Shown piece by piece: positions 1 to 64,000 of a DNA stretch of 64,000 bases. The stretch's first letter is position 1, and the number at the start of each line of letters is the position of its first letter. Both the position numbers and the translations under genes were made by a program. Source of the stretch: Allomuricauda sp. (lineage in GTDB: Bacteria; Bacteroidota; Bacteroidia; Flavobacteriales; Flavobacteriaceae). The stretch is from positions 372,001 to 436,000 of the forward strand of contig NZ_JANQLX010000003.1 in assembly GCF_028280385.1 (NCBI RefSeq), read 5' to 3'. Under the pieces are notes generated by a model, which saw only the letters and a program-made list of their open reading frames with translations, was not told where the DNA came from and made no database searches.

Positions 1-750
1 GGAGTTTGTGGTCCCTGCTTAAGAGGGGATTATAATATCTGTGATGTGTTGAAAGTGGAAGGTTTTCAAGCCCCAGGGGTTGCCCAAGACTTTTTTATCC
101 TTCCGGAAGATCGTTTGATCAAGTTGGCCGATGGCATGTCGTTTGAAATGGGAGCCTTGGTGGAACCTACGGCCGTTGCGGCCCATTGCACCCTAAAAGC
201 TAGGGATTTAAAAGGAAAAAATGTGGTTGTGACCGGTGCCGGACCCATTGGAAATTTAGTGGCCCAGTTTGCGCAGATCAGAGGTGCCAATGTCTTGATC
301 ACGGATTTGAGTGACTATAGGTTGGACAAGGCCAAGGATTGTGGCATTGAACATGTCAGCAATCCCAAAACTGAAAGTTTGGCCAAGGGTGTGGAATGCG
401 CATTCGGTTCCGAAGGTTTTGATGTGGGGTTTGAATGTGCAGGGGTGGAAATCGCACTGGACCAACTTATCCAAAACATCAACAAAGGAGGAGATGTGGT
501 GGCAGTCGCCGTTTACGGGGACAAACCCCGCGTGGATGTATCCCTTTTAGGGGATAGGGAACTTTCTCTCATCGGAACCTTGATGTACAAACATTCCGAT
601 TACGAGGAAGCGGTAAAATACATTGAAAGTGGTGAAATAAGTACCAGACCCTTGATTACCAAAAATTTCCCCTTCGAATCCTATTTGGACGCCTATAAAT
701 ACATAGACAAACAAGGAGATGAGACGCTCAAAGTGATTATCGATTTATAA
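1..750 (+). CDS. Zinc-dependent alcohol dehydrogenase (MDR family), 5' partial
   Basis: The reading frame is open from the first base, so the gene starts outside the window. The first visible residues contain a CGPC...C cluster, which fits the structural zinc lobe of medium-chain dehydrogenases. A Rossmann glycine motif (VTGAGPIGN) follows, and the C-terminal half has the usual NAD(P)-binding layout (GFECAGVE, GGDVVAVAVYG). The family oxidises secondary alcohols or polyols such as threonine, sorbitol or butanediol; the substrate cannot be read here. The stop is 34 bp before an iron-type alcohol dehydrogenase on the same strand, so the two are probably co-transcribed and act on sugar-derived aldehydes or polyols. 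The catalytic zinc ligands in the N-terminal part are not visible. A GTG in frame at 46 is unlikely to be the true start because the zinc lobe lies upstream of it. Confidence 0.88.
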   Translation, partial: GVCGPCLRGDYNICDVLKVEGFQAPGVAQDFFILPEDRLIKLADGMSFEMGALVEPTAVAAHCTLKARDLKGKNVVVTGAGPIGNLVAQFAQIRGANVLITDLSDYRLDKAKDCGIEHVSNPKTESLAKGVECAFGSEGFDVGFECAGVEIALDQLIQNINKGGDVVAVAVYGDKPRVDVSLLGDRELSLIGTLMYKHSDYEEAVKYIESGEISTRPLITKNFPFESYLDAYKYIDKQGDETLKVIIDL

Positions 751-784
751 CCATACACAATAACACATTCAAATCAGTCAATTT

Positions 785-1945
785 ATGATGAAATCATTTA
801 CATACCATCAACCCACGGAAATCATATTTGGTTCAGGAAAAGTGAACGAAGTTGGGGAGGTTGTCAAGAAATATGGAACACGATGTCTCGTGGTGACCAC
901 CCCTGCCGTGGAGGCTACTTTGCCCATGTACAACAAGGTAAAACAGCTTCTGGAAGATGCCGGGATAGCCGTGGCCCATTATGACCAGGTCATTCCCAAC
1001 CCAACTACGGAGGTTAGTGCCGAGGGGGCCAAAATGGCCATTGAACACAGGGCAGATGTAATTTTGGGACTTGGCGGGGGATCCAGTATGGATGCGGCAA
1101 AGGCCATAGCAGTAGAAGCTTCGCACGAAGGGAGTGCCTGGGATTATCTGTTCTATAAAAAGCCACCCACGGAAAAAACACTGCCCATTGTGAGCATTAG
1201 CAGTACCTCCGGTACAGGCTCGCAGGTAACCCAGGTTTCCGTGATCACCAACACCGAGGAAAGGGACAAAAGCGCTTTGTACCATCCATTGATTTTCCCT
1301 GATGCTTGCATTGTGGATCCGGAGTTGATGACCACTTTGCCCAGATTTGTGACCGCAACCACTGGTTTTGATGTGTTCTGTCATGCTTTCGAAAGTGCAA
1401 TCCATCCCAATCGCGGGGCCTATGTGGACTTACTGGCTTGGGAGGCCATTGAGTATGTAGCTGAATATTTGCCTAAAGTTTTGGACGAACCAAATAACGT
1501 GGCGTATCGCGAAAAAATGGCCTGGGCAGATACCTTGGCGGGTTTATGCATTGCCAGCGCAGGGGTGACCTTGCCGCACGGAATGGGAATGGCCATTGGG
1601 GGAATGTATCCGCATGTGGCCCATGGTGAATCCTTGGCAATCGTTTATCCTGCCTGTACGCGGTTTACAGCTGATTCCGCTCCTGAACAGTATGGACGGA
1701 TGGCCCAACTTTTTGATTCTGAGCTGAAAGGTCTAAGTCTGGAAGAAGCTTCAAAACATGCCGAAAGTGCGGTAATCAAGTTTTTGAAAAAGATCGGTCT
1801 CCATAAAAAATTGAGCGATGTAAACATGCCGGAAGCTGAAATAGAGGCATTAGCGGAACAATGCATGGTATTGCCAGATTATGAATCCAATCCAAAAGTG
1901 GCAACTAAAGCCGAAATGATAGAGCTGGTAAAAGCATCCTATTAG
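785..1945 (+). CDS. Iron-containing alcohol dehydrogenase (group III, FucO-like)
   Basis: This 386-residue protein has the full length of group III Fe-ADHs. It shows the nucleotide-binding GLGGGSSMDAAKA near residue 100, the SSTSGTGSQV loop near 140, and metal-ligand segments TGFDVFCHAFES near 200, LPHGMGMAIGG near 265 and HVAHGES near 278. The family reduces or oxidises small aldehydes and alcohols; lactaldehyde reductase (FucO), which ends L-fucose and L-rhamnose breakdown, belongs to it. With fucosidases nearby, a lactaldehyde role is plausible but inferred, since no fuculose aldolase is in the window. It is probably cytoplasmic, as there is no signal peptide. ATG codons at 785 and 788 are both usable. 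The 123-bp gap to the next gene could hold a separate promoter. Confidence 0.9.
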   Translation: MMKSFTYHQPTEIIFGSGKVNEVGEVVKKYGTRCLVVTTPAVEATLPMYNKVKQLLEDAGIAVAHYDQVIPNPTTEVSAEGAKMAIEHRADVILGLGGGSSMDAAKAIAVEASHEGSAWDYLFYKKPPTEKTLPIVSISSTSGTGSQVTQVSVITNTEERDKSALYHPLIFPDACIVDPELMTTLPRFVTATTGFDVFCHAFESAIHPNRGAYVDLLAWEAIEYVAEYLPKVLDEPNNVAYREKMAWADTLAGLCIASAGVTLPHGMGMAIGGMYPHVAHGESLAIVYPACTRFTADSAPEQYGRMAQLFDSELKGLSLEEASKHAESAVIKFLKKIGLHKKLSDVNMPEAEIEALAEQCMVLPDYESNPKVATKAEMIELVKASY

Positions 1946-2068
1946 GTGTTGTAGCACGTTCAAAACCCCATGAAATACAACCTCACTTGCTGTAAATAGC
2001 TGAATCGGAAAAAGGGATTTTGACCAAGCTTTTGATTCAGGTTTCAAGAGTAAATAAAACTGTAGCAT

Positions 2069-3313
2069 ATGAGTGATAAAAAATTACCGGTCGGTAATTC
2101 CATATATATCAATAGGTTAAACAAAATCAGGATCCTACATCTCATCAGGAATGAAGGGAAAATAAGTAGGGCGGAAATTGTTAAACGAACCGGGCTAAGC
2201 GCACCGACCGTTACCAGGATTTCTGATGATCTGATCAATAAGGAAAAACTGGTTTCCATTATTGGAAAAGGAGAATCAAGTGGTGGAAGAAGGCCAAAGA
2301 TCCTACAATTTAATTCCAAGGAGAACTATGTGGTGGGTATCGATTTGGGAACCACTTTCATACGTGGCGTCCTTTCCAATTTGGATGGTGAATTTATCAT
2401 GGAACGGGAAATTCCTACCAAGATAGACAAAGGTTTTGATAAGGTCATGGAGCAGATTGGTGGGCTCATTGATAGTTTAACATCCCGTGAACTCGCCAAG
2501 GGAAAAGATGTGCTGGGCGTCGGACTTGCAGTGGCCGGGTTGGTCAATAAAAACTCAGGGATAGTGGAATATTCCCCAGTTTTTAAATGGAAAAATGTCA
2601 ATGTTAGGGAATCGCTCAAGCAGCTTACCAATTTACCCGTGTTCTATGATAATGTTTCCCGTTTAACAGCCCTAGGTGAGTTGTGGTATGGGATTGGCAA
2701 GGACTGCCAAAACTTTATTACCGTGAACTTGGGTTATGGAATTGGGGCCGGAATTATTGCCAAAGGAAAACCTTTTTCAGGCGTGGACGGTTACGCTGGG
2801 GAGTTGGGGCATATCATTGTGGATCAAAATATAGCGTCGGAAGGGCGGTCGGGACTTTCCGGTACGTTGGAAGCCTTATCCTCGGGTTATGGAATTGCCC
2901 AAATGGCCAGCGAAAGACTTAAAGAAGCTACCGAAACTGGATTATTGGCAAAAATGGTAAAGTCCAATGCCGGGGAGGTAGATGCCAAGATTGTGACTGA
3001 GGCAGCCATGGCGGGTGACCCGATTGCTTTGGAAATATATGATAAGGCTGTATCCTATCTTGGGATTGGGGTTGATACCATGATCAAACTGTTCAATCCA
3101 GAGTGCATTGTGTTGTCTGGGGGACTCACTGGGGCCAAGGAGTTTTTGACGGATAAACTAAAAGTTGAACTGGAGAAACATGCCATGGGGAAATTAAATA
3201 GGGAAATTCAGATTTTGGAATCCACATTTGGTGAGAATGCAGCCCTGATGGGTGCGTTTTCCCTTATCTTAAATAAAGTGCTCAATCTTAAGATTGGGAA
3301 TAGTCAAGACTAA
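2069..3313 (+). CDS. ROK-family transcriptional regulator (NagC/Mlc/XylR-like)
   Basis: The protein has 414 residues. The N-terminal winged HTH lies at about residues 15-70 (KIRILHLIRNEGKISRAEIV, then GLSAPTVTR) and is followed by a ROK sugar-kinase-like fold starting at VVGIDLGTTFIRG. The family represses sugar operons and is released by a sugar or sugar phosphate. Its stop is only 10 bp before the sulfatase start, so it probably heads and controls the operon running to 7247. One clear oddity is that the ROK zinc site normally reads GH followed by CxCGxxGC, but here the histidine is kept (GELGHIIVD) while the cysteine loop reads ASEGRSGLSGT with no cysteine. The regulator therefore either folds without zinc or has lost metal-dependent stability. 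The ligand is unknown. Confidence 0.92.
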   Translation: MSDKKLPVGNSIYINRLNKIRILHLIRNEGKISRAEIVKRTGLSAPTVTRISDDLINKEKLVSIIGKGESSGGRRPKILQFNSKENYVVGIDLGTTFIRGVLSNLDGEFIMEREIPTKIDKGFDKVMEQIGGLIDSLTSRELAKGKDVLGVGLAVAGLVNKNSGIVEYSPVFKWKNVNVRESLKQLTNLPVFYDNVSRLTALGELWYGIGKDCQNFITVNLGYGIGAGIIAKGKPFSGVDGYAGELGHIIVDQNIASEGRSGLSGTLEALSSGYGIAQMASERLKEATETGLLAKMVKSNAGEVDAKIVTEAAMAGDPIALEIYDKAVSYLGIGVDTMIKLFNPECIVLSGGLTGAKEFLTDKLKVELEKHAMGKLNREIQILESTFGENAALMGAFSLILNKVLNLKIGNSQD

Positions 3314-3323
3314 AAACAAGTAA

Positions 3324-4832
3324 ATGAAATCAAGGATGAAATACATGCTTCAAACCCTCTTGGTAATCGCGGTTTTTACTCAAGTGTATTCGTGCAAAAA
3401 GAGCAATGCCAAAAAGGCTCAGGAAGAAGTAACGATGAATAAGGTCGATAGCAAACCTAATGTAATTGTTATCTACGCGGATGATTTGGGCTACGGGGAT
3501 GTAAGCAGCTATTTTGCAGAATCAAAGATAAACACCCCCAATATAGATCAGTTGACCGCAGAGGGCATGAAATTTACCGATGCCCATAGCCCGGCATCCT
3601 ATTGTACCCCGTCCAGATATAGCATATTGACTGGGAACTATTGTTGGCGGTCTACGAACACTGTGGAGCTGCAGGAAGGTTATGGGGCTCCCATCATAGC
3701 AAAAGACGAAAATACCTTGGGGAATTTATTTCAGGCCAACGGTTACAAGACAGCCGCCATAGGGAAATGGCATGTGGGGATGGATTGGACATTTAAAGAT
3801 CCAAATGCAGAACCGGAAGAATCCAATGTAGATTTTGAAGCACCCCTGATTTCGACTCCAATGGATCAAGGGTTTGACTATTTCTTTGGCACTTCGGGAT
3901 GTACCAGTGATGATTCGCCATTTGCCTTCATTGACCGAAATAAATTGCAGGGATTGCCTCTAAAAGCACTAAAGGACATCAATGTGCCCGGGGATTTTAA
4001 TTGGCAGACCAAGGAAACCCACTATAAGGATGTGCTTGCCGCACATGATTGGGAACATGAAAAAGCGGATACCACATTTACCAATCGGGCTATTCAGTTT
4101 ATGAAGCGAACGGTGGCAGAAGACAAGCCGTTCTTTGTGTATTTGCCACTTTCTTTGCCTCATATACCCTGGTCACCTGCAGAATTTGTAAAAGGAAAAT
4201 CCGATGCAGGCCCCAGAGGGGATTTGGTGGTCCTCACCGATTACTGCGTCGGCCAGATTACCAAAACGATCAAAGAACTGGGCGTGGAAGATAACACCAT
4301 GATAATATTTACTAGTGACAATGGACCCAGAGAATCATTTGACGGACATAAATCCGCTGGAAACCTAAAAGGATACAAAGGCTGGATCGAGGAAGGGGGG
4401 CACCGCGTACCCTTCATAGTAAAGTGGCCCAGTAAAATAAAATCGGGTACAACAAGTAATGAACTCATCAGCCAGGTTGATTTGTACGCCACCTTGGCAA
4501 GTGTTCTGGAATCGCCTTTGGGCGATGATGATGCACCGGATAGTTTTGATTTTGCCCCTGTGCTTTACGGTGAACAGTCGAATGGCCCGATACGGGATTC
4601 TTACATTCATTTGGGATATGCGACCCGAAAAGGGGATTGGAAACTCATTTTCGATTTGGAAGAATCTATTGAAGAGGCAACAGAAGATCATTTTGTGCCC
4701 ACTGCCCTTTATAATCTTGCAGATGATTTAGCGGAAACCAATAACCTAATGAATCAGCATCCGGAAATTGTCCAGGAGCTATCCAAGCTTTTTTGGGATA
4801 TAAATAGAAAGGGAAGCTCCAGACCAAAATAA
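3324..4832 (+). CDS. S1-family sulfatase, lipoprotein
   Basis: This is a 502-residue formylglycine sulfatase. Lipobox-type Cys24 (VYSCKK) suggests a membrane anchor facing the periplasm or cell surface. The metal-binding YADDLGYGD lies at about residues 51-59 and the signature CTPSR at 94-98, where Cys94 would be oxidised to formylglycine. Further active-site segments are SLPHIPW, FTSDNGP and a HKSAGNLKG stretch. The reaction is hydrolysis of a sulfate ester on a glycan; the subfamily and sulfate position cannot be fixed by eye. Maturation needs a sulfatase-modifying enzyme, and none is in the window. It lies 15 bp before an SGNH esterase, which fits a locus that strips sulfate and acyl groups from an algal glycan. 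Confidence 0.93.
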   Translation: MKSRMKYMLQTLLVIAVFTQVYSCKKSNAKKAQEEVTMNKVDSKPNVIVIYADDLGYGDVSSYFAESKINTPNIDQLTAEGMKFTDAHSPASYCTPSRYSILTGNYCWRSTNTVELQEGYGAPIIAKDENTLGNLFQANGYKTAAIGKWHVGMDWTFKDPNAEPEESNVDFEAPLISTPMDQGFDYFFGTSGCTSDDSPFAFIDRNKLQGLPLKALKDINVPGDFNWQTKETHYKDVLAAHDWEHEKADTTFTNRAIQFMKRTVAEDKPFFVYLPLSLPHIPWSPAEFVKGKSDAGPRGDLVVLTDYCVGQITKTIKELGVEDNTMIIFTSDNGPRESFDGHKSAGNLKGYKGWIEEGGHRVPFIVKWPSKIKSGTTSNELISQVDLYATLASVLESPLGDDDAPDSFDFAPVLYGEQSNGPIRDSYIHLGYATRKGDWKLIFDLEESIEEATEDHFVPTALYNLADDLAETNNLMNQHPEIVQELSKLFWDINRKGSSRPK

Positions 4833-4847
4833 AAAACCAAAAGTACC

Positions 4848-5570
4848 ATGGAGAAGCTAGTCTACATTTGGTCTATGTTCTTCTTACTGAATTGTTCCAC
4901 AGATAAGGATGCCAATAAAGAAGAAACAGAACCAACAGTAACGGCGGTCAAAATACTTTCTTTAGGAAATTCTATCACGGAAGGCGAATATTACCGATAT
5001 CCCCTTTGGAAAAAATTGGTGGATGCGGAATATCAACATGTTTTTGTGGGTAATCGTGGTGAAGCTGACCATGGACTGCCTGAATACAAAGGGAAGCGAT
5101 TTAATGATAAACACCAAGCAGTAAGTGGAATAACCGCTATTGAAATTGCCAATGACCAGATTGACGCTTGGATGAACGCTTTAGCCGCTGCTCCAGATTT
5201 GGTGCTGGTGCATTTGGGCACTAACGATGCTGAGTTGATTTTTGAAGAAGCCGCAACCTTGGAAGATGTGGAACAAAGTATGCACACCATAATTCAAGCA
5301 CTGCGAAACAAACATTCCAAGGTAAAAATACTTTTGGCACAGATTATTCCATTGAATACCGAATTTCCGTCGCAAAATGCACTTGTTGCTCAAATTAATG
5401 AACGATGGTCCAAATTGGCCGGGGAGCTCAATACCAGTGAATCGCCTATTGTTTTGGTCGATTGCAATACTGGATTTTCAGCAGCGGACCTCGAGGATGC
5501 CTGGCATCCAAATGTGCAAGGAGGTGAGAAGATGGCCCAGCGTTTTGCCGATGCCATTCTACAGAAATAA
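4848..5570 (+). CDS. SGNH/GDSL hydrolase, lipoprotein
   Basis: This 240-residue protein has a short lipoprotein signal (LLNCST, Cys16). Catalytic blocks are clear: GNSITEG (block I, Ser42), a glycine near QAVSG, HLGTNDAE (block III Asn) and DAWHPNVQG (block V Asp and His). The family removes acyl groups from esters, and in such loci usually acts as a carbohydrate esterase. It sits inside the operon led by the ROK regulator, between the sulfatase and a Tat-exported TIM-barrel protein. The acyl group and sugar are not known. A second, longer SGNH protein is encoded at 23386-24768, so the locus has two. Confidence 0.9.
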   Translation: MEKLVYIWSMFFLLNCSTDKDANKEETEPTVTAVKILSLGNSITEGEYYRYPLWKKLVDAEYQHVFVGNRGEADHGLPEYKGKRFNDKHQAVSGITAIEIANDQIDAWMNALAAAPDLVLVHLGTNDAELIFEEAATLEDVEQSMHTIIQALRNKHSKVKILLAQIIPLNTEFPSQNALVAQINERWSKLAGELNTSESPIVLVDCNTGFSAADLEDAWHPNVQGGEKMAQRFADAILQK

Positions 5571-5619
5571 TAGAACAGTACAATAGTATTAAACTGCAAT
5601 TGGAAGTAACATAATAATC

Positions 5620-6549
5620 ATGGAACGAAGAAGATTTATCCAGAATGCAACGATGGCATCGGCCTTGGGCCTAATGGCTCCTTGGGATGTGATAGCCAAC
5701 AGCATAAAAAACAGCAAACTCCCCGTTTATTGCCAAGAATTTACCTGGCTGACCTATTTTGAAAGGGAAGGGAAGCAGTGGTACAAGGACTTGTCCTCAT
5801 CCCTGGATAAACTAGCACCAAATACATTGCACGGCATGGAAGTTCTGATGGAAATGCATCAGGGATTTCCAAAGACGTTTTCCAAAATTCAAAAAGCACA
5901 ATTACAACCGATTTCCATGTTTGCCAGCCCAACCTTGCATTTGGAAGACATGGCCGAACGCCATATTTCCAAATTGCTAAAAATTGGAAAACGGCTAAAG
6001 CAAATGGGAGTAAGCGTTATTGTGGTGAATCCCGAAGCCAAAGAAGACGGTCCCGTGGAACATAAAACAGGTGGCGAACTGACCATCCAGACCAAGGCCC
6101 TTGATGTTTTGGGGGCTGGTTTTCGCAAGATGGGGATACGTATGTTGTTCCACAATCATGAAATTGAGATGCAAAACGATGCCAAGGAATTTTTGCATGC
6201 ATTAAATGGTACCCGGCCTGAGAATATGGGACTTTGTGTGGATGCCGATTGGATCTACAAAGGCACGGGGTCGCTGCAGACCCTGTACGACCTGGTTGGC
6301 ACCTATGTTGGCAGGATTGGTGAGCTTCACTTGAGACAAACCGTTGATGGGGTATGGGCGGAAACCTTTGGACAAGGGGATATTGATTATAGCCATATTG
6401 CCGATCTGCTGCTTCAGAACGGACAACGACCTGCGTTGGTCCTAGAACAGGCGGTGGATGATGAAACCCCACATACCATGGGTCCCATGGAAGCTATGAA
6501 GATCAGTTTATCCAACGTTAGGGAAGTATTCTCGGAATTTGGAAAATAA
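5620..6549 (+). CDS. Tat-exported sugar phosphate isomerase/epimerase-like TIM barrel
   Basis: This 309-residue protein begins with a twin-arginine signal (RRRFIQ, then a hydrophobic ASALGLMAP). The rest fits the xylose-isomerase-like TIM-barrel family, with LFHNHEIEM, CVDADWIY, IGELHLRQ and ALVLEQAVDD placed where metal ligands usually sit (His/Glu/Asp). Most annotated members are cytoplasmic sugar phosphate isomerases, but a phosphate sugar is unlikely outside the cytoplasm. Exported relatives next to DUF1080 and Gfo/Idh proteins are linked to 3-keto-glycoside breakdown (epimerase or 1,2-lyase chemistry). The DUF1080 gene begins 26 bp downstream. The 3-keto role is inference from context. 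Confidence 0.85.
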   Translation: MERRRFIQNATMASALGLMAPWDVIANSIKNSKLPVYCQEFTWLTYFEREGKQWYKDLSSSLDKLAPNTLHGMEVLMEMHQGFPKTFSKIQKAQLQPISMFASPTLHLEDMAERHISKLLKIGKRLKQMGVSVIVVNPEAKEDGPVEHKTGGELTIQTKALDVLGAGFRKMGIRMLFHNHEIEMQNDAKEFLHALNGTRPENMGLCVDADWIYKGTGSLQTLYDLVGTYVGRIGELHLRQTVDGVWAETFGQGDIDYSHIADLLLQNGQRPALVLEQAVDDETPHTMGPMEAMKISLSNVREVFSEFGK

Positions 6550-6575
6550 GGAAGTAAATATTTAAAACTAGCCAG

Positions 6576-7247
6576 ATGTTGAGATTAGCCTCAAGTTTAT
6601 GCTTTTCGGTTTTATTGGTGATGATATCCAGCTGGAATTGCGTCGCGCAAGAGCTTACAGCAAGCCAAAACGGAGCCGAAATTTCATTGTTCAATGGGAA
6701 AAGTTTAGAGGGATGGAAAGGGGACCATCAGTGGTGGAAAGTAGAGGACGGAATGTTGGTCGGGGCAACCACATCAAAGCGAAATCCGGAGGATCCATCT
6801 TGGCTGATCACCGATAAGGCCTATGAAAATTTTGAGCTGACCTTATGGTGCAAACTAGAAGGTGATGGTAACCGAAATTCTGGAGTGTACTATCGTGGAA
6901 AATGGAATGCCGAAAAACAAGTGTTAGGTTATGAGTTTGATCTTGGGGGATGGGCAGGAGAGAAGGAACTCTGGTGGGGAGAACTGCACGATCCCTACGG
7001 CAGGCAACTTAGCGTAAGTGACTTGGACAAAGCAGCCATCAAACAATTGTATAACAAAAAAGGTTGGAACCATGTCCGTATTCGTGTTCACGGAAACCAC
7101 ATTCAACATTGGTTAAATGGGATAAAAACCGTTGATTGGTACGAAGAAGACCCTTCCATACAAAAATCAGGATTTATTGGGTTTCAAATCCATCCAGAAT
7201 CCAAGTACAAGGTCTATCTAAGGAATATTGTTTTAAGCCCGCTATAA
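6576..7247 (+). CDS. DUF1080 (3-keto-disaccharide hydrolase-type) exported protein
   Basis: This 223-residue protein has a Sec-type signal (hydrophobic stretch ending near NCVAQ) followed by a single DUF1080 domain. Typical segments are SLFNGKSLEGW near the start, a NSGVYYRG strand, VRIRVHGNHIQHWLNG, and a final SGFIGFQIHPESK...YLRNIVL. The fold is a concanavalin-like beta-sandwich, and characterised relatives act on 3-keto-glycosides. It is the last gene of the ROK/sulfatase/SGNH/TIM-barrel operon and converges on the LamG gene that ends at 7316. Two more DUF1080 domains are fused in the protein at 54253-57657, so the function appears more than once in the window. Activity is inferred from family knowledge. 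Confidence 0.87.
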   Translation: MLRLASSLCFSVLLVMISSWNCVAQELTASQNGAEISLFNGKSLEGWKGDHQWWKVEDGMLVGATTSKRNPEDPSWLITDKAYENFELTLWCKLEGDGNRNSGVYYRGKWNAEKQVLGYEFDLGGWAGEKELWWGELHDPYGRQLSVSDLDKAAIKQLYNKKGWNHVRIRVHGNHIQHWLNGIKTVDWYEEDPSIQKSGFIGFQIHPESKYKVYLRNIVLSPL

Positions 7248-7315
7248 CAGTTTGTAATATTTTTTTGGACTAGCGAACGCTATACTTTGTCAGTTCCCAT
7301 ACCGTTGGGCCCAAT

Positions 7316-10300
7316 TTACTTTTTAATTACTTTAAAAGTCTTGCTACTATCTTTATCGGATGCTTTTATCAGATATAGCCCTGGGCTTAAATGGTCAATA
7401 GCAACCTTTGCCCTTTTGTTGTCCAATTCATATTCTCCTTGATCAATCAGCTGCCCGGCAATAGTAAATATCTCTAGTTGTACTTTATCAGCGGATGGCG
7501 ATGCAGTTCTAATTGTAAAGGCATTTTCTGTAGGATTGGGAAATAACATCAAGGTATCGGATAAATTGGTTGTGAACGTCAATTTGCCCTCACAATTCCG
7601 GTTGGAAGTTACTTCAACCTGATCTTGATCGGATACGGGAATCGTAAATTTGGACGAGGTGTACTGTCCAATTTCCCTATTGTTGATTTTAACGGTGTAC
7701 GGCCCTGTACCTCCTGTAATCTCTAGGTCCATTTGGCTTTGCGCACCGCCTGCCTTTGTAATGACATTTGATTTTCCGCTTAAGCTAATCCCTTCCCTTA
7801 TAACCACTTCATAACAACGCTCGCTGCTCACAGGATCGTCAATATGGGATATGCATAATGTGTAGGTATTAGGAGCAAGATCGGTAATTTCAAGGTTGGT
7901 GGTAAATTGGTGTTCAGCACCATTTATCTTAGCAATAAAGGATCCGGTTTGGTGGCTGCCAACCGTAACACTGCCATTGCTCTTACCGGAACAGGTCTCT
8001 TCTTTTGTGGTTATGGTATAGTTATACGCACCTTCAGGGGAATTTATGATGCTAAAGTTTGTGGATGAAGTGGCCACCATGTTTAGATATATGATCAAGG
8101 TGGTGGTTCCGTCCGTGTCTGTAAATGTTCCTTGTTTGAGGTTGGAAAGAACAGTGCCATTGGCTACGATGGTAACAGGGTCATTACTGGACCAATTTTT
8201 AATTACAAAACATGGATTGTCCAATGGGCGTTCGGTTGACGCATCTGCGGTAAATGATAAACTACTGTTGGAAGCTGTAAGCTGGTAAGCCCTTTGTTCC
8301 AAAATATATGATCCGGTTACATTATTTGTATTGCTCAGGGTTGGGGCATTTTGCCAAGACCTGTACAGTCTTCTCAATGAGGCATCATCCCGGTTGGACA
8401 TGCCTTCTAGTCGTATATTTTTTTTCCATCCTCCGCCAGCAATGCTACCCATTTGATAACCATCTTCGTCCGGAATTGGTTTTAGCATTGCTGTATGACC
8501 GGTCCGGGACCCTCCGGCACTATAATCATCGGAACCCGCTGTTGGTTTCTGACCCACAGGCCAGTGGTTATAACGGTTGAAATCGTTGTATGGCCCAAAG
8601 AACTCCAAATTTGGGGTATCGTATACCATGGTGGGTTTATAGTCGCTGCCGGTAATGTTAATGGTTTGGATTTCTGGTTTGGGCCCTGAATTATGAAGCA
8701 GATCTAGGGTATTCCAATCAAAGGACCAGTCCCAGTTTATTTTGGAGGACTGGTTATAGTTGGTTACTACTTTTTTAAGGTCGCTTGGCAGAATGTCCAA
8801 GGGCATTTCCCCAGGCCCAAGCAAGAGCATGGGTTCTGCCCATTCAACACGTTGCGTGTTGTCGGTGGCCCACCAGATCATTTCATAGGCATTAATGCCA
8901 TCTGGGTAGCAATACATATACCAATCGGACCAATCCCCCCAACCACTCGCGGCATTAAAATGGTTGATGGACTTATCGGGAAAGATTTGGGGATATCTCC
9001 AGTGCACCACCACTCTGGCCGGAGTATTTTCGATGATTCGGGCGTGGCTGTACATATGCTGTTTGTCAGACATTGGCTCGTAGCAACATTCATCGTTGGC
9101 CCCAAAATTTTCATTAAACTCTGAGTTAAATCGGGTTTTAGCCCCATTCGAATGATAGGGGGAGTAGCTGGCACCTTTCCAAAATACGGTCTTAACTGGG
9201 GAGTTGTCATATTCAACCACAATATCAGAATATGGGCCATTCCTGAAGAGTTGATCCCAAGTGTCATAGAACTTTAAATTTTCGTACCGAGCCCCAAAAC
9301 TTCCGGAGGAAGTGCCTTCTGGAACTACCCTGGTCTCCATGTCCACGTTGTCAATAATGGTACTGCCCGGATTAAAGTTGTTGTATGTCTGTAAAATTTG
9401 GGCATCGGTGAGTGCTGAATTATAGATTTTAAATTCATCCATAAGAGCGTCCAAGGTAAAGTGCCATCCAGCATCCGCGATTCCAGAACCTATACTTACA
9501 TCGCTGGTACTCGTTGCCAGAGGGGTGTTGGCGATGGTTTCGTTACCCACAACAGCGCCATTTATATAGGTTTTGGCGGTGCCGGCCGAAGTATTTATGA
9601 CCATGGCCACGTGAACCCATTTTTGCAGGGGTAAAGTGGGGCCTCCAAAAATGTAAGTGACCGTACTGCCTTGCACTATTCTGCCAAATATGTCCCCAAA
9701 TTCATCCACATAAAGACCATAAGAATCATCTGCAACTTCATCATTGATGACGGCATTTCCTTTATGAACAATAGCTTGGTCAATCCATGGAAGGGCACCC
9801 AAGGCTATCCAACCTTCAATTGTAATCGCATCGGAGATGGAAGGGGCATTTGCATTTGGCAAAGTGATATAGTTATTATAACCATCAAGTGCGAAGGCCG
9901 TTCCGGAAATGCCTTTTTTCCAATTCATTTTGTTTCCTTCAAGAGTATGGTTATATCCAGAAGCTGTTTCTGTTATGATATTATTTTGTGCCTCATCGAA
10001 GTTCCACCAGGCAGAAGGGGTGATTACATTCGTTCCAATAACTGGATTGCCTGCCACAGGTCCTGGTGAACCCATCGGACTGCCTATGGAAGTACTTACA
10101 TTGGAGATACCTGTGGGATTAAGGGTGAACGACTGCGTTGTTATGTTTTGCGGGTCTTCCCAATTAACGTAACTGACATCCCCACGTTTGATCGTGCGGT
10201 TTACAGTGCCGTCCGGGAACACGGTAAATACTTCATCCACAATGGACCGATGGTCCACATTTACTTTGGGATTCCCAGCACCAAAGCTTGGCAAATATCG

Positions 10301-10654
10301 CCAGTGTACCACGGCTTTTTCTTGATCAACACTTATGAGGCGTACATGGGAGAATGTATTGACTTTGTCCGGGAAGTTTGCTGAGCCGTCCCCAGAGCGG
10401 GGAACAACTTCAGGAACGTTCCAGGTGCCATTGTTGGTTTCCAAATAAGGTAGATAACTGTTACCGCGCCAAAAAACTAGCCTCGTGTTTTCATCCAACC
10501 TAACGATCAGGTCAGCATATTTACCAGTTCTGGAAGCGGCCTCCCAACTTTCACCTTTAGTTACTTTGGTGTAATAAGCGGTAAAACTGGATTGGGCCCA
10601 ACTGGATAGGCCAATAGATAATAGTATAAGGGTTAATGTGTATTTTATTTTCAT
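7316..10654 (-). CDS. LamG protein with duplicated unknown module and T9SS C-terminal tail (LamG A)
   Basis: This is a 1112-residue secreted protein. After a Sec signal (about 1-20, ending SSWAQ) come: a short copy of an unknown module (about 22-180, with LVFWRGNSYLPY, FSHVRLI, AVVHWRY, VFPDG); a LamG/concanavalin-like domain (about 210-425); a full copy of the module (about 450-870, with TVFWKGASY, EPMSDKQ, YSHARIIENTPARVVVHWRY, GWGDWSDW, NHWPV, NPCFVIKNW); Ig/SprB-like repeats with ETCSGKSNGS; and a type IX sorting domain (MLFPNPTENAF...GLYLIK...KTFKVIKK). It is probably displayed on or released from the cell surface. It shares the module with proteins at 10885, 25931 and 30197. I do not recognise the module; a glycan lyase, hydrolase or binding role is possible. 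Confidence 0.85.
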   Translation of the reverse strand: MKIKYTLTLILLSIGLSSWAQSSFTAYYTKVTKGESWEAASRTGKYADLIVRLDENTRLVFWRGNSYLPYLETNNGTWNVPEVVPRSGDGSANFPDKVNTFSHVRLISVDQEKAVVHWRYLPSFGAGNPKVNVDHRSIVDEVFTVFPDGTVNRTIKRGDVSYVNWEDPQNITTQSFTLNPTGISNVSTSIGSPMGSPGPVAGNPVIGTNVITPSAWWNFDEAQNNIITETASGYNHTLEGNKMNWKKGISGTAFALDGYNNYITLPNANAPSISDAITIEGWIALGALPWIDQAIVHKGNAVINDEVADDSYGLYVDEFGDIFGRIVQGSTVTYIFGGPTLPLQKWVHVAMVINTSAGTAKTYINGAVVGNETIANTPLATSTSDVSIGSGIADAGWHFTLDALMDEFKIYNSALTDAQILQTYNNFNPGSTIIDNVDMETRVVPEGTSSGSFGARYENLKFYDTWDQLFRNGPYSDIVVEYDNSPVKTVFWKGASYSPYHSNGAKTRFNSEFNENFGANDECCYEPMSDKQHMYSHARIIENTPARVVVHWRYPQIFPDKSINHFNAASGWGDWSDWYMYCYPDGINAYEMIWWATDNTQRVEWAEPMLLLGPGEMPLDILPSDLKKVVTNYNQSSKINWDWSFDWNTLDLLHNSGPKPEIQTINITGSDYKPTMVYDTPNLEFFGPYNDFNRYNHWPVGQKPTAGSDDYSAGGSRTGHTAMLKPIPDEDGYQMGSIAGGGWKKNIRLEGMSNRDDASLRRLYRSWQNAPTLSNTNNVTGSYILEQRAYQLTASNSSLSFTADASTERPLDNPCFVIKNWSSNDPVTIVANGTVLSNLKQGTFTDTDGTTTLIIYLNMVATSSTNFSIINSPEGAYNYTITTKEETCSGKSNGSVTVGSHQTGSFIAKINGAEHQFTTNLEITDLAPNTYTLCISHIDDPVSSERCYEVVIREGISLSGKSNVITKAGGAQSQMDLEITGGTGPYTVKINNREIGQYTSSKFTIPVSDQDQVEVTSNRNCEGKLTFTTNLSDTLMLFPNPTENAFTIRTASPSADKVQLEIFTIAGQLIDQGEYELDNKRAKVAIDHLSPGLYLIKASDKDSSKTFKVIKK

Positions 10655-10807
10655 AGGTTTAAGTACTTGTTCAACTTGATTTACTCGGGTTGTTTACTTC
10701 ATAATTAGAACCGCTATTTGGGCATTTACCCAACCCTATATTGTAACTTTTTTGACTTTTCGAACCCTCTTTCCGTTTTGGTCAAAATTCATTTGGGAAA
10801 TGAAACA

Positions 10808-10849
10808 ACCCCGCTAACATACTTTCCAAAATGAAAAGGTCAACGGGGT
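10808..10849 (-). terminator. Possible terminator after LamG B
   Basis: Arms ACCCCGCTAAC (10808-10818) and GTCAACGGGGT (10839-10849) pair over 11 bp if G.U pairs are allowed on the minus strand. The inner loop adds a CTTTTC/GAAAG helix. The downstream side on the minus strand has only a weak T run (TGTTT), so efficiency is uncertain. It lies just after the LamG B stop and before LamG A. The rest of the 230-bp gap holds a small TTGGG/CCAA hairpin near 10718 and presumably the LamG A promoter; I found no clear TAnnTTTG box there. Confidence 0.4.
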
Positions 10850-10884
10850 ATAAAAAGTGGTTCCAATTTTGCCTTGGACCTATA

Positions 10885-13071
10885 TTATTTTTGAGCGTCT
10901 ATATCAATTTGTATTGGCGCATCGGATTCTGCTCTGACCCATACGATGAGGTCAACACTGTTCAAGGAGTTTTTGAATCCGTATCTGCCATCTTTGGCAT
11001 TTAAGGCTTCTCCATTTACCTTAATGGAAGAAAGGTTGCGCTGCCCCCAATTTTCAACCACAAAAGCTGGGTTCAGCACAGGGGATTCCTTTGAAGCATC
11101 CAAAGTAATGGCCAAAGAAGGCACCTGATCATCAAGTGCAATGGTGTAGGCTTTTTCTTCCGGCTTGTAATAGGCCTTGGAAGCATTGTCTCCCAATGAA
11201 ATGGCAGCGGGGTTGGACCAGCTTTTGTTTTGCTTGACCACAGTCTCAATATTTTGGTCCGTCATTCCACACAACATGATCTTGGTCATGGAACGATCGG
11301 TTGTTTTATAGGCGTTCCAGAAATAGTGGGACAAGGAAGCATGGGAGCCACGATCCGCCACCATGGCAAATCTACCATCTGTGGGTCTTGTGGCCACTGG
11401 CCAATGGTTCCACCATGGAAAAACACTAATGTTTCTTCGTAGCTCACCTGCATACACATCCATGCTGGCGGGTTGGCCGCCATTGATGCCTCCCGCAATA
11501 TCTTGTGGGCGAAGGGATGAAAAAGGCTTGTATTTTGACTTTGTGTTTACAATCTGATTGGAGATGTTTTGCGGATACGGAGGCCATAAAGGTGGTGCCT
11601 GGTGTTCCCAAGAATAGGTTTTGCTATCGCCATCAATGTTGGATACGGTAAGGGCTTCAAATTCCAATACGCTTTCTGGCCTTTGACCAGGTTCCATGAC
11701 CACCATACTTTCCTGCCATTCGTGTGCAGCGTTGGGGGCATTACTTAGGAGTACGTCCTCGCGAACCGCCGACATGTCAGGATAAATGGTATAGGTTTCG
11801 TTGGTCCAGTCGCCCCAACCCGTTTGTGGGTCTTCAAAGGCGAAATTTCCAACCACATCAACCAATCCGTAGCGCCATTGTACCACCACCCGGGCAGGTG
11901 TACTTTCGATGATCTTTACGCTGGAGTATTTGGTTTTTTTGTCCGACATCGGCTCACAGCTTCCATGGTCATTCCAGCCTTCATTAAATCCATTGTTGAA
12001 GAAAATCCCATTTTCACTTACCCAGCTGGGGATATAACCCGTACCTCTCCAAAACACGAACTTGCAGTCCGTTTCATCAAATTGCACCACAATATCTGCA
12101 TGTTTGTCCACGGCCCATGGGGCATCCCATCCGGGGTAATATTCCAAGGTAGTATTAACTGCTCTAAAAACACCGGGAGATTGTGGCCCGGATGGGAATT
12201 TTCTTTTCGGGAGGGCAGGGGCTCCCAATGCTTTTGATTCCTTTTTATAGGCCGAGGCAATGGTTTTTGCGTCCAAGGCTTTGTTGTATAGTTTTAGTTC
12301 ATCAAGAATCCCATCCAAATAGGTCAATGACTTTTCGGTGCCTTCAGGCCGAATGGTTCCAGTGGGTCTGGCTGCTACCCTGCTTCTACCAATTAATTTT
12401 TCCACATCACCGTGGTAGGTGATAGTTGAAAAAGTACCTTCAAATTTTCTATTGGCAACTTGCTCTCCGTTGATATAAAGAGTCATTCCGCTTGCTGGCG
12501 AATAGGTTCCTGCAACATGGGTCCATTCATTGAGTTCTACCCTTTTATCGCTCATAACGGTCTCCATTTTACCCTCGTAGGTCCCTAGTTTTAAAACCGG
12601 TCTTCCCCAGGAATCCAATTCCAGGCTATAGCCTTCAGTAGAGCCATCGGATAAGGGCCTTCTGTGATTGAATATGGAACAGAAGTTTTTCGGATAGGCA
12701 CCTAGAGCAACCCAGCTTTCCAGGGTGAATTCGGTGAGCTCATCCCGAATGAGGGCATCCGCTTCTTCGTCGAACTCCTCTTCTATATTTACATAAGCCG
12801 TATAGCCATCCAATAAAACGGCATTTCCCTTTACACCGGGAACGCTCTTGTAGTATTTTCCATTTAAATTGTGTTCCTTGCCATTGACTTCGGTAACGTA
12901 GGCAAATACCTCTTTTGGGACATAAGTTTCTCCTCTTTCCAAATTTGCCTTTTGCCGTTCCACCCTGATTTTGTCAAAGTCGAAGTGCTGGATCGGTTTG
13001 TCCTGACTCCAGGAGTAGGTCAAAGAGGTCAGAAATAGCATTAGGGTTAATGCATGGGTTTTAGTTCTCAT
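10885..13071 (-). CDS. LamG protein with single unknown module (LamG B)
   Basis: This 728-residue protein has a Sec signal ending near YSWSQ. A LamG-like beta-sandwich spans about residues 25-285 (LDGYTAYVNIEEEF, TLESWVALGAYP, GTYSPASGMTLYINGEQV, DGILDELKLYNKAL). The unknown module follows at about 300-728: FVFWRGTGYIPSWVSENG, CEPMSDKKTKYSSVKIIES, ARVVVQWRYG, GWGDWTNETYTIYPD, NHWPVATRPTDGR, NPAFVVENWGQR. There is no lipobox and no type IX tail, so it is most likely periplasmic. It lies between the GH29 gene and LamG A on the minus strand, but a gap of 157 bp with its own promoter signals separates it from GH29. No enzyme family was recognised; the abundant W, Y, H, D and R in conserved blocks would suit a glycan-active site. 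Confidence 0.85.
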   Translation of the reverse strand: MRTKTHALTLMLFLTSLTYSWSQDKPIQHFDFDKIRVERQKANLERGETYVPKEVFAYVTEVNGKEHNLNGKYYKSVPGVKGNAVLLDGYTAYVNIEEEFDEEADALIRDELTEFTLESWVALGAYPKNFCSIFNHRRPLSDGSTEGYSLELDSWGRPVLKLGTYEGKMETVMSDKRVELNEWTHVAGTYSPASGMTLYINGEQVANRKFEGTFSTITYHGDVEKLIGRSRVAARPTGTIRPEGTEKSLTYLDGILDELKLYNKALDAKTIASAYKKESKALGAPALPKRKFPSGPQSPGVFRAVNTTLEYYPGWDAPWAVDKHADIVVQFDETDCKFVFWRGTGYIPSWVSENGIFFNNGFNEGWNDHGSCEPMSDKKTKYSSVKIIESTPARVVVQWRYGLVDVVGNFAFEDPQTGWGDWTNETYTIYPDMSAVREDVLLSNAPNAAHEWQESMVVMEPGQRPESVLEFEALTVSNIDGDSKTYSWEHQAPPLWPPYPQNISNQIVNTKSKYKPFSSLRPQDIAGGINGGQPASMDVYAGELRRNISVFPWWNHWPVATRPTDGRFAMVADRGSHASLSHYFWNAYKTTDRSMTKIMLCGMTDQNIETVVKQNKSWSNPAAISLGDNASKAYYKPEEKAYTIALDDQVPSLAITLDASKESPVLNPAFVVENWGQRNLSSIKVNGEALNAKDGRYGFKNSLNSVDLIVWVRAESDAPIQIDIDAQK

Positions 13072-13153
13072 CTTTTTTATTTTTCCAATTACATATAGTT
13101 GTATTCTTTCGGTGCCTTCTTTGTCAAATCATGTTGTTTGTCTGCGCCGTTCC

Positions 13154-13183
13154 CAAACTTACTAAATTAAAGTTAGAAACTAA
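13154..13183 (-). promoter_or_regulatory. Promoter of LamG B with shared upstream element
   Basis: On the minus strand TAAGTTTG (13161 to 13154) is an exact match to the Bacteroidota -7 box TAnnTTTG. About 10 bp upstream is TTAGTTTCTAACTTT, whose other strand reads AAAGTTAGAAACTAA (13169-13183). The same 15 bases occur upstream of araB at 38458-38472. The core TTAG-AAA-CTAA is palindromic, as an operator would be. Confidence 0.55.
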
Positions 13184-13228
13184 TAAACATTAACATTATA
13201 GTTCCAAAATCACCTTTGCATTTATGCT

Positions 13229-14840
13229 CTATTTACGAACTATTTTAAGTACATAGGCGTGATCACAAGGACGCTGCATGGGCATTTGCACTTTGAGTCC
13301 CACTGCAGGAATCAACTCCCAGTCCAATGCATTTCCGTCACCGAGCATTGTTATGGAATCAATTTCATCTGGGTAAAGATAGTAGCCCGAAATGTGGCCT
13401 TGTGCATCCTCGTCCAAATCTACATAGCCCCATGCTTTTTTGCCTTCAGTAGCTCCAGAATGGCGGACCAACGATTTGATGGTCACCGATTTTCCTGGCC
13501 AGCCCAAGATAGTGGCATAAAGCACATTGCCCTTAGTGGTGAATCGAATGTCATCTTTTCCAAAATCGGCGCCTTCATCCTCGTCTTCTTCATTGTCCGG
13601 GCCTAGGTCTTTTAAATCGCCTACTACCTCATATTCTTCTTCAGTTTCTTCATGGCCTGGTCCTTCGCCGGATTTGGTCCAGGCCCTTGTACCATAGATG
13701 GCCTCGCCGTTGATTTTTAGCCATTCTCCCATCCCCAATAGGGCATTTTTAGCCTCTTCCGGAATAGTCCCATCCCATTTTGGTCCAATATTTAATAATA
13801 GGTATCCGTTGTTGCTCACCCGGTATACCAAGTTATCGATAAGATTATTTACGGGTTCGTATTCCAAATTGGGTCTATAGCCCCAGGATGGACCGTTGTC
13901 AATGGTGGTGTCCGTGATCCAATCGTAGTGGGTCAGTTTGGAGGCGGCGCCCAATTCCAAATCAAAGAGCCCCACCCCAGGAGGTAGGTCATGGTGCTTG
14001 TATGAAATGATGACCTCTGCGTTGCGATCCAATCCAGAGTTGTAATAATGGGTCACGAAGTCTTTCACATAATCTTCCCGGATAATGTCCAGGGCAAAAT
14101 CGAACCAAACAAAATCAGGTTGATAATTGTCCACAACTTCTATCAACTTTCCTTTCCATTCGTCCATATATTCCTTGGTGGGTACATCCCCTTCCTCATG
14201 TATAGGTCCATAAAGCCCGGAAAACTCCGGATTACTGGCGTCTTTGGTTTTATCCCAAGTGGGGAAGAAGTACCAGTTGGCCGAGTGGTGAAAGGCTGTA
14301 ACGAACTTCATTCCTTTGTTCTTGATCGCTTTGCCCAGCTCGCCCACCACATCTCTTTTGGGTCCCATTTGGGCAGCATTCCATTTGGAGTATTTGGTAT
14401 CCCACATGGCAAAACCATCGTGATGTTCTGCCACGGGCCCCGCGAATTTGGCACCTGATCGGGCGAACAAGTCTGCCCACTCGTCCGCGTTGAAATTCTC
14501 GCCCGTAAATTTTGGAATAAGGTCTTTATAACCAAAATCGGGGGTAAGCTTTCCATGTACCCGTTCAAAGTCCCTGCCCCATTCGCTTTCGGGATTCATA
14601 TAGGCTACGCTGGAGTTCCAGGTAACATTTTCCATTGATCCCGGAATAACAGTAAATCCCCCAATGGGTGTAAATGCCAAACTTTCCGTCCTTCAACCAC
14701 TTTGGGGTTTGATGTTGCGAGAGTGATTCCCACGTAGGTTCATAATAGTTGGCCTGGACCATTTCTTGGCCGTTGGTTTCATTATAATTAAAAAGAGCAA
14801 GGGTTGCCGATAATAGCGCCACTGTGCGGAATATGGTCAT
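13229..14840 (-). pseudogene. GH29 alpha-L-fucosidase interrupted by one frameshift
   Basis: Two overlapping frames together encode one GH29 protein of about 536 residues. The first frame (from ATG at 14840) gives the signal peptide and WLKDGKFGIYTHWG. The second gives VIPGSMENVTW, FAGPVAEHHDGFAMWDTKYS and VWFDFALD, in which the aspartate (codon near 14101) is the expected nucleophile. The shift falls at a run of five C on the plus strand (14658-14662). Four would restore HWGFTVIPGSMENV, the normal GH29 spacing. It may be a homopolymer sequencing error, a true mutation or slippage. An acidic stretch (EETEEEYE, then NEEDEDEG) is inserted before the C-terminal beta domain. The family releases alpha-L-fucose from glycans; the signal puts it in the periplasm or outside. 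Everything else in the gene looks intact, so a recent event or an assembly error is most likely. Confidence 0.88.
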
Positions 14841-15320
14841 GTTCTGTTTTTTAAAAATGATATTGCGTGTCGTTGGTCTTTTGCAACTTAGTAAAAGTAC
14901 AAAAGTAAGTTATTAAATTGATATGGTTTTTAGATAAAAAACGATACATTGGTGCGAATCACTTCGACTAATGGTCAGATGATATGGAAACAAGCTGTGG
15001 TTCCCAGCGTAATGGAGCGATTGAAATTGGGATACAAGTTGGGGTTAAGGTTTTAGAAACAATTTAAAAAAGTAAGAAATAGCTTAAATTAAGGAGCTTG
15101 ATTTGTTAAATGTTTAAAATTTATGGTAAAAAAATACCAAATTAATAAACGGTTTGTTTGTTTGCTAACACCCTGTAAAACATAGGTGTTCAGTAAATTG
15201 GGACAAGTACATGGTGAAGTGTTAATTGTCAGCTTGACAAAACTTACTTACTAAAATTTAAAAAGTAAAAATAAATTTTATACATTTATCCGAACTTTAC
15301 AACAATTAACTAAATAACTC
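14841..15320. other. Divergent intergenic region, GH29 / SusCD operon promoters
   Basis: This 480-bp AT-rich region separates the minus-strand fucosidase from the plus-strand lipoprotein/SusC/SusD set and has no credible gene. Near the fucosidase there is a TACTTTTA box on the minus strand (about 14889-14896). Near the lipoprotein, TACATTTA (about 15283-15290) could be a -7 box, with TTTAAAAAGT upstream. Repeats of AACTTACT / AGTAAGTT occur on both sides (about 14910 and 15240), which would suit a shared regulator. These assignments are tentative. Confidence 0.4.
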
Positions 15321-16193
15321 ATGAAAAAAATTATTGGAAAAATTACTTTGATGGGTCTGATTCTGATTTTGGGCTTTTCTTCGTGTGAGAACCCAATTGA
15401 AGTTGAATTTCCAGAAGTACTCATTATTAATCAGGCTCCCAAAGTGACCCCGATTAGTAGCAAAATTCTAAAGGAAATTAGTGGGCCAAAGACCTTTGAC
15501 CTATCTACCAATGTTAATGATCAGGAGAACGATGCTCTGTCCTTTGTGGTTAATTCCAGTGACCCAGGTGTGGTAGAAGCTAGTATTAACGGTTCTATAC
15601 TAACATTGCAATCTGTGTCCATTGGTGCCGCGGTGATAAGTGTTGCAGTGACTGATTCCAATGGCAATGAGGTAAGTACCTCTATAGATGTAACAGTAGA
15701 AGAAGGAGTTGATCTGGTATATGCTCTTGAAATTAATTTTGATGTCCCAGATGGGGATTTTACAGAACAGATGCAAGGTGCTGTAGAGGAAGTGAACGAC
15801 ATATTTTCAGTAGGTAGTTCCATTAGTAGCGGTTCCGCTTTGATCGGTCCATCTCCAGGTGACTGGGTTGGGATTGAATTGTTCACACAAGAGCTTGATA
15901 TTTCCAACCAACCGAGATTCGAGTTTAGTTATGCGAACGTGAACGATGCTACAAACGTGAATATATTTTTCGGTGCTGGCGAGGAGTTCTCCATTACCAT
16001 GGCAGATCTAGGGGAAGACGTTGTTCTAGGAAACCCAGGCTTTAATACCATAATAGTGGAGGACTTGCAGGCCGTTTTTGACGACTTGGACATTGAAGCT
16101 GATTTGTCCGCTGTATTTGCCATTGGATTTAATACGGAAGCTTCCGGTAATTCATTCAACGTTGACGATGTACGATTGGGCATCAAGGAATAA
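15321..16193 (+). CDS. Surface lipoprotein with Ig-like domain, probable glycan-binding protein
   Basis: The 290-residue protein has a lipoprotein signal (LGFSSCENP, Cys about 23). A cadherin/Ig-like repeat spans about 40-130 (DLSTNVNDQENDALSFVVNSSD, then VAVTDSNGNEVSTS). The C-terminal part, about 140-290, looks like a beta-sandwich with acidic loops, ending NSFNVDDVRLGI, much like carbohydrate-binding jelly rolls. It sits 24 bp before SusC. In other loci a surface glycan-binding protein (SusE/SGBP type) usually follows SusD, so the upstream position is unusual but not unknown. The ligand is unknown. Its role as the first gene of the operon is inferred from the spacing and the long region upstream. 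Confidence 0.75.
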   Translation: MKKIIGKITLMGLILILGFSSCENPIEVEFPEVLIINQAPKVTPISSKILKEISGPKTFDLSTNVNDQENDALSFVVNSSDPGVVEASINGSILTLQSVSIGAAVISVAVTDSNGNEVSTSIDVTVEEGVDLVYALEINFDVPDGDFTEQMQGAVEEVNDIFSVGSSISSGSALIGPSPGDWVGIELFTQELDISNQPRFEFSYANVNDATNVNIFFGAGEEFSITMADLGEDVVLGNPGFNTIIVEDLQAVFDDLDIEADLSAVFAIGFNTEASGNSFNVDDVRLGIKE

Positions 16194-16217
16194 TTCACGC
16201 ATAACAAAGACATTAAA

Positions 16218-19200
16218 ATGAAATATATATTAAGATTTAAAAGTGCCCTATTGTTTCTGGGGCTGATGGTTGGGCTACAGTCAAGTGCAATCGCCCAAAA
16301 TACAATTACAGGTACAATTACCGATACTGATGGACAGCCGCTTGCTGGCGCCACGGTGGTTGAGCAATCCACAACCAACGGGGTGGTGGCCGACTTTGAT
16401 GGAAACTATAGTATCGTGGTCGCCAACTCCAATGCGGTATTGACCGTTAGCTTTGTAGGTTTTGTCACCCAAGACATACCTGTGGGGGTAAGAACCACAA
16501 TCAACGTTAGTCTTCAAGCAGATCAAAATGTTTTGGATGAAGTAGTGGTGATCGGTTATGGTAAGCAAAAGAAAAGTTCCTTGACAGGTGCTGTTTCCAT
16601 TATCGATGTAGGAGAAACGGAAAAAAGTCAGTACACCAATATTACCGACCGACTTCAAGGTAGGGCTGCGGGGGTTTCTGTTGTAGCCAATGGTGAGCCT
16701 GGATCAGTTGGTGATATCAGGATTAGGGGTTCTGCTTTCTTTGATGATAATAACCCACTGTACGTGGTAGATGGTGTTATTCTTTCAGGAGCACCTACCA
16801 TCAACCCCAATGATGTGGAGAATATCCAAATTCTTAAAGATGCTTCCTCAGCGGCCATTTACGGTTCGCGTGCGGGTAACGGGGTGATTGTGATCACCAC
16901 TAAAAAGGGACAAAAAGGAAAGCTCCGTGTTAGTGCCAATGTGACCACTGGCTTTCAGCAAATTGCCGAAAAACTGGACGTGACCAATGCCGAAGGTTGG
17001 GCTACAATTGTAAGGGCAGCCTTCGATTCGCCAAATGCCAGTGGACTACAACCTGCCCATGCATTTAATTTGCCAGGTATCGATACGGATTGGCAAAGTG
17101 AAGTCTTTAGGACGGCCACCCTTCAGGATTTTAATGCCAATGTATCTGGTGGAGGAGATCGTTTCACAGTGTTGTTCGGGGTTAACCATACCTATCAAGA
17201 TGGAACCGTTCCAGGACCAAAATTTGATAGATCGGGGATTCGATTGAATTCTTCCTTTGAAGTGATCAAAGACCGTTTGACCGTAGGTCAGAATGTGGCT
17301 TTTAATAGAGTTCGCTTAAGTGGTGGAGCCGAAGAGGACAATGCGGCCTCAGCAGGTCTTGCTGTTCCTACTGCCATAGATGCTCTTCCTGTTATTCCCG
17401 TATTTGATCCAACCAAAATAAGTGGCTATGGTCATGGGGATACCAATAACTTAAGCTTTATGGTCAACCCTATTGGGTATGCTGCCTTATACAAAAACAC
17501 TACTGAGACCCATAACATTTTAGGAAATGTCTACGCCGACTTTACCATTTTTGACGGTTTGAACTACCACTTCAGTTTGGGGATTGAACGAGGGAATAGC
17601 TATAACAAATTGTTTAATCCACGTAACCAGATTCGTCGTACCACATTGATTGGATCGGCCTTGGCTGTGGATGATTCAAAGGATCAGACTACCTATATTG
17701 AACATAGGCTTACCTATGAGAAAACCTTTGGCAAGCACACCTTTTCACTTATGGGGGCATTCAATGATTTGGAGGAAACCTCTTTCGGTACCTCAATAGC
17801 ATTCGATAATTCCCTCAATGCTTTTGAAGCAGGTTTGTTTGAAGTCTCGGCAGCGACACCTCAAGGAACTGGAATCCCAACCGTGGGAAGCAGCAGGTCA
17901 ACAGTGGCGACGCACTCATTACTATCAAGATTTACCTATGACTTTGATGATCGATATCTGTTAAAGGCCTCCGTTCGTCGTGATAGTTATTCCGTATTTC
18001 TTGGCGAAAACAGAGATGATGTATTTCCTTCTCTTGATATAGGTTGGAACGTGCATAACGAAGCCTTCTTTAACGTTGAAGCCATTTCCCAGTTAAAGCT
18101 TAGGGCTGCCTATGGAGAAGTAGGAAATAATGATGCCGGGGACAATCCGTATATCGGAACTACAGGAATTTCCCAAGGTGCTGGAGGACCCAACTATAAC
18201 CTAGGTCCAACAGGAACCGCAGCAGCGGGCGCAACACGGGATGCCGCATTGGGGAACCCGGATTTGACCTGGGCCAGGGTAAGTGAGTACAACTTTGGTG
18301 TGGACTTGGAAATGTTCAACGGAAAGTTGGCCTTTGAAGGAAACTACTACTTTGGGGAGGTCGAAAATTTGTTGGCCGATGTTCCTGTTCCCGCTTCCGC
18401 CGGTATCGGCTTCGGGGCCCAAATCAGGTTGAACGCGGTTACCAATGAACGTAAAGGTTGGGAAACTGCGCTTACGTATAGAAAACTTGACGGGGATTTT
18501 ACCTATAGCATCAGTGCCAATGCATTTGCTACAGAGACTTCTGTAAAAAGTGTGCCTGCTGGCTTTACCGGGATTCAAGGAAGTTCCATAACCACCGTGG
18601 GTTCGCCTAGGGCAAGGTTGTTTGTTTGGGACTATCAGGGTCTATATACTGCGGAAGATATTGCTGCCCTGCCAGCAGGTTTCGTGGTAGGTGAGTTTGA
18701 ACCTATAGTTGGCGATGCCAAATACAGGGATGTGAACGGTGACAACATTATTGATCAGAATGATAGGGTAGCTGTGGGGAACACCTTGCCGACTGTCAAC
18801 TTTGGATTAAATCTCACGGCAGCATATAAGAATTGGGATTTCACAGCATTCTTTTCCGGATTGTTCGGTAGGGATGTGTTGAACGAGCCCATCCGTGGAC
18901 TACATTCTGACATTGCGAGCAATTACCCAGCCAATTACAATCCATACATCAACGGGGTTGGCACCTATCCAAGACCGCAGACTGCCGGAGATCATGGGAA
19001 TTACGCGGCAAGTACCCTGTATGTGGAGGACGGAAGTTTTGTTAAGCTGAGAAACCTGCAGATTGGCTATTCGGTGCCGTGGAAAGACGTAGATAATTTA
19101 AGATTGTTTATTTCCGGACAAAACTTGTTCACATGGACCAACTTCACAAGCATAGAGCCTGAATTTGAAGGAGGCTTCTTTACAGCAGGTGAAGCCGAAC

Positions 19201-19253
19201 TGGGGTATCCAGTGGTTCGATCTATAGCGTTAGGTTTAAATGTTTCTTTATAA
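16218..19253 (+). CDS. SusC-like TonB-dependent outer-membrane transporter (pair 1)
   Basis: This 1011-residue protein has a Sec signal, then a carboxypeptidase-like regulatory domain (TITGTITDTDGQPLAGATV...FVGFVTQ, about 30-105). The plug follows, with DEVVVIGYGKQKKSSLTGAV and the LYVVDGVILSG...DASSAAIYGSRAGNGVIVITTKKG signature. The C-terminal beta-barrel ends LGLNVSL. It imports oligosaccharides across the outer membrane using TonB energy together with the SusD lid encoded 4 bp downstream. No STN domain precedes the regulatory domain, so direct FecR/sigma signalling is not expected. The substrate is inferred from the fucosidases on both sides to be a fucose-containing oligosaccharide. Confidence 0.97.
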   Translation: MKYILRFKSALLFLGLMVGLQSSAIAQNTITGTITDTDGQPLAGATVVEQSTTNGVVADFDGNYSIVVANSNAVLTVSFVGFVTQDIPVGVRTTINVSLQADQNVLDEVVVIGYGKQKKSSLTGAVSIIDVGETEKSQYTNITDRLQGRAAGVSVVANGEPGSVGDIRIRGSAFFDDNNPLYVVDGVILSGAPTINPNDVENIQILKDASSAAIYGSRAGNGVIVITTKKGQKGKLRVSANVTTGFQQIAEKLDVTNAEGWATIVRAAFDSPNASGLQPAHAFNLPGIDTDWQSEVFRTATLQDFNANVSGGGDRFTVLFGVNHTYQDGTVPGPKFDRSGIRLNSSFEVIKDRLTVGQNVAFNRVRLSGGAEEDNAASAGLAVPTAIDALPVIPVFDPTKISGYGHGDTNNLSFMVNPIGYAALYKNTTETHNILGNVYADFTIFDGLNYHFSLGIERGNSYNKLFNPRNQIRRTTLIGSALAVDDSKDQTTYIEHRLTYEKTFGKHTFSLMGAFNDLEETSFGTSIAFDNSLNAFEAGLFEVSAATPQGTGIPTVGSSRSTVATHSLLSRFTYDFDDRYLLKASVRRDSYSVFLGENRDDVFPSLDIGWNVHNEAFFNVEAISQLKLRAAYGEVGNNDAGDNPYIGTTGISQGAGGPNYNLGPTGTAAAGATRDAALGNPDLTWARVSEYNFGVDLEMFNGKLAFEGNYYFGEVENLLADVPVPASAGIGFGAQIRLNAVTNERKGWETALTYRKLDGDFTYSISANAFATETSVKSVPAGFTGIQGSSITTVGSPRARLFVWDYQGLYTAEDIAALPAGFVVGEFEPIVGDAKYRDVNGDNIIDQNDRVAVGNTLPTVNFGLNLTAAYKNWDFTAFFSGLFGRDVLNEPIRGLHSDIASNYPANYNPYINGVGTYPRPQTAGDHGNYAASTLYVEDGSFVKLRNLQIGYSVPWKDVDNLRLFISGQNLFTWTNFTSIEPEFEGGFFTAGEAELGYPVVRSIALGLNVSL

Positions 19254-19257
19254 AAAA

Positions 19258-20778
19258 ATGATGATGAAAAATAAGATAAAATTAGTTTACGCTTTTGCTT
19301 TGACCTTATCATTGCTTGGCTGTTCCGAATTGGACCAAGTAGATCCAAACCAGGTGTCGGAATCCACTTTCTGGCAAACAGAATCACAACTGGACCAAGG
19401 AGTCATTGCAGCGTATGATGTATTGCAGTTTGATACCATGTACGGACAGAACCTTCATATCATCTATTCCGGACTTTCGGATGAAGGTACCAATGAGCAC
19501 CCTTTTGAATTTAATGCCTTGGTGCGTTTCACCCTTTCGGATACCGATGCCTTTGGAGGTCCGCACTGGGGAAGCAATTATACCATGATCAGTAGGGCGT
19601 ATCAAGTTTTGGAAAACGAGCCAAGGTTTAACAAACCTGTCATTGCTGGACAAGCCGAATTTTTGATTGCATTGGCCTACTTCAATTTGGTAGGATTCTT
19701 TGGGGAAAATGTGGCGTATGTGGACCGTGTTCAAAATCCTGCGGATAGACCATCCACAGCGGAAGATGGACAGATCTATGCCTTGATCGAAACCATGTTG
19801 CTTTCCGCAATCAACAAACTGCCTTTGAACTGGCCTGAAAATGATTATGGACGTGCCACAAAAGGTGCTGCACAGGCACTTTTGGCCAAGACTTACTTTC
19901 AACAACAGCGTTTTGCAGAGGCTGAACCTTTGTTAAAAGCCATTATTGATTCGGGGCAATATAGTTTGTTGCCAAATTATGCTGATAATTTTAGGGAAAC
20001 CGGCACCGTGAACCCAGAAGCTGTGTTTTTGGTTAACTTTATTGAGGATGGTCCCACCAACGAGACGGATTCGAATAGACGCCACCAAATTTTCAGTGTT
20101 TCTGAACAAGGAGGTGCCTTTGGGGATATTCAATGTTCGAATATGATTTTCAATGCGTTCAATAGGGAGGAAGATGCCACGGGAAGTAAGGACTCAAGAA
20201 TGGACCAAACGATAATTTACCCAGGTTCGGAGTTGACCTATTATGGACTAAGTGGCCAAGCCTGGGCGGATGAGGCTCCGGACCAGAATCTGCTTACAGG
20301 GTTCTACAAATATTCAGAACAGGAACACACGGCCAATAATGTGGATCCAAGTTCCGGACTTCCAACCTTTATGACCATTTTGGCCGATGGAGGTACAGAT
20401 TATATTGTCATCCGATATGCCGATGTCCTGTTGATGTATGCCGAAGCTTTAAATGCTGCGGGAAATACGGCTCAGGCAGTTGGTTTTGTAGATCAGGTTA
20501 GAGCTAGATCGGAAAGACCAGCATTGTTGGATGCCTATCCTGGCGCTGCTGACAGCCAGAGTGCGTTCAGGGATCAATTGGAGCAAGAACGTATCCTAGA
20601 ATTGTCTGGGGAGAATTGGAGGTTCTTTGATTTAAAAAGATATGGCAAGTACAATAGTGCGCAACAATCCGAGGATGCAAATTTTGCCACATTTACTGAT
20701 GGTCAGGATGAAGTGGCGGGTATTCCACAGAGTGAATTGGATACCAATGCCAATCTAAGACCTAACCAGGCCAATTAA
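19258..20778 (+). CDS. SusD-like glycan-binding lipoprotein (pair 1)
   Basis: About 506 residues. I chose ATG 19258 because it follows the SusC stop and gives a proper lipoprotein signal (MMMKNKIKLVYAF...LLGCSEL); an earlier in-frame ATG at 19240 lies inside susC. The body shows the TPR-rich SusD fold: AYDVLQFDTMYGQNL, AEFLIALAYFNLVGFFGENVAYV, GAAQALLAKTYFQQQRFAEAEPLL, and the typical C-terminal RYADVLLMYAEALNAAG and RILELSGENWRFFDLKRYGK. It caps the SusC barrel and selects the oligosaccharide. The gene ends before a strong hairpin terminator. Confidence 0.96.
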   Translation: MMMKNKIKLVYAFALTLSLLGCSELDQVDPNQVSESTFWQTESQLDQGVIAAYDVLQFDTMYGQNLHIIYSGLSDEGTNEHPFEFNALVRFTLSDTDAFGGPHWGSNYTMISRAYQVLENEPRFNKPVIAGQAEFLIALAYFNLVGFFGENVAYVDRVQNPADRPSTAEDGQIYALIETMLLSAINKLPLNWPENDYGRATKGAAQALLAKTYFQQQRFAEAEPLLKAIIDSGQYSLLPNYADNFRETGTVNPEAVFLVNFIEDGPTNETDSNRRHQIFSVSEQGGAFGDIQCSNMIFNAFNREEDATGSKDSRMDQTIIYPGSELTYYGLSGQAWADEAPDQNLLTGFYKYSEQEHTANNVDPSSGLPTFMTILADGGTDYIVIRYADVLLMYAEALNAAGNTAQAVGFVDQVRARSERPALLDAYPGAADSQSAFRDQLEQERILELSGENWRFFDLKRYGKYNSAQQSEDANFATFTDGQDEVAGIPQSELDTNANLRPNQAN

Positions 20779-20845
20779 AATAGTTCCTTGGATTTTGTTT
20801 TCCCTTTTTTGGATTGTTTAGGGGAAACCATGTTGAAGTAACGTT

Positions 20846-20886
20846 GCACCATGCCATTTTAGATCAAGTGGTATGGTGCTTTTCTT
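20846..20886 (+). terminator. Intrinsic terminator after SusD 1
   Basis: Arms GCACCATGCCA (20846-20856) and TGGTATGGTGC (20869-20879) form an 11-bp stem with one wobble pair, followed by TTTTCTTC. It closes the lipoprotein/SusC/SusD operon and separates it from the GH95 gene. Confidence 0.85.
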
Positions 20887-20948
20887 CATATAGGAACAAA
20901 TGATCGGGCTTTAAAGTCAATAGTTAACCAAATAGATACAACACATCA

Positions 20949-23354
20949 ATGAACGCAATGAGATTTATGGCCATCCTGGTGGGATCGGCTCTTGTGTCTT
21001 GCAGCTCAGAAAAGCAACTGGACATTGCTTCCGTTTTTAACCAAAACCCAGAGCATGGCTTTATTAGCCATAAACCAGCATCAAAATGGGAGGAATCCGC
21101 TATCAGCGGAAATGGTACAGTGGGTATTCTAATTCCTGGAGATGTCCATAAAGATAGAATGGTCATTAGCCATGAGAAATTGTTTATGCCCGAATATCCT
21201 CCTTATGATGCCCCAAATTTGGGGAGTCGCTTGGATGAAATCCGGGAACTTGTCTTCCATGGCAAGGAACAGGAAGCATCCATGATTGCCGTGCAAGAGG
21301 GGGTAAAAATCGGAATAGAAGACGAATTTATTTGGACGAATCCCCATATCCCGGCCTGCCAACTGGAGTTGGAGAACCTAAATCCAATTAAGGATGATCT
21401 ATATGCTAGAAAGGTAAACTACGAAACCGGAGAAATAACCATCAACTATGGGTCAGAAAGCGAGGTGGTCTCTCGAAGAGCCTTTGTTTCCCGTACTGAC
21501 AGTGTTGCCGTATTGCACATTCAAAATCTCACGGCAGGGAAACTCAATTACAGGTTTAACTTAAACCAATTGCCCTTGCCCGAAGCAGAAGAAGAGGAAG
21601 ATGCTTTTGACCCATCGGAATTTGTTTCCAAACTGGATATCAAGGCCCAAAGTGATTATTTGTCCTATCATACAACCTTTGAAAGACAATGGGAGGGATC
21701 CTTAAAGACGTATACCGTGGTATCCAAGATTATCCCTCGCAATGGAGCTCTTAAGGTGGAGGGGAACAGTATTCAGGTAATGGATGCTGATGAAATTCTG
21801 GTACTGTCCGCTGTCAAACTAAACTATGAAAAAGAGGTTGGTTCGCAAACCTCTAAATTGAAGAAGGCATTGGATGCGTTGGGGTCTTCCTATGAAGTTC
21901 TTTTGGAACCGCATGCCCAAGTCCATGGGGCATTGTTCAATCGCTTTAGTTTTCAATTGGGTGAGACTGAAAGAAGAAATATCACTTCCGAAGCGCTTTT
22001 GGCCTCATCCACATTTGAGGCCACGAATTCGGAATTGGTAGTGCAAACCGTGGAAGCTTCCAGATATAATGTGATTTGTAGCACTGGGGAAACCCCGCCG
22101 GCCCTACAGGGTATTTGGGGTGGTACCTGGCGGCCAGCATGGTCAGGGGATTTTACCCTAAATGGAAATGTTCCCTCGGTAATCGCATCCGGACTAAATA
22201 CCAACTTACAGGAACTCACGGATTCGTATTTGCAAATGATGGATGATATGTTGGCGGATTTTGAGAAAAATGCCAAGGGACTTTATGGACTGGATGGAAT
22301 TTATGTGCCTTCCAGGGCGAGCGAGTTTGGCAGTGTGTACCATTACTCGGAGTATTTCCCCCATATTTATTGGTATGCCGGAACGGCTTGGGCAGCGCAT
22401 TTTCATTATGACAAATGGCTGTACACCATGGACGAGGAATACCTCAAGGAGCAGGCATTGCCATTTATGCTCAAGGCGTACAAATTTTTGAGCCAGATCT
22501 TATATCGGTCGGCAGATGGGCAATACATGTTTGTTCCTTCGTATTCGCCAGAAGTTGGGCCGTTGGACAAACATCCGGTGGCCATAAATGCGACCATGGA
22601 TGTGGCGTCCATGAAACAGCTGTTGAGGAACCTGATTACCTTGGCCAATCAGGGATATATTGCAAAACAGAACATTGCTGAATACCAAAGTATTTTGGAC
22701 AATTTACCCGACTATACCATTGACGACCATGGGCAGTTGAAAGAATGGCTTTGGGAGTCCTATGATAACAACAATGAACATAGACATGCCTCGCATTTAT
22801 ATCCACTTTATGATGGAGTGGATGAGGATTTCAAGAATAATCCGGAGTTGTTCGATGCTGCAAAAAATGCCATCGAAGCCCGTATGGAATATAGAAGGAG
22901 CAGGGATGGTGGAGAAATGGCCTTTGGTTTGGTGCAACTGGGTATGGCCGCCTCCCATCTTAAAGATGCCGAACTGGCCTACGAATGTATCCGTTGGCTG
23001 GTAAACTCTTATTGGACTCCATCTTTTGTGAGTTATCACGATCCACAAGAAATTTTCAATCTTGACATTAGCGGAGGAATGCCAGCCGTGGTTTCCTATA
23101 TGTTGCTTCAGTCCACTCCAGAGGAGATTGTATTGCTTCCTGCATTGCCCAAGGAATGGCCCAAGGGTAAGGTAAAAGGGCTACCTGCCCGTGGTGGATT
23201 TGTTGTGGACATGGAATGGCAAAATGGAAAGCCTACCCATCTCAACATTAGTTCAAAAACAGGGAACGCGACCAAAATTCGATTTGGAGATCAAGTTTGG
23301 GATGTGGACCTCAAAAAAGGGGAATCCAAAGGATTGGCATTGGATCAATCTTGA
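20949..23354 (+). CDS. GH95-family glycoside hydrolase (alpha-L-fucosidase or alpha-L-galactosidase)
   Basis: This 801-residue protein has a lipoprotein signal (ALVSCSSE). It matches GH95: N-terminal KPASKWEESAISGNGTVG, the ALQGIWGGTWRPAWSGDFTLN block with an N-x-N pair (near residue 402) where GH95 uses two asparagines, VPSYSPEVGP near 533 carrying the expected acid glutamate, and the EHRHASHLYPLYDG motif near 610. The family inverts and cleaves alpha-1,2-fucosyl or alpha-L-galactosyl linkages. A short acidic run (PEAEEEEDAFDP, near residue 213) interrupts the N-terminal beta domain, as in other exported proteins here. The GGTW and GNVP variants differ from the common NINLQMNYW form, so the specificity may differ. 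The SGNH hydrolase begins 31 bp downstream. Confidence 0.9.
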   Translation: MNAMRFMAILVGSALVSCSSEKQLDIASVFNQNPEHGFISHKPASKWEESAISGNGTVGILIPGDVHKDRMVISHEKLFMPEYPPYDAPNLGSRLDEIRELVFHGKEQEASMIAVQEGVKIGIEDEFIWTNPHIPACQLELENLNPIKDDLYARKVNYETGEITINYGSESEVVSRRAFVSRTDSVAVLHIQNLTAGKLNYRFNLNQLPLPEAEEEEDAFDPSEFVSKLDIKAQSDYLSYHTTFERQWEGSLKTYTVVSKIIPRNGALKVEGNSIQVMDADEILVLSAVKLNYEKEVGSQTSKLKKALDALGSSYEVLLEPHAQVHGALFNRFSFQLGETERRNITSEALLASSTFEATNSELVVQTVEASRYNVICSTGETPPALQGIWGGTWRPAWSGDFTLNGNVPSVIASGLNTNLQELTDSYLQMMDDMLADFEKNAKGLYGLDGIYVPSRASEFGSVYHYSEYFPHIYWYAGTAWAAHFHYDKWLYTMDEEYLKEQALPFMLKAYKFLSQILYRSADGQYMFVPSYSPEVGPLDKHPVAINATMDVASMKQLLRNLITLANQGYIAKQNIAEYQSILDNLPDYTIDDHGQLKEWLWESYDNNNEHRHASHLYPLYDGVDEDFKNNPELFDAAKNAIEARMEYRRSRDGGEMAFGLVQLGMAASHLKDAELAYECIRWLVNSYWTPSFVSYHDPQEIFNLDISGGMPAVVSYMLLQSTPEEIVLLPALPKEWPKGKVKGLPARGGFVVDMEWQNGKPTHLNISSKTGNATKIRFGDQVWDVDLKKGESKGLALDQS

Positions 23355-23385
23355 CAAAATAAAATTTACAAAAGCCATCCATAGC

Positions 23386-24768
23386 ATGAAATACAGCAAA
23401 AATTGCGTTTGCAGCGTAGTGGTCTTCCTTGCTCTAGCTTTCACACAGCTTGGGGCCCAGGATTTCCAAAACACCCAGGAAAGGGTTCAATTGGAAGATG
23501 GGGACACCTTTGTTTTTATCGGAAATAGTATAACCCACCAATGCGCTTATACTCAGTATGTAGAAGATTTTTTCTATACCAGGTATCCTGATAAAAAGCT
23601 CAGTATTGTGAATGCCGGGGTTTCAGGAGACTTCGCGGAGGATGTCCTTCAACGTTTAGAAGAAGATGTGCTACAGCACCAACCCAAATATGCCAGTATA
23701 CTCATTGGGATGAACGATGGGGAATATGTACGATGGAACGATACCATTTTCAATACCTATAAACGGGACATGCTGGATCTAACCCAAAAGCTGGTGGATG
23801 CCAAGGTAAAGCCTTTACTGCTTACCCCTACTATTTTTGATACCCATCAAGCTCTGCTCGGGGAAAATTGGGTGGATAAGGTAGAGATACCCAATATGCA
23901 TTACGATGCTGTTCTCGCGTATTTTGGAGCTTGGTGCCTGGAGCAGGCCAACCTGCAGGGTTATGGTTATGCAGATTTGCATGGATATCTTACCCATTAC
24001 ACCCGTGAGGCAAGAAAAAAAGATGCCAATTTTACCTTTATCCCTGATGCGGTGCACCCAGAGTATGATGGCCAATTGATTATGGCGGTTGCCTTATTGG
24101 AGGGTATGGGAGTGGATACCATGGTCTCAGAAATTGAAGTGGACAAAAGAGCGGGACATTGGAAATATGCCTCTAAAAATGGTGCCATAAGCAACGGAAA
24201 AACGGATATGGTTGAGTTCGATTTTAAAGCAAACGCCTTGCCTTGGGTAGTACCGGCAGATGCCCAATATGCATTTGATTTGACCAATGCAGGTTCCAGA
24301 TTGGGGGCAGAGATCATCCGTGTGGTTGGATTGGAATATGGGGATTACCATGTAATCATAGACAACATTACTGTTGGGACCTATTCCCATATGGACCTTG
24401 CCAAGGGAGTGGAGTTGCAAAACAACCCAAGAGCACCCCAATATCAACAAGCATTAAAGGTGGCCGAGCTCAATAAGCAACGAAATGAAGAGGTGATCGA
24501 GAAAATCAGGGATGAATGGTTGTTGAGAAAAGGACTGGCTAACCCTGAGATGATGGAAGAAGAGGAGGAAGAGGAAGACCTCTCCGGGGACCCCGAGCAT
24601 CAGCGCTACTTGCGGTTAAGGGAGATGGGATATGAACGTTATGTCCAGGATGAATTTTCCAAAATCATCCAGGAATTGGAGTCCGAATCCAAAAAGATGG
24701 TTGATGACATCTACAAGATAAATCAACCCAAAACACGTCATTATTCAATTGTGCGTGTGGAAAACTAA
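23386..24768 (+). CDS. Exported SGNH/GDSL hydrolase with C-terminal extension
   Basis: About 460 residues from ATG 23386. The frame is open further upstream, but that part overlaps the GH95 gene, and the signal peptide (MKYSKNCVCSVVVFLALAF...LGAQ) starts at 23386. SGNH blocks are FIGNSITHQ, a glycine in NAGVSGD, LIGMNDGEY (Asn) and DAVHPEYDGQ (Asp and His). The family hydrolyses esters, often acetyl groups on glycans. After the about 240-residue catalytic core there is a beta-rich part and an alpha-helical tail with a run of seven glutamates (MMEEEEEEED, codons near 24550-24579). This tail is not typical of the family. It is the last gene before a strong terminator. Confidence 0.88.
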   Translation: MKYSKNCVCSVVVFLALAFTQLGAQDFQNTQERVQLEDGDTFVFIGNSITHQCAYTQYVEDFFYTRYPDKKLSIVNAGVSGDFAEDVLQRLEEDVLQHQPKYASILIGMNDGEYVRWNDTIFNTYKRDMLDLTQKLVDAKVKPLLLTPTIFDTHQALLGENWVDKVEIPNMHYDAVLAYFGAWCLEQANLQGYGYADLHGYLTHYTREARKKDANFTFIPDAVHPEYDGQLIMAVALLEGMGVDTMVSEIEVDKRAGHWKYASKNGAISNGKTDMVEFDFKANALPWVVPADAQYAFDLTNAGSRLGAEIIRVVGLEYGDYHVIIDNITVGTYSHMDLAKGVELQNNPRAPQYQQALKVAELNKQRNEEVIEKIRDEWLLRKGLANPEMMEEEEEEEDLSGDPEHQRYLRLREMGYERYVQDEFSKIIQELESESKKMVDDIYKINQPKTRHYSIVRVEN

Positions 24769-25262
24769 CGCGGAGAAATTTGCTGTTTCCATTAATCCCA
24801 ATGGCTCACTGTACAGTGAATGGTCAGGGGAGGCCTCATCCCACTTTTCATATTGAAAATTTAATCAAATCAAGGTTGGGTAAAAGGACATCTGAGCTGT
24901 TTTAATACTAGTTCGGTGGCTTTTTGGGAATGTATATTCCCAAGTGTTGTTTATGGAAAAGGGCATCGCAAACGCGATGCCCTTTTTACCACTAACTCAA
25001 TCAGAATTGACTAACTAAACTTAAAGTCTTTGAAGAACCTAAGACTCTAGAATTGCACTGTTATAATTGATTTTGTATAACATAGTAAATGTATGAAAAA
25101 AAGTTTTATTATTTATAACAACAATGTTAAAGTTTAATAATAAAGAGTTTAAGAGTAAAATTATTAATTTTAGGGGTATTGAATAATAATATATTGTTTA
25201 CTTTTAAAATATAAGAAAGTAAATAAAAATTCAATGGCCCAAGCAATGACGGCTATTTGATT
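24769..25262. other. Intergenic region before the sigma factor gene
   Basis: This 494-bp stretch has no credible gene. It holds a 14-bp palindrome TCACTGTACAGTGA (24806-24819), a hairpin TTGGGAAT/ATTCCCAA (24924-24943) without a T run, and a strong terminator listed separately. From 25040 the sequence is very AT-rich. It contains GTTTACTTTTAAAA and ATAAGAAAGTAAAT (25211-25224), about 40-50 bp before the sigma factor start, which resembles the element seen at other promoters in the window. Confidence 0.5.
24957..24987 (+). terminator. Strong terminator after the GH95/SGNH genes
   Basis: Arms AAAAGGGCATCGC (24957-24969) and GCGATGCCCTTTT (24974-24986) pair perfectly around an AAAC loop and run into T residues. 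An A run also lies on the left side, so it may work in both directions. Confidence 0.9.
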
Positions 25263-25838
25263 ATGAAAATTAAGGATGAAGTATTGGTTAAAAGATACAT
25301 GGACGGAAATGAAGAAGCTCTTGGTCAGTTGATCAACAGGCACAATCGTCGTATTTCAGGGTATATTTTTTCCAAAGTAAAGGACAGGGAGGTAACAGAA
25401 GATATTTTTCAAGACACTTTTATAAAGGTCATAAAAACGCTTAAGAGAGGCGATTATAGGGAGAAGGGCAAATTCTTGTCCTGGGTCATGCAGATTGCCC
25501 ATAATCTCATTGTGGATCACTTTAGGAAAAGAAACAGACTTGCCCTATTTGAGAACAAGGATGAGTTCGACATCTTTTCGGTAATTGAAGACGACTGTCC
25601 AAATGCGGAAAGTAATCTCATAAAGCAGCAATTGGACAAAAGCCTGATTACCCTGGTGGAACAGCTCCATGATGATCAGAAGGAAGTTTTAATGATGCGA
25701 ATTTTTCGGGGAATGAGCTATACCGAAATTTCGGAAAATACCGGTGTTGGAATCAACACCGCCTTGGGAAGAATGCGATATGCACTTATCAATCTTCGCA
25801 AGTTGGTGGAATCCCAAAATGTAAATGTTATGGAATAG
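25263..25838 (+). CDS. RNA polymerase sigma-70 family factor, ECF-like
   Basis: About 191 residues from ATG 25263 (an in-frame TTG lies at 25257). Region 2 is clear at about 20-85 (EALGQLINRHNRRISGYIFSK, EDIFQDTFIKVIKTL, FLSWVMQIAHNLIVDHFRK), and region 4 at about 130-185 (LHDDQKEVLMMRIFRGMSYTEIS, GVGINTALGRMRYALINLRK). It directs RNA polymerase to a specific promoter set. No anti-sigma or FecR gene is adjacent and neither SusC here has an STN domain, so it is an orphan. The LamG C gene starts about 93 bp downstream on the same strand. Its own upstream region carries ATAAGAAAGTAAAT, so autoregulation and control of the locus are possible but unproven. Confidence 0.92.
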   Translation: MKIKDEVLVKRYMDGNEEALGQLINRHNRRISGYIFSKVKDREVTEDIFQDTFIKVIKTLKRGDYREKGKFLSWVMQIAHNLIVDHFRKRNRLALFENKDEFDIFSVIEDDCPNAESNLIKQQLDKSLITLVEQLHDDQKEVLMMRIFRGMSYTEISENTGVGINTALGRMRYALINLRKLVESQNVNVME

Positions 25839-25930
25839 ATGGATAAAACCACTTCAGTTCCATTATGGAATCAAGCAAATGGTTGCCATTCAAAGTATGC
25901 CATCTTTTAAACCCAATTAAACTAAGTTTT

Positions 25931-28009
25931 ATGAAAGTAAGTACGCTGTTGTTTGTTCCCATTCTTGTACTGTCCAATTGTGTATCACTTGTAGCACAAA
26001 ATATCCAAAATGAAGGCATTGCCTACTGGGCTTTTGATGATTTGGCTACCCCGGGGACCAAGGACATGGTTTCCGGTTATTTGGATCAAATTGACGGCCA
26101 CTACAAATCGGTTGCCGGGGTGGTGGGTAAAGCCATTAAATGTGACGGATTTACCACATCTATTGTTCGGGACGAGGAAGAGGCACCTGTCATATCAGGG
26201 CCCTTTACCATAGAGGCATGGGTCGCACCCCAAGCCTATCCGTGGAATTGGTCCGCTATCTATAATCAAGAATATAAAAAGCAAAGAGGTATTTTCTTTG
26301 GGATTGATGGTGAAGGCCGTGTTGGGCTGCATGCCGCGGTGGCCCGTCAATGGCGGGAATGCATCAGCACAGCAACCATACCTTTTATGGAATGGTCCCA
26401 TATCGCTGCCACATTTGATCCAGAGGATGGTATGAAAGTGTATATCAATGGGGAGCTATCCGGGAATCTACAAGTACAGGGAGATTTGCTATACGATCGG
26501 GAATTTCCAATGCAAATTGCAAGAAACCATCAACCTTCGCCACCCTCTTCACTTAACAGGGCAGGCTTTGTAAATGTTCCGGCAAAATTCTCTTTTGATG
26601 GTATCATTGATGAGCTGAAAATTTGGAATAAGGTTTTGACGGGAGACGAACTGAACGGGAATTACCAAAAATTCAAACCTTCGGATGCTCCTCAGTTAAC
26701 ATGGAGAAAGCTCCCAGAGATACAGTTGGATGATGCAGCATTTGGAGCTTTCTACACCAAACTAAAGTACGATGAAGATTGGGATCGACTCTGGAGGGAT
26801 GACCGGTACCCGGACATAGTAGTGACTTTTGACAAAAAAAAGCATTCCATGGTGTTTTGGAAAGGGACCAATTACAATATGAACCTGGTTACCGAAAATG
26901 GGAAATGGATTGCTGATCAGAGCGCGGAAACATTTGGTGAATTTGGTTGTATGGAACATATGTCCGACAAGCAGAATCGATACAGCCATGTACGGGTCAT
27001 TGAAAACAACAAGGCGCGTGTGGTGGTTCACTGGCGCTATGCCCTTACGGATATCAACTATACCATTGCCAATACAGATCCTGTGACCAACTGGGGGGAT
27101 TGGGCCGATGAGTACTACTACATTTATCCGGATGGATACGCCATAAGACACTATCGTATTCACGGTATGGACGATGGCTATAGCATAACGGAACCAGCCT
27201 TGCTTTCAAATCCGGGGGAACGACCAGAGGACAATATTGATATGGTTGCCGTAACCTTGGCCAATGTCAATGGGGAAACCAGTAGCCATTCCTTTGAGAC
27301 CTGGCCTTCTGATCAATTACAGGGAGGAAGATTCAAGCATTCGATAGATGATGAGGTTCTTTCGGTTATCAATGTTAAGTCGAACACAAAGCCTTTTTTT
27401 ATTTATGAGGAACCTGGAGGTATTGGTCCCTATGGTGGGGGGCGTAAGGAAATTGACTATCGTCTTTCCAAATTCCACTGGAGAAACCATTGGCCAGTAA
27501 GCCAAATTCCCAGTGATGGTAGATTTGTGCTTGCAAATGACCGTGTGACCAGTTCTGCAATCACATCGCCCCTGGCTGGTATGCAACGAGAAAATGAGGG
27601 AGGGGCCTTGGAAGGGCGTTTTGTCTTAGGCCTCAGTGATGGCTCGATGGAAGATTTGGTTCAGTTCGCAAAATTTTGGTTGAATACTCCAGAAATTGCT
27701 CTATCGGATGATTCCTTTAGCTATGAAGGCTTTAGCCGAAATGATCGGGCATATCATATGACCCGTAATTCCCGAACAGCTGAAATGGTCCAAATGGAGA
27801 TCGCTGCTGATGCCCAGGCCCCGCTTGTAAATCCTGTTTTTATAATTCATAATTGGGGAGATGCCGCACCTAGTATAAGCTTGGATGAAGAAGTGCTCCC
27901 ATCAGAAAAGTTCAGGTATGCCATACGAAATACACTGGAATCCAGAGACCTTATCCTATGGTTTGATTTAGCTCTTGACAAGAAGACAAAGTTGGTGCTG
28001 TCTAAGTAA
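25931..28009 (+). CDS. LamG protein with single unknown module (LamG C)
   Basis: About 692 residues from ATG 25931, chosen because MKVSTLLFVPILVLSNCVS...VAQ is a good signal peptide; the frame is open to 25865. The cysteine in SNCVS could be a lipobox, but the AQ cleavage site is equally likely. LamG spans about 25-245 (IAYWAFDDLATPGT, IEAWVAPQAYPWNW, ATFDPEDGMKVYINGEL, DGIIDELKIWNKVL). The unknown module follows: MVFWKGTNYNMNLVTENG, CMEHMSDKQNRYSHVRVIEN, ARVVVHWRY, NWGDWADEYYYIYPDG, NHWPVSQIPSDGR, NPVFIIHNWG. This is one of four relatives in the window. It is probably periplasmic. It lies 42 bp before an aldo/keto reductase. Confidence 0.85.
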   Translation: MKVSTLLFVPILVLSNCVSLVAQNIQNEGIAYWAFDDLATPGTKDMVSGYLDQIDGHYKSVAGVVGKAIKCDGFTTSIVRDEEEAPVISGPFTIEAWVAPQAYPWNWSAIYNQEYKKQRGIFFGIDGEGRVGLHAAVARQWRECISTATIPFMEWSHIAATFDPEDGMKVYINGELSGNLQVQGDLLYDREFPMQIARNHQPSPPSSLNRAGFVNVPAKFSFDGIIDELKIWNKVLTGDELNGNYQKFKPSDAPQLTWRKLPEIQLDDAAFGAFYTKLKYDEDWDRLWRDDRYPDIVVTFDKKKHSMVFWKGTNYNMNLVTENGKWIADQSAETFGEFGCMEHMSDKQNRYSHVRVIENNKARVVVHWRYALTDINYTIANTDPVTNWGDWADEYYYIYPDGYAIRHYRIHGMDDGYSITEPALLSNPGERPEDNIDMVAVTLANVNGETSSHSFETWPSDQLQGGRFKHSIDDEVLSVINVKSNTKPFFIYEEPGGIGPYGGGRKEIDYRLSKFHWRNHWPVSQIPSDGRFVLANDRVTSSAITSPLAGMQRENEGGALEGRFVLGLSDGSMEDLVQFAKFWLNTPEIALSDDSFSYEGFSRNDRAYHMTRNSRTAEMVQMEIAADAQAPLVNPVFIIHNWGDAAPSISLDEEVLPSEKFRYAIRNTLESRDLILWFDLALDKKTKLVLSK

Positions 28010-28050
28010 AAAAGTACTTCAATAAAGAACAAAACCAGATATAGTTTATA

Positions 28051-29034
28051 ATGAACGCTAGAAAGTTAGGGAAGAACGGATTTGATGTTACCGAAATTGG
28101 TCTAGGGTGTTGGCAACTTGGAGGCAAAAATTGGGGGACTCAAATGGACGATGGCGCGGCTATGGAAATTCTACAAGCAGCGGTTGATAATGGCATTCGC
28201 TTTTTTGATACGGCTGATGAATATGGGGAGGGCCAAAGTGAATTGTTGATTGGCAAATTCCTGAGGACTTCAAATGCTAATATCAAAGTGGCCACCAAAT
28301 TTGGAAAATCTGTTCGCGTAGGGAATAATTTCAATGAACAAATTCTTCGTGAATCCGTGGAAGGTTCTGCAGATCGTCTCGGGATGAAGACTCTGGATTT
28401 ACTGCAGCTTCATTGTGTCCCCAAGGCAATACTCGAGGATGGAGAGATTTTTGACTGGTTACGAACATTGCGTAAAGAAGGTAAGATTACCCATTTTGGG
28501 GCCAGTGTGGAAAGTGTTGAGGAGGCCATGATTTGCCTTGAGCAGGAGGGCTTGCTTGCTCTGCAGGTAATTTATAATATTTTTAGACAAAAAGTCACAT
28601 CAGAACTACTGCCCAAGGCCCAATCTAAAGGAGTTGGAATTATTGTAAGGTTGCCTTTGGCCAGTGGGCTTTTGACCGGAAAGTTTAAAAAAGACACTCG
28701 GTTCGCTGAAACCGATCATAGAAACTTCAACCAAGGCGGGAAATTTTTTAATGCTGGGGAAACTTTTGCGGGACTTCCTTTTGAAAAGGGCGTTGAACTT
28801 GCCAATAAAATCAAAGCGTTTTGTCCTGCAGAAATGACAATGGCGCAACTGGCTTTGCGGTGGATCTTGGAGCATGAAGCAGTTTCCACGGTAATTCCTG
28901 GTTCCAGTTCCCCAGAGCAGGCAGCGGCCAATGCCAGAGTAAGTGGTTTAGATCCTTTATCCGATGAATTGATGGATTCATTGAAGATTTTTTATAGGAA
29001 TGAAGTTCACAACTTTATACAAGGGGTATACTGA
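28051..29034 (+). CDS. Aldo/keto reductase
   Basis: This 327-residue cytoplasmic protein fits a full-length AKR TIM barrel. The catalytic tetrad is visible: Asp and Tyr in RFFDTADEYGEG, Lys in KVATKFGK and His in LLQLHCVP. The NADP-binding end reads TVIPGSSSPEQAAAN. The family reduces carbonyls or oxidises sugars with NAD(P). It could oxidise a released aldose or reduce a 3-keto-sugar, but no substrate can be read from sequence. It follows LamG C by 42 bp and converges on the phosphotriesterase-like gene. Confidence 0.92.
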   Translation: MNARKLGKNGFDVTEIGLGCWQLGGKNWGTQMDDGAAMEILQAAVDNGIRFFDTADEYGEGQSELLIGKFLRTSNANIKVATKFGKSVRVGNNFNEQILRESVEGSADRLGMKTLDLLQLHCVPKAILEDGEIFDWLRTLRKEGKITHFGASVESVEEAMICLEQEGLLALQVIYNIFRQKVTSELLPKAQSKGVGIIVRLPLASGLLTGKFKKDTRFAETDHRNFNQGGKFFNAGETFAGLPFEKGVELANKIKAFCPAEMTMAQLALRWILEHEAVSTVIPGSSSPEQAAANARVSGLDPLSDELMDSLKIFYRNEVHNFIQGVY

Positions 29035-29147
29035 TCCGTATTGGGTAGAATTCTGTAGCGGTTAAACCCATATTTAAAAACTTTCGCGGAATGCCTTGAA
29101 CATTAGCCGGTCAAGACGAGAAGTTTTGGCTTTTTATTAATCCAAGG

Positions 29148-30164
29148 TTAATCTAACTGGTAGTTTCTGATTTGTATCGCAAATGCCTTTGAGGGATTGA
29201 CAGACATCAATACATTAAACTCTTCATCCGTGAAGCCCCGCGATTTAAGCGCTGGGTAGAGCTTTTCAAATATGGCGGTATAGGGTTGAATGGATTGTTC
29301 TTCTTTTTGTGGATCGTACCAGCCAGCGTCATGGGAAATTAAAATCCTGTCCAGGATGCCATTTGATTTGGCGAATAGAATTTTCTCAACATGATTTTCC
29401 AGTTCCCAGCCTAAGCCATCCAGACTTATCCAGCATCCCATTTTTGCTGCTTTGAGATAGCTGTTGTTATTGTTTTCCTCTTGGGCATGTACCCAAATAA
29501 AGGCTTCTGGAGAGACGCCCTTTTCCTTTAGAATCTTTAACTGTGGCCATAATCCTTTTGCTTTTCCCGTATGGGAAGCTATGGTTAATCCTGTTTTTAA
29601 ATGGGTAAGCGCTGCGGCCTCAACTAATTTTTGATGGGAAGGACTTAGGCTTTTGGAGTTATCAATGCTGATTTTTATAAAGCCCGGTTTTATTGAAGTT
29701 CCTTCTATGCCATGCGTATACTCTTTGGTCCACATGTTGGCAAGGTCTTCAGCCGAACTTTCTTTGACGTAATCTGGGAGAAATTTATCTTTTTGTGCGC
29801 CATATAAGCCTGTATTGGTAAGGATTTTTAGACCACTTTTAGTTGCAATTTTTTCTAGAAGAACTACATCTCTTCCCAGGTAATTGGGCGTGGCATCTAC
29901 AAAATATGTTACATGGTGATCTTTAAGTACTTCAAGATATGGTAGTACAGCAGCCATTATTTCCTCATGGTCCCAGCCGGCTGGTTGAATTTTTTTTGCC
30001 CCTATAAAATCAACCAAGATATGTTCGTGGGATAACCATATTTGATTTTGAACTACTTGATGGGATTCCTTTACATCTTGGATTGTCACCTGACTTTTGG
30101 AAGTGGTACATCCAAAAATTATGGTCAAGAAGAGGAGTATGTATGTTTTTTGCTTTTTTGACAT
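29148..30164 (-). CDS. Phosphotriesterase-family hydrolase (lactonase-like), lipoprotein
   Basis: This 338-residue protein has a lipobox (IIFGCTTS, Cys about 19), which puts an amidohydrolase fold outside the cytoplasm. Metal-site elements are all present: HEH in WLSHEHILVD, a lysine in GFIKISID (the usual carbamylated residue), histidines in LTIASHTGKA and IWVHAQEE, and aspartate in LISHDAGWY. Most characterised relatives are lactonases or phosphotriesterases, and sugar lactones are plausible here. The start lies 32 bp after the LamG D stop on the same strand, with a stem-loop in between, so co-transcription is likely. A periplasmic lactonase would fit oxidation of sugars outside the cell. 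Confidence 0.88.
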   Translation of the reverse strand: MSKKQKTYILLFLTIIFGCTTSKSQVTIQDVKESHQVVQNQIWLSHEHILVDFIGAKKIQPAGWDHEEIMAAVLPYLEVLKDHHVTYFVDATPNYLGRDVVLLEKIATKSGLKILTNTGLYGAQKDKFLPDYVKESSAEDLANMWTKEYTHGIEGTSIKPGFIKISIDNSKSLSPSHQKLVEAAALTHLKTGLTIASHTGKAKGLWPQLKILKEKGVSPEAFIWVHAQEENNNNSYLKAAKMGCWISLDGLGWELENHVEKILFAKSNGILDRILISHDAGWYDPQKEEQSIQPYTAIFEKLYPALKSRGFTDEEFNVLMSVNPSKAFAIQIRNYQLD

Positions 30165-30190
30165 CCAGTTATGGCGTTTACCGATGCTGT

Positions 30191-30208
30191 TCAGCCCTAA
30201 GGGGCTGA
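30191..30208. promoter_or_regulatory. Stem-loop at the LamG D stop codon
   Basis: Arms TCAGCCC (30191-30197) and GGGCTGA (30202-30208) pair perfectly around a 4-base loop. The structure overlaps the stop codon of LamG D and lies just upstream of the phosphotriesterase-like gene. There is no T run, so it is more likely to affect mRNA stability or translation of the downstream gene than to terminate. Confidence 0.5.
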
Positions 30209-32950
30209 TATGCTCACATTAACAGCGGTACTTGCTGTGTGTTTCAACCAAATCACCAACCTTTTTTTGCCATTGGCGTCTCTTTCAATGCCACTTTTAA
30301 TGTCTCCTGAAAAGGACTGGCCATTAATGGAAATTTTTGCATCATCGCTCCAATTGGAGATGACAAATGCCGGGTTCACTACGGGTTGTTCTTCAGAGGC
30401 ATTGATGGTAAAACTGATTTCTTCCGCAGCGGCATTTATCAAAAATGCCTTTTGTTCCTTGGAATACTTCACGGATGTAGCTCCTTGCACTTGCGTAACT
30501 GGTGGAGGTAGTTTCCAGGATCGTGCCAACGGAATTAGGGACTCAACACTTTGGTTGGTCATCCCATGCAATACCATGGCACCCACAGATGGAATGAAGT
30601 CATTTGCTCCAAGCGCAAAATGCCCGATACGATCATTGCCGATAGCGTACCTGCCATCAGAGGGCAGCAAATTAACCGGCCAATGGTTCCAAGGACCGGC
30701 AAATGGGTCATCGGTGTAGTTTGAATTCTCCGCTAGTCCCCATGGGGTAATATACCCACCTTGGAAAACCTCAAATGTTTTGTATTCAGACTTGGTCTTG
30801 ACAAGCTCTATGGATGCATCATGAATTTGGACAAATGGGGTTTTGTTGGGTAATTGCCATTGTAGTTTTTGTACATCGCCATTGAGATTGGCCACGTCCA
30901 TGGCATTTAAACCTACCAAATCAAGAGCTTTGACTCCGGGTGAAAGTAGGATTTGAACATCTTGAAATCCTGGTCCTGCAGCGCCTATGTTTTCTTCTGT
31001 CCAAGTGTCATTTTCTGGGTGGTAATAGGTGTCCCGGTATTCCGCCATGGTTTCTCCCCAAGCCATAGTGGCCAACGAAAACTCGGATAATTCTTCTTCA
31101 CCCTCTTCTTCCTCATCTTCGTCCACCGCAAAGGTATCTTCATCATCCGTTTCCGGTAATCCCCTACCATTAAAGTTTACCTTCCGAACGGCGGTGCCAT
31201 CGGGGTAGATATAATAGTACTCATCAGACCAATTGGTCTCATCATTGTTATTGATATAGCCCACGTCAATGCAGGGATATTTCCAATGGATAATTGCCCG
31301 TGCCGGATTGTTCTCAATAATTCGCGCATAACTCTGTCGATTCTGTTTGTCGGCCATATGTTCCGAACACCCATGGGGTCCCCAGGTCTCGGTGCTTTGG
31401 TCCGCCATCCAGATATTGTTGTCGCTGATCCAGTTGGAGGCATAATTGGTCCCGTGCCAAAACTTTACGGACCCTTTTACATCGTCAAACTCCACCGCAA
31501 TATCCGGACTTTCCACGTTTCTCCAGAGGTTGTCCCAAAGCGCATTGCTGAGGGTCAAATTTGTATAGTAAGCACCAAATTTCCCAGTTTCGCTTTGTCC
31601 TGGTAAAACACTCAAAGCTAAGCTGGAAGTAAAGTCTTCCGGTTTGGTTTGGTCGAATAGATGGGTAAAGGTATCAGCGTCCAAGGCGGAATCGAAAATA
31701 GCCAGCTCGTCAATTAACCCCTGAAATCCAATGAAGTAATCAATGTTTTCAGCATTGGTCCTGACAAAGTCCGAACCTCTGTCCAGCTCATTGTTCATCC
31801 CAATTTGGATGGGAGCGTCAATGAATTCAATTGGATTTTTCAAGGTTTTGGAGACTTCAACTTTTCCATTTATGGATAATTCAATGGTAGCGTTGTTAAC
31901 AGAAACACCAATAAATGACCATTTTCCAAAATCCACTTTGGAATTGGATTTGGTTTCTTCCCCATTAACGGTGAAAATGATGTGTCCATAGGGGTCCAGA
32001 CCAAGGTAGAATCCTTCTTTTCCCCAACCCTTGGATTGATGGATAATAGGTGCTTTGTTATAGGGATAGGCATCTGGCGCAATCCAGCTGCTAATTGAAA
32101 AAGTGTTGCCAATTTCAGGAACTTTTTCTTTAGCCAATGAAAGGGAGGTATAATAGCCGTCGAAGGCCAAGGCGGTCCCGGAAATACCTTTTTCGTAATG
32201 GGTGGAAACACCTTTGATGGGGCAGTTTGTTTGGGTAACTGCTTCCATAACAAAATCTTCATGTGGTTGCATCCCATCATCAAAGTTCCAGCTCAAAAGG
32301 GGAGAGGTAGGAGTCGTTTTCAAAACTGGGTTGCCATCAAAAGCTGGTCTGGGATAAATGGGTGCCGATTTTCCGTTTTGCAATTCCCCGTGCGTGATAC
32401 CGTTATGCTCCAGTTGAATTTCTTGGACGGACCCGAAGTCAGGATGTACCCAATCCTCGTATCGGGTACCTTCCGCATTTTTAACGTGTCGGGTAATATG
32501 GTAGTCTTTGCCAATGATGAAAATCTCATGAACTACATTGGTGATGCCGCCAGTATACAAAGGATCTTCATCTATACTGGCAAAAAGTCCAGAAAGCTTT
32601 GGACGATGTGTATAGTGTACAACAATTTTATCATCACTTTCCTCCAATAACCGCACATAGGAGTATCTTGATTTTTCATCAGTTTCGCGATCGGGAAATA
32701 AGTCCTGAACCGGATAACTATAGTCTCCTACTCTCCAAATGGGAGCATACGCATTTTCCAACCTAAACTCTAGTTGACCCGCATCAAGTTTTACAATAAG
32801 GTCTTCATAGCGATGGTGGGCTTTATCGGAATTTCTCAAGCTGGTGTGATAGGCAAAGAATTCAGTGCTCGGTGTGGGTTTGCTGTTGATTTTGCAGGAT
32901 GACAAGCTTGCAATGGCAAAAAGAACCATCCAAATACTATTTCTGGACAT
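30197..32950 (-). CDS. LamG lipoprotein with duplicated unknown module (LamG D)
   Basis: This 917-residue protein has lipobox SLSSC (Cys19). Order: short module copy (about 30-190: YEDLIVKLD, SRYSYVRLLEE, KIVVHYTHR), LamG (about 215-430: LLSWNFDDG, FSISSWIAPDAYP, GLIDELAIFDSAL) and a full module copy (about 455-917: VKFWHGTNYASNWISDNN, CSEHMADKQNRQSYARIIENN, WSDEYYYIYPDG, NHWPVNLLPSDGR, NPAFVISNWSD). An acidic run (DEDEEEEGEEE, residues about 600-620, codons 31091-31153) interrupts the module right after IYPDG. It has the same arrangement as LamG A but a lipid anchor in place of the type IX tail. Function unknown. It lies downstream of the SusC/SusD pair 2 but has its own promoter and follows a terminator. 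Confidence 0.86.
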   Translation of the reverse strand: MSRNSIWMVLFAIASLSSCKINSKPTPSTEFFAYHTSLRNSDKAHHRYEDLIVKLDAGQLEFRLENAYAPIWRVGDYSYPVQDLFPDRETDEKSRYSYVRLLEESDDKIVVHYTHRPKLSGLFASIDEDPLYTGGITNVVHEIFIIGKDYHITRHVKNAEGTRYEDWVHPDFGSVQEIQLEHNGITHGELQNGKSAPIYPRPAFDGNPVLKTTPTSPLLSWNFDDGMQPHEDFVMEAVTQTNCPIKGVSTHYEKGISGTALAFDGYYTSLSLAKEKVPEIGNTFSISSWIAPDAYPYNKAPIIHQSKGWGKEGFYLGLDPYGHIIFTVNGEETKSNSKVDFGKWSFIGVSVNNATIELSINGKVEVSKTLKNPIEFIDAPIQIGMNNELDRGSDFVRTNAENIDYFIGFQGLIDELAIFDSALDADTFTHLFDQTKPEDFTSSLALSVLPGQSETGKFGAYYTNLTLSNALWDNLWRNVESPDIAVEFDDVKGSVKFWHGTNYASNWISDNNIWMADQSTETWGPHGCSEHMADKQNRQSYARIIENNPARAIIHWKYPCIDVGYINNNDETNWSDEYYYIYPDGTAVRKVNFNGRGLPETDDEDTFAVDEDEEEEGEEELSEFSLATMAWGETMAEYRDTYYHPENDTWTEENIGAAGPGFQDVQILLSPGVKALDLVGLNAMDVANLNGDVQKLQWQLPNKTPFVQIHDASIELVKTKSEYKTFEVFQGGYITPWGLAENSNYTDDPFAGPWNHWPVNLLPSDGRYAIGNDRIGHFALGANDFIPSVGAMVLHGMTNQSVESLIPLARSWKLPPPVTQVQGATSVKYSKEQKAFLINAAAEEISFTINASEEQPVVNPAFVISNWSDDAKISINGQSFSGDIKSGIERDANGKKRLVIWLKHTASTAVNVSISAP

Positions 32951-32976
32951 AGGTCATTTGTTTAGGTTGTTGATAA

Positions 32977-33013
32977 CAAATATACAACTTAGTTATATAC
33001 AGTAAGAAAGTTA
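32977..33013 (-). promoter_or_regulatory. Promoter of LamG D with shared element
   Basis: TATATTTG on the minus strand (32984 to 32977) matches the -7 consensus TAnnTTTG exactly and lies 27-34 bp before the start codon. About 17 bp further upstream is TAACTTTCTTAC, which on the plus strand reads GTAAGAAAGTTA (33002-33013), the element also seen at 52062-52073. Confidence 0.6.
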
Positions 33014-33127
33014 TTGACAATATTAACTTTTAATTACAATCCGAGGAGGATTGTAGCCTAGACTCGGGGTTTCTAGTGGGAAAAATCTGGTAGGAAAATA
33101 GCTATTGAAGACTTATGAATGCATTAT

Positions 33128-33159
33128 AAAAAAGCGGGCAAACCATAGGTCTGCCCGCT
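33128..33159 (-). terminator. Intrinsic terminator after SusD 2
   Basis: Arms AGCGGGCA (33133-33140) and TGCCCGCT (33152-33159) pair perfectly, and on the minus strand the stem is followed by a run of T (complement of the A run at 33128-33133). It ends the SusC/SusD transcript and isolates LamG D. Confidence 0.9.
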
Positions 33160-33229
33160 GGACTAATTCATGCTAGTTCTCAAAAAACTGGCGCTTATTC
33201 AGTTCTTGCCAATAGAATTGAATAACTGA

Positions 33230-34780
33230 TTATCTCCAAGGTTCACTCTGTTCCAAATTGGAGTTGTTTGTTACCTCATCAACTGGTATCGGGAAATACT
33301 TGTGTTTTGCACCTACATTAGCCTGTTGGGTGGCCGTTCCATTGGCGGCTACAAAAGATTCCAACTCGCCCCAACGAATAAGGTCAAAGTATCGTAAGTT
33401 TTCATAGGCAAACTCAATGGCCCGTTGGTGTTTTATCTCATCGAGCAAAGTTGCAGTATCGGCATAGTCAGACAAGTTGGCTCTTCTTCGCACTACGTTA
33501 ACAGATTCCAATGCGGCTGTTAAATCCCCACCCGAGGCAACCAAGGCTTCGGCATGCATCAGCAGGATATCTGCATATCTTAAAATACGTTCGTTGTTAT
33601 CTGGATCCGAAGAACCCTCCAATTCTGGTGGACAGGCTAAATGCACGTTGAGGTACTTTCTCCACCAACCACCTTCGGTATCACTGGAACCATCGGGAGC
33701 GCCACCACCATCGCAGCTAAGGCCTTCTCCCAATTCATTATAAGGAACGCCAAACAAAGGAAGTCCCTCATTAAAATAAACGGCTTCCAAATATCTAGGG
33801 TCAAACTCATCGCCCACCGTTCGTTCTAAAGACATCTCGTTCATCAACCAAGGCGATGGTCGAAGAAAAATCTCAAACCCAATCCCCGGAACACTATTAA
33901 AAGGTCTGGACTGGGTGGCTGTTTCCTGGTTGGAGAAAAAGTACTGGAATTCATATAGGGATTCGGTGTTGTTTTCATTCTCGGAGGTAAAATTATCCCT
34001 GAAATTGGTGACAAGCTCATAGGTTCCGGAATCTATGATCTGTTGAAACTCCGCGGCTGCCAAGGCATAGTTGGCAGCTTCGTTCAAGTAGCCAGCACGA
34101 TATAGGTACGTTTTGCCTAAAAATCCGGTTGCACTGCCCCATGTGATTCGGCCTTCAGGCGCGTTCTCTGCAGTGGGAAGTCCGGCTTTGGCCAATAACA
34201 AATCGGCAATGGCCTGATCCCAAACTTCCCCAAATGAACCGGCAACCGGGGGATTAAAGTCCTCATCGGACACCGGAGTATTCAGCACGATGGGAACCGC
34301 TCCATACAAGTGGGCCAATTGAAAATAACTCACACCTCTAAAGAAGTAGGTTTCTGCCAACAAGCGCTGTTTTGTAGCTTCATCCCCACCGAAATCAGCT
34401 CCGTCAATGTTTTCCAAAATGGTATTGGCCCTAAAAATTGTGGTATATGCCCCATTCCAAAAACTATCGCTGTCATTATCTTGTGGAGAACTACCATAAT
34501 TAAAATAGTTTACCTGTGTTTGAAAGGCCCCAGCAGTTACAACTGAACCGCCCCCTCTGGCATTTTGTGTAAATATAGACTGATCACCATCTCCCCTTAA
34601 GGCTCCTGCGATACTGTTGTACAATGTGTTTACAGCCTGCTCTACCTGTGTTGCATCTTCAAAGAAAACGTCCGCAGTGATTTCGTTGGGGTTTTTAACC
34701 TCCAAGAAATCTTTCTCACATGATATCGTCAAAAGAGCAAGCAAAACCAAAATCGCTATCCTGTTACTATTGCTTTTCAT
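33230..34780 (-). CDS. SusD-like glycan-binding lipoprotein (pair 2)
   Basis: This 516-residue protein has a lipobox LLTISCEKD. SusD features are AEVFF-type N-terminal EITADVFFEDATQVEQAVN, RLLAETYFFRGVSYFQLAHLYGAVPIV, SATGFLGKTYLYRAGYLNEAA, ILRYADILLMHAEALVASGG and QRAIEFAYENLRYFDLIRWGEL. It follows its SusC partner by 28 bp on the minus strand. It would bind a second oligosaccharide type or a second structure of the same glycan. The gene ends 71 bp before a perfect terminator hairpin. Confidence 0.96.
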   Translation of the reverse strand: MKSNSNRIAILVLLALLTISCEKDFLEVKNPNEITADVFFEDATQVEQAVNTLYNSIAGALRGDGDQSIFTQNARGGGSVVTAGAFQTQVNYFNYGSSPQDNDSDSFWNGAYTTIFRANTILENIDGADFGGDEATKQRLLAETYFFRGVSYFQLAHLYGAVPIVLNTPVSDEDFNPPVAGSFGEVWDQAIADLLLAKAGLPTAENAPEGRITWGSATGFLGKTYLYRAGYLNEAANYALAAAEFQQIIDSGTYELVTNFRDNFTSENENNTESLYEFQYFFSNQETATQSRPFNSVPGIGFEIFLRPSPWLMNEMSLERTVGDEFDPRYLEAVYFNEGLPLFGVPYNELGEGLSCDGGGAPDGSSDTEGGWWRKYLNVHLACPPELEGSSDPDNNERILRYADILLMHAEALVASGGDLTAALESVNVVRRRANLSDYADTATLLDEIKHQRAIEFAYENLRYFDLIRWGELESFVAANGTATQQANVGAKHKYFPIPVDEVTNNSNLEQSEPWR

Positions 34781-34808
34781 TATTTTATGCTTTTATAATT
34801 ATTTCTTA

Positions 34809-37800
34809 TTAAAAAGTAATGCTCACTCCGGCCTGGATGGATGCAGCTTGAGGTGCTGTATCTCGGTCTAAACCGGCGGTAAAAGGTGTAAATCCTGCTA
34901 AAATGGGAGATGATCCAACTTCTGGATCCAAGCCCCCAAAACCAGTTATGGTCCAAAGGTTCTGACCCCGAACAAAGATTCTGGCATTGCCCATATAAAG
35001 TTTACTGGCCAATGCTTTGGGCAATGTGTATCCTATTTCCAGGTTTCTTAGTTTCACATAATCCCCATTTTCTATGAATCGGTCGGATTGTGGGCGAGAG
35101 TTCCAATTTTCGTCAATATCGTTAGGATTGAGCCTTGGAATATTTGAATTTGGATTGTCCACTGGATCAAACGCATTTAACAAATGGCGGCCATAGTTGC
35201 CAAACTCATCCGTTTTGGAAACCAAGTACAGGTGGGAGTTGTAGATCTGATGCCCAAATGCACCGGTCAATATCAAATTGAAATCGAAGTTTTTGTATTT
35301 GGCGGAGAAGTTGAATCCTGCATTGACGTTAGGTACACCACTACCAGCTAATTGACGATCTCCTTCGGAGGTAATTTCCCCATCGTCATTGGCATCCACA
35401 AAGCGAATATCCCCAGGTTGTGCATCGGGCTGGATGATGGTGCCATTAGAGCTTCTATGGGCACTTACTTCCTCAGCGGTTCTGAAAATCCCATCGGTCT
35501 TGATTACCCAAAATTCGGAAAGACCTCCTCCTTGGTGAACCTCCATCACATGGGGCACATCCCATTCAGGACCGGCGTCCCCGTAGATGATCAAGTCAGT
35601 GCCAATGTTGTCAAGCTTTGGGTTTTGTGTCCCCACATTAAACCCGACATTATAGGTAAAATCATCCCCTGCGCTTCCTTCGTAGTTCAAGGAAAGCTCG
35701 ATCCCGTTATTGGTGATTTTTCCATTGTTTTGATTGATGGTACCTCCCCCTGCTGATGGTGCAATGGGTGCGGCAATGATCATATCCGTGGTAATGTTAT
35801 TGTAGTATTCAAATGAACCACTCCAGGAATTAAAAAGCTCAAAGTCCACCCCAATGTTGGTCGATTCCAGTTTTTCCCATGTCACATTCGGGTTAATGGC
35901 TGTTCCAGTGATCAACCCATTGGCAACACCTGCGCCGAACACCACCGGCTCAAATTGCAGGGTTGGAATAAATGCGAATTCAGGGACATTCTGTCTTCCC
36001 AGAATACCGTATCCAGCTCTTAACTTAAGGAAATTGATATCGGACAGTCCGACTTTGTCCCAAAATTCCTCGTTGGAAATTTTCCAGCCGAGGGATCCCC
36101 CGGCAAAATTCCCCCATCGGACATCGCTTGAGAATCTAGAGGAACCATCCCTTCTGAAATTCGCACTAAGCAAATATCTGTCATCAAAAGAATAGGAAGC
36201 TTGGGCCACAATGGAAGCCAAGGTGCTTACAAACCTTTGCCCAGTAACGGAAGGATTCGCCCCGCCTGGTGCACCTAGGGTGTTTATTCCCGTAGCTACA
36301 TCTGCCAGAAAATTGTTTTTTCCAAAGGACCTGACCCTGGAGGAGAATTTTTGTGCCACAAATCCGGCCAAAACATCCAAATCATGCTTCTCTCCAATGG
36401 TCCCGGAATATCTTAAGGTATTGTCCACATTCCAGTTCCAGTCCCGGGAAGTGGAGATGTTAATGGCATTGTTGTCGTTAAAGTATTCATCCTGATTGAC
36501 ACCTTTAAACCCGAACATATATCGGTTTTCGTTGGTGAGCTGCGAATAGGCTCCACTTAGTTTATAGGTCAATCCCTTTACAATATCTATCTCGGTATAC
36601 AAGTTCACAGAGACCTCGTCTTCTATAATGTCAGTGTCCCAAATGGTTAAGTAATGTAGCGGGTTCCTGATCAATGCCTCTGGGTTGTCCCCTCCACCAA
36701 AATAGAATGAGGAAGTCTGGATGTCCCCATCGGGATTCGTATCCGGGAAGGCGGGATTTGCCACGCCGGAACCATCAAATGTTGGTGCAAAATAGGGCTT
36801 TAGCTTTATGGCCTGTTGGTAAATGGACCTACTGAAAGCATCGGCCTCGGGATCTTGTTTGGATCGATACAAGGCCACATTGGCCCCCAACCTTATATGG
36901 TCATTGATGTTGAACAATCCGTTGGCCCTAATATTGGCTCTGTTAAAAGCGGTGCCCACAGTAATACCTTCTTGATCTAGGTAACTGGCGGAGACCCTAA
37001 AAATAGCCGATTCAGACCCACCGGAGATAGAAAGGTCATGAAACTGCATGGGAGCGGAGCTATAAATGATGTCTTGCCAATCATAATCCCCAAACCCGGC
37101 AGGATTAGCCAAGTAGTCTATTGCAGCCTGCGGTATAAGCGCATCAGGATTGTTGTCCAGATTGGTTCCGTACATCCGTTGTAAAATTTGGATGTACTCG
37201 CTGGAGTTGACCAAATCCAGGGGTTTTCTTGGAATTTGTGTCCCTAAATAGTTGGAGTAGGTAACCGTTGTTTTTCCTCTTGTTCCCGTTTTGGTCTTGA
37301 TGAGAATTACCCCATTGGCCCCTCGGGACCCGTAAATAGCCGCTGCAGAAGCGTCTTTGAGTATCTGAACGGATTCAATATCATTTTGATTGATATTGTT
37401 CATCCCACTTTCGGTCTGCACACCATCCACGATAATAAGTGGGGCATTGTTGCCACCAAATGAGGAAACCCCTCGAATGGTGATGTTTACATCAGAACCT
37501 GGATTACCATTGTTGGATATGATGTGCACCCCTGCCGCTGTACCTTGAAGGGCCTGTGCGGCATTGGTTACCCCTCTTTTTTGCAAACTTTCCACATCGG
37601 CCGAAACTATGGACGCGGTAACATCCCTACGCTGTTGGGAGCTATACCCGGTAATAATGACTTCGTCCAGTGCCCTAATGTTTTGGTTCAGAACCATATC
37701 AATTTGGGTCCTCCCGTCAATTTCCACCGTTAAGGATTCAAAACCTATCATGGAAAAAGTTAGACTTTGTGAACCCTCAGGTGCTGCAATAGAGTAATTT

Positions 37801-37985
37801 CCATCGAAATCGGTGACAGTACCAACTTGGCTGCCCGTCACAACAACATTTACTCCGAGGAGTGGTTCTCCTCCAGTATCCGTAACCGTCCCAGTTATTT
37901 GTTGTCCAAATAAACTGGCACCACCAAAAATCAGCGCACACAACAAGGTGATTCTTGATTTTGGTAAAAGCTTAATTAAATTCAT
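34809..37985 (-). CDS. SusC-like TonB-dependent outer-membrane transporter (pair 2)
   Basis: This 1058-residue protein has a Sec signal ending ASLFGQ, then a carboxypeptidase-like regulatory domain (QITGTVTDTGGEPLLGVNVVV). The plug has DEVIITGYSSQQRRDVTASIV and LIIVDGVQTES...DASAAAIYGSRGANGVILIKTK, and the barrel ends with SIQAGVSITF. No STN domain is present. It differs from SusC 1 throughout, so this is an independent pair and not a recent duplication. It imports oligosaccharides with the SusD protein downstream. Its promoter carries the same element as the araB promoter on the other side of the divergent gap. Confidence 0.97.
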   Translation of the reverse strand: MNLIKLLPKSRITLLCALIFGGASLFGQQITGTVTDTGGEPLLGVNVVVTGSQVGTVTDFDGNYSIAAPEGSQSLTFSMIGFESLTVEIDGRTQIDMVLNQNIRALDEVIITGYSSQQRRDVTASIVSADVESLQKRGVTNAAQALQGTAAGVHIISNNGNPGSDVNITIRGVSSFGGNNAPLIIVDGVQTESGMNNINQNDIESVQILKDASAAAIYGSRGANGVILIKTKTGTRGKTTVTYSNYLGTQIPRKPLDLVNSSEYIQILQRMYGTNLDNNPDALIPQAAIDYLANPAGFGDYDWQDIIYSSAPMQFHDLSISGGSESAIFRVSASYLDQEGITVGTAFNRANIRANGLFNINDHIRLGANVALYRSKQDPEADAFSRSIYQQAIKLKPYFAPTFDGSGVANPAFPDTNPDGDIQTSSFYFGGGDNPEALIRNPLHYLTIWDTDIIEDEVSVNLYTEIDIVKGLTYKLSGAYSQLTNENRYMFGFKGVNQDEYFNDNNAINISTSRDWNWNVDNTLRYSGTIGEKHDLDVLAGFVAQKFSSRVRSFGKNNFLADVATGINTLGAPGGANPSVTGQRFVSTLASIVAQASYSFDDRYLLSANFRRDGSSRFSSDVRWGNFAGGSLGWKISNEEFWDKVGLSDINFLKLRAGYGILGRQNVPEFAFIPTLQFEPVVFGAGVANGLITGTAINPNVTWEKLESTNIGVDFELFNSWSGSFEYYNNITTDMIIAAPIAPSAGGGTINQNNGKITNNGIELSLNYEGSAGDDFTYNVGFNVGTQNPKLDNIGTDLIIYGDAGPEWDVPHVMEVHQGGGLSEFWVIKTDGIFRTAEEVSAHRSSNGTIIQPDAQPGDIRFVDANDDGEITSEGDRQLAGSGVPNVNAGFNFSAKYKNFDFNLILTGAFGHQIYNSHLYLVSKTDEFGNYGRHLLNAFDPVDNPNSNIPRLNPNDIDENWNSRPQSDRFIENGDYVKLRNLEIGYTLPKALASKLYMGNARIFVRGQNLWTITGFGGLDPEVGSSPILAGFTPFTAGLDRDTAPQAASIQAGVSITF

Positions 37986-38034
37986 GGGTTTGTTAATTGA
38001 TTAAAGGTTATTAGTTAATATTTTGTAGAGTAGC

Positions 38035-38069
38035 TAAAATTACAACTTATTTTCTAACATTAAATAAGT
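38035..38069 (-). promoter_or_regulatory. Promoter/operator of SusC 2
   Basis: On the minus strand TAATTTTA (38042 to 38035) resembles the -7 box. Just upstream is a perfect inverted repeat ACTTATTT (38045-38052) / AAATAAGT (38062-38069) that contains GTTAGAAAATAAGT on the minus strand. The same TGTAATTTTA-plus-element pattern occurs upstream of the gene starting at 52002. Confidence 0.55.
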
Positions 38070-38457
38070 AAATGTGATTTTTAATGATCAAAATAGCAAT
38101 ATTCCACTTTTTAGAGAAGGTCTTTTGACGGAATTGGATTCCTGTGCATATCAAAAAAAAGAAACTTTTTTTCAGTGTAAACACATTTATGTCAGAACGT
38201 TGAGAGTTTTTGGTTGCGTGTTAAGCAGCAAGGATATTATGCTTCTATTAGGAGGATGTTGAGATTTTATCTTGGATTAATTATCTAGTGAGCTCATTGC
38301 TAAGGTAATATGAAATGGATAGGGACTAAGGTCTGTCATTGGACAAAGGCTGCTGTTTGCTATTCTTTATATATAGTAAGGCTTTGGAGGTTGATTTTCG
38401 ATATAGGACTTGTCGGCGGATTTATGGATAATTCATTTAAATGTTACTTTTTTCGTA

Positions 38458-38492
38458 AAAGTTAGAAACTAAACTTTAATTACTTAAATTTG
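38458..38492 (+). promoter_or_regulatory. Promoter/operator of araB
   Basis: TAAATTTG (38485-38492) matches TAnnTTTG and lies 19-26 bp before the start codon. AAAGTTAGAAACTAA (38458-38472) covers the expected -33 region and is identical over 15 bases to the element at 13169-13183. It contains the palindrome TTAG-AAA-CTAA. Confidence 0.6.
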
Positions 38493-38510
38493 ATATTTAT
38501 TAGTTGAGCT

Positions 38511-40175
38511 ATGCCTGATCAATATGTTATTGGAGTGGATTTTGGGACCGACTCAGTTCGATCCCTATTGGTGGATACCAAAAATGGCCAGACCTTAGGA
38601 ACGGAGGTGCATTGGTATGCCAGATGGAAAAAGGGATACTATTGTGATCCTACCCAAAATCAGTACAGGCAACATACCTTGGATCATTTGGAGGGTATGG
38701 AACGGGTTGTTCGGGAAGTGGTGGAGAATGCAGGGATAGACCCCCGGTCCGTTAAGGGGATTTGTATTGATACCACGGGCTCTTCCCCCCAAGCTATAGA
38801 CAAAGATGGAACGCCTTTGTGCCTAAAAGATGGATTTAAGGACAATCCCAATGCCATGATGATTTTATGGAAAGATCATACAGCGATTGAGGAAGCCAAT
38901 GAAATTAACGCATTGGCTGGTCAATGGAAGGAGAATTATACTGAATTTGTGGGAGGGATTTATTCCTCGGAATGGTTTTGGGCCAAAATGCTACATGTAT
39001 GCCGAACGGACCAGGCCATAAAATCTGAAGCATATTCATGGATGGAGCATTGCGATTTGATGACCTATTTATTAATAGGAAGTCCCTCGCTGGAGTCATT
39101 CAGGTATAGCCGATGTGCCGCGGGCCATAAAGCCATGTGGCATGCTGATTGGGATGGTCTGCCTGATAGCTCTTTTCTGTCTACCCTGGATCCCTATTTG
39201 GGCCAGGTCAAGGATCGCTTGTACACCCACACCTATACTTCCAATCAGAAAGCGGGAAATTTATGTGAAGCGTGGGCCAAGAAACTTGGTCTTACCACAT
39301 CTACCATTGTATCCGTAGGTACCTTTGATGCCCATGCTGGAGCGGTTGGTGCTGAGGTAAGTGCGAATACCTTAGTACGGGTCATGGGAACTTCCACTTG
39401 TGATATTACCGTTTGTGATGAACATGTTATTGGAGACAGGGCGGTCAAGGGAATTTGTGGCCAAGTCAATGGTTCGGTTTTGCCGGGAATGATTGGTCTT
39501 GAAGCCGGGCAATCTGCATTTGGGGATGTACTGGCCTGGTTTAAGGATGTGTTGATGGCGCCCACGAGAGATATCATTCAACAAAGCAGGGACATCGATG
39601 CATCGCAAAAAGAAAAATTAGTCAAGAAATTGGAAGAGGACTTGATCAGAAATCTGTCCGAACAAGCTGCTGTCCTACCTCCTGAAGATACTGCACCGGT
39701 GGCTTTGGATTGGATCAACGGGAGGCGCACCCCGGACGCTAACCAATTGCTAAAATCAGCCATTGTCAATTTAAGCTTAGGGACGAGTGCCGCCCATATC
39801 TTTAAATCCCTTGTTGAGGCCATTTGTTTTGGATCCAAAAAAATAATCAACCGTTTTGAAGAGGAAGGGATAGCTATTGACTCTGTTATCGGTATTGGTG
39901 GGGTGGCCCAGAAATCTCCTTTTGTCATGCAAACCTTGGCCAATGTACTGAATAAGCCCATAAAGATTTCAGCTTCCGAACAAACCCCTGCCCTGGGAGC
40001 GGCCATGTATGCATCTGTGGCATCAGGAATACATAGTTCGGTCCAAGAGGCCATCCAAAACATGGGACAAGGTTTTAGAACCACCTATATGCCCAAGGAA
40101 AATGAAGTTCATACGTATAAAAAGATGTTTACCGAATATGAGGTTCTGGCATCCTTTGTAGAATCACAAGAATAA
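38511..40175 (+). CDS. araB: L-ribulokinase
   Basis: This 554-residue FGGY kinase has the AraB length (fuculo- and xylulokinases are nearer 480-500). It opens with YVIGVDFGTDSVRSLLVD and contains CIDTTGSSPQAID, NPNAMMILWKDHTAIEEANEIN, SYSWMEHCDLMTYLLIG, GTFDAHAGAVGAE, VMGTSTCDI and the C-terminal GIGGVAQKSPFVMQTLANVL. It phosphorylates L-ribulose with ATP, giving L-ribulose 5-phosphate, in the cytoplasm. araD follows after 1 bp, so the two are translated from one message. No L-arabinose isomerase is in the window; it may lie elsewhere. Ribulokinases are known to accept other ketopentoses too. Confidence 0.94.
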   Translation: MPDQYVIGVDFGTDSVRSLLVDTKNGQTLGTEVHWYARWKKGYYCDPTQNQYRQHTLDHLEGMERVVREVVENAGIDPRSVKGICIDTTGSSPQAIDKDGTPLCLKDGFKDNPNAMMILWKDHTAIEEANEINALAGQWKENYTEFVGGIYSSEWFWAKMLHVCRTDQAIKSEAYSWMEHCDLMTYLLIGSPSLESFRYSRCAAGHKAMWHADWDGLPDSSFLSTLDPYLGQVKDRLYTHTYTSNQKAGNLCEAWAKKLGLTTSTIVSVGTFDAHAGAVGAEVSANTLVRVMGTSTCDITVCDEHVIGDRAVKGICGQVNGSVLPGMIGLEAGQSAFGDVLAWFKDVLMAPTRDIIQQSRDIDASQKEKLVKKLEEDLIRNLSEQAAVLPPEDTAPVALDWINGRRTPDANQLLKSAIVNLSLGTSAAHIFKSLVEAICFGSKKIINRFEEEGIAIDSVIGIGGVAQKSPFVMQTLANVLNKPIKISASEQTPALGAAMYASVASGIHSSVQEAIQNMGQGFRTTYMPKENEVHTYKKMFTEYEVLASFVESQE

Positions 40176-40176
40176 A

Positions 40177-40881
40177 ATGAAGAGTAGGTATCATCATTTG
40201 AAAAAGAACTGTTTGGAGGCCAATTTGCAATTGCCAAAATTGGATTTGGTCATTCAAACCTTTGGCAATGTGAGCGTAGTTGATAGGGAAAATGCATGTT
40301 TTGCCATCAAGCCAAGTGGTGTGCCCTATGCGGAACTCAAAGCGGAAGATATTGTTATTGTGGATTTTGACAACCAGATTATTGAAGGGGATATGAACCC
40401 ATCATCGGACACCAAAACCCATGCTTACCTGTATACCAAATGGAAAGCTATTGGCGCTATTGTGCATACCCACTCTTCTTATGCTGTTGCATGGGCCCAA
40501 GCCCAAATGGGGATTCCAATTTTGGGAACCACTCATGCCGATCATTTAGTGCAGGACATTCCCTGTGTGCCTCCCATGCGGGATGAGTTGATCAAAGGGG
40601 ATTACGAACACAATACCGGGATTCAGATTGTGGAATGGTTTTCGGAACATGCCCTTGATCCCTTGGAGGTGGAAATGGTTTTGGTGGGAAGTCATGGGCC
40701 GTTTACCTGGGGAAAAAATGACAGTACCGCCGTTTACAATGCCAATGTGTTGGAGGAGCTTGCCAAAATGGCCTATTTAACCCTGCAGATCAGTCCACAA
40801 GCAGAGAGGCTCAAAGCGTCATTGATTGCCAAACACTTTCAAAGAAAGCATGGTTCCAATGCCTATTACGGCCAAAAATGA
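40177..40881 (+). CDS. araD: L-ribulose-5-phosphate 4-epimerase
   Basis: This 234-residue class II aldolase-family protein fits AraD. It has TFGNVSVVDRENACFAIKPS, the SSDTKTHAYLY loop with the catalytic Asp, the zinc histidines in IVHTHSSYAVAWAQA, LGTTHADH, SHGPFTWGK (third His), and the C-terminus HGSNAYYGQK typical of AraD. It converts L-ribulose 5-phosphate to D-xylulose 5-phosphate for the pentose phosphate pathway. The related fuculose aldolase is shorter and lacks this C-terminus. The start is 1 bp after the araB stop, and it converges on the SDR gene with only a 26-bp gap. Confidence 0.94.
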   Translation: MKSRYHHLKKNCLEANLQLPKLDLVIQTFGNVSVVDRENACFAIKPSGVPYAELKAEDIVIVDFDNQIIEGDMNPSSDTKTHAYLYTKWKAIGAIVHTHSSYAVAWAQAQMGIPILGTTHADHLVQDIPCVPPMRDELIKGDYEHNTGIQIVEWFSEHALDPLEVEMVLVGSHGPFTWGKNDSTAVYNANVLEELAKMAYLTLQISPQAERLKASLIAKHFQRKHGSNAYYGQK

Positions 40882-40907
40882 TGGGCCGGAATCTCTTTTG
40901 ATTTCAA

Positions 40908-41666
40908 TTAGAGACTTGCTCCCCCGTCAACGGGTATAGAAGTTCCTGTTACAAAATTGGAGCTTGGGGAGGCCAGCCATAAAATAGCACTTACCACTTC
41001 TTGTATCTTGCCAAACCGACCTACAGGATGCATAGCTTGGGCAGCTTTTCTTTTTTCGGGCTCATCAAATGCTCTTTGCGCCATGGGTGTTTCTATTACG
41101 GCAGGACAAATTGCGTTTACTCGAATGTTATCTTCTGCATATTCCAGGGCAACGGCTTGCGTTATGCCTACCACACCAAATTTACTGGCATGATAAGCTA
41201 CCCCGGCTCCCCCACCTTTTAAGCCAGCCAGGGATGAAATGTTGATGATGTTTCCTCCTCCATTGGATAACATGGCCTTTAACTCATGTTTCATGCATAG
41301 CCAAACGCTTTTTAGGTTTACATCCAGTACATGGTCCCAAACGGGTTCTTCATAATCCATGGCCTTGATACCCGGAGTTCCTTCCACTCCAGCGTTGTTG
41401 ATGGCGATATCCAATCTCCCAAAGGCTTTCAAGGTTTCAGTTACCATGTTCTGGATGTCCTTGGTTTTGGACATATCGGTAGGTATGAAGATGGCCTCGG
41501 CGCCCAAGGATTTTATTTGGTGCAACAGTTCCAAATTCCGTTCCTTATTTCTGGAGGCCAGCACCACGTTAGCCCCTTTTTTGGCAAATTCCAAGGCGGC
41601 TCCTTTTCCAATTCCCGAGCTTGTGCCGGTTATCAATACAACTTTGTTTTTAAAATCCATGTTCAT
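40908..41666 (-). CDS. Short-chain dehydrogenase/reductase
   Basis: This 252-residue classical SDR has VLITGTSSGIGKG (cofactor site), INNAGVEG, IINISSLAGLKG (Ser) and YHASK (Tyr/Lys catalytic pair), with the C-terminal VTGTSIPVDGG. All catalytic residues are present. It would use NAD(P) to oxidise or reduce a sugar, sugar acid or keto-sugar. It is the last gene of the minus-strand run beginning with the MFS transporter, though a 133-bp gap to the ThuA-like gene leaves room for its own promoter. The substrate is unknown. Confidence 0.93.
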   Translation of the reverse strand: MNMDFKNKVVLITGTSSGIGKGAALEFAKKGANVVLASRNKERNLELLHQIKSLGAEAIFIPTDMSKTKDIQNMVTETLKAFGRLDIAINNAGVEGTPGIKAMDYEEPVWDHVLDVNLKSVWLCMKHELKAMLSNGGGNIINISSLAGLKGGGAGVAYHASKFGVVGITQAVALEYAEDNIRVNAICPAVIETPMAQRAFDEPEKRKAAQAMHPVGRFGKIQEVVSAILWLASPSSNFVTGTSIPVDGGASL

Positions 41667-41799
41667 CTATATTCGCAATAAATTTATTGTTAGCAATAGC
41701 CCAACTTTTTGTTGGAACGGCTGAACAGAAATTCGAGCCTCCTTTCGCAGAAAAACGATTTAGTTTAAATGTGGGTATGGGAATTGGCTCCCTGTTCAA

Positions 41800-42792
41800 T
41801 TACTCCCGAATCTTTCCGTCCCATCCCCTTAAATCCTCTGTAATGCCTACCATGCCATTATTCATAATGCCTTCAAATACTAAGGGCATAAAGCGATTAG
41901 GATGTTGGTTTGCGACCCATGCCATAGCTCTGAAAAGAACAATTCGAAATTCAGGATTGTAATACGTAAATGTATGGTGACCTGTACTTGTCCCGAAAAC
42001 TTTGCCATTTCCAATCCCATAGGTCCAAAAGAGAGGTGATTCCTTTTCAGAAAGTTGGCTCGGTGGAATGGGGCCGGAGCTATCTTCCTCTGGTCCAGTT
42101 CTAACCGAACCAAGTATGTTTACATTGTCCTCTTGGTACAAATCCCAATAGAATTCATCCGGAATGGTCATTTTGTTTTGAAAACCCATAAATATTGGGT
42201 GTTTGTTATCAATGGATATGGAGTCAAAAATGGCACCCCATTTAGAGGTTCCCTCTTTCCAGGCAAATCCAAGACATTCTGCTAGTTTTTTTCCTTTAAT
42301 TCTCGGTCGCATGATTACGGTTTCATGTAAAGAGACCAAGCCACCCCCTTTTTCAACAAATGCTTTGAGTGCCCTAAATTGCTTTTTTTTCAGCTGTGGC
42401 AAATGCAGATACATTACTACTAGATCAGCATTTTGAAGTTGTCGTTCGGTAGGAAATCCAAAGGATTCCTCAACTTTGGTCTTAGGGGACTTAGATAAAA
42501 GATCAACCATAAGATCCTTTACCTTAACATAGTCATGAGCACCGGCAATATGATGTTCGTCATAACCATATACCCAAACAATTTTTAATTCCTCTTTGGG
42601 TTCTTCCACCTGAAGTTTCCCGATAATCTTATCAAGACGGGATTTCTTCATTGGAGTCTTTGGTTGCTGATACAAGTGTTGCCCAAAAACTCCAGAGATA
42701 GCACACAAAACCATAATCGTAAATGAAACAATACCCAACTTCAACTTTTTAGGTTGGGTTGAAAGGACGCCAACATCAATTACCGCTAACAT
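41800..42792 (-). CDS. Exported ThuA-like protein (glutamine amidotransferase-like fold)
   Basis: This 330-residue protein has a signal-like N-terminus (KKLKLGIVSFTIMVLCAISGVFGQ; lysines followed by a hydrophobic core). The ThuA-like fold follows: KIVWVYGYDEHHI, ADLVVMYLHLPQL, VEKGGGLVSLHET, PLFWTYGIGNGKVFGTSTGHHTFTYYNPEFR. The last block with GHH is typical of ThuA. In rhizobia thuA and thuB serve trehalose use through 3-keto-trehalose, and many Bacteroidota homologues are exported and of unknown activity. It follows another ThuA-like gene by 18 bp. The two share the fold but differ greatly in sequence. Confidence 0.85.
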   Translation of the reverse strand: MLAVIDVGVLSTQPKKLKLGIVSFTIMVLCAISGVFGQHLYQQPKTPMKKSRLDKIIGKLQVEEPKEELKIVWVYGYDEHHIAGAHDYVKVKDLMVDLLSKSPKTKVEESFGFPTERQLQNADLVVMYLHLPQLKKKQFRALKAFVEKGGGLVSLHETVIMRPRIKGKKLAECLGFAWKEGTSKWGAIFDSISIDNKHPIFMGFQNKMTIPDEFYWDLYQEDNVNILGSVRTGPEEDSSGPIPPSQLSEKESPLFWTYGIGNGKVFGTSTGHHTFTYYNPEFRIVLFRAMAWVANQHPNRFMPLVFEGIMNNGMVGITEDLRGWDGKIRE

Positions 42793-42810
42793 TGAACAAT
42801 GAAATACTGA

Positions 42811-44031
42811 TTACTTTATTGATGAAATACTTTTGTTTAAGTTCTCCCAATGCTCATCTTCCAAAAATGCGAAAGGAGTTGGGTTGTACTCTCCAATAAG
42901 GTCCACATTGGCCTTCTGGGGCACCTCCAAATCCAAACACCAGTACGTCGCATTAATGAACATTCGTCTTGTCCCTTCGGCCACTAGATCTGTGGATGCC
43001 CCTATGGTAGTGGCAAAGGCTTTTCCTTGTTTTCCTCCAGGCAATTGGTAACTTTTTGTCCAAGCTATGGGCATTAAAGGGTCGTTTGGATTGTACTCTT
43101 CATCCTCTTCTTCCCAATCCTCATCCTCTTCTTCTACTTCTTCTTCATCCTCTTCCTCTTCCTCTTCCATTTCTTCTTCCTCGTCCTCCTCCTCTTCAAT
43201 TTCAATTAAATTGGTGGTGGCCAGCTTATCATCGGAGATACGCATTCCGTAAAGGTTGTCGTTTTCGTCATAGGCTGCTTCACGATCTATCACTTGCCCC
43301 AAAACAATGGGTTGGGCATCCCCGGGTAGGGGCAATCTAACACCATACACATCTGACGGTCCCCAAATGTCACCGGCTTTAATGCCATTTAGCAAAGAGT
43401 GGTTTTGAGCACCGGGTGCCGGAATTCCTTTAGTGCTTTGATGACGGTGCACGCCATGGTGTGAAATCCATTTTTCGCCCAATACCAGTCGTCCAAATCC
43501 ATCTTTCCAAGCGTCATCGCCTTCATAAAAATTCCCGTAATGCTTGTAGCTCGACTCAATTCCCCCGTCCTCAAAATTAAAGGCATGGGTTGCCGTGCGT
43601 ATCCCAATAACGGGCTTACCGGCTTTTAGGTAGTTGTCTATATGTTGCATCTGATTATCAGGTAAAGCTCTAAATCGGGTAAATAAAATCATCAAATCCG
43701 CAGTTTCTAACTGTTCCAGACCGGGGATATTGTTAACATTGTTCGGATTCAAAATACCTGGTTTTTTGGGGTCTTGAGCGAAGAGCACGGTACAGTTAAA
43801 ACCATGTCTTTCCGTCAAAATCTTGGCCATTTGGGGAAGCGCTTCTTCAGAGCGGTATTCCTCATCTCCGGAAACCAAAACAATATGGGGTTGGTTTGCA
43901 TCGCCCTTGTAACTGATCCATTGTTGCGCCTCCGGTTGTGCAGTTTCTCCTTCAGCTTTTTGGTCCGCGCTTTTCTCTTTGCAACTCCATATAAATACGC
44001 AGGCGAAGAAAAAATAATAAAGTGATTTCAT
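42811..44031 (-). CDS. ThuA-like lipoprotein with long acidic insert
   Basis: This 406-residue protein has lipobox FIWSCKEK (Cys17). ThuA-like segments are HIVLVSGDEEYRSEEALPQM, ADLMILFTRFRALPD, GKPVIGIRTATHAF and SHHGVHRHQST, and the C-terminal WTKSYQLPGGKQGKAFATTIG...RRMFINATYWCL. Between the last strands lies a run of nearly 40 Glu/Asp residues (277-313, codons 43093-43203). The insert sits where homologues have a short loop. The protein lies between a TIM-barrel gene and a second ThuA-like gene in an operon-like run. Its reaction is not known; the family link to 3-keto-sugar use is inference. Confidence 0.86.
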   Translation of the reverse strand: MKSLYYFFFACVFIWSCKEKSADQKAEGETAQPEAQQWISYKGDANQPHIVLVSGDEEYRSEEALPQMAKILTERHGFNCTVLFAQDPKKPGILNPNNVNNIPGLEQLETADLMILFTRFRALPDNQMQHIDNYLKAGKPVIGIRTATHAFNFEDGGIESSYKHYGNFYEGDDAWKDGFGRLVLGEKWISHHGVHRHQSTKGIPAPGAQNHSLLNGIKAGDIWGPSDVYGVRLPLPGDAQPIVLGQVIDREAAYDENDNLYGMRISDDKLATTNLIEIEEEEDEEEEMEEEEEEDEEEVEEEDEDWEEEDEEYNPNDPLMPIAWTKSYQLPGGKQGKAFATTIGASTDLVAEGTRRMFINATYWCLDLEVPQKANVDLIGEYNPTPFAFLEDEHWENLNKSISSIK

Positions 44032-44057
44032 TGTATTCGTCTTTAGTTATAGCTGCT

Positions 44058-44882
44058 TTAGAGCAGCGGCTGTATTTGTGTTTGCGTGTATTTACCATCC
44101 AAGAGGGTTACTCCATCTGGATCCGTGATGGCCCGATCACATTCATCCTCAAAAATGATCCAGCCTTTGTAGTCCGTATCCACCAAATATTGGGTGATGT
44201 TTTTAAAATCGATGATGCCTTCTCCAGTGGGTGCCCACCTTCCGTCAGCGAACATATCCTTATAATGGACAAGATTGACCAAGTCCCGATATTCCCTCAT
44301 AATTTCCAAAGGCTCCATGCCACCCTTGGCAATATGACCTACATCTGGGCAATACCCAATGTGGTCTGCATTAAGGGCATTGATGATAATTTTATAATCT
44401 TCTTCCACCCGACAAATAGATCCTTCTGGGGAATTGGGGTGATGGGAACAGGTAATGCCTCTATCAACGGCACGTTCAGCAATTGTATTTAAACAGGAAA
44501 CCAAATTTCGCTGTCGATTGATCAAATCCCTGCGATCTGACCCTGGCATCTGGACCAGGAGATAGGTCGTATTTGGAAAATGGGATAGAAAATCCATCCA
44601 TTGGTCAGCTCTTTGTCGTTCGGCCTCTGTTTCTTTGTTATACCGCCAATCTTCCACATGGCATAAAACGGCCAATTCAAGATCGTGCTTGTCCAGGGCC
44701 TCTTTCATTTTGATGGGGTCTTCCAAGGTCCCAAAAAAACTGGTTTCAGGTTCTATTCCTGAAAATCCAGCTTTGGAGGCAATTCCCATGATGTGATCTA
44801 GTTTGCCCTTATAGGACTCCCCGGTCATTTGCCACGTATAGGTTTCGCAGCCAATCTTTATGCTGTCCATGGTTTTAGTCAT
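44058..44882 (-). CDS. Sugar phosphate isomerase/epimerase-like TIM barrel
   Basis: This 274-residue protein lacks a signal and is cytoplasmic. It has GCETYTWQMTG, GFSGIEPETSF, DRGITCSHHPNSP, IGYCPDVGHIAKG, LVNLVHYKDMF and WIIFEDECDRA, which supply the metal-binding His, Asp and Glu of the xylose-isomerase-like TIM barrel. Relatives are myo-inosose dehydratases, hydroxypyruvate isomerases and 3-keto-sugar enzymes. It overlaps the alpha/beta hydrolase gene by 8 bases, so the two are translationally coupled. The exact reaction is unknown. Confidence 0.88.
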   Translation of the reverse strand: MTKTMDSIKIGCETYTWQMTGESYKGKLDHIMGIASKAGFSGIEPETSFFGTLEDPIKMKEALDKHDLELAVLCHVEDWRYNKETEAERQRADQWMDFLSHFPNTTYLLVQMPGSDRRDLINRQRNLVSCLNTIAERAVDRGITCSHHPNSPEGSICRVEEDYKIIINALNADHIGYCPDVGHIAKGGMEPLEIMREYRDLVNLVHYKDMFADGRWAPTGEGIIDFKNITQYLVDTDYKGWIIFEDECDRAITDPDGVTLLDGKYTQTQIQPLL

Positions 44883-45675
44883 TGATTAAAAATTGTGTTG
44901 TCAGTTGGTTAAACCGTTCCAAATCCTCCCAATGGTGTACGTGTCCTCCATCAGGAAAGGACTCATAACTGGAATCTTTGATTCCTTCATGAAGCACTTT
45001 GGAAAATTCCGGAGGAGTAAAAATATCTTTTTCGCCAACAGTGATCAAGGTAGGCACCTTGATATTGGCTAGTCGTGCCACAGTATCGTGTTGTATGCAT
45101 GCATCCAATTGACCTTCAAAACCAAATCGAGACTGGGGATTGGAATTGGACGCGGCGGAACGTTGTCCTTCTTTTAGACTTTGCAAACCTTCTTCATAGT
45201 AAGGTGGTGCAAAAATCCAGAGCTGCAATAGCTCCATAAAATCTTCGGGATTGCTGGTAACCCGTATTTTCTTCAAGTTTTCATAAACTGTTTTGGCGTA
45301 GGTATTGAATTTGGGCCAAGTACTGATCAAGGCCAGTTTCGTTACTCTCTCGGGAAAGTTCAGTGCCAGCTCTTGGGCAATGGCTCCTCCCATGGAGATA
45401 CCGGCCACTTTTGCCGTGTCAATACCCGCATGGTCCATCACGGCTATGGTGTCCTGTGCCATCATTTTGGTGGAATATGGTCCCTTGGGCTGGTCAGAAC
45501 CGCCTACACCTCTGTTGTCAATTAAATAGCATTTAAAATGATGCTGGTATTCGGCCACATGCTTTTCCCATGTATCTCCATCGGCCCCAAATCCCATGAG
45601 CAGTACCAGCGGCTCTCCTTCGCCTTTTATTTGATATCGAATTTTTATTCCGTTGGAATCCGCGAAGTAACTCAT
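44875..45675 (-). CDS. Alpha/beta hydrolase
   Basis: This 266-residue cytoplasmic protein has the alpha/beta hydrolase plan: oxyanion region LLMGFGADGDTW, nucleophile elbow GISMGG (Ser), aspartate in GEKDIFTP and histidine in GGHVHHWED. The layout is close to enol-lactonases and esterases. In this operon a lactonase-like role on an oxidised sugar is plausible, but inferred. It overlaps the preceding TIM-barrel gene by 4 bases (45672-45675) and the next by 8, so it is embedded in a tight operon. Confidence 0.9.
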   Translation of the reverse strand: MSYFADSNGIKIRYQIKGEGEPLVLLMGFGADGDTWEKHVAEYQHHFKCYLIDNRGVGGSDQPKGPYSTKMMAQDTIAVMDHAGIDTAKVAGISMGGAIAQELALNFPERVTKLALISTWPKFNTYAKTVYENLKKIRVTSNPEDFMELLQLWIFAPPYYEEGLQSLKEGQRSAASNSNPQSRFGFEGQLDACIQHDTVARLANIKVPTLITVGEKDIFTPPEFSKVLHEGIKDSSYESFPDGGHVHHWEDLERFNQLTTQFLIND

Positions 45676-46571
45676 CCTATTTTTTTGATTACATTTTCAA
45701 CAAAGGGAATGGCCTTTTTTGCATCCACTTCCGTAGTGGGGCAAAAACAAAAATCGAAGCACCACCATTCCAGGTGTTCTACGTCTTTTCTCAAGGCTTT
45801 AAGCACCCGTTCAAAATCAATATTTCCGTTCCCAAATGGAGTATGGGTGCTGGTTTCATTATCATGTAAGGTGCCATCACTGTCAATTAAATGAAAATGA
45901 CCAATGTGTCCTTTCAGTTGCTCCGCAAGCTCCACGATCCCATTGGCAAGTATCTCTTTGGACCCGTTATGTCTAGCGCCAATGACCGAACACATATGGG
46001 CGTGACTGGTGTCAAACAGCAGCTTAAAATTTGGATGGTCAACAGCTTCCACTATGGATTTAATTTCACTGGGTTTGTTCAACCAGAATCCAGGTTCAAA
46101 CTCCCAGACCAGTGTAACACCATGCTTTTTACATAGTTCAGCGGCGCTGTGCCAAGCCTTGGCTAGGTTATCGAACCTTTGCAAATAGGTATCCAAGTCC
46201 AAATAATTGGGTGGACTAACGGTGTCTACACGTAAGGTTCCTATCTCCATGGCATTGCAAAAGTTCAGGGATTTTTCAATTTCCAAGAGGTATTCCCTTG
46301 ATTGAACTTCCGCAGGGGGCACCGCGGTAAAATCAGGAGCGTATCCTGAGATACCCAATCCAAATCCGTCAATTTGCCTGCTGAGTTCTTTGCATTTTTC
46401 AGGTGTATTGTATACATCAGGGTGGGGGTGTGGACGAAAACCATTGATCTCCACTCCGTCGTACCCAGCTTCGGCCGCATAGGACAAGAAATCTGGAAAG
46501 GACCAGGGGTTCTTTTCAAAAGGGCCAAAGGAAAACGCCCAGCTGCCTAGGGAAAATTTAGGTCTTTTCAT
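45672..46571 (-). CDS. Sugar phosphate isomerase/epimerase-like TIM barrel
   Basis: This 299-residue protein has no signal. Conserved segments are FSLGSWAFSFGP, GYDGVEINGFRPHPHPDVY, GVTLVWEFEPGFWL, FKLLFDTSHAHM, IGHFHLIDSDG and LEWWCFDFCF. They supply metal ligands (Glu, Asp, His) as in IolE or hydroxypyruvate isomerase relatives. It is one of three such barrels in this run; they are only distantly alike, which suggests successive steps and not redundant copies. It starts 13 bp after the 46585 gene stop. Confidence 0.87.
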   Translation of the reverse strand: MKRPKFSLGSWAFSFGPFEKNPWSFPDFLSYAAEAGYDGVEINGFRPHPHPDVYNTPEKCKELSRQIDGFGLGISGYAPDFTAVPPAEVQSREYLLEIEKSLNFCNAMEIGTLRVDTVSPPNYLDLDTYLQRFDNLAKAWHSAAELCKKHGVTLVWEFEPGFWLNKPSEIKSIVEAVDHPNFKLLFDTSHAHMCSVIGARHNGSKEILANGIVELAEQLKGHIGHFHLIDSDGTLHDNETSTHTPFGNGNIDFERVLKALRKDVEHLEWWCFDFCFCPTTEVDAKKAIPFVENVIKKIG

Positions 46572-46584
46572 ACGTTTACTCTGT

Positions 46585-47424
46585 TTAATCGAACCATTTA
46601 GATCGAATTAATTGAATCCCTTCCTTATAAATTTCTTCAGTAGGGGAAAAGTCCCGCCACACGTTAATGGAATTTGCAAATCGTGGAATGGCGGAGCTAA
46701 ATGCCTCAATGGTTAGCCAACCTTGGTAATTGATGGCTTTTAATGCCTCAAAGACTTCATCCCAATTTATTTGACCTTTTCCAGGGGTGCCCCGATCACT
46801 GCCACTGATGTGGACATGTTGTAGATCACTCCCTAAATGGGTTATGGCTTCTTGATGACTTTTTTCCTCGATGTTGGCATGATGCGTGTCGTAAATGGCC
46901 TTAACGTTTGGATGGTTTACATTTTTCAACAATTGTTTTAAATCTGCTGCCGTATTCACTAAATAGCATTCAAAACGGTTTAAGGCTTCGGGAGTGAGCA
47001 TAAGATTAGCTTGTTTTGCGTAGTCCCCAGCTTCATGCAGTAATTCGGCGCTCCATTTTAGTTCCTCCACTTCTGGAGGCCTACCTTCAAAATGGGCAAA
47101 AGCAGAATGAATGGGTCCACAAAGGACATCGGCTTTGAGGGCGTGGGCCCGATCTATTGCCCACTTTAAGCGATCTAATCCTTTTTGTCTGATATAAGGA
47201 TTGGTACTGGCTATGTTGGATTCCTTGGTTAGGGATGTCACGCATGTGGTGCCCATCTCCATGCCAGCAAGCTGTTCCCCAAGCGCAGCATAATGTGCAA
47301 CACTTCCTTCGCCTAATGGAATTTCCACACCATCATAGCCTGTTTCTTTTAGCTCTTCAAAGATGGGTTGAAGTTCCAAGGTCACGTAGTCGGACCATAG
47401 GAGCATGTTCATGCCAATTTTCAT
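46585..47424 (-). CDS. Sugar phosphate isomerase/epimerase-like TIM barrel
   Basis: This 279-residue cytoplasmic protein resembles D-tagatose/D-psicose 3-epimerase and hydroxypyruvate isomerase relatives. It starts KIGMNMLLWSDYVT and contains GYDGVEIPLGEG, LKADVLCGPIHSAF, LMLTPEALNRFE (Glu), VKAIYDTHHANIEE (Asp and His), LQHVHISGSDRGTPG (His) and WLTIEAFSS (Glu). The pattern GPIHSA and the spacing fit 3-epimerases of ketoses. It follows the MFS gene by 51 bp, so it is the first enzyme downstream of the transporter. A role in turning an imported keto-sugar is the most likely reading. Confidence 0.88.
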   Translation of the reverse strand: MKIGMNMLLWSDYVTLELQPIFEELKETGYDGVEIPLGEGSVAHYAALGEQLAGMEMGTTCVTSLTKESNIASTNPYIRQKGLDRLKWAIDRAHALKADVLCGPIHSAFAHFEGRPPEVEELKWSAELLHEAGDYAKQANLMLTPEALNRFECYLVNTAADLKQLLKNVNHPNVKAIYDTHHANIEEKSHQEAITHLGSDLQHVHISGSDRGTPGKGQINWDEVFEALKAINYQGWLTIEAFSSAIPRFANSINVWRDFSPTEEIYKEGIQLIRSKWFD

Positions 47425-47475
47425 TTGCTTCTTTTCTTATTATCAACCATGACTCTTTCCACTAACTGTCGATTA

Positions 47476-48696
47476 TTATGCTTCTTTGTTTTCTGATTTT
47501 ATCTTCCTTACCCAAAAGAACAGGAGGGTAAACAATACGATTAAAATACCAGGAAAAGAAATCATTTTCTGTAATGTTGCTTGGCCTGCGGCCAACTCCA
47601 TAGCGTCACCAATCAATCCCAAGGATGCTGCTTGCTCCCCTGCCTTGTCAATCCAATTCCCTATGACTGGTTGGAATATGGAGGTGGAAAACATCCCAAA
47701 AGCTCCAACGATGGACATTCCAAAGGCCCCGCTCAAAGGCACTTTCTCCGCTACCAGTCCAATCATATTTGGCCAAAAATAGCAGACACCAAGGGCAAAA
47801 CATATAGCTGCTACATAAGCCATTGGGCCAGCGGAAATACTGAACAGAAATATACCTATGGTAGTTAAGATGGAAGAGCCTAAAAGCACCCCGGTCTGGT
47901 CGAATTTATGTACAAAGTCGCCACCAAAATATCTACCTATGGCCATTACACCGGTTATTAAAGCCAGGATCACCATGGGTTCAGCCCCGCTTTTGGATAA
48001 AATGAGTTGTGCCCATTGCGTGGGTCCGAACTCCGATATTGCGGTCAAGGTCATACAAAGACAGATAAAGAGAAATAGGGGAGACCGTATTGCGGACAAG
48101 TTTGTCTTTAAGGATTTTGTTTCCAGATTTCTTGGCGCAGGAAATTTTTGCCCATAAAATAAATAGGCATAAATGATTGTCGGCAACAATATGATCCAAA
48201 TCTGGGCTTCCCATCCCAAGTTTAGTTTGGTCATTAAAAGTGAAATTAGACTGCCCAAGACAATACCTCCAGGAAACCACATATGGAATCGATTCAGCAA
48301 GGTATTCATGGTCTTGCCTGAATAGCTGTCAGCGATCATTGGATTGCAAGCAGCCTCTGTACAACCGTTTCCGATTCCAATGAGCAAGGTGGAAATAAGA
48401 AGTCCCACATATCCTCCTGAATATATAGTAAGTAAAATACCCAATGTATGGGTTAAAAATGCGAACTGCATTATTTTTTTAGGCCCAATGGCATTATAAA
48501 AGATACCCCCCAGAACCATTGATATTGGAAATCCCAAGAACCACATTTGGTTGATGAAGCCCAATTGTTTGGCGGACAAATCAAAGGTTTCGCCCAATTG
48601 CGGGAGAACCCCGGCCCTAATACTAAAGGAAAAGGCGGTTGTGATCAAGGCAAAGCAACTGCCATAAAAAAGTCTGTTTTGGTTATGCTGATTCAT
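47476..48696 (-). CDS. MFS transporter, probably for a sugar
   Basis: This 406-residue protein has about 12 hydrophobic segments. It begins with a short cytosolic end and then LFYGSCFALITTAFSFSIRAG, ISMVLGGIFYNAIGPKKI, GIGNGCTEAACNPMIADS and HMWFPGGIVLGSLISLL. The layout, with an early NP and a long central loop (PAPRNLETKSLKTN), resembles the fucose/glucose permease group. It would move a monosaccharide across the inner membrane by proton symport. It heads the minus-strand run of TIM-barrel, hydrolase and ThuA-like genes; its upstream region has the shared promoter element. Confidence 0.9.
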   Translation of the reverse strand: MNQHNQNRLFYGSCFALITTAFSFSIRAGVLPQLGETFDLSAKQLGFINQMWFLGFPISMVLGGIFYNAIGPKKIMQFAFLTHTLGILLTIYSGGYVGLLISTLLIGIGNGCTEAACNPMIADSYSGKTMNTLLNRFHMWFPGGIVLGSLISLLMTKLNLGWEAQIWIILLPTIIYAYLFYGQKFPAPRNLETKSLKTNLSAIRSPLFLFICLCMTLTAISEFGPTQWAQLILSKSGAEPMVILALITGVMAIGRYFGGDFVHKFDQTGVLLGSSILTTIGIFLFSISAGPMAYVAAICFALGVCYFWPNMIGLVAEKVPLSGAFGMSIVGAFGMFSTSIFQPVIGNWIDKAGEQAASLGLIGDAMELAAGQATLQKMISFPGILIVLFTLLFFWVRKIKSENKEA

Positions 48697-48749
48697 GTTC
48701 TGGTAAAATGTGGTTTGTATTTAGGTTAGGTTGCGGTTATTTCAAGGAC

Positions 48750-48782
48750 ACAATATACTAATTAAAGTTAAGAAAGAAACTT
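48750..48782 (-). promoter_or_regulatory. Promoter of the MFS-led operon
   Basis: TATATTGT on the minus strand (48757 to 48750) is close to the -7 consensus. Upstream on the minus strand is AAGTTTCTTTCTTAACTTTA, matching the element before LamG B (TTTCTAACTTTAATT). It lies about 55-86 bp before the start codon. Confidence 0.5.
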
Positions 48783-48813
48783 GATTCTTGAAATTTCATG
48801 CTGTATGTTTTCT

Positions 48814-51800
48814 TTAATTCGACTTGCCCAAGGTATGCAGGGTACTTTGAACGGTGCCCTGTAGAGTTACCCCGGTGGTTGAATTTATATTGTATGTAAT
48901 CGTCATGGCGTCCACCGGTTGAATATCTTGAATATCCAGCTCAACGGTCATTTCATCAGCTTTTAAGGATGCTTTTGAAACCTTGAGCTTGGTCACATCA
49001 TAGCGCTCTGAGCCGTAGTCGCTACTTCGAATAAAGTTCCAGGTGTTGACCTCATAGTTGGTAATTTCCGCAGCAGATTTCGGATCTAGTTTTTCCGCGA
49101 ATTTTAGGGTCATACCCTTGCTGGTCGCATGCATCTCAATAGGCATTGGTATGGGATTCCCAGTATATCGAACTCGATACAGGTCTCCAGGTCTCACATT
49201 GCTGGAAGTGCTCCATGCGGCCATGCCGCATAAGTACAAATGTTCATCCATAGGATGGAATCTTCCGCGCATTACCCCGGTATAGAATTTGGTGTCTGGA
49301 ATATCTATTACCCCGCCTTGCGCTTGACCATTGAGCTGCTCGTGCAATACCAGTTGAATTTTGCCATATCCATAGGAAAAGCTCAATAGGCTGCCATTCA
49401 TAGCTCCCCATTTTTCACTGTCCACCCATAACAACTCCGAGGGAGAACGGTCAAATTCCATATCTACCCATACCATGGGTTTTTCCATGGCCAATCGGGT
49501 GGTATCCTTGGGAGGATTGTAGCTCCACATATTGCCATAAAATTTATCCTCAGCATCGGCTTGCACCCAATTGATGCGGTTGGCCGGATTCCAATATCCT
49601 TCCTGATCTGTGACCAGAAAGCTGCCATCTGGATTAATACAAACTCCGTTTGCTGCCCGAAAACCTGAAGCAATGACTTTGGATTCCTTGCCATCCTTGC
49701 TGACCTTAATTAGGGTGCCATGTTGCGGAATAAGAGCTTCCCTGGCATGCCTTCCACTTTTGGCATAATAAAGATTGCCTTGGGAATCGGTCTGTAGTCC
49801 CATGGCAAATTCATGGAAGTGGTCTGTAACTTGATGATCATGATTAAAACTTTCATAGAAGTCGGTTTCCCCATCTGCATTTAGATCCCGCAAACGAACT
49901 ATTTGATCTCGACAACTCACATAAACCAATCCGTCAATGACCTTAATGCCAAGCGGTTGGAATAGACCAGCTCCAATACGTCTCCATCTTAGGAGCATGT
50001 TGCCTTCAGCAAGTCCTTTTACAGACCAAATATCACCATCTGTTGTGCAGAGTACAGCTTCATCGCCCCCTGGCATGAAATCTATACCGCTAAATTTCAT
50101 CTGGCAGTTCCATGGATTGTCAAAAGGAGGCGTAAGTTGATCTATGGCCAATAGTTTATCTTCCGACCCCTTGATAATGGAGGTGGTCAATGTTTGCGGA
50201 TAATGGGCCTTACCACCACTAGTGTATTTGCGTAGCGATTCAGGTTCCTTTGCTGCGTTGACCACATCGTCGATGACCGTATTATCTGCATCGGCAATGA
50301 ACAATTTTATATTGGCTTTTTGCGACTTGGCAACGGTCATGATTATAAAGCCATTTTCGGTGGAGAGGGAGGCCCCTTTTCCCTTAATTCGAACATGGGT
50401 TTTGGCTGGTGCCACTATCATTTTTAAGATGTCTGAAGTGGGACTAATGTTCAAAGTCCGTGTAAAAATGGTTTGTCCATTTTTATGTTCCCTGCCCAAC
50501 TCCTCCAAAATATTGGCTTTGCCAACGGAATACGAAAACACAATATGTTCTTCATGGTGGTAAACCCCTTTGTAATCTGCCCATTCCCTGGGCAATGGCC
50601 CAAATTTACGTCCGTCCCTGGCGGTGTATCTGGGATCTTCAAAGGAACCATTTTTGGGATTGGCCCATCCAGGACCCACAGGGGTCTCAAAATGGAGTTT
50701 ACCTACGGTACGCGGATAGGTTTCGTGTTGTTCATTGAGCAAAATAGCATTCCAGTCAATGAAACCTTCGCCAGTCCAACCACCGGCCACACGAAGCACA
50801 TCGTGGTCAAATAGCATCCATGCATTGCCTTTGGCCACTCCTCCTTCACCTTCATCCAAACGAACCGCTATTCCTTTGTAGGCAAAATTGTTTTTTGAGT
50901 AGTCTTCGTCAGCATAGGGCACCGGTCCGGGGGAGTGGTAACGTTCTGGTCCTGTTTCCTCATCCACAAGTTCTATGGTATTGGAAAAAAAGTTGCCATA
51001 ATCCTGTTCTGACCAGGGCTGGTTCTCTTCAGAGTCAGGGCCCGTTAAACTTCCTTCGGGCAGGGTGCTCAAATACCCTGGGGTTATGGTAAAATAGTCT
51101 TCAGGATTTCCTCTTCGGATATACTGTTCCCTGATGTAGGTGAGTACGTTGTATTTCTGCTTTGGCGTTAGACTTAACTGGGGCGGCATGGCACCGAAAC
51201 CTTTGGAGATGGTTTGGTACATGGAATAGGGGTCGTTCCCTGCTTTTAAGGACTGTTGCCAAAATTTGGATGCTGTGGGCAACGAACCTTCCAAATCGGG
51301 TGTGCCGTGGCAGTTGATGCAGTTGGAATTGTAAATTTTGGTACCTTCGGAATAGCCTTCACCGTCCATTTGTTCGATAATACCACGATGGTCCAGGTCG
51401 AATTCGGTTTCGCTTAAGTCATTATCGGTTAATATGTAGGTGATATCAGACCTGTCAATTTCAACGGGGTCATCGGATAAGCGTGTCGCCGTAATAGGAA
51501 TCCTTTCGCCCTCAAATCGGAAATATCCTTTAAAGGTTGTTCCATTGAATTTTCCGGATAGCACGATTCCATTTTCTTCATCCATATCCTCTTCTTCTTC
51601 TTCTTCTTCTTCGTCTTCCTCCTCATCCTCTGCTTCATCTTCTTCGTCCACTTCCTCTTCTTCCAGTTCGTCCTCTTCCGTCAAAAAACCGGTCAAAGTT
51701 TCGTTGTTGGTCATGGCTACGCTGTCCAAATCAATGCGTTCCATCTGATATGAAATCAACGACACCTGATAGCGGGAATCCTTTAGTTCAATTTTCATGA

Positions 51801-52002
51801 CGCCGTCAATCAATTTGTATTCTGGTTCTTCAGGAATCGATGCCTGATAGGCCCAAGAGCCTTCGATACTTTGGTTGGAGCAACCGTTCAGGAGGAAGAG
51901 GCAAAGAGATGCAATGGCCAAGAATTGGACTATCGGCCTCAGTGCATTGATGGAGGATCTATTTAATCTTGAAGGGAATTGGAGGGTAGGGCGGTTACGC
52001 AT
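48814..52002 (-). CDS. Lipoprotein with cytochrome c, DUF6797-like and beta-propeller domains
   Basis: This 1062-residue protein has lipobox LLNGC (Cys41). A small beta domain follows (about 46-105 and 144-180), split by a 35-residue Glu/Asp run (109-143). Next is a cytochrome c domain with CINCH (Cys228, Cys231, His232) and a likely Met ligand in GAMPPQ (272). A DUF6797-like part (about 370-540: FAYKGIAVRLDEGEGG, WMLFDHDVLRVAGGW) and a PVC-type beta-propeller/sugar-dehydrogenase-like part (about 640-960, GIDFMPGGDEAVLCTTDGDIW, GLQTDSQGNLYYAKSG, NGVCINPDGSFLVTDQEG) complete it. It probably passes electrons from an oxidised sugar to the respiratory chain in the periplasm. No quinone cofactor site can be confirmed by eye. 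Confidence 0.8.
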   Translation of the reverse strand: MRNRPTLQFPSRLNRSSINALRPIVQFLAIASLCLFLLNGCSNQSIEGSWAYQASIPEEPEYKLIDGVMKIELKDSRYQVSLISYQMERIDLDSVAMTNNETLTGFLTEEDELEEEEVDEEDEAEDEEEDEEEEEEEEDMDEENGIVLSGKFNGTTFKGYFRFEGERIPITATRLSDDPVEIDRSDITYILTDNDLSETEFDLDHRGIIEQMDGEGYSEGTKIYNSNCINCHGTPDLEGSLPTASKFWQQSLKAGNDPYSMYQTISKGFGAMPPQLSLTPKQKYNVLTYIREQYIRRGNPEDYFTITPGYLSTLPEGSLTGPDSEENQPWSEQDYGNFFSNTIELVDEETGPERYHSPGPVPYADEDYSKNNFAYKGIAVRLDEGEGGVAKGNAWMLFDHDVLRVAGGWTGEGFIDWNAILLNEQHETYPRTVGKLHFETPVGPGWANPKNGSFEDPRYTARDGRKFGPLPREWADYKGVYHHEEHIVFSYSVGKANILEELGREHKNGQTIFTRTLNISPTSDILKMIVAPAKTHVRIKGKGASLSTENGFIIMTVAKSQKANIKLFIADADNTVIDDVVNAAKEPESLRKYTSGGKAHYPQTLTTSIIKGSEDKLLAIDQLTPPFDNPWNCQMKFSGIDFMPGGDEAVLCTTDGDIWSVKGLAEGNMLLRWRRIGAGLFQPLGIKVIDGLVYVSCRDQIVRLRDLNADGETDFYESFNHDHQVTDHFHEFAMGLQTDSQGNLYYAKSGRHAREALIPQHGTLIKVSKDGKESKVIASGFRAANGVCINPDGSFLVTDQEGYWNPANRINWVQADAEDKFYGNMWSYNPPKDTTRLAMEKPMVWVDMEFDRSPSELLWVDSEKWGAMNGSLLSFSYGYGKIQLVLHEQLNGQAQGGVIDIPDTKFYTGVMRGRFHPMDEHLYLCGMAAWSTSSNVRPGDLYRVRYTGNPIPMPIEMHATSKGMTLKFAEKLDPKSAAEITNYEVNTWNFIRSSDYGSERYDVTKLKVSKASLKADEMTVELDIQDIQPVDAMTITYNINSTTGVTLQGTVQSTLHTLGKSN

Positions 52003-52044
52003 ATAAATTCGTTATAACGGTTGGTTGCAATCTAAAATCGTGTT

Positions 52045-52086
52045 TAAAATTACAATTTAATATACTTTCTTACATTATAAAAGTAT
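52045..52086 (-). promoter_or_regulatory. Promoter/operator of the cytochrome c lipoprotein gene
   Basis: On the minus strand TAATTTTA (52052 to 52045) is a probable -7 box. Upstream a perfect inverted repeat ATACTTT (52062-52068) / AAAGTAT (52080-52086) contains GTAAGAAAGTAT on the minus strand. It shares ATGT-AGAAA and TTGTAATTTTA with the SusC 2 promoter. Confidence 0.55.
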
Positions 52087-52295
52087 GTTTGATTTGCATC
52101 ATCCACAAGCTTTTAACAAATATTTAGAACACACCGGAAAACCTTGATCAAGTTTAATGTTTTGAAATGGTCCGTTACAAGTTACTGGAATGGGGCCATC
52201 TGGGGAGTTGAACGCTTTTGGACAACAATTTTGTTGGAATCGGCCCCGGGGTTCTGTTGCATAGGTCAGAGTGTAGGGAGTGTTGTTCAAAGGCC

Positions 52296-52325
52296 AAAAA
52301 AAAAGCTCCACAAACGTGAAGCTTT
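52296..52325 (-). terminator. Minus-strand terminator with no gene upstream
   Basis: Arms AAAGCTCCAC (52302-52311) and GTGAAGCTTT (52316-52325) pair around an AAAC loop, with one G.U pair on the minus strand. On that strand it is followed by nine T. It looks like a tRNA-operon terminator, and a tRNA-like fragment lies directly upstream on the minus strand. Confidence 0.75.
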
Positions 52326-52329
52326 CTTT

Positions 52330-52347
52330 TGCGGTCTGGACGGGGAC
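52330..52347 (-). pseudogene. tRNA-Asp-like 3' end fragment
   Basis: On the minus strand the sequence reads GTCCCCGTCCAGACCGCA. It resembles the T-arm and acceptor 3' strand of flavobacterial tRNA-Asp (GTCCCGTCCAGACCG) with one extra C. No D-arm, anticodon arm or 5' acceptor strand can be found upstream, so it is a fragment. Such 3' ends are common scars of integration at tRNA genes. The tRNA assignment rests on memory of the family sequence. Confidence 0.5.
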
Positions 52348-52557
52348 GGAAGCATTGTCTTGACGGGCTTATAACTGGGGCTTTGGGCAAATTTCAGTGA
52401 ATATGTTGACGAATTGTGAACTCTCAAAAGCAATGAATTGTAAGCAATTGCAATCCAGGAAGTTAAAACCCATTTACTTTCAAAAAATATTTAGCTTACA
52501 ATTCATTTAGACCCGAACCCTGAACCCAAATGACTTGTACTAAGGTAGGCTAATCGT

Positions 52558-52797
52558 TTATTTGAATTTTAGCCAACATTCTGTGTAAAGCAACAAAAGC
52601 ACGTTCGGGTGTATTACACCTTCCAAACCATTGACAGTTTTGTATACTTTATCCTCAATATTTATTATCGACACCTCACGCATAATTTCAGTATCGGTCA
52701 ATGACTTGGTTGTTTCTTGAGAAAAAAGGCTATGATTAATGGCAAAATTTTCACCAATTGCTGTTTTTCTTTCCCAAATTTCACTCCATTTCTCTTT
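52558..52797 (-). pseudogene. Possible coding remnant
   Basis: An open frame of 79 codons without a canonical start reads like a real protein fragment: KWSEIWERKTAIGENFA, QETTKSLTDTEIMREVSI, and a stop after ECWLKFK. Composition and residue use look protein-like, but nothing is recognised. The lack of a start codon and the position in a promoter-bearing gap suggest a decayed gene, or chance. Confidence 0.25.
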
Positions 52798-52850
52798 TTA
52801 CTCGTCACTCTAATAAACAACAAACTTAAGGACCAAAATCAGGCATATTG

Positions 52851-54119
52851 ATGAAAAAAGAAACGACCAATCGAAGAGGGTTTGTTAAAAAAACCTTGAT
52901 AGCGGCTACGGGTATTAGCATAATACCTAGACATGTAATAGGAGGGAGTAATTTTATAGCTCCAAGTGATCAGTTAACCAAAGCGGTGATTGGAGTTGGA
53001 GGAATGGGACAAGGACATCTTGATTACGAAGGCACCAAACTACTGGCAATCTGCGATGCTGATGGAAAGCACTTGGCCAATACACTTAAAAAGGTGGGCA
53101 GCGACGTGAAAGGGTATCGCGATTTCAGGGAGGTACTGATTAGACCTGATATTGATATTGTCCATATTGCCACGCCACCACACTGGCATGGAATCATGTC
53201 CATAATGGCAGCTGAAGCCGGAAAGGACATTTGGTGCGAGAAACCAATGACCCGCACTATTGGTGAAGGGAAAAAAGTAGTGGAGGCCATGAAGGTTTAT
53301 GGAAAGATGTTCAGATTGAATACATGGTTCCGGTTTAAAGATAACTTCTATGGAATGGGAGCTCCGGTCAAAAAACTTAAAAAAGTGGTCGATAGCGGTG
53401 TTTTGGGCTGGCCACTTAAAGTCACCATCAGTGGAGTAACAGGTTTTGATTGGAAATTTTATTGGGTTGGAAGGGAAAACCTGACTCCACAGACAGTACC
53501 GGACCACCTTGATTATAGTATGTGGTTGGGACCAGCACCAGAAAAGCCATATCATCCGCACAGGGTGCATTCCACTTTTAGGGGGTATTGGGATTACGAT
53601 GGCGGAGGATTGGGAGATATGGGACAACATTATATAGATCCCGTTCAATACTTCTTGGGCAAGGACAGCACAAGCCCGATCAAAGTAGAGGTAGATGCAC
53701 CACAGCAGCATTATGATGCTATTGGAACTTGGAGAAGAATTACATATACCTATGCCGATGGATGTCAGATTGTATTGGATGGAGAAAACAAGGATAAAGG
53801 CGCTGCTTATATCGAAGGGCCCAACGGCAAGATCTACAAAGGGTTTAAATCTACCGTTCCTAATCTTAAAAAGTTGATTAATAGCATTCCAGACCCTGAA
53901 GAGCAGATCACCACTTTTTCTGACTCGGTAAAAACACGACAAAAATTTGCGCTGAACGAAGATAACGGGCACCGATCGGCAACTGTGGTGAATATGGGAG
54001 TCATTGCGCTTAGATTAGGACGTGATCTTGAGTTTGACCCCGTGAAGCAAGAATTCATCAACGATGCTGAGGCAAATAGATTGATAGACCAACCCATGAG
54101 GAACTCTTGGGCCAAATAG
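52851..54119 (+). CDS. Tat-exported Gfo/Idh/MocA-family oxidoreductase
   Basis: About 422 residues from ATG 52851; a TTG lies one codon earlier. It has a twin-arginine signal (NRRGFVKKTLIAATGISII). The Rossmann part has AVIGVGGMGQGHLDY and AICDADGKHL; the family EKP motif is WCEKPMTRTIGEG. The C-terminal domain contains FRGYWDYDGGGLGDMGQHYIDPVQYFL. Members of this family use tightly bound NAD to oxidise or isomerise sugars; exported ones include GH109-like and sugar 3-oxidoreductases. The next gene, 133 bp downstream, has two DUF1080 domains, which supports a 3-keto-glycoside role. The actual substrate is unknown. Confidence 0.9.
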   Translation: MKKETTNRRGFVKKTLIAATGISIIPRHVIGGSNFIAPSDQLTKAVIGVGGMGQGHLDYEGTKLLAICDADGKHLANTLKKVGSDVKGYRDFREVLIRPDIDIVHIATPPHWHGIMSIMAAEAGKDIWCEKPMTRTIGEGKKVVEAMKVYGKMFRLNTWFRFKDNFYGMGAPVKKLKKVVDSGVLGWPLKVTISGVTGFDWKFYWVGRENLTPQTVPDHLDYSMWLGPAPEKPYHPHRVHSTFRGYWDYDGGGLGDMGQHYIDPVQYFLGKDSTSPIKVEVDAPQQHYDAIGTWRRITYTYADGCQIVLDGENKDKGAAYIEGPNGKIYKGFKSTVPNLKKLINSIPDPEEQITTFSDSVKTRQKFALNEDNGHRSATVVNMGVIALRLGRDLEFDPVKQEFINDAEANRLIDQPMRNSWAK

Positions 54120-54252
54120 TATATCCCCTTAAGTAATATCGAATCAATTAAGCAAAATTCTAAAGGAACCAACCATAATAACTGATGGAGCAAACGCTGA
54201 AATCAACAAATTTCAGATGGCATTCATTGAATAGGTCAAAAACTTTGATTAC

Positions 54253-57200
54253 ATGAAAAAAACAAGTTTAAAAATAACTACTCTCCTTTTTGCGCTGTTT
54301 GCTTTGCAAACCATGATGGGGCAGATAAACAGAACCCTTGAAACCAAAGTGGCGGATATATTGGCCCAGTTGCCAACCAAAGATTTAGGTCATTCCGACA
54401 AGCTCATGCAAGAAATTATGGATTTGGAAACCGAAGGGATCCTTAAATTCTGTGATATGTTGGTTCCACTTGGAACAGGAGATGATACCAAAGCGCGTTA
54501 TGCCATTCAAAGTTTGGCAATATATGCTGGGAGACAAAAAAATAAGATTAAAAACAATGCGGTTGAAGATGCGCTTTTGATTGGATTGAAAAAAGCTTCA
54601 AATCCTGAAATAAAGACGTTTCTAATAGACCGCTTGATGTATTGCGGGAGCAATACCAGCATCGAGCCATTGGGGGTGTATTTAAAGGGCGATGAAATCT
54701 GGGCTCCTGCTTTGGCAACGATTACAGCGATAGGCACAAAAGAGGCTGCAAGCTCCATCTATAACTTAGCTAAATCTGCCAATGGTAAAAAACGTGTGGC
54801 AATAATTGAGGCTTTGGGAATAATGCGATTTGAACCAGCTTTGACCATATTAGAAAAAGAGGCTTCGAATCCTGTTTCCAATGTTTCAAAACAAAAGAGT
54901 CTTATGGCCTTGGCCGAGATTGCACATCACAGTTCCTATGATATCCTGTCACAAGCAGTAATTGGTTCGGTATACCAAATGGATGATAGTGGAGCCATTG
55001 TTGCTTATATACATTACGGAAACAGGTTGTTGGAGAAAGGTAATTCCACACTCGCGCTAATTGTTGCCAATTCTTTGTTGAAAAACTGCAAATCGGACGA
55101 TCAACTGCATTATCGCGCAGCTGGTTTTGGTCTATTGTGTGGCGTACAGGGGAAAAATGCTGTAAAGATCCATCTGAAGGAGGCACGACATAAAGATCTA
55201 AAATACAGAGGGGCAGTGTTGGCTGTGGCAGCGCAAAACTTAACGAATGAAGAAGTGCTAAAATGGGTGAAAGCCTATAAAAAAGCAGATGCTAGTGCCA
55301 AACCTCAAATTATTGGGCTGTTATCGAAGCGCGACGAAAACGAGGTCTTCGACAAATGTATCGTTTCGGCCGTAAATGCTGAAGATGAAATGGTAAGATT
55401 GGCAGGAATCAAAGCATTGGCTTTTCAGAAAAAGAACAAGGCTTTACCTGTACTTATGCGAGCTTTGGAAAAGGATGAATCACCTTCAATTCAAAAAGCC
55501 ATTGAAAAAACCTTGTTGAGGTTGGTCGGAAAAGAAGATAGTACCGTCCTTGCGGAACATTTGAGCAGGGTCAATGATAAAGGAAAGGAAGTATTGGTCA
55601 ATGTTCTTGCTGCTCGCAATGCAACTACTCAATTTGATTTAGTTGCTGGGTTGGTGAATAATGCCAATCCAGATTTAAAAAATGCGGCCTACAGGGCTTT
55701 ACCATCCATAGCTTCCATAGATGAATTGCAAAAATTGATCAATATCCTTTCGAAAACTAAGGAAAAGTGGGAGTCGAATTCTGTTCAAAGTGCCATTATT
55801 AATGTGTTGGACTCCACGGAAAAGGATAATTCAGAAATTATCTATGAGGCTTATAAGAGTTTTGAGGATAAGTCAAAACTGCTCCCCGTATTACCAACTT
55901 TGAGCACTGATATTGCCCTAAAAATGGTTTTAGAACGGCTGCCGTCCGAAAATATGAATGAAAGGATTGACGCTATTAGAGCGCTTGCCAAATGGAAAAC
56001 CAAAGATGCCCTACCTCATCTATTCCATTCTGTGGTCAATTCCAAAAATCAAATCCGTTCTGAAGCTTTTGGACTATATCTAAGGAAAATAACCACTTCA
56101 GATTTACCAGATGATCAAAAGTTACTGTTGATAAGAAAGCTTACGCCATATAGCTACACAACAGAAGAAAAGAAGCAGATTATCCGTGCAGCTCGTTCGG
56201 CCAAGACATTTTTATCATTGGTCTTTGTTTCAGATTTTTTGGATGATAACGAATTGAAGACAACCGCGTCCAATGCAATTATTAGTCTAGCACTTCCCAG
56301 TCCTGGCTTGAACAACGGTCTTAGTGGGGATATTGTTAGAAAGGCTGTTTCCAAGAGTATTGTCAACCTTTCAGGTCCTGACAGCCAGTACATGAGAATA
56401 GATGTAAAGGAATTTCTGGACAACATGCCCGAAGAAAAGGGTTTTGTTTCCATTTTCAACGGGAAAGACCTTACAGGTTGGGAAGGTCTGGTGGAAAATC
56501 CTATTGCCCGACGTAAAATGTCCAAAGGGATATTGCAAAAAGCCCAGAAGAAAGCCAATACCCAAATGCTATCGGATTGGTTTGTAAAGGATGGTATCAT
56601 TGGTTTTAAGGGAGATGGTTATAACAATATCTGCACCATTAAAGATTATGGGGATTTTGAGATGTTGGTTGACTGGAAGATTACTAGTGGTGGGGATAGC
56701 GGTATTTACTTAAGAGGTACACCACAAGTACAGATCTGGGACATAGCCCGAACCGATGTAGGAGCTCAAGTAGGGAGTGGAGGTCTCTATAACAACCAAA
56801 AAAACACTAGCAAACCATTGGTGCTTGCGGATAACCCCATAAACGAATGGAATACCTTCCGAATCAAAATGGTTGGAGAAAGGGTCACAGTGCATTTGAA
56901 TGGTATTTTGGTAACCGACAATGTAGTTTTGGAAAACTATTGGAATCGAGAAGATGCCATTTTCAACAAAGAGGCTATTGAACTTCAGGCCCATGGAGAG
57001 GATTTGGGATTTCGTAATATCTATGTCCGGGAAATCAATTCAGGTGATGCCCTTTTAAGTGAAGAAGAACGAAAAGAAGGATTTAAATCCTTGTTCAACG
57101 GAAAGGATTTGGATCATTGGATTGGAAATAAAACAGATTATCTGGTTGAAAACAATGAATTGGCTGTACGCCCGCAGCGAGGTGGTCATGGAAACCTTTA

Positions 57201-57657
57201 TACTGCCAATGAATACTCCGACTTTATCTTTCGATTTGACTTCAAACTGACCCCAGGTGCCAACAATGGCCTTGGTATTCATGCACCGTTGGAAGGTGAC
57301 GCCGCATACGTTGGAAAGGAATTGCAGATTTTGGATAACACTGCTCCCATATATACTAACTTAAAACCTTATCAATACCATGGGTCTGTCTATGGCATTA
57401 TTGCGGCAAAACGAGGATTTTTAAAACCAGTTGGGGAATGGAATTCTGAAGAGGTGATTGTAAAGGGAGATCACATCAAGATTACCCTGAATGGACATGT
57501 CATTGTAGATGGAAATATGAAGGAAGCTGCCAAAAATGGAACTGCTGACCAACAAAATCATCCAGGACTCCAAAGGAACAAAGGCCATATTGGGTTTTTA
57601 GGCCATGGTTCCGAGCTATGGTTTCGAAACATTCGAATTAAAGAACTTAAAAAATAG
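54253..57657 (+). CDS. Exported HEAT-repeat protein with two DUF1080 domains
   Basis: This 1134-residue protein has a Sec signal (SLKITTLLFALFALQTMMGQ). About residues 30-700 are alpha-solenoid HEAT-like repeats, with many AL...AL and DxxVRxxA-type helices. Two DUF1080 domains follow: about 730-935 (SIFNGKDLTGW, GGDSGIYLRG, VGERVTVHLNG, ELQAHGEDLGFRNIYV) and about 943-1133 (SLFNGKDLDHWIGN, ANNGLGIHAPL, HIKITLNGHVIVDG, FLGHGSELWFRNIRI). The domains are divergent from each other. DUF1080 members act on 3-keto-glycosides, and the solenoid may hold a partner protein. It ends before a terminator at 57718. Confidence 0.87.
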   Translation: MKKTSLKITTLLFALFALQTMMGQINRTLETKVADILAQLPTKDLGHSDKLMQEIMDLETEGILKFCDMLVPLGTGDDTKARYAIQSLAIYAGRQKNKIKNNAVEDALLIGLKKASNPEIKTFLIDRLMYCGSNTSIEPLGVYLKGDEIWAPALATITAIGTKEAASSIYNLAKSANGKKRVAIIEALGIMRFEPALTILEKEASNPVSNVSKQKSLMALAEIAHHSSYDILSQAVIGSVYQMDDSGAIVAYIHYGNRLLEKGNSTLALIVANSLLKNCKSDDQLHYRAAGFGLLCGVQGKNAVKIHLKEARHKDLKYRGAVLAVAAQNLTNEEVLKWVKAYKKADASAKPQIIGLLSKRDENEVFDKCIVSAVNAEDEMVRLAGIKALAFQKKNKALPVLMRALEKDESPSIQKAIEKTLLRLVGKEDSTVLAEHLSRVNDKGKEVLVNVLAARNATTQFDLVAGLVNNANPDLKNAAYRALPSIASIDELQKLINILSKTKEKWESNSVQSAIINVLDSTEKDNSEIIYEAYKSFEDKSKLLPVLPTLSTDIALKMVLERLPSENMNERIDAIRALAKWKTKDALPHLFHSVVNSKNQIRSEAFGLYLRKITTSDLPDDQKLLLIRKLTPYSYTTEEKKQIIRAARSAKTFLSLVFVSDFLDDNELKTTASNAIISLALPSPGLNNGLSGDIVRKAVSKSIVNLSGPDSQYMRIDVKEFLDNMPEEKGFVSIFNGKDLTGWEGLVENPIARRKMSKGILQKAQKKANTQMLSDWFVKDGIIGFKGDGYNNICTIKDYGDFEMLVDWKITSGGDSGIYLRGTPQVQIWDIARTDVGAQVGSGGLYNNQKNTSKPLVLADNPINEWNTFRIKMVGERVTVHLNGILVTDNVVLENYWNREDAIFNKEAIELQAHGEDLGFRNIYVREINSGDALLSEEERKEGFKSLFNGKDLDHWIGNKTDYLVENNELAVRPQRGGHGNLYTANEYSDFIFRFDFKLTPGANNGLGIHAPLEGDAAYVGKELQILDNTAPIYTNLKPYQYHGSVYGIIAAKRGFLKPVGEWNSEEVIVKGDHIKITLNGHVIVDGNMKEAAKNGTADQQNHPGLQRNKGHIGFLGHGSELWFRNIRIKELKK

Positions 57658-57716
57658 CGAGCGGGATGAGTTAGGTTATCCATTAGCAATTTTGTTTGTT
57701 TAGGTCTCGTTACGAA

Positions 57717-57752
57717 GGGCATAGTTCAAAGACTGAGCTATGCCTCTTTTTT
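57717..57752 (+). terminator. Terminator after the HEAT/DUF1080 gene
   Basis: Arms GGCATAGTTC (57718-57727) and GAGCTATGCC (57735-57744) pair over 10 bp with one wobble, then TCTTTTTT follows. It separates the oxidoreductase/DUF1080 pair from the AraC regulator. Confidence 0.85.
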
Positions 57753-57874
57753 GGTAATGTATTCCAACAAATAAACTCTTTGCTTATGGGATAACCTTGA
57801 ACGCGAATTCTACTAGATTTGTAAAGAGCATTGTATAAATTAAGAACAACTCCTCATTATTTCATTCGTGTTAC

Positions 57875-58753
57875 ATGAAGGGCGAAATCCCACATATACA
57901 ATTTAAATCAGCGTACTCTAAAATTGAGGGGGTGGAGATTATTACTTTAGAAGATTTGATCTTCAGAAAATCCGACCTAGACCACATTCCTGAAAAAGCG
58001 CATCAACTTGATTTCTATATGCTGGTGTTTTATGCAAAAGGCGAAACTGAACATTTGGTGGATTTTGTCTGGCACAAAGCTTCAAAAAATACACTGTTCT
58101 ATCTATCCAAAGGCCAAGTGAACGCTTTCAAATTTAATGAAGGTTTAAGCGGCTTTATCATTCTTTTTACGGAAGATTATTTCAAAGCCCAATTAAACAA
58201 GCTTCCAAAAAATGCTATTATACGTTTGTTTACATCCCATCTGTTCTCTCCAAAAATTCAAATCCCTGAAAGTTCCAATACAGTAGATTATATACATCTT
58301 TTATTCGATGAGTTCTATAAGGACAGAGACGTTTTCAATAAAAAAAACATAATCGATTCTTTGTACACCATTATTTTTTCAAAATTGGAACAACTCAAAC
58401 AATACCAGACCTTTCATTTAAATGAGACCGATAAGTTAGAGGCTTTCCTAAAATTCAAATCCCTTTTAGAATACAATTTTAGGGAAAGCAGAAATGCAGA
58501 TTTTTATGCAAAAAAAATGAACTTTACCTATAAGCACCTTAATGTCATTTGCAAGGAAGTTGCAGATGTAACCGCAAAAAAGTTCATAGATGAGTTCGTG
58601 ATTTTGGAAGCCAAAAGACGACTTATCAATTCTACAATCAAAAGTACAGAACTCGCTTTTTCTTTAGGATTTGAAGAACCGACAAATTTTGTGAAGTACT
58701 TTAAGAAGCATACGGGATTAACCCCGAATAAATTTAAAAACAGGTACATTTAG
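57875..58753 (+). CDS. AraC-family transcriptional regulator
   Basis: This 292-residue protein has an N-terminal cupin-like half (about 1-170: MLVFYAKGETEHLVDFVWHK, SKGQVNAFKFNEGLSGFIILF). The C-terminal AraC HTH pair spans about 190-290 (ADFYAKKMNFTYKHLNVICKEV, LINSTIKSTELAFSLGFEEPTNFVKYFKKHTGLTP). The second helix-turn-helix signature is intact. It would activate or repress the SnoaL/VOC/ABM genes that follow on the same strand. The cupin part probably senses a small molecule. Confidence 0.93.
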   Translation: MKGEIPHIQFKSAYSKIEGVEIITLEDLIFRKSDLDHIPEKAHQLDFYMLVFYAKGETEHLVDFVWHKASKNTLFYLSKGQVNAFKFNEGLSGFIILFTEDYFKAQLNKLPKNAIIRLFTSHLFSPKIQIPESSNTVDYIHLLFDEFYKDRDVFNKKNIIDSLYTIIFSKLEQLKQYQTFHLNETDKLEAFLKFKSLLEYNFRESRNADFYAKKMNFTYKHLNVICKEVADVTAKKFIDEFVILEAKRRLINSTIKSTELAFSLGFEEPTNFVKYFKKHTGLTPNKFKNRYI

Positions 58754-58851
58754 ATTGCTTAGGTTCGATATTTACCCTTTTTATCTCCATTTTAACCAAG
58801 GCTGCACATTCATTCAATCATAGTTTTACATCAAGTTTAAATGTGATAATC

Positions 58852-59742
58852 ATGAAAAACATCGGAATCACTTTGGCGCTGATTATAGCATTGATGTCGT
58901 GCAAATCGGAAAAGAAGAATGAAGCAATCACTAATCCACAAGAACAAGAAAAAATGGAATTATCAAACAAAGAAAAAGGAATCGCATTGTTAAGAAGCCT
59001 AGAAACTGGTGACCAGGAACCTGTAGGTTACATTAATGCGGACAAATATATTCAACACAACTTAGCGGTGACTGATGGTCTAGAAGGATTTGTAGCAGTT
59101 TTGCAAAACGCCCCGGAAGGTGGGTTTAAAGCTGATGTGGTGCGCGCTTATCAAGATGGTGACTATGTTTTTACCCATACTATCTATGATTTTTTTGGAC
59201 CAAAGATAGGGTTCGATGTTTTTAGGTTTGAAAATGGTTTGATCGTAGAACATTGGGACAACTTGATCGATCTAGCACCGCCAAACCCGAGTGGGCATAC
59301 ACAGACCAATGGGCCTACTGAATCGATTGACATTGATAAAACAGAAACCAATAAGACCGTGGTCCGTGATTTTGTTTCCACCATTTTAATGAAAGGAGAA
59401 ATGGAAAAGTTGGGAAGTTTTATCGATTCCGGAGTCGAGAATTACATTCAGCACAATCCAGCAATTGCAGATGGGTTGTCAGGATTGGGAAAAGCATTGG
59501 AAGGTATGGCCAAACAAGGCATTACAATGGAATATATAACCATACATAAAGTGCTTGGCGAGGGTAATTTTGTACTAACGATTAGTGAAGGAACATTTGC
59601 CGGTAAGCCTACGTCATACTACGATTTATTTAGAGTTGACAATGGGAAAATTGTAGAACATTGGGACGTCATGGAAACGATTCTTCCAAAATCTGAGCGG
59701 AAAAACACAAACGGCAAGTTTAATTTCCCGGACGAAGCTTAA
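58852..59742 (+). CDS. Lipoprotein with two SnoaL-like (NTF2-fold) domains
   Basis: About 296 residues from ATG 58852 (a GTG lies three codons earlier). Lipobox LMSCKSEK. Two copies of the NTF2-like fold are seen: about 45-150 (YIQHNLAVTDGLEGFVAVL...DYVFTHTIYDFFGP...DVFRFENGLIVEHWDNL) and about 170-285 (NYIQHNPAIADGLSGLGKAL...NFVLTISEGTFAG...YDLFRVDNGKIVEHWDVM). The copies are alike, so an internal duplication is clear. SnoaL-type folds bind small hydrophobic or polyketide-like molecules or act as cyclases or isomerases. The HN, D and EHWD residues are conserved in both. The role here is unknown. Confidence 0.88.
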   Translation: MKNIGITLALIIALMSCKSEKKNEAITNPQEQEKMELSNKEKGIALLRSLETGDQEPVGYINADKYIQHNLAVTDGLEGFVAVLQNAPEGGFKADVVRAYQDGDYVFTHTIYDFFGPKIGFDVFRFENGLIVEHWDNLIDLAPPNPSGHTQTNGPTESIDIDKTETNKTVVRDFVSTILMKGEMEKLGSFIDSGVENYIQHNPAIADGLSGLGKALEGMAKQGITMEYITIHKVLGEGNFVLTISEGTFAGKPTSYYDLFRVDNGKIVEHWDVMETILPKSERKNTNGKFNFPDEA

Positions 59743-59791
59743 CATAGTCTTTGAAAACCTAGATGGATTTACATGAGCAAATCTCTTTATC

Positions 59792-60295
59792 ATGGAAAGT
59801 TATAGCATACCCTCCCAGACCCGAATAGGACACGTTCAATTGAAAGTTTCCGATTTAAAAAGAGCTTTGGAGTTTTATCAGGGATTGTTGGGGTTTGAAA
59901 TCACCACTTTTTATGGAGATCAAGCGGTTTTTCTGTCCGCCGGGGGATATCATCACCATATTGGACTGAATACATGGTATAGCAAAAATGGGGCTAAGCC
60001 CCACAAAGACAGTACGGGTTTGTTCCATACAGCTATTCTATATCCAACGCGCAAAGAGTTGGCATTAATCCTAAAACGCTTAAATGAACAGGGATATCCA
60101 ATAACCGGAACCGCCGATCATGGTGTTTCAGAAGCCATATACCTTGATGACCCCGATGGTAATGGTGTCGAATTATATTGGGACAGACCTGTTGACAAAT
60201 GGCCAAAAAAAGAAGATGGTAGTATTGAGATGTACACAAAATCTTTGGATGTAATTGGTTTGTTAAAAGAAACTAGTGGTTTATCAACAATATGA
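59792..60295 (+). CDS. VOC-family protein (glyoxalase/dioxygenase-like)
   Basis: This 167-residue protein is a vicinal oxygen chelate fold. N-terminal IGHVQLKVSDLKRALEFYQGLLGF and C-terminal AIYLDDPDGNGVELYWDRP carry metal ligands (His and Glu), and LFHTAILYP supplies a further His. Relatives are glyoxalases, extradiol dioxygenases and resistance proteins. Its stop overlaps the next start (ATGA, 60292-60295), so the two are co-translated. No substrate is evident. Confidence 0.9.
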   Translation: MESYSIPSQTRIGHVQLKVSDLKRALEFYQGLLGFEITTFYGDQAVFLSAGGYHHHIGLNTWYSKNGAKPHKDSTGLFHTAILYPTRKELALILKRLNEQGYPITGTADHGVSEAIYLDDPDGNGVELYWDRPVDKWPKKEDGSIEMYTKSLDVIGLLKETSGLSTI

Positions 60296-60669
60296 AAACC
60301 AAAATACTTGTGATATTGATAGTTCTGGGGCACATTATGAGTTGTTCAACCAAAACCCCGGAAACCATGGAATCCTACGTAATAGAAATTGTAACATTTA
60401 GATACAAGCCGAATATAAAACCTCAGGATTTTTGGAAGGAGGATGCGAGAATCCAAGAAAACTATACCAGCAAACAACCGGGATTTATAAGTAGGGAGAG
60501 TGCCTACTCGGAAGATTCTAAAGAAGTTTTGGTTGTGGTCAGATGGAGGACAATTGAAGATGCCGATACCTCAATGCAAAAGTTTATGAAGGACAGGTCC
60601 GTATCGACTTTTTCAAATATGATAGATGCTAAAACAATGAAAATGATACGATATAACAGTAAAAATTAA
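60292..60669 (+). CDS. Small lipoprotein with ABM-like (dimeric alpha-beta barrel) domain
   Basis: This 125-residue protein has lipobox HIMSCSTK. The rest (about 25-120) fits a ferredoxin-like alpha-beta barrel: VIEIVTFRYKPN, RIQENYTSKQPGFISRES, EVLVVVRWRTIEDA, STFSNMIDAKTMKMI. Such folds are found in antibiotic biosynthesis monooxygenases and quinone-modifying proteins. It is coupled to the VOC gene and follows the SnoaL lipoprotein. No catalytic residue can be assigned. Confidence 0.75.
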   Translation: MKTKILVILIVLGHIMSCSTKTPETMESYVIEIVTFRYKPNIKPQDFWKEDARIQENYTSKQPGFISRESAYSEDSKEVLVVVRWRTIEDADTSMQKFMKDRSVSTFSNMIDAKTMKMIRYNSKN

Positions 60670-60723
60670 CCCTAAAAGACATAATCGTCGTCCAAGATAT
60701 GATTCCTTGTTGGGGATATCAAT

Positions 60724-60787
60724 CCTTGGTGGCTTACAACCTGATTCTAGAGGTCATTTAGGCATAGAATCAAATAAGCCACCTAGG
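60724..60787. promoter_or_regulatory. Long imperfect hairpin before the AGE-family gene
   Basis: Outer arms CCTTGGTGGCTTA (60724-60736) and TAAGCCACCTAGG (60775-60787) pair with one mismatch. Inner arms GATTCTA (60743-60749) and TAGAATC (60765-60771) pair perfectly. No T run follows, so it is not a standard terminator. It lies 30 bp before the start codon at 60818 and could regulate that gene or be a relic of a mobile element. Confidence 0.5.
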
Positions 60788-60817
60788 ACCTAAAAACCAA
60801 ACCTCAGAAAAAGTAAA

Positions 60818-62020
60818 ATGAAATCAAATACCGAATCTTGGTCCAAAGAACAAATCAACGATTTAAAGAAAATATATGAAACTTCACTTTTTGAAGATTT
60901 GATTCCTTGGTGGGAACAGTATTCAATGGATTGGGAATATGGAGGATATTTTACTCGCTTGAACCGCAATGGCACTCCGTACTCGGGGGATAAGGATATG
61001 TGGATGACAGCCCGTCAGATATGGATGTTCAGTCATTTATATAATCAATACGAAAAAAAGGAACAGTGGAAGATTATTGCAAAACAGGGACTCGATTTTA
61101 TGCTGGAGCATTCCTTCAAAATAGATGGCAAGATGCATTTTAGGCTTAACCAGGAAGGTAGGCCAATCTCTTCGGTTCTTAGTATTTACACAGAAGTGTT
61201 CGCTTGTATAGCAGTAGCTGAATATGCGGGTTTGTCCCAGGATGCGGATTTAAAGGATCGTGCACTCGTTATGTACAACTTTTTGCTTTCGAGATTAGGG
61301 CAGGCCAGCGATACGCCTATGTTGGGATATTCCATAGAACGGGATATCCATTTACATTCCCACGATATGTGCCGTATGACCGTAGCTAAGGTGTACAACG
61401 ATCTTTGGCCTTCAGAACAATTTGAGCAAGACTTGACCATATCGGTGGATTCTATTTTGAGTCGTCACTGGAATACAGACAAAAGATACTTGCTGGAAAA
61501 CACGGCCATGGACGGGTCTGAATTGTCCGATATTCCGGAAGGACGCCTGGTTATCCCAGGGCATGCTATTGAAAGTGCTTGGATGCTCATGGAAATAGCT
61601 CTTGAAAGGAAAGATCTAGCGATGTTTGATACTGCGATTGATATTACAATTGCAAGCCTGGAATATGGCTGGGATAGTAAGTATGGAGGGCTTCGCTATA
61701 TGTTGAATACTGATGGTACTCCAACGCATGAGCTTGGTGCAGATCTTAAACTCTGGTGGCCTCATGGCGAAGCCTTGTATGCCTTGCTCATGGGTTGGTT
61801 GCTCACAGGTAGAGAAGACCTTAAAGTCTGGTACGAAAAGTTGCATGAATACACCTTCAATCATTTTCCTGACGAGAAACATGGAGAATGGTTTGGTTAC
61901 CTCAATCGCGACGGTAGCCCCGTTTGGGAGGCTAAGGCGAATGGATGGAAAGGATTCTTTCATGTTCCCCGAGTACTCTTTCGTTGTTATCAATTGTTGG
62001 AAGATCTTGCAAAAGGATAA
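60818..62020 (+). CDS. AGE-family epimerase (N-acylglucosamine / mannose 2-epimerase type)
   Basis: This 400-residue protein fits the AGE (alpha/alpha)6 barrel. Typical segments are GGYFTRLNRNGTPYS, MWMTARQIWMFSHLYNQY, FRLNQEGRPISSVLSIYTEVFA, HSHDMCRMTVAKVYNDL, IPGHAIESAWMLMEIAL, KLWWPHGEALYALLMG and FGYLNRDGSPVWEAKANGWKGFFHVPR. The Arg, two His and Glu used in catalysis all have counterparts. The family epimerises C2 of mannose, glucosamine or cellobiose. There is no signal, so it is cytoplasmic. The sugar porter starts 6 bp downstream and probably brings in its substrate. Confidence 0.92.
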   Translation: MKSNTESWSKEQINDLKKIYETSLFEDLIPWWEQYSMDWEYGGYFTRLNRNGTPYSGDKDMWMTARQIWMFSHLYNQYEKKEQWKIIAKQGLDFMLEHSFKIDGKMHFRLNQEGRPISSVLSIYTEVFACIAVAEYAGLSQDADLKDRALVMYNFLLSRLGQASDTPMLGYSIERDIHLHSHDMCRMTVAKVYNDLWPSEQFEQDLTISVDSILSRHWNTDKRYLLENTAMDGSELSDIPEGRLVIPGHAIESAWMLMEIALERKDLAMFDTAIDITIASLEYGWDSKYGGLRYMLNTDGTPTHELGADLKLWWPHGEALYALLMGWLLTGREDLKVWYEKLHEYTFNHFPDEKHGEWFGYLNRDGSPVWEAKANGWKGFFHVPRVLFRCYQLLEDLAKG

Positions 62021-62026
62021 GAATAA

Positions 62027-63490
62027 ATGAAATTGAGCAAGATGGCCATGAGAAATAACAGGAGAAAGAACGCATACTTGGCTCTAATATGTTTTGTAGC
62101 CTCTTTGGGAGGTATCCTTTTTGGTTTTGATACTGCCGTGATTTCAGGAACAGTTTCTTTAGTAGAGACTCAGTTTGCCCTTGACAAAATCAATGTGGGT
62201 TGGTTTGGCAGTTCAGCACTTTTGGGAGCTATTATTGGTTCCCTTTTTGCTGGGGTGCTTAGTGACAAATATGGCAGACGTCCTATTCTGATTCTTTCTG
62301 CAATTCTATTTTTCTTGTCGGCGCTGGGATCCACTATTCCGCCATCCTTTGAGGTCCTGATACCCGCTCGAATTCTCGGGGGGATAGGTATTGGAATAGC
62401 GTCCGTAGTTGCGCCATTATTTATTTCAGAATTTGCACCGGCGAACTTAAGAGGGCGCCTTGTCGCCTTATACCAACTATCTCTTGTCATTGGGATTCTC
62501 TTGGCGTACTATTCCAATTGGTGGTTATTGGGATTCTCCCAGGCAAATAAAACATTCTTTGAGAATACAGAATTACTGTATCAAATTATGATATCAGAGG
62601 TGTGGAGAGCGATGTTCGGTATGGAAATGATTCCAGCTGCTTTGTTCTTTTTTTTACTATTGATAGTCCCTGAAAGCCCCCGCTGGCTGGTTATGGACGC
62701 AAAGGAAGATAAGGCGCTTAGAATACTTGAAAAAATACAAGGAAAGTTTGCTGCTGTGAAAGAGATAGAAAACATACAATATGTACTAAGCAAAAAGAAG
62801 GGGACATTAAAAGAGCTTTTAAAACCAGGATTTAGGATTGCATTGATAGCTGGATTGGGTCTTTCCATTTTTGGTCAGTTTACAGGGGTAAATATCATAG
62901 TGTATTATGGTCCTGATATTCTAGGTAATGCAGGTTTTAATTTCGACAATTCCCTGAAATTTCAGGCGGCCATTGGGGTCATCAATCTTATTTTCACCAT
63001 CCTGGCCATCTGGAAGATCGATAGTTGGGGTCGACGTCCCCTGTTGATCGGAGGAATGGCTTCGGTATGTTTGTCCTTGCTGATCGTTGCAGCGTTGTTT
63101 TCCAAACCCGAAGCCAATGGAATATTGATAGTGATCATGTTATGTGTGTACATGGCTAGCTTATCGTTTTCCATCAATGCAGTTATCTGGGTGCTGTTGG
63201 GGGAGATTTATCCTACCAGAATAAGAGGTAGGGCCATGTCGATTGCCACTTTTGCCAACTGGGGAACCAACTTCACAACCGCTTTTTTCTTTCCCTGGTT
63301 TGTTTCACAAATAGGAATGGGGGCCGGCTTTTTGGTCTTTGCGGGATTCTGCTTTATAGCCACCATTTTCTTTTACAAAACCATTCCCGAAACAAAAGGA
63401 AAGACACTCGAAGAAATTGAACAATATTGGACCAGATCAAAAAAGATTAAAAAGCAGGAAATAATCAATCTTAAAAATCGAAAATTTTGA
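62027..63490 (+). CDS. Sugar porter family MFS transporter
   Basis: This 487-residue protein has twelve predicted membrane segments and the sugar porter signatures: GGILFGFDTAVISGT, SDKYGRRP, PESPRWLV, QFTGVNIIVYYGP and PETKGKTLEEIEQYW. It would import a hexose or pentose by proton symport. A later ATG (MAMRNNRRKN, near 62042) is also possible as start. It is coupled to the AGE-family epimerase gene and its stop overlaps the start of a broken SDR, so the epimerase-transporter-SDR set was once one operon. The substrate is unknown. Confidence 0.93.
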   Translation: MKLSKMAMRNNRRKNAYLALICFVASLGGILFGFDTAVISGTVSLVETQFALDKINVGWFGSSALLGAIIGSLFAGVLSDKYGRRPILILSAILFFLSALGSTIPPSFEVLIPARILGGIGIGIASVVAPLFISEFAPANLRGRLVALYQLSLVIGILLAYYSNWWLLGFSQANKTFFENTELLYQIMISEVWRAMFGMEMIPAALFFFLLLIVPESPRWLVMDAKEDKALRILEKIQGKFAAVKEIENIQYVLSKKKGTLKELLKPGFRIALIAGLGLSIFGQFTGVNIIVYYGPDILGNAGFNFDNSLKFQAAIGVINLIFTILAIWKIDSWGRRPLLIGGMASVCLSLLIVAALFSKPEANGILIVIMLCVYMASLSFSINAVIWVLLGEIYPTRIRGRAMSIATFANWGTNFTTAFFFPWFVSQIGMGAGFLVFAGFCFIATIFFYKTIPETKGKTLEEIEQYWTRSKKIKKQEIINLKNRKF

Positions 63491-63788
63491 AAATTAATCT
63501 GGAAAACAAAAATGTGCTCATCACCGCAACTGGTGTTACCAGCGAAGGCTCTGGTACTTGCGAAGCTTTATCAGCGTGTGGTACTAACCAAATCATCAAC
63601 GATTTGAACCACAGAAAAGTAAACGAAGCCGTTGTGAAGTATCGCAACGCCATATCGGTAATTGGTGATGTAAGTGATAAGAAAGACGGGGAAATAAAGT
63701 TTTATGAGATCAGTAAAAACATAGAGTGCTTTATGGACCTGTGAACAACACGGGTATAGACTTGGCCGAAAAGCTTCCAATGAATTAA
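63487..63788 (+). pseudogene. Broken SDR gene (frameshift and truncation)
   Basis: The N-terminal half resembles an SDR: NVLITATGVTSEGSGTCEAL (degenerate cofactor motif), then INDLN and GDVSDKKDGE. At 63740-63741 one base is missing: a G would restore MDLVNNTGID, the SDR NNAG block, from the next frame. That frame then stops at 63786-63788. The catalytic Tyr-Lys pair and the C-terminal half are absent, so the product could not be active. The likely parent was a cytoplasmic oxidoreductase of the sugar porter operon. Confidence 0.85.
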
Positions 63789-63951
63789 GGAGACAGAGTT
63801 TTAACCCCTTTTGGATTGCTAGTCGTCTTAAAAGCATAAACCACCGGAATTGTCACTAAAGTGAAACTAAATAGCCATTGTAAAACCAAAAAAGAAAAAC
63901 CAATGTTGAAATTGTTGAGTCAGTTCGACTGTTAGTTAGTTTAGTTTGAGT

Positions 63952-63978
63952 CAGGGGCAGCCAGACTGCCCCTGTTTT
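63952..63978 (+). terminator. Intrinsic terminator near the window end
   Basis: Arms CAGGGGCA (63952-63959) and TGCCCCTG (63967-63974) pair perfectly with a 7-base loop and a TTTT tail. It would end the AGE/sugar porter operon after the SDR remnant. Between 63789 and 63951 I see no gene. Confidence 0.88.
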
Positions 63979-64000
63979 AAGATTTCCTGAGGCGGAAAAA

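Follow-up and report, generated by a model that had tools for sequence, protein, structure and literature searches.

Fucose-rich sulfated glycans decay slowly, are thought to store marine carbon, and have a bacterial degradation that two reports describe as poorly understood (PMC12786026, PMC7896085). Among the enzymes that act on such chains, the GH174 enzymes covered by a recent review are reported to act on sea-cucumber fucan, and D119, E120 and E218 are given there as key residues of Fun174A (PMC11943901). The GH107 fucanases Fda1 and Fda2 are reported to carry two C-terminal LamG domains which are dispensable for activity (PMC6267234). Here, we describe a protein module which is found beside LamG domains and fucosidase genes, and which we rate as a new family of a known fold class. 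Its function is discussed in the light of a predicted structure, of residue conservation and of the genes that surround it in other bacteria.

The module proteins and their locus

The window, i.e., the whole stretch of DNA that was analysed, comprises 64,000 nucleotides of an Allomuricauda genome. Four of its open reading frames (P0001 to P0004) had been described in a first-pass annotation as LamG proteins with a common module, and this was borne out: LamG was found in each (PF13385, E 1.3e-16 to 1.2e-22), the sequence motifs listed for the module are present in all four, and many of the motif residues are conserved across 105 distant rows. The module measures about 430 residues, rather than the 400 or so first estimated. 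In BLASTP comparisons, P0003 matched P0001 (E 5e-69), P0004 (8e-72) and P0002 (7e-104); the match to P0004 is in two pieces, the better one spanning LamG and the start of the module and the other (5e-22) the remainder of it. The frame of P0003 opens at 25865, and the start assigned to it earlier, 25931, is the second ATG, yet the likelier one since the database protein has 692 residues. The four proteins and their parts are as follows, with residues numbered as in P0003 where positions are compared.

7316..10654, minus strand: P0001, with a signal peptide (by eye), an N-terminal half module, LamG, a full module, an SprB-like stretch (profile score below the cut-off) and a T9SS type A sorting tail
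8042..9322, minus strand: full module of P0001, with W at position 416, like 4/4 of its clade
9395..9886, minus strand: LamG of P0001 (PF13385, E 2.1e-22)
10190..10594, minus strand: half module of P0001, residues 21-155 (half-profile i-E 7e-27; BLASTP E 2e-18)
10885..13071, minus strand: P0002, with a signal peptide (by eye), LamG and a full module
10894..12192, minus strand: full module of P0002, with Q at position 389 and N at 415
25931..28009, plus strand: P0003, with a signal peptide (by eye), LamG and a full module (model md2d5551a6927)
26717..28006, plus strand: full module of P0003, the reference for alignment A2 and for model m19a490051d78
30197..32950, minus strand: P0004, with a lipoprotein-like signal (by eye), a weak partial half module, LamG and a full module
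30203..31603, minus strand: full module of P0004, with an acidic insert

A fifth full copy (G000:C10:357022-358950) lies 13 kb before the window; it gives no Pfam LamG match and carries an insert inside the module. The source genome therefore holds five full copies, besides the half module of P0001 and the weak one of P0004 (residues 90-156, i-E 7e-5). Directly ahead of the fifth copy is a G8 and CEMIP-like beta-helix protein with a T9SS tail (L091:1663-4992), a candidate depolymerase of the same locus. Half modules occur more widely: in 9 of 116 module ORFs, from planctomycetes, a spartobacterium, Caldisericaceae and Flagellimonas, one stands some 250-340 residues ahead of the full module, and the gap was checked for LamG in P0001 and P0004. 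A tenth ORF with two matches (L037) was set aside, as it contains a single module matched in two pieces.

The sulfatase, the two fucosidase families and the two SusC/SusD pairs named earlier around the modules were confirmed by profile, with the GH29 gene found to be split between frames. The neighbouring genes are listed below.

46..750, plus strand: zinc alcohol dehydrogenase of a sugar cassette, in one BLAST cluster with L041:11974-13014 (Pfam ADH_N and ADH_zinc_N); its 5' part lies beyond the window edge
785..1945, plus strand: iron alcohol dehydrogenase of the sugar cassette (PF00465, E 5.6e-54)
2069..3313, plus strand: ROK-family regulator, by profile match
3324..4832, plus strand: sulfatase (PF00884, E 6.7e-54)
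13229..14680, minus strand: GH29 alpha-L-fucosidase beside P0002 (PF01120, E 4.1e-75)
16218..20778, plus strand: SusC/SusD pair 1, by profile match
20949..23354, plus strand: GH95 protein (249.5 bits, versus 575-602 for three others in the genome)
23191..24768, plus strand: GDSL-like esterase, by profile match
28051..29034, plus strand: aldo/keto reductase after P0003 (PF00248, E 1.5e-61)
29148..30164, minus strand: phosphotriesterase-family protein beside P0004 (PF02126, E 4.5e-48)
33230..37985, minus strand: SusD/SusC pair 2, by profile match

The first 50 or so profile positions of the GH29 gene fall in another frame of the minus strand, at about 14634-14765, and the split across 13229-14765 reflects either decay or an assembly error. 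A GH29 of Flagellimonas algicola (G001:C7:342357-343421), less than 3 kb from a module, is a near end-to-end match in a single frame. The GDSL-like esterase probably starts later than its ORF, since the latter overlaps the GH95 gene. By its position, the phosphotriesterase-family protein could be the sugar lactonase supplied elsewhere as AmidoH. PfkB and SSS genes lie just before the zinc and iron dehydrogenases of the window, so that ROK, PfkB, SSS, ZnADH and FeADH precede the modules in the source genome, across the window edge.

Several further observations concern the same stretch. The GH95 proteins near modules in F. algicola and Seonamhaeicola score similarly low (241 and 239 bits), and a distinct GH95 subgroup may accompany the module. 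An L-ribulokinase and an AraD-type L-ribulose-5-phosphate 4-epimerase, both over NCBIfam cut-offs, adjoin SusC/SusD pair 2 (38511-40881), and the glycan may therefore also contain L-arabinose. At 5620-7247 and 41800-57657, xylose-isomerase-like TIM barrels, 3-keto-disaccharide hydrolase domains, ThuA and a GFO/IDH oxidoreductase look like a pathway for the oxidative cleavage of 3-keto-glycosides.

Family status, predicted fold and module types

The first-pass annotation could not place the module in a known CAZyme family, and no named family was found for it in Pfam, NCBIfam or the sequences of the PDB. Inside the modules of the four window proteins, no Pfam match over cut-off and no NCBIfam match was found, and membership in a family of either library was rejected on this ground. 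Alignment A2 contains 104 of 112 module matches, 8 being too incomplete; Pfam gave no credible match over these rows, only four stray ones in one row each (best E 0.014), and a profile of the 104 rows searched against PDB sequences up to E 10 returned two chance matches, neither of them GH174. In addition, searches of open PMC papers, preprints excluded, found no description of the module family, which underlies its rating as new.

The structure prediction and fold search proposed as a check gave a confident model of the module (pLDDT 94.5, pTM 0.94). The predicted fold falls among the galactose-mutarotase-like beta-supersandwiches, and the model shows the supersandwich expected of the galactose mutarotase-like superfamily. 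Near-equal matches were obtained to GH38, PL8, PL26, LacZ and the endo-fucanase family GH174, with Foldseek TM-scores to the listed PDB chains of only 0.28-0.36 by query length, and galactose mutarotases are also among the matches (1nsm, E 3.6e-5). The supersandwich is an accessory domain in LacZ, GH38 and PL8, and PL4 is a lyase with a supersandwich catalytic domain; PL4, which may still be related, was not among the fold matches listed. A viral fold library returned weak matches only to the module, and the search with full-length P0003 was filled by LamG matches, mostly to clostridial toxin binding domains, and is uninformative on the module.

Conservation was counted over 105 rows, i.e., the 104 of A2 and the fifth copy. 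The polar positions E355, R385, W332 and H542 never change (105/105). E364 and D368 are kept in 104 rows, E380, D317, W306 and Y421 in 103, D423 in 102, D415 in 100, E416 and H389 in 99 each, and Y392 in 98. The emphasis placed at first sight on conserved His and Arg thus stands for H542 and R385, and has to be extended to E355, E364 and D368, which are just as conserved. K369, part of the MSDK motif noted earlier, is kept in only 66 rows. The active site of galactose mutarotase (aldose 1-epimerase) consists of two histidines and a glutamate; the module offers one invariant histidine candidate (H542) and one near-invariant (H389), the latter replaced by Q in P0002 and in two rows of other groups.

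The copies of the source genome occupy five separate groups of a quick maximum-likelihood tree, the placement of P0001 being less sure because of its long branch. Five copies stand in tandem in the planctomycete locus L020, with GH29 and a sodium-solute symporter after them, and four of the five group with P0001, P0002, P0003 and the fifth copy. The two copies of L017 both belong to the P0003 type. For none of 53 copies from 21 multi-copy loci is the nearest row in the same locus, and recent local duplication was rejected for this reason. On the alignment and tree, the co-located copies come out as ancient paralogs, two types of which have their own changes at otherwise conserved positions: W replaces E416 in the four rows of the P0001 type and in no others, as N replaces D423 in the three rows of the fifth-copy type and in no others. 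Such a set of distinct types maintained side by side suits enzymes, or binders, that each deal with a separate part of one glycan.

Spread of the family and nearness to fucosidase genes

In a set of 5.8 billion proteins, clustered relatives with E up to 0.001 number 1764 for the P0003 module and 2515 for the fifth copy, the two sets overlapping. Among the best 120 relatives of each search, the names are LamG domain-containing, concanavalin A-like lectin or hypothetical protein. LamG is joined to the module in most P0003 homologs listed (best 120 of 1764), and 62 of the 120 best relatives of the fifth copy have 450-515 residues and no Pfam domain, from which it follows that the module can stand alone. 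A genome scan, of which the best 80 of 300 places were retained, yielded 74 loci, mostly from metagenome bins, in Planctomycetota, Verrucomicrobiota, Bacteroidota, Acidobacteriota, Aminicenantota, Ignavibacteriota, Caldisericota, Myxococcota and unplaced groups. The locus nearest to the window is that of F. algicola (93% identical). Among 199 genomes of the source family, drawn as one per species, the source genome alone has the module; F. algicola and a Seonamhaeicola bin, which have it too, lie outside this draw. Beyond these two, the rows closest to the P0003 module come from planctomycetes and Caldisericaceae. These sequence relationships are most simply explained by transfer between phyla, though they do not prove it. 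Planctomycetes also show large expansions, with 43 module matches in the 4.4 Mb genome of Sedimentisphaerales bin PL25a_bin.123 (G004; e.g., L013 and L095) and 21 and 19 in two others; none of the three GH95 domains of that bin is near its listed modules.

The module lies near GH95 and GH29 genes far more often than expected by chance. For these counts, 42 of the 74 loci, mostly long ones, were taken, corresponding to 38 genomes. Distances were measured from start to start, within 5 or 10 kb plus one module length, and expectations were calculated from rounded genome sizes. The choice of the first 26 genomes was made with the neighbour labels already known, and the other 12 were added later, for GH95 only; in the 26, the module places are 98 listed of about 140 matches. 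Across all 38 genomes, 18 of 131 GH95 domains lie less than 5 kb from a module (0.94 expected). This is the figure to be used, because the excess is weaker in the 12 left-out genomes (4/89, with 0.62 expected, an excess of about 6-fold reached in 347 of 100000 shuffles) than in the first 26 (14/42, with 0.32 expected, in 13 of the 23 genomes having GH95), where the prior view of labels may explain the stronger excess. Seven of the 14 near GH95 domains of the first set belong to Aminicenantes-type genomes, most with one shared operon, and when the eight genomes of this type are removed the count becomes 7/31 (0.24 expected). For GH29, 22 of 148 domains in the 26 genomes lie within the same 5 kb (1.59 expected), in 11 of the 26; a fused protein with three GH29 domains (L096) raises the domain count and leaves the genome count as it is. 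All of these statistics come from genomes related to one another, and fused domains are part of the GH29 counts.

Generic clustering with any glycosidase was rejected on the basis of controls in the 26 genomes: GH43 gave 1/22 (0.26 expected), GH2 0/82 (0.70 expected) and GH78 a slightly high 2/53 (0.35 expected), reached in 4714 of 100000 shuffles. Since modules are near GH95 and GH29, but not GH2 or GH43 and barely GH78, the fucoidans, ulvans and arabinogalactans initially listed as substrates can be narrowed to fucose-containing glycans. By BLAST labels, GH29 or GH95 occurs in 24 and sulfatase in 21 of 75 loci (the 74 and the window). The remaining 51, many on short contigs, have neither fucosidase label; the labels come from BLAST clusters, which miss divergent members.

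A sugar cassette recurs as well, with at least two of SSS, PfkB, FeADH, ZnADH and AmidoH in 20 of the 75 loci. The order ROK-SSS-PfkB-FeADH-module-ZnADH, then GH95, is repeated in the Aminicenantes loci L035, L041, L044, L054 and L056, in three of which a 752-residue ORF intervenes (an S9 peptidase in L041). SSS occurs with AmidoH in five acidobacterial and verrucomicrobial loci, four of which also have ZnADH. For the three AmidoH proteins scanned, the best match is to L-fucono-1,5-lactonase (E 1e-84 to 3e-87), with scores that do not reach the curated cut-off. The cassette and this L-fuconolactonase-like AmidoH point to L-fucose, or a closely related sugar such as L-galactose, as the probable product. 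Single loci show further partners. The module operon of L041 includes an S9 peptidase, an ornithine cyclodeaminase family protein and a serine dehydratase (13029-20679), as if a glycopeptide were the food. In a Bacteroidales bin, a BT_1020-like beta-propeller protein with a sialidase-like CBM comes directly before the module (L032:7566-9461). In a Phycisphaerae locus, GH78 and GH106 alpha-L-rhamnosidases are found beside modules (L077:4796-7705, 16782-19559), so that not all loci can be for fucose only.

Proposed role and comparison with known systems

The earlier proposal of a glycan-cleaving or glycan-binding activity stands as far as a carbohydrate role is concerned, for which the predicted fold, a fusion with a GDSL-like domain and the nearness to GH95 and GH29 speak. 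The reading that we prefer, at a little short of an even chance, is that this unnamed family with its predicted supersandwich hydrolyses glycosidic bonds in fucose-rich glycans. Locus L039 favours the view that the modules themselves do the cutting: three modules, two sulfatase ORFs and the sugar cassette occur there in 22 kb with no annotated glycosidase, one 235-residue ORF being unscanned, and the nearest GH95 of the genome is more than 30 kb from the modules. The one ORF that joins a GDSL-like domain, LamG and the module favours this view as well. In such a system, the secreted module proteins would dock on the glycan with LamG as a binding or presenting domain, and the supersandwich core would cut bonds by means of some of E355, E364, D368, R385 and H542, each module type taking a different linkage or decoration. 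The targets would be sulfated and acylated fucose-rich chains, from which sulfatase and GDSL esterase would strip the decorations and GH29 and GH95 would trim fucose; SusC/SusD and the sodium-solute symporter would import the products, and the ZnADH/FeADH/PfkB or AKR/lactonase genes would burn the released deoxy sugar. Several findings weigh against a hydrolase: the fold matches are near-equal across unrelated activities, no sequence match to any enzyme was obtained, and GH29 and GH95 already remove fucose, so that the target of the module could be a different bond, or its role one of binding only. The rhamnosidases of L077 and the L-ribulokinase and AraD genes of the window weigh against fucose-only glycans. 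A bolder form of the proposal, possible but doubtful, would make the module a new GH family with a lone beta-supersandwich core, in which at least five anciently diverged types each cut a different fucosyl linkage, as part of a kit with GH29, GH95, sulfatases and the deoxy-sugar cassette that has been passed among at least eight phyla.

It is unlikely that the module is instead a glycan-binding or presenting domain which, with LamG, anchors fucose-rich glycans on the cell surface for GH29, GH95 and sulfatases. Such a domain would be consistent with the presence of LamG in all four window proteins and in most of the P0003 homologs listed, with the half modules, which exist as extra units, and with the accessory role of the supersandwich in several of the nearest fold matches. 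The expansion to 43 module matches in one genome is better explained by an enzyme, and the near-invariant E355, R385, H542, E364 and D368 are residues of catalytic type. Fda1 and Fda2 of GH107 are reported to be active without LamG, which makes binding domains common companions (PMC6267234), but the 62 short fifth-copy homologs without any Pfam domain and the lack of an annotated glycosidase around the three modules of L039, as scanned, both argue against a purely binding function. A polysaccharide lyase that relies on His, Tyr and Arg, as other lyases do, and eliminates at a uronic acid within a fucose-rich chain (e.g., fucoglucuronomannan) is distinctly less credible. It would account for the invariant H542 and R385 and for the well-kept Y392 and Y421, PL8 and PL26 are among the nearest fold matches, and fucoidan lyases are reported to exist (FdlA, a beta-helix; PMC9410043). 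Yet a scan of 67 proteins from the window and from module neighbourhoods revealed no GH88, GH105 or PL, the invariant acids E355, E364 and D368 would be left unexplained, and a lysine base at K369 is unlikely given its poor conservation.

The module might also be a divergent member of a classified CAZy family, e.g., GH174, or of a recent family absent from the libraries searched, which were Pfam, NCBIfam and PDB sequences and did not include CAZy's own profiles. The fold match to GH174 extends over most of the length of those chains, which are reported to act on fucan (PMC11943901), but the 104-row profile recovers none of them among PDB sequences, and no listed homolog bears a name other than LamG domain-containing, concanavalin A-like lectin or hypothetical protein; we hold this to be very unlikely. 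Least of all would we expect a mutarotase or epimerase-like enzyme working on released sugars rather than on chains. The galactose mutarotases among the Foldseek matches and the sugar oxidation genes nearby would be consistent with it, but the secreted-looking architecture coupled to LamG and T9SS is at odds with such a role, and several divergent co-located types with residues differing at conserved positions would be unexpected.

A family of thousands of clustered sequences, named at best for LamG, sits in fucosidase loci across many phyla. If the preferred hydrolase reading is right and the module cleaves, the tools for fucose-rich glycans would gain a fold class and several specificities, and CAZyme counts would change for planctomycetes, acidobacteria and aminicenantes. 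The type-specific residues are directly testable as mutants.

Among described enzymes, the GH174 endo-1,3-fucanases (9k1g, Fun174Sb; 8jd7) resemble the module in its predicted supersandwich core, over about 250 aligned residues, and in the fucose context. They differ from it in that no sequence match was found in a search of PDB chains, and remote kinship is possible; where the GH174 key residues lie along the chain was judged too unreliable a guide to a putative catalytic pair in the module. In GH38, LacZ and PL8, the supersandwich belongs to a larger enzyme in which another part carries out catalysis. Unlike the supersandwich domains of GH38, GH2 (LacZ) and PL8, the module stands alone or with LamG. 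The alpha-L-fucosidases of GH95 and GH29 share the loci, and probably the glycans, of the module, but their folds, an (alpha/alpha)6 barrel and a TIM barrel, respectively, differ from its predicted beta-supersandwich. The GH107 fucanases likewise have a catalytic fold other than that of the module. In their reported architecture, Fda1 and Fda2 resemble the module proteins in having LamG beside a fucan-acting core (PMC6267234).
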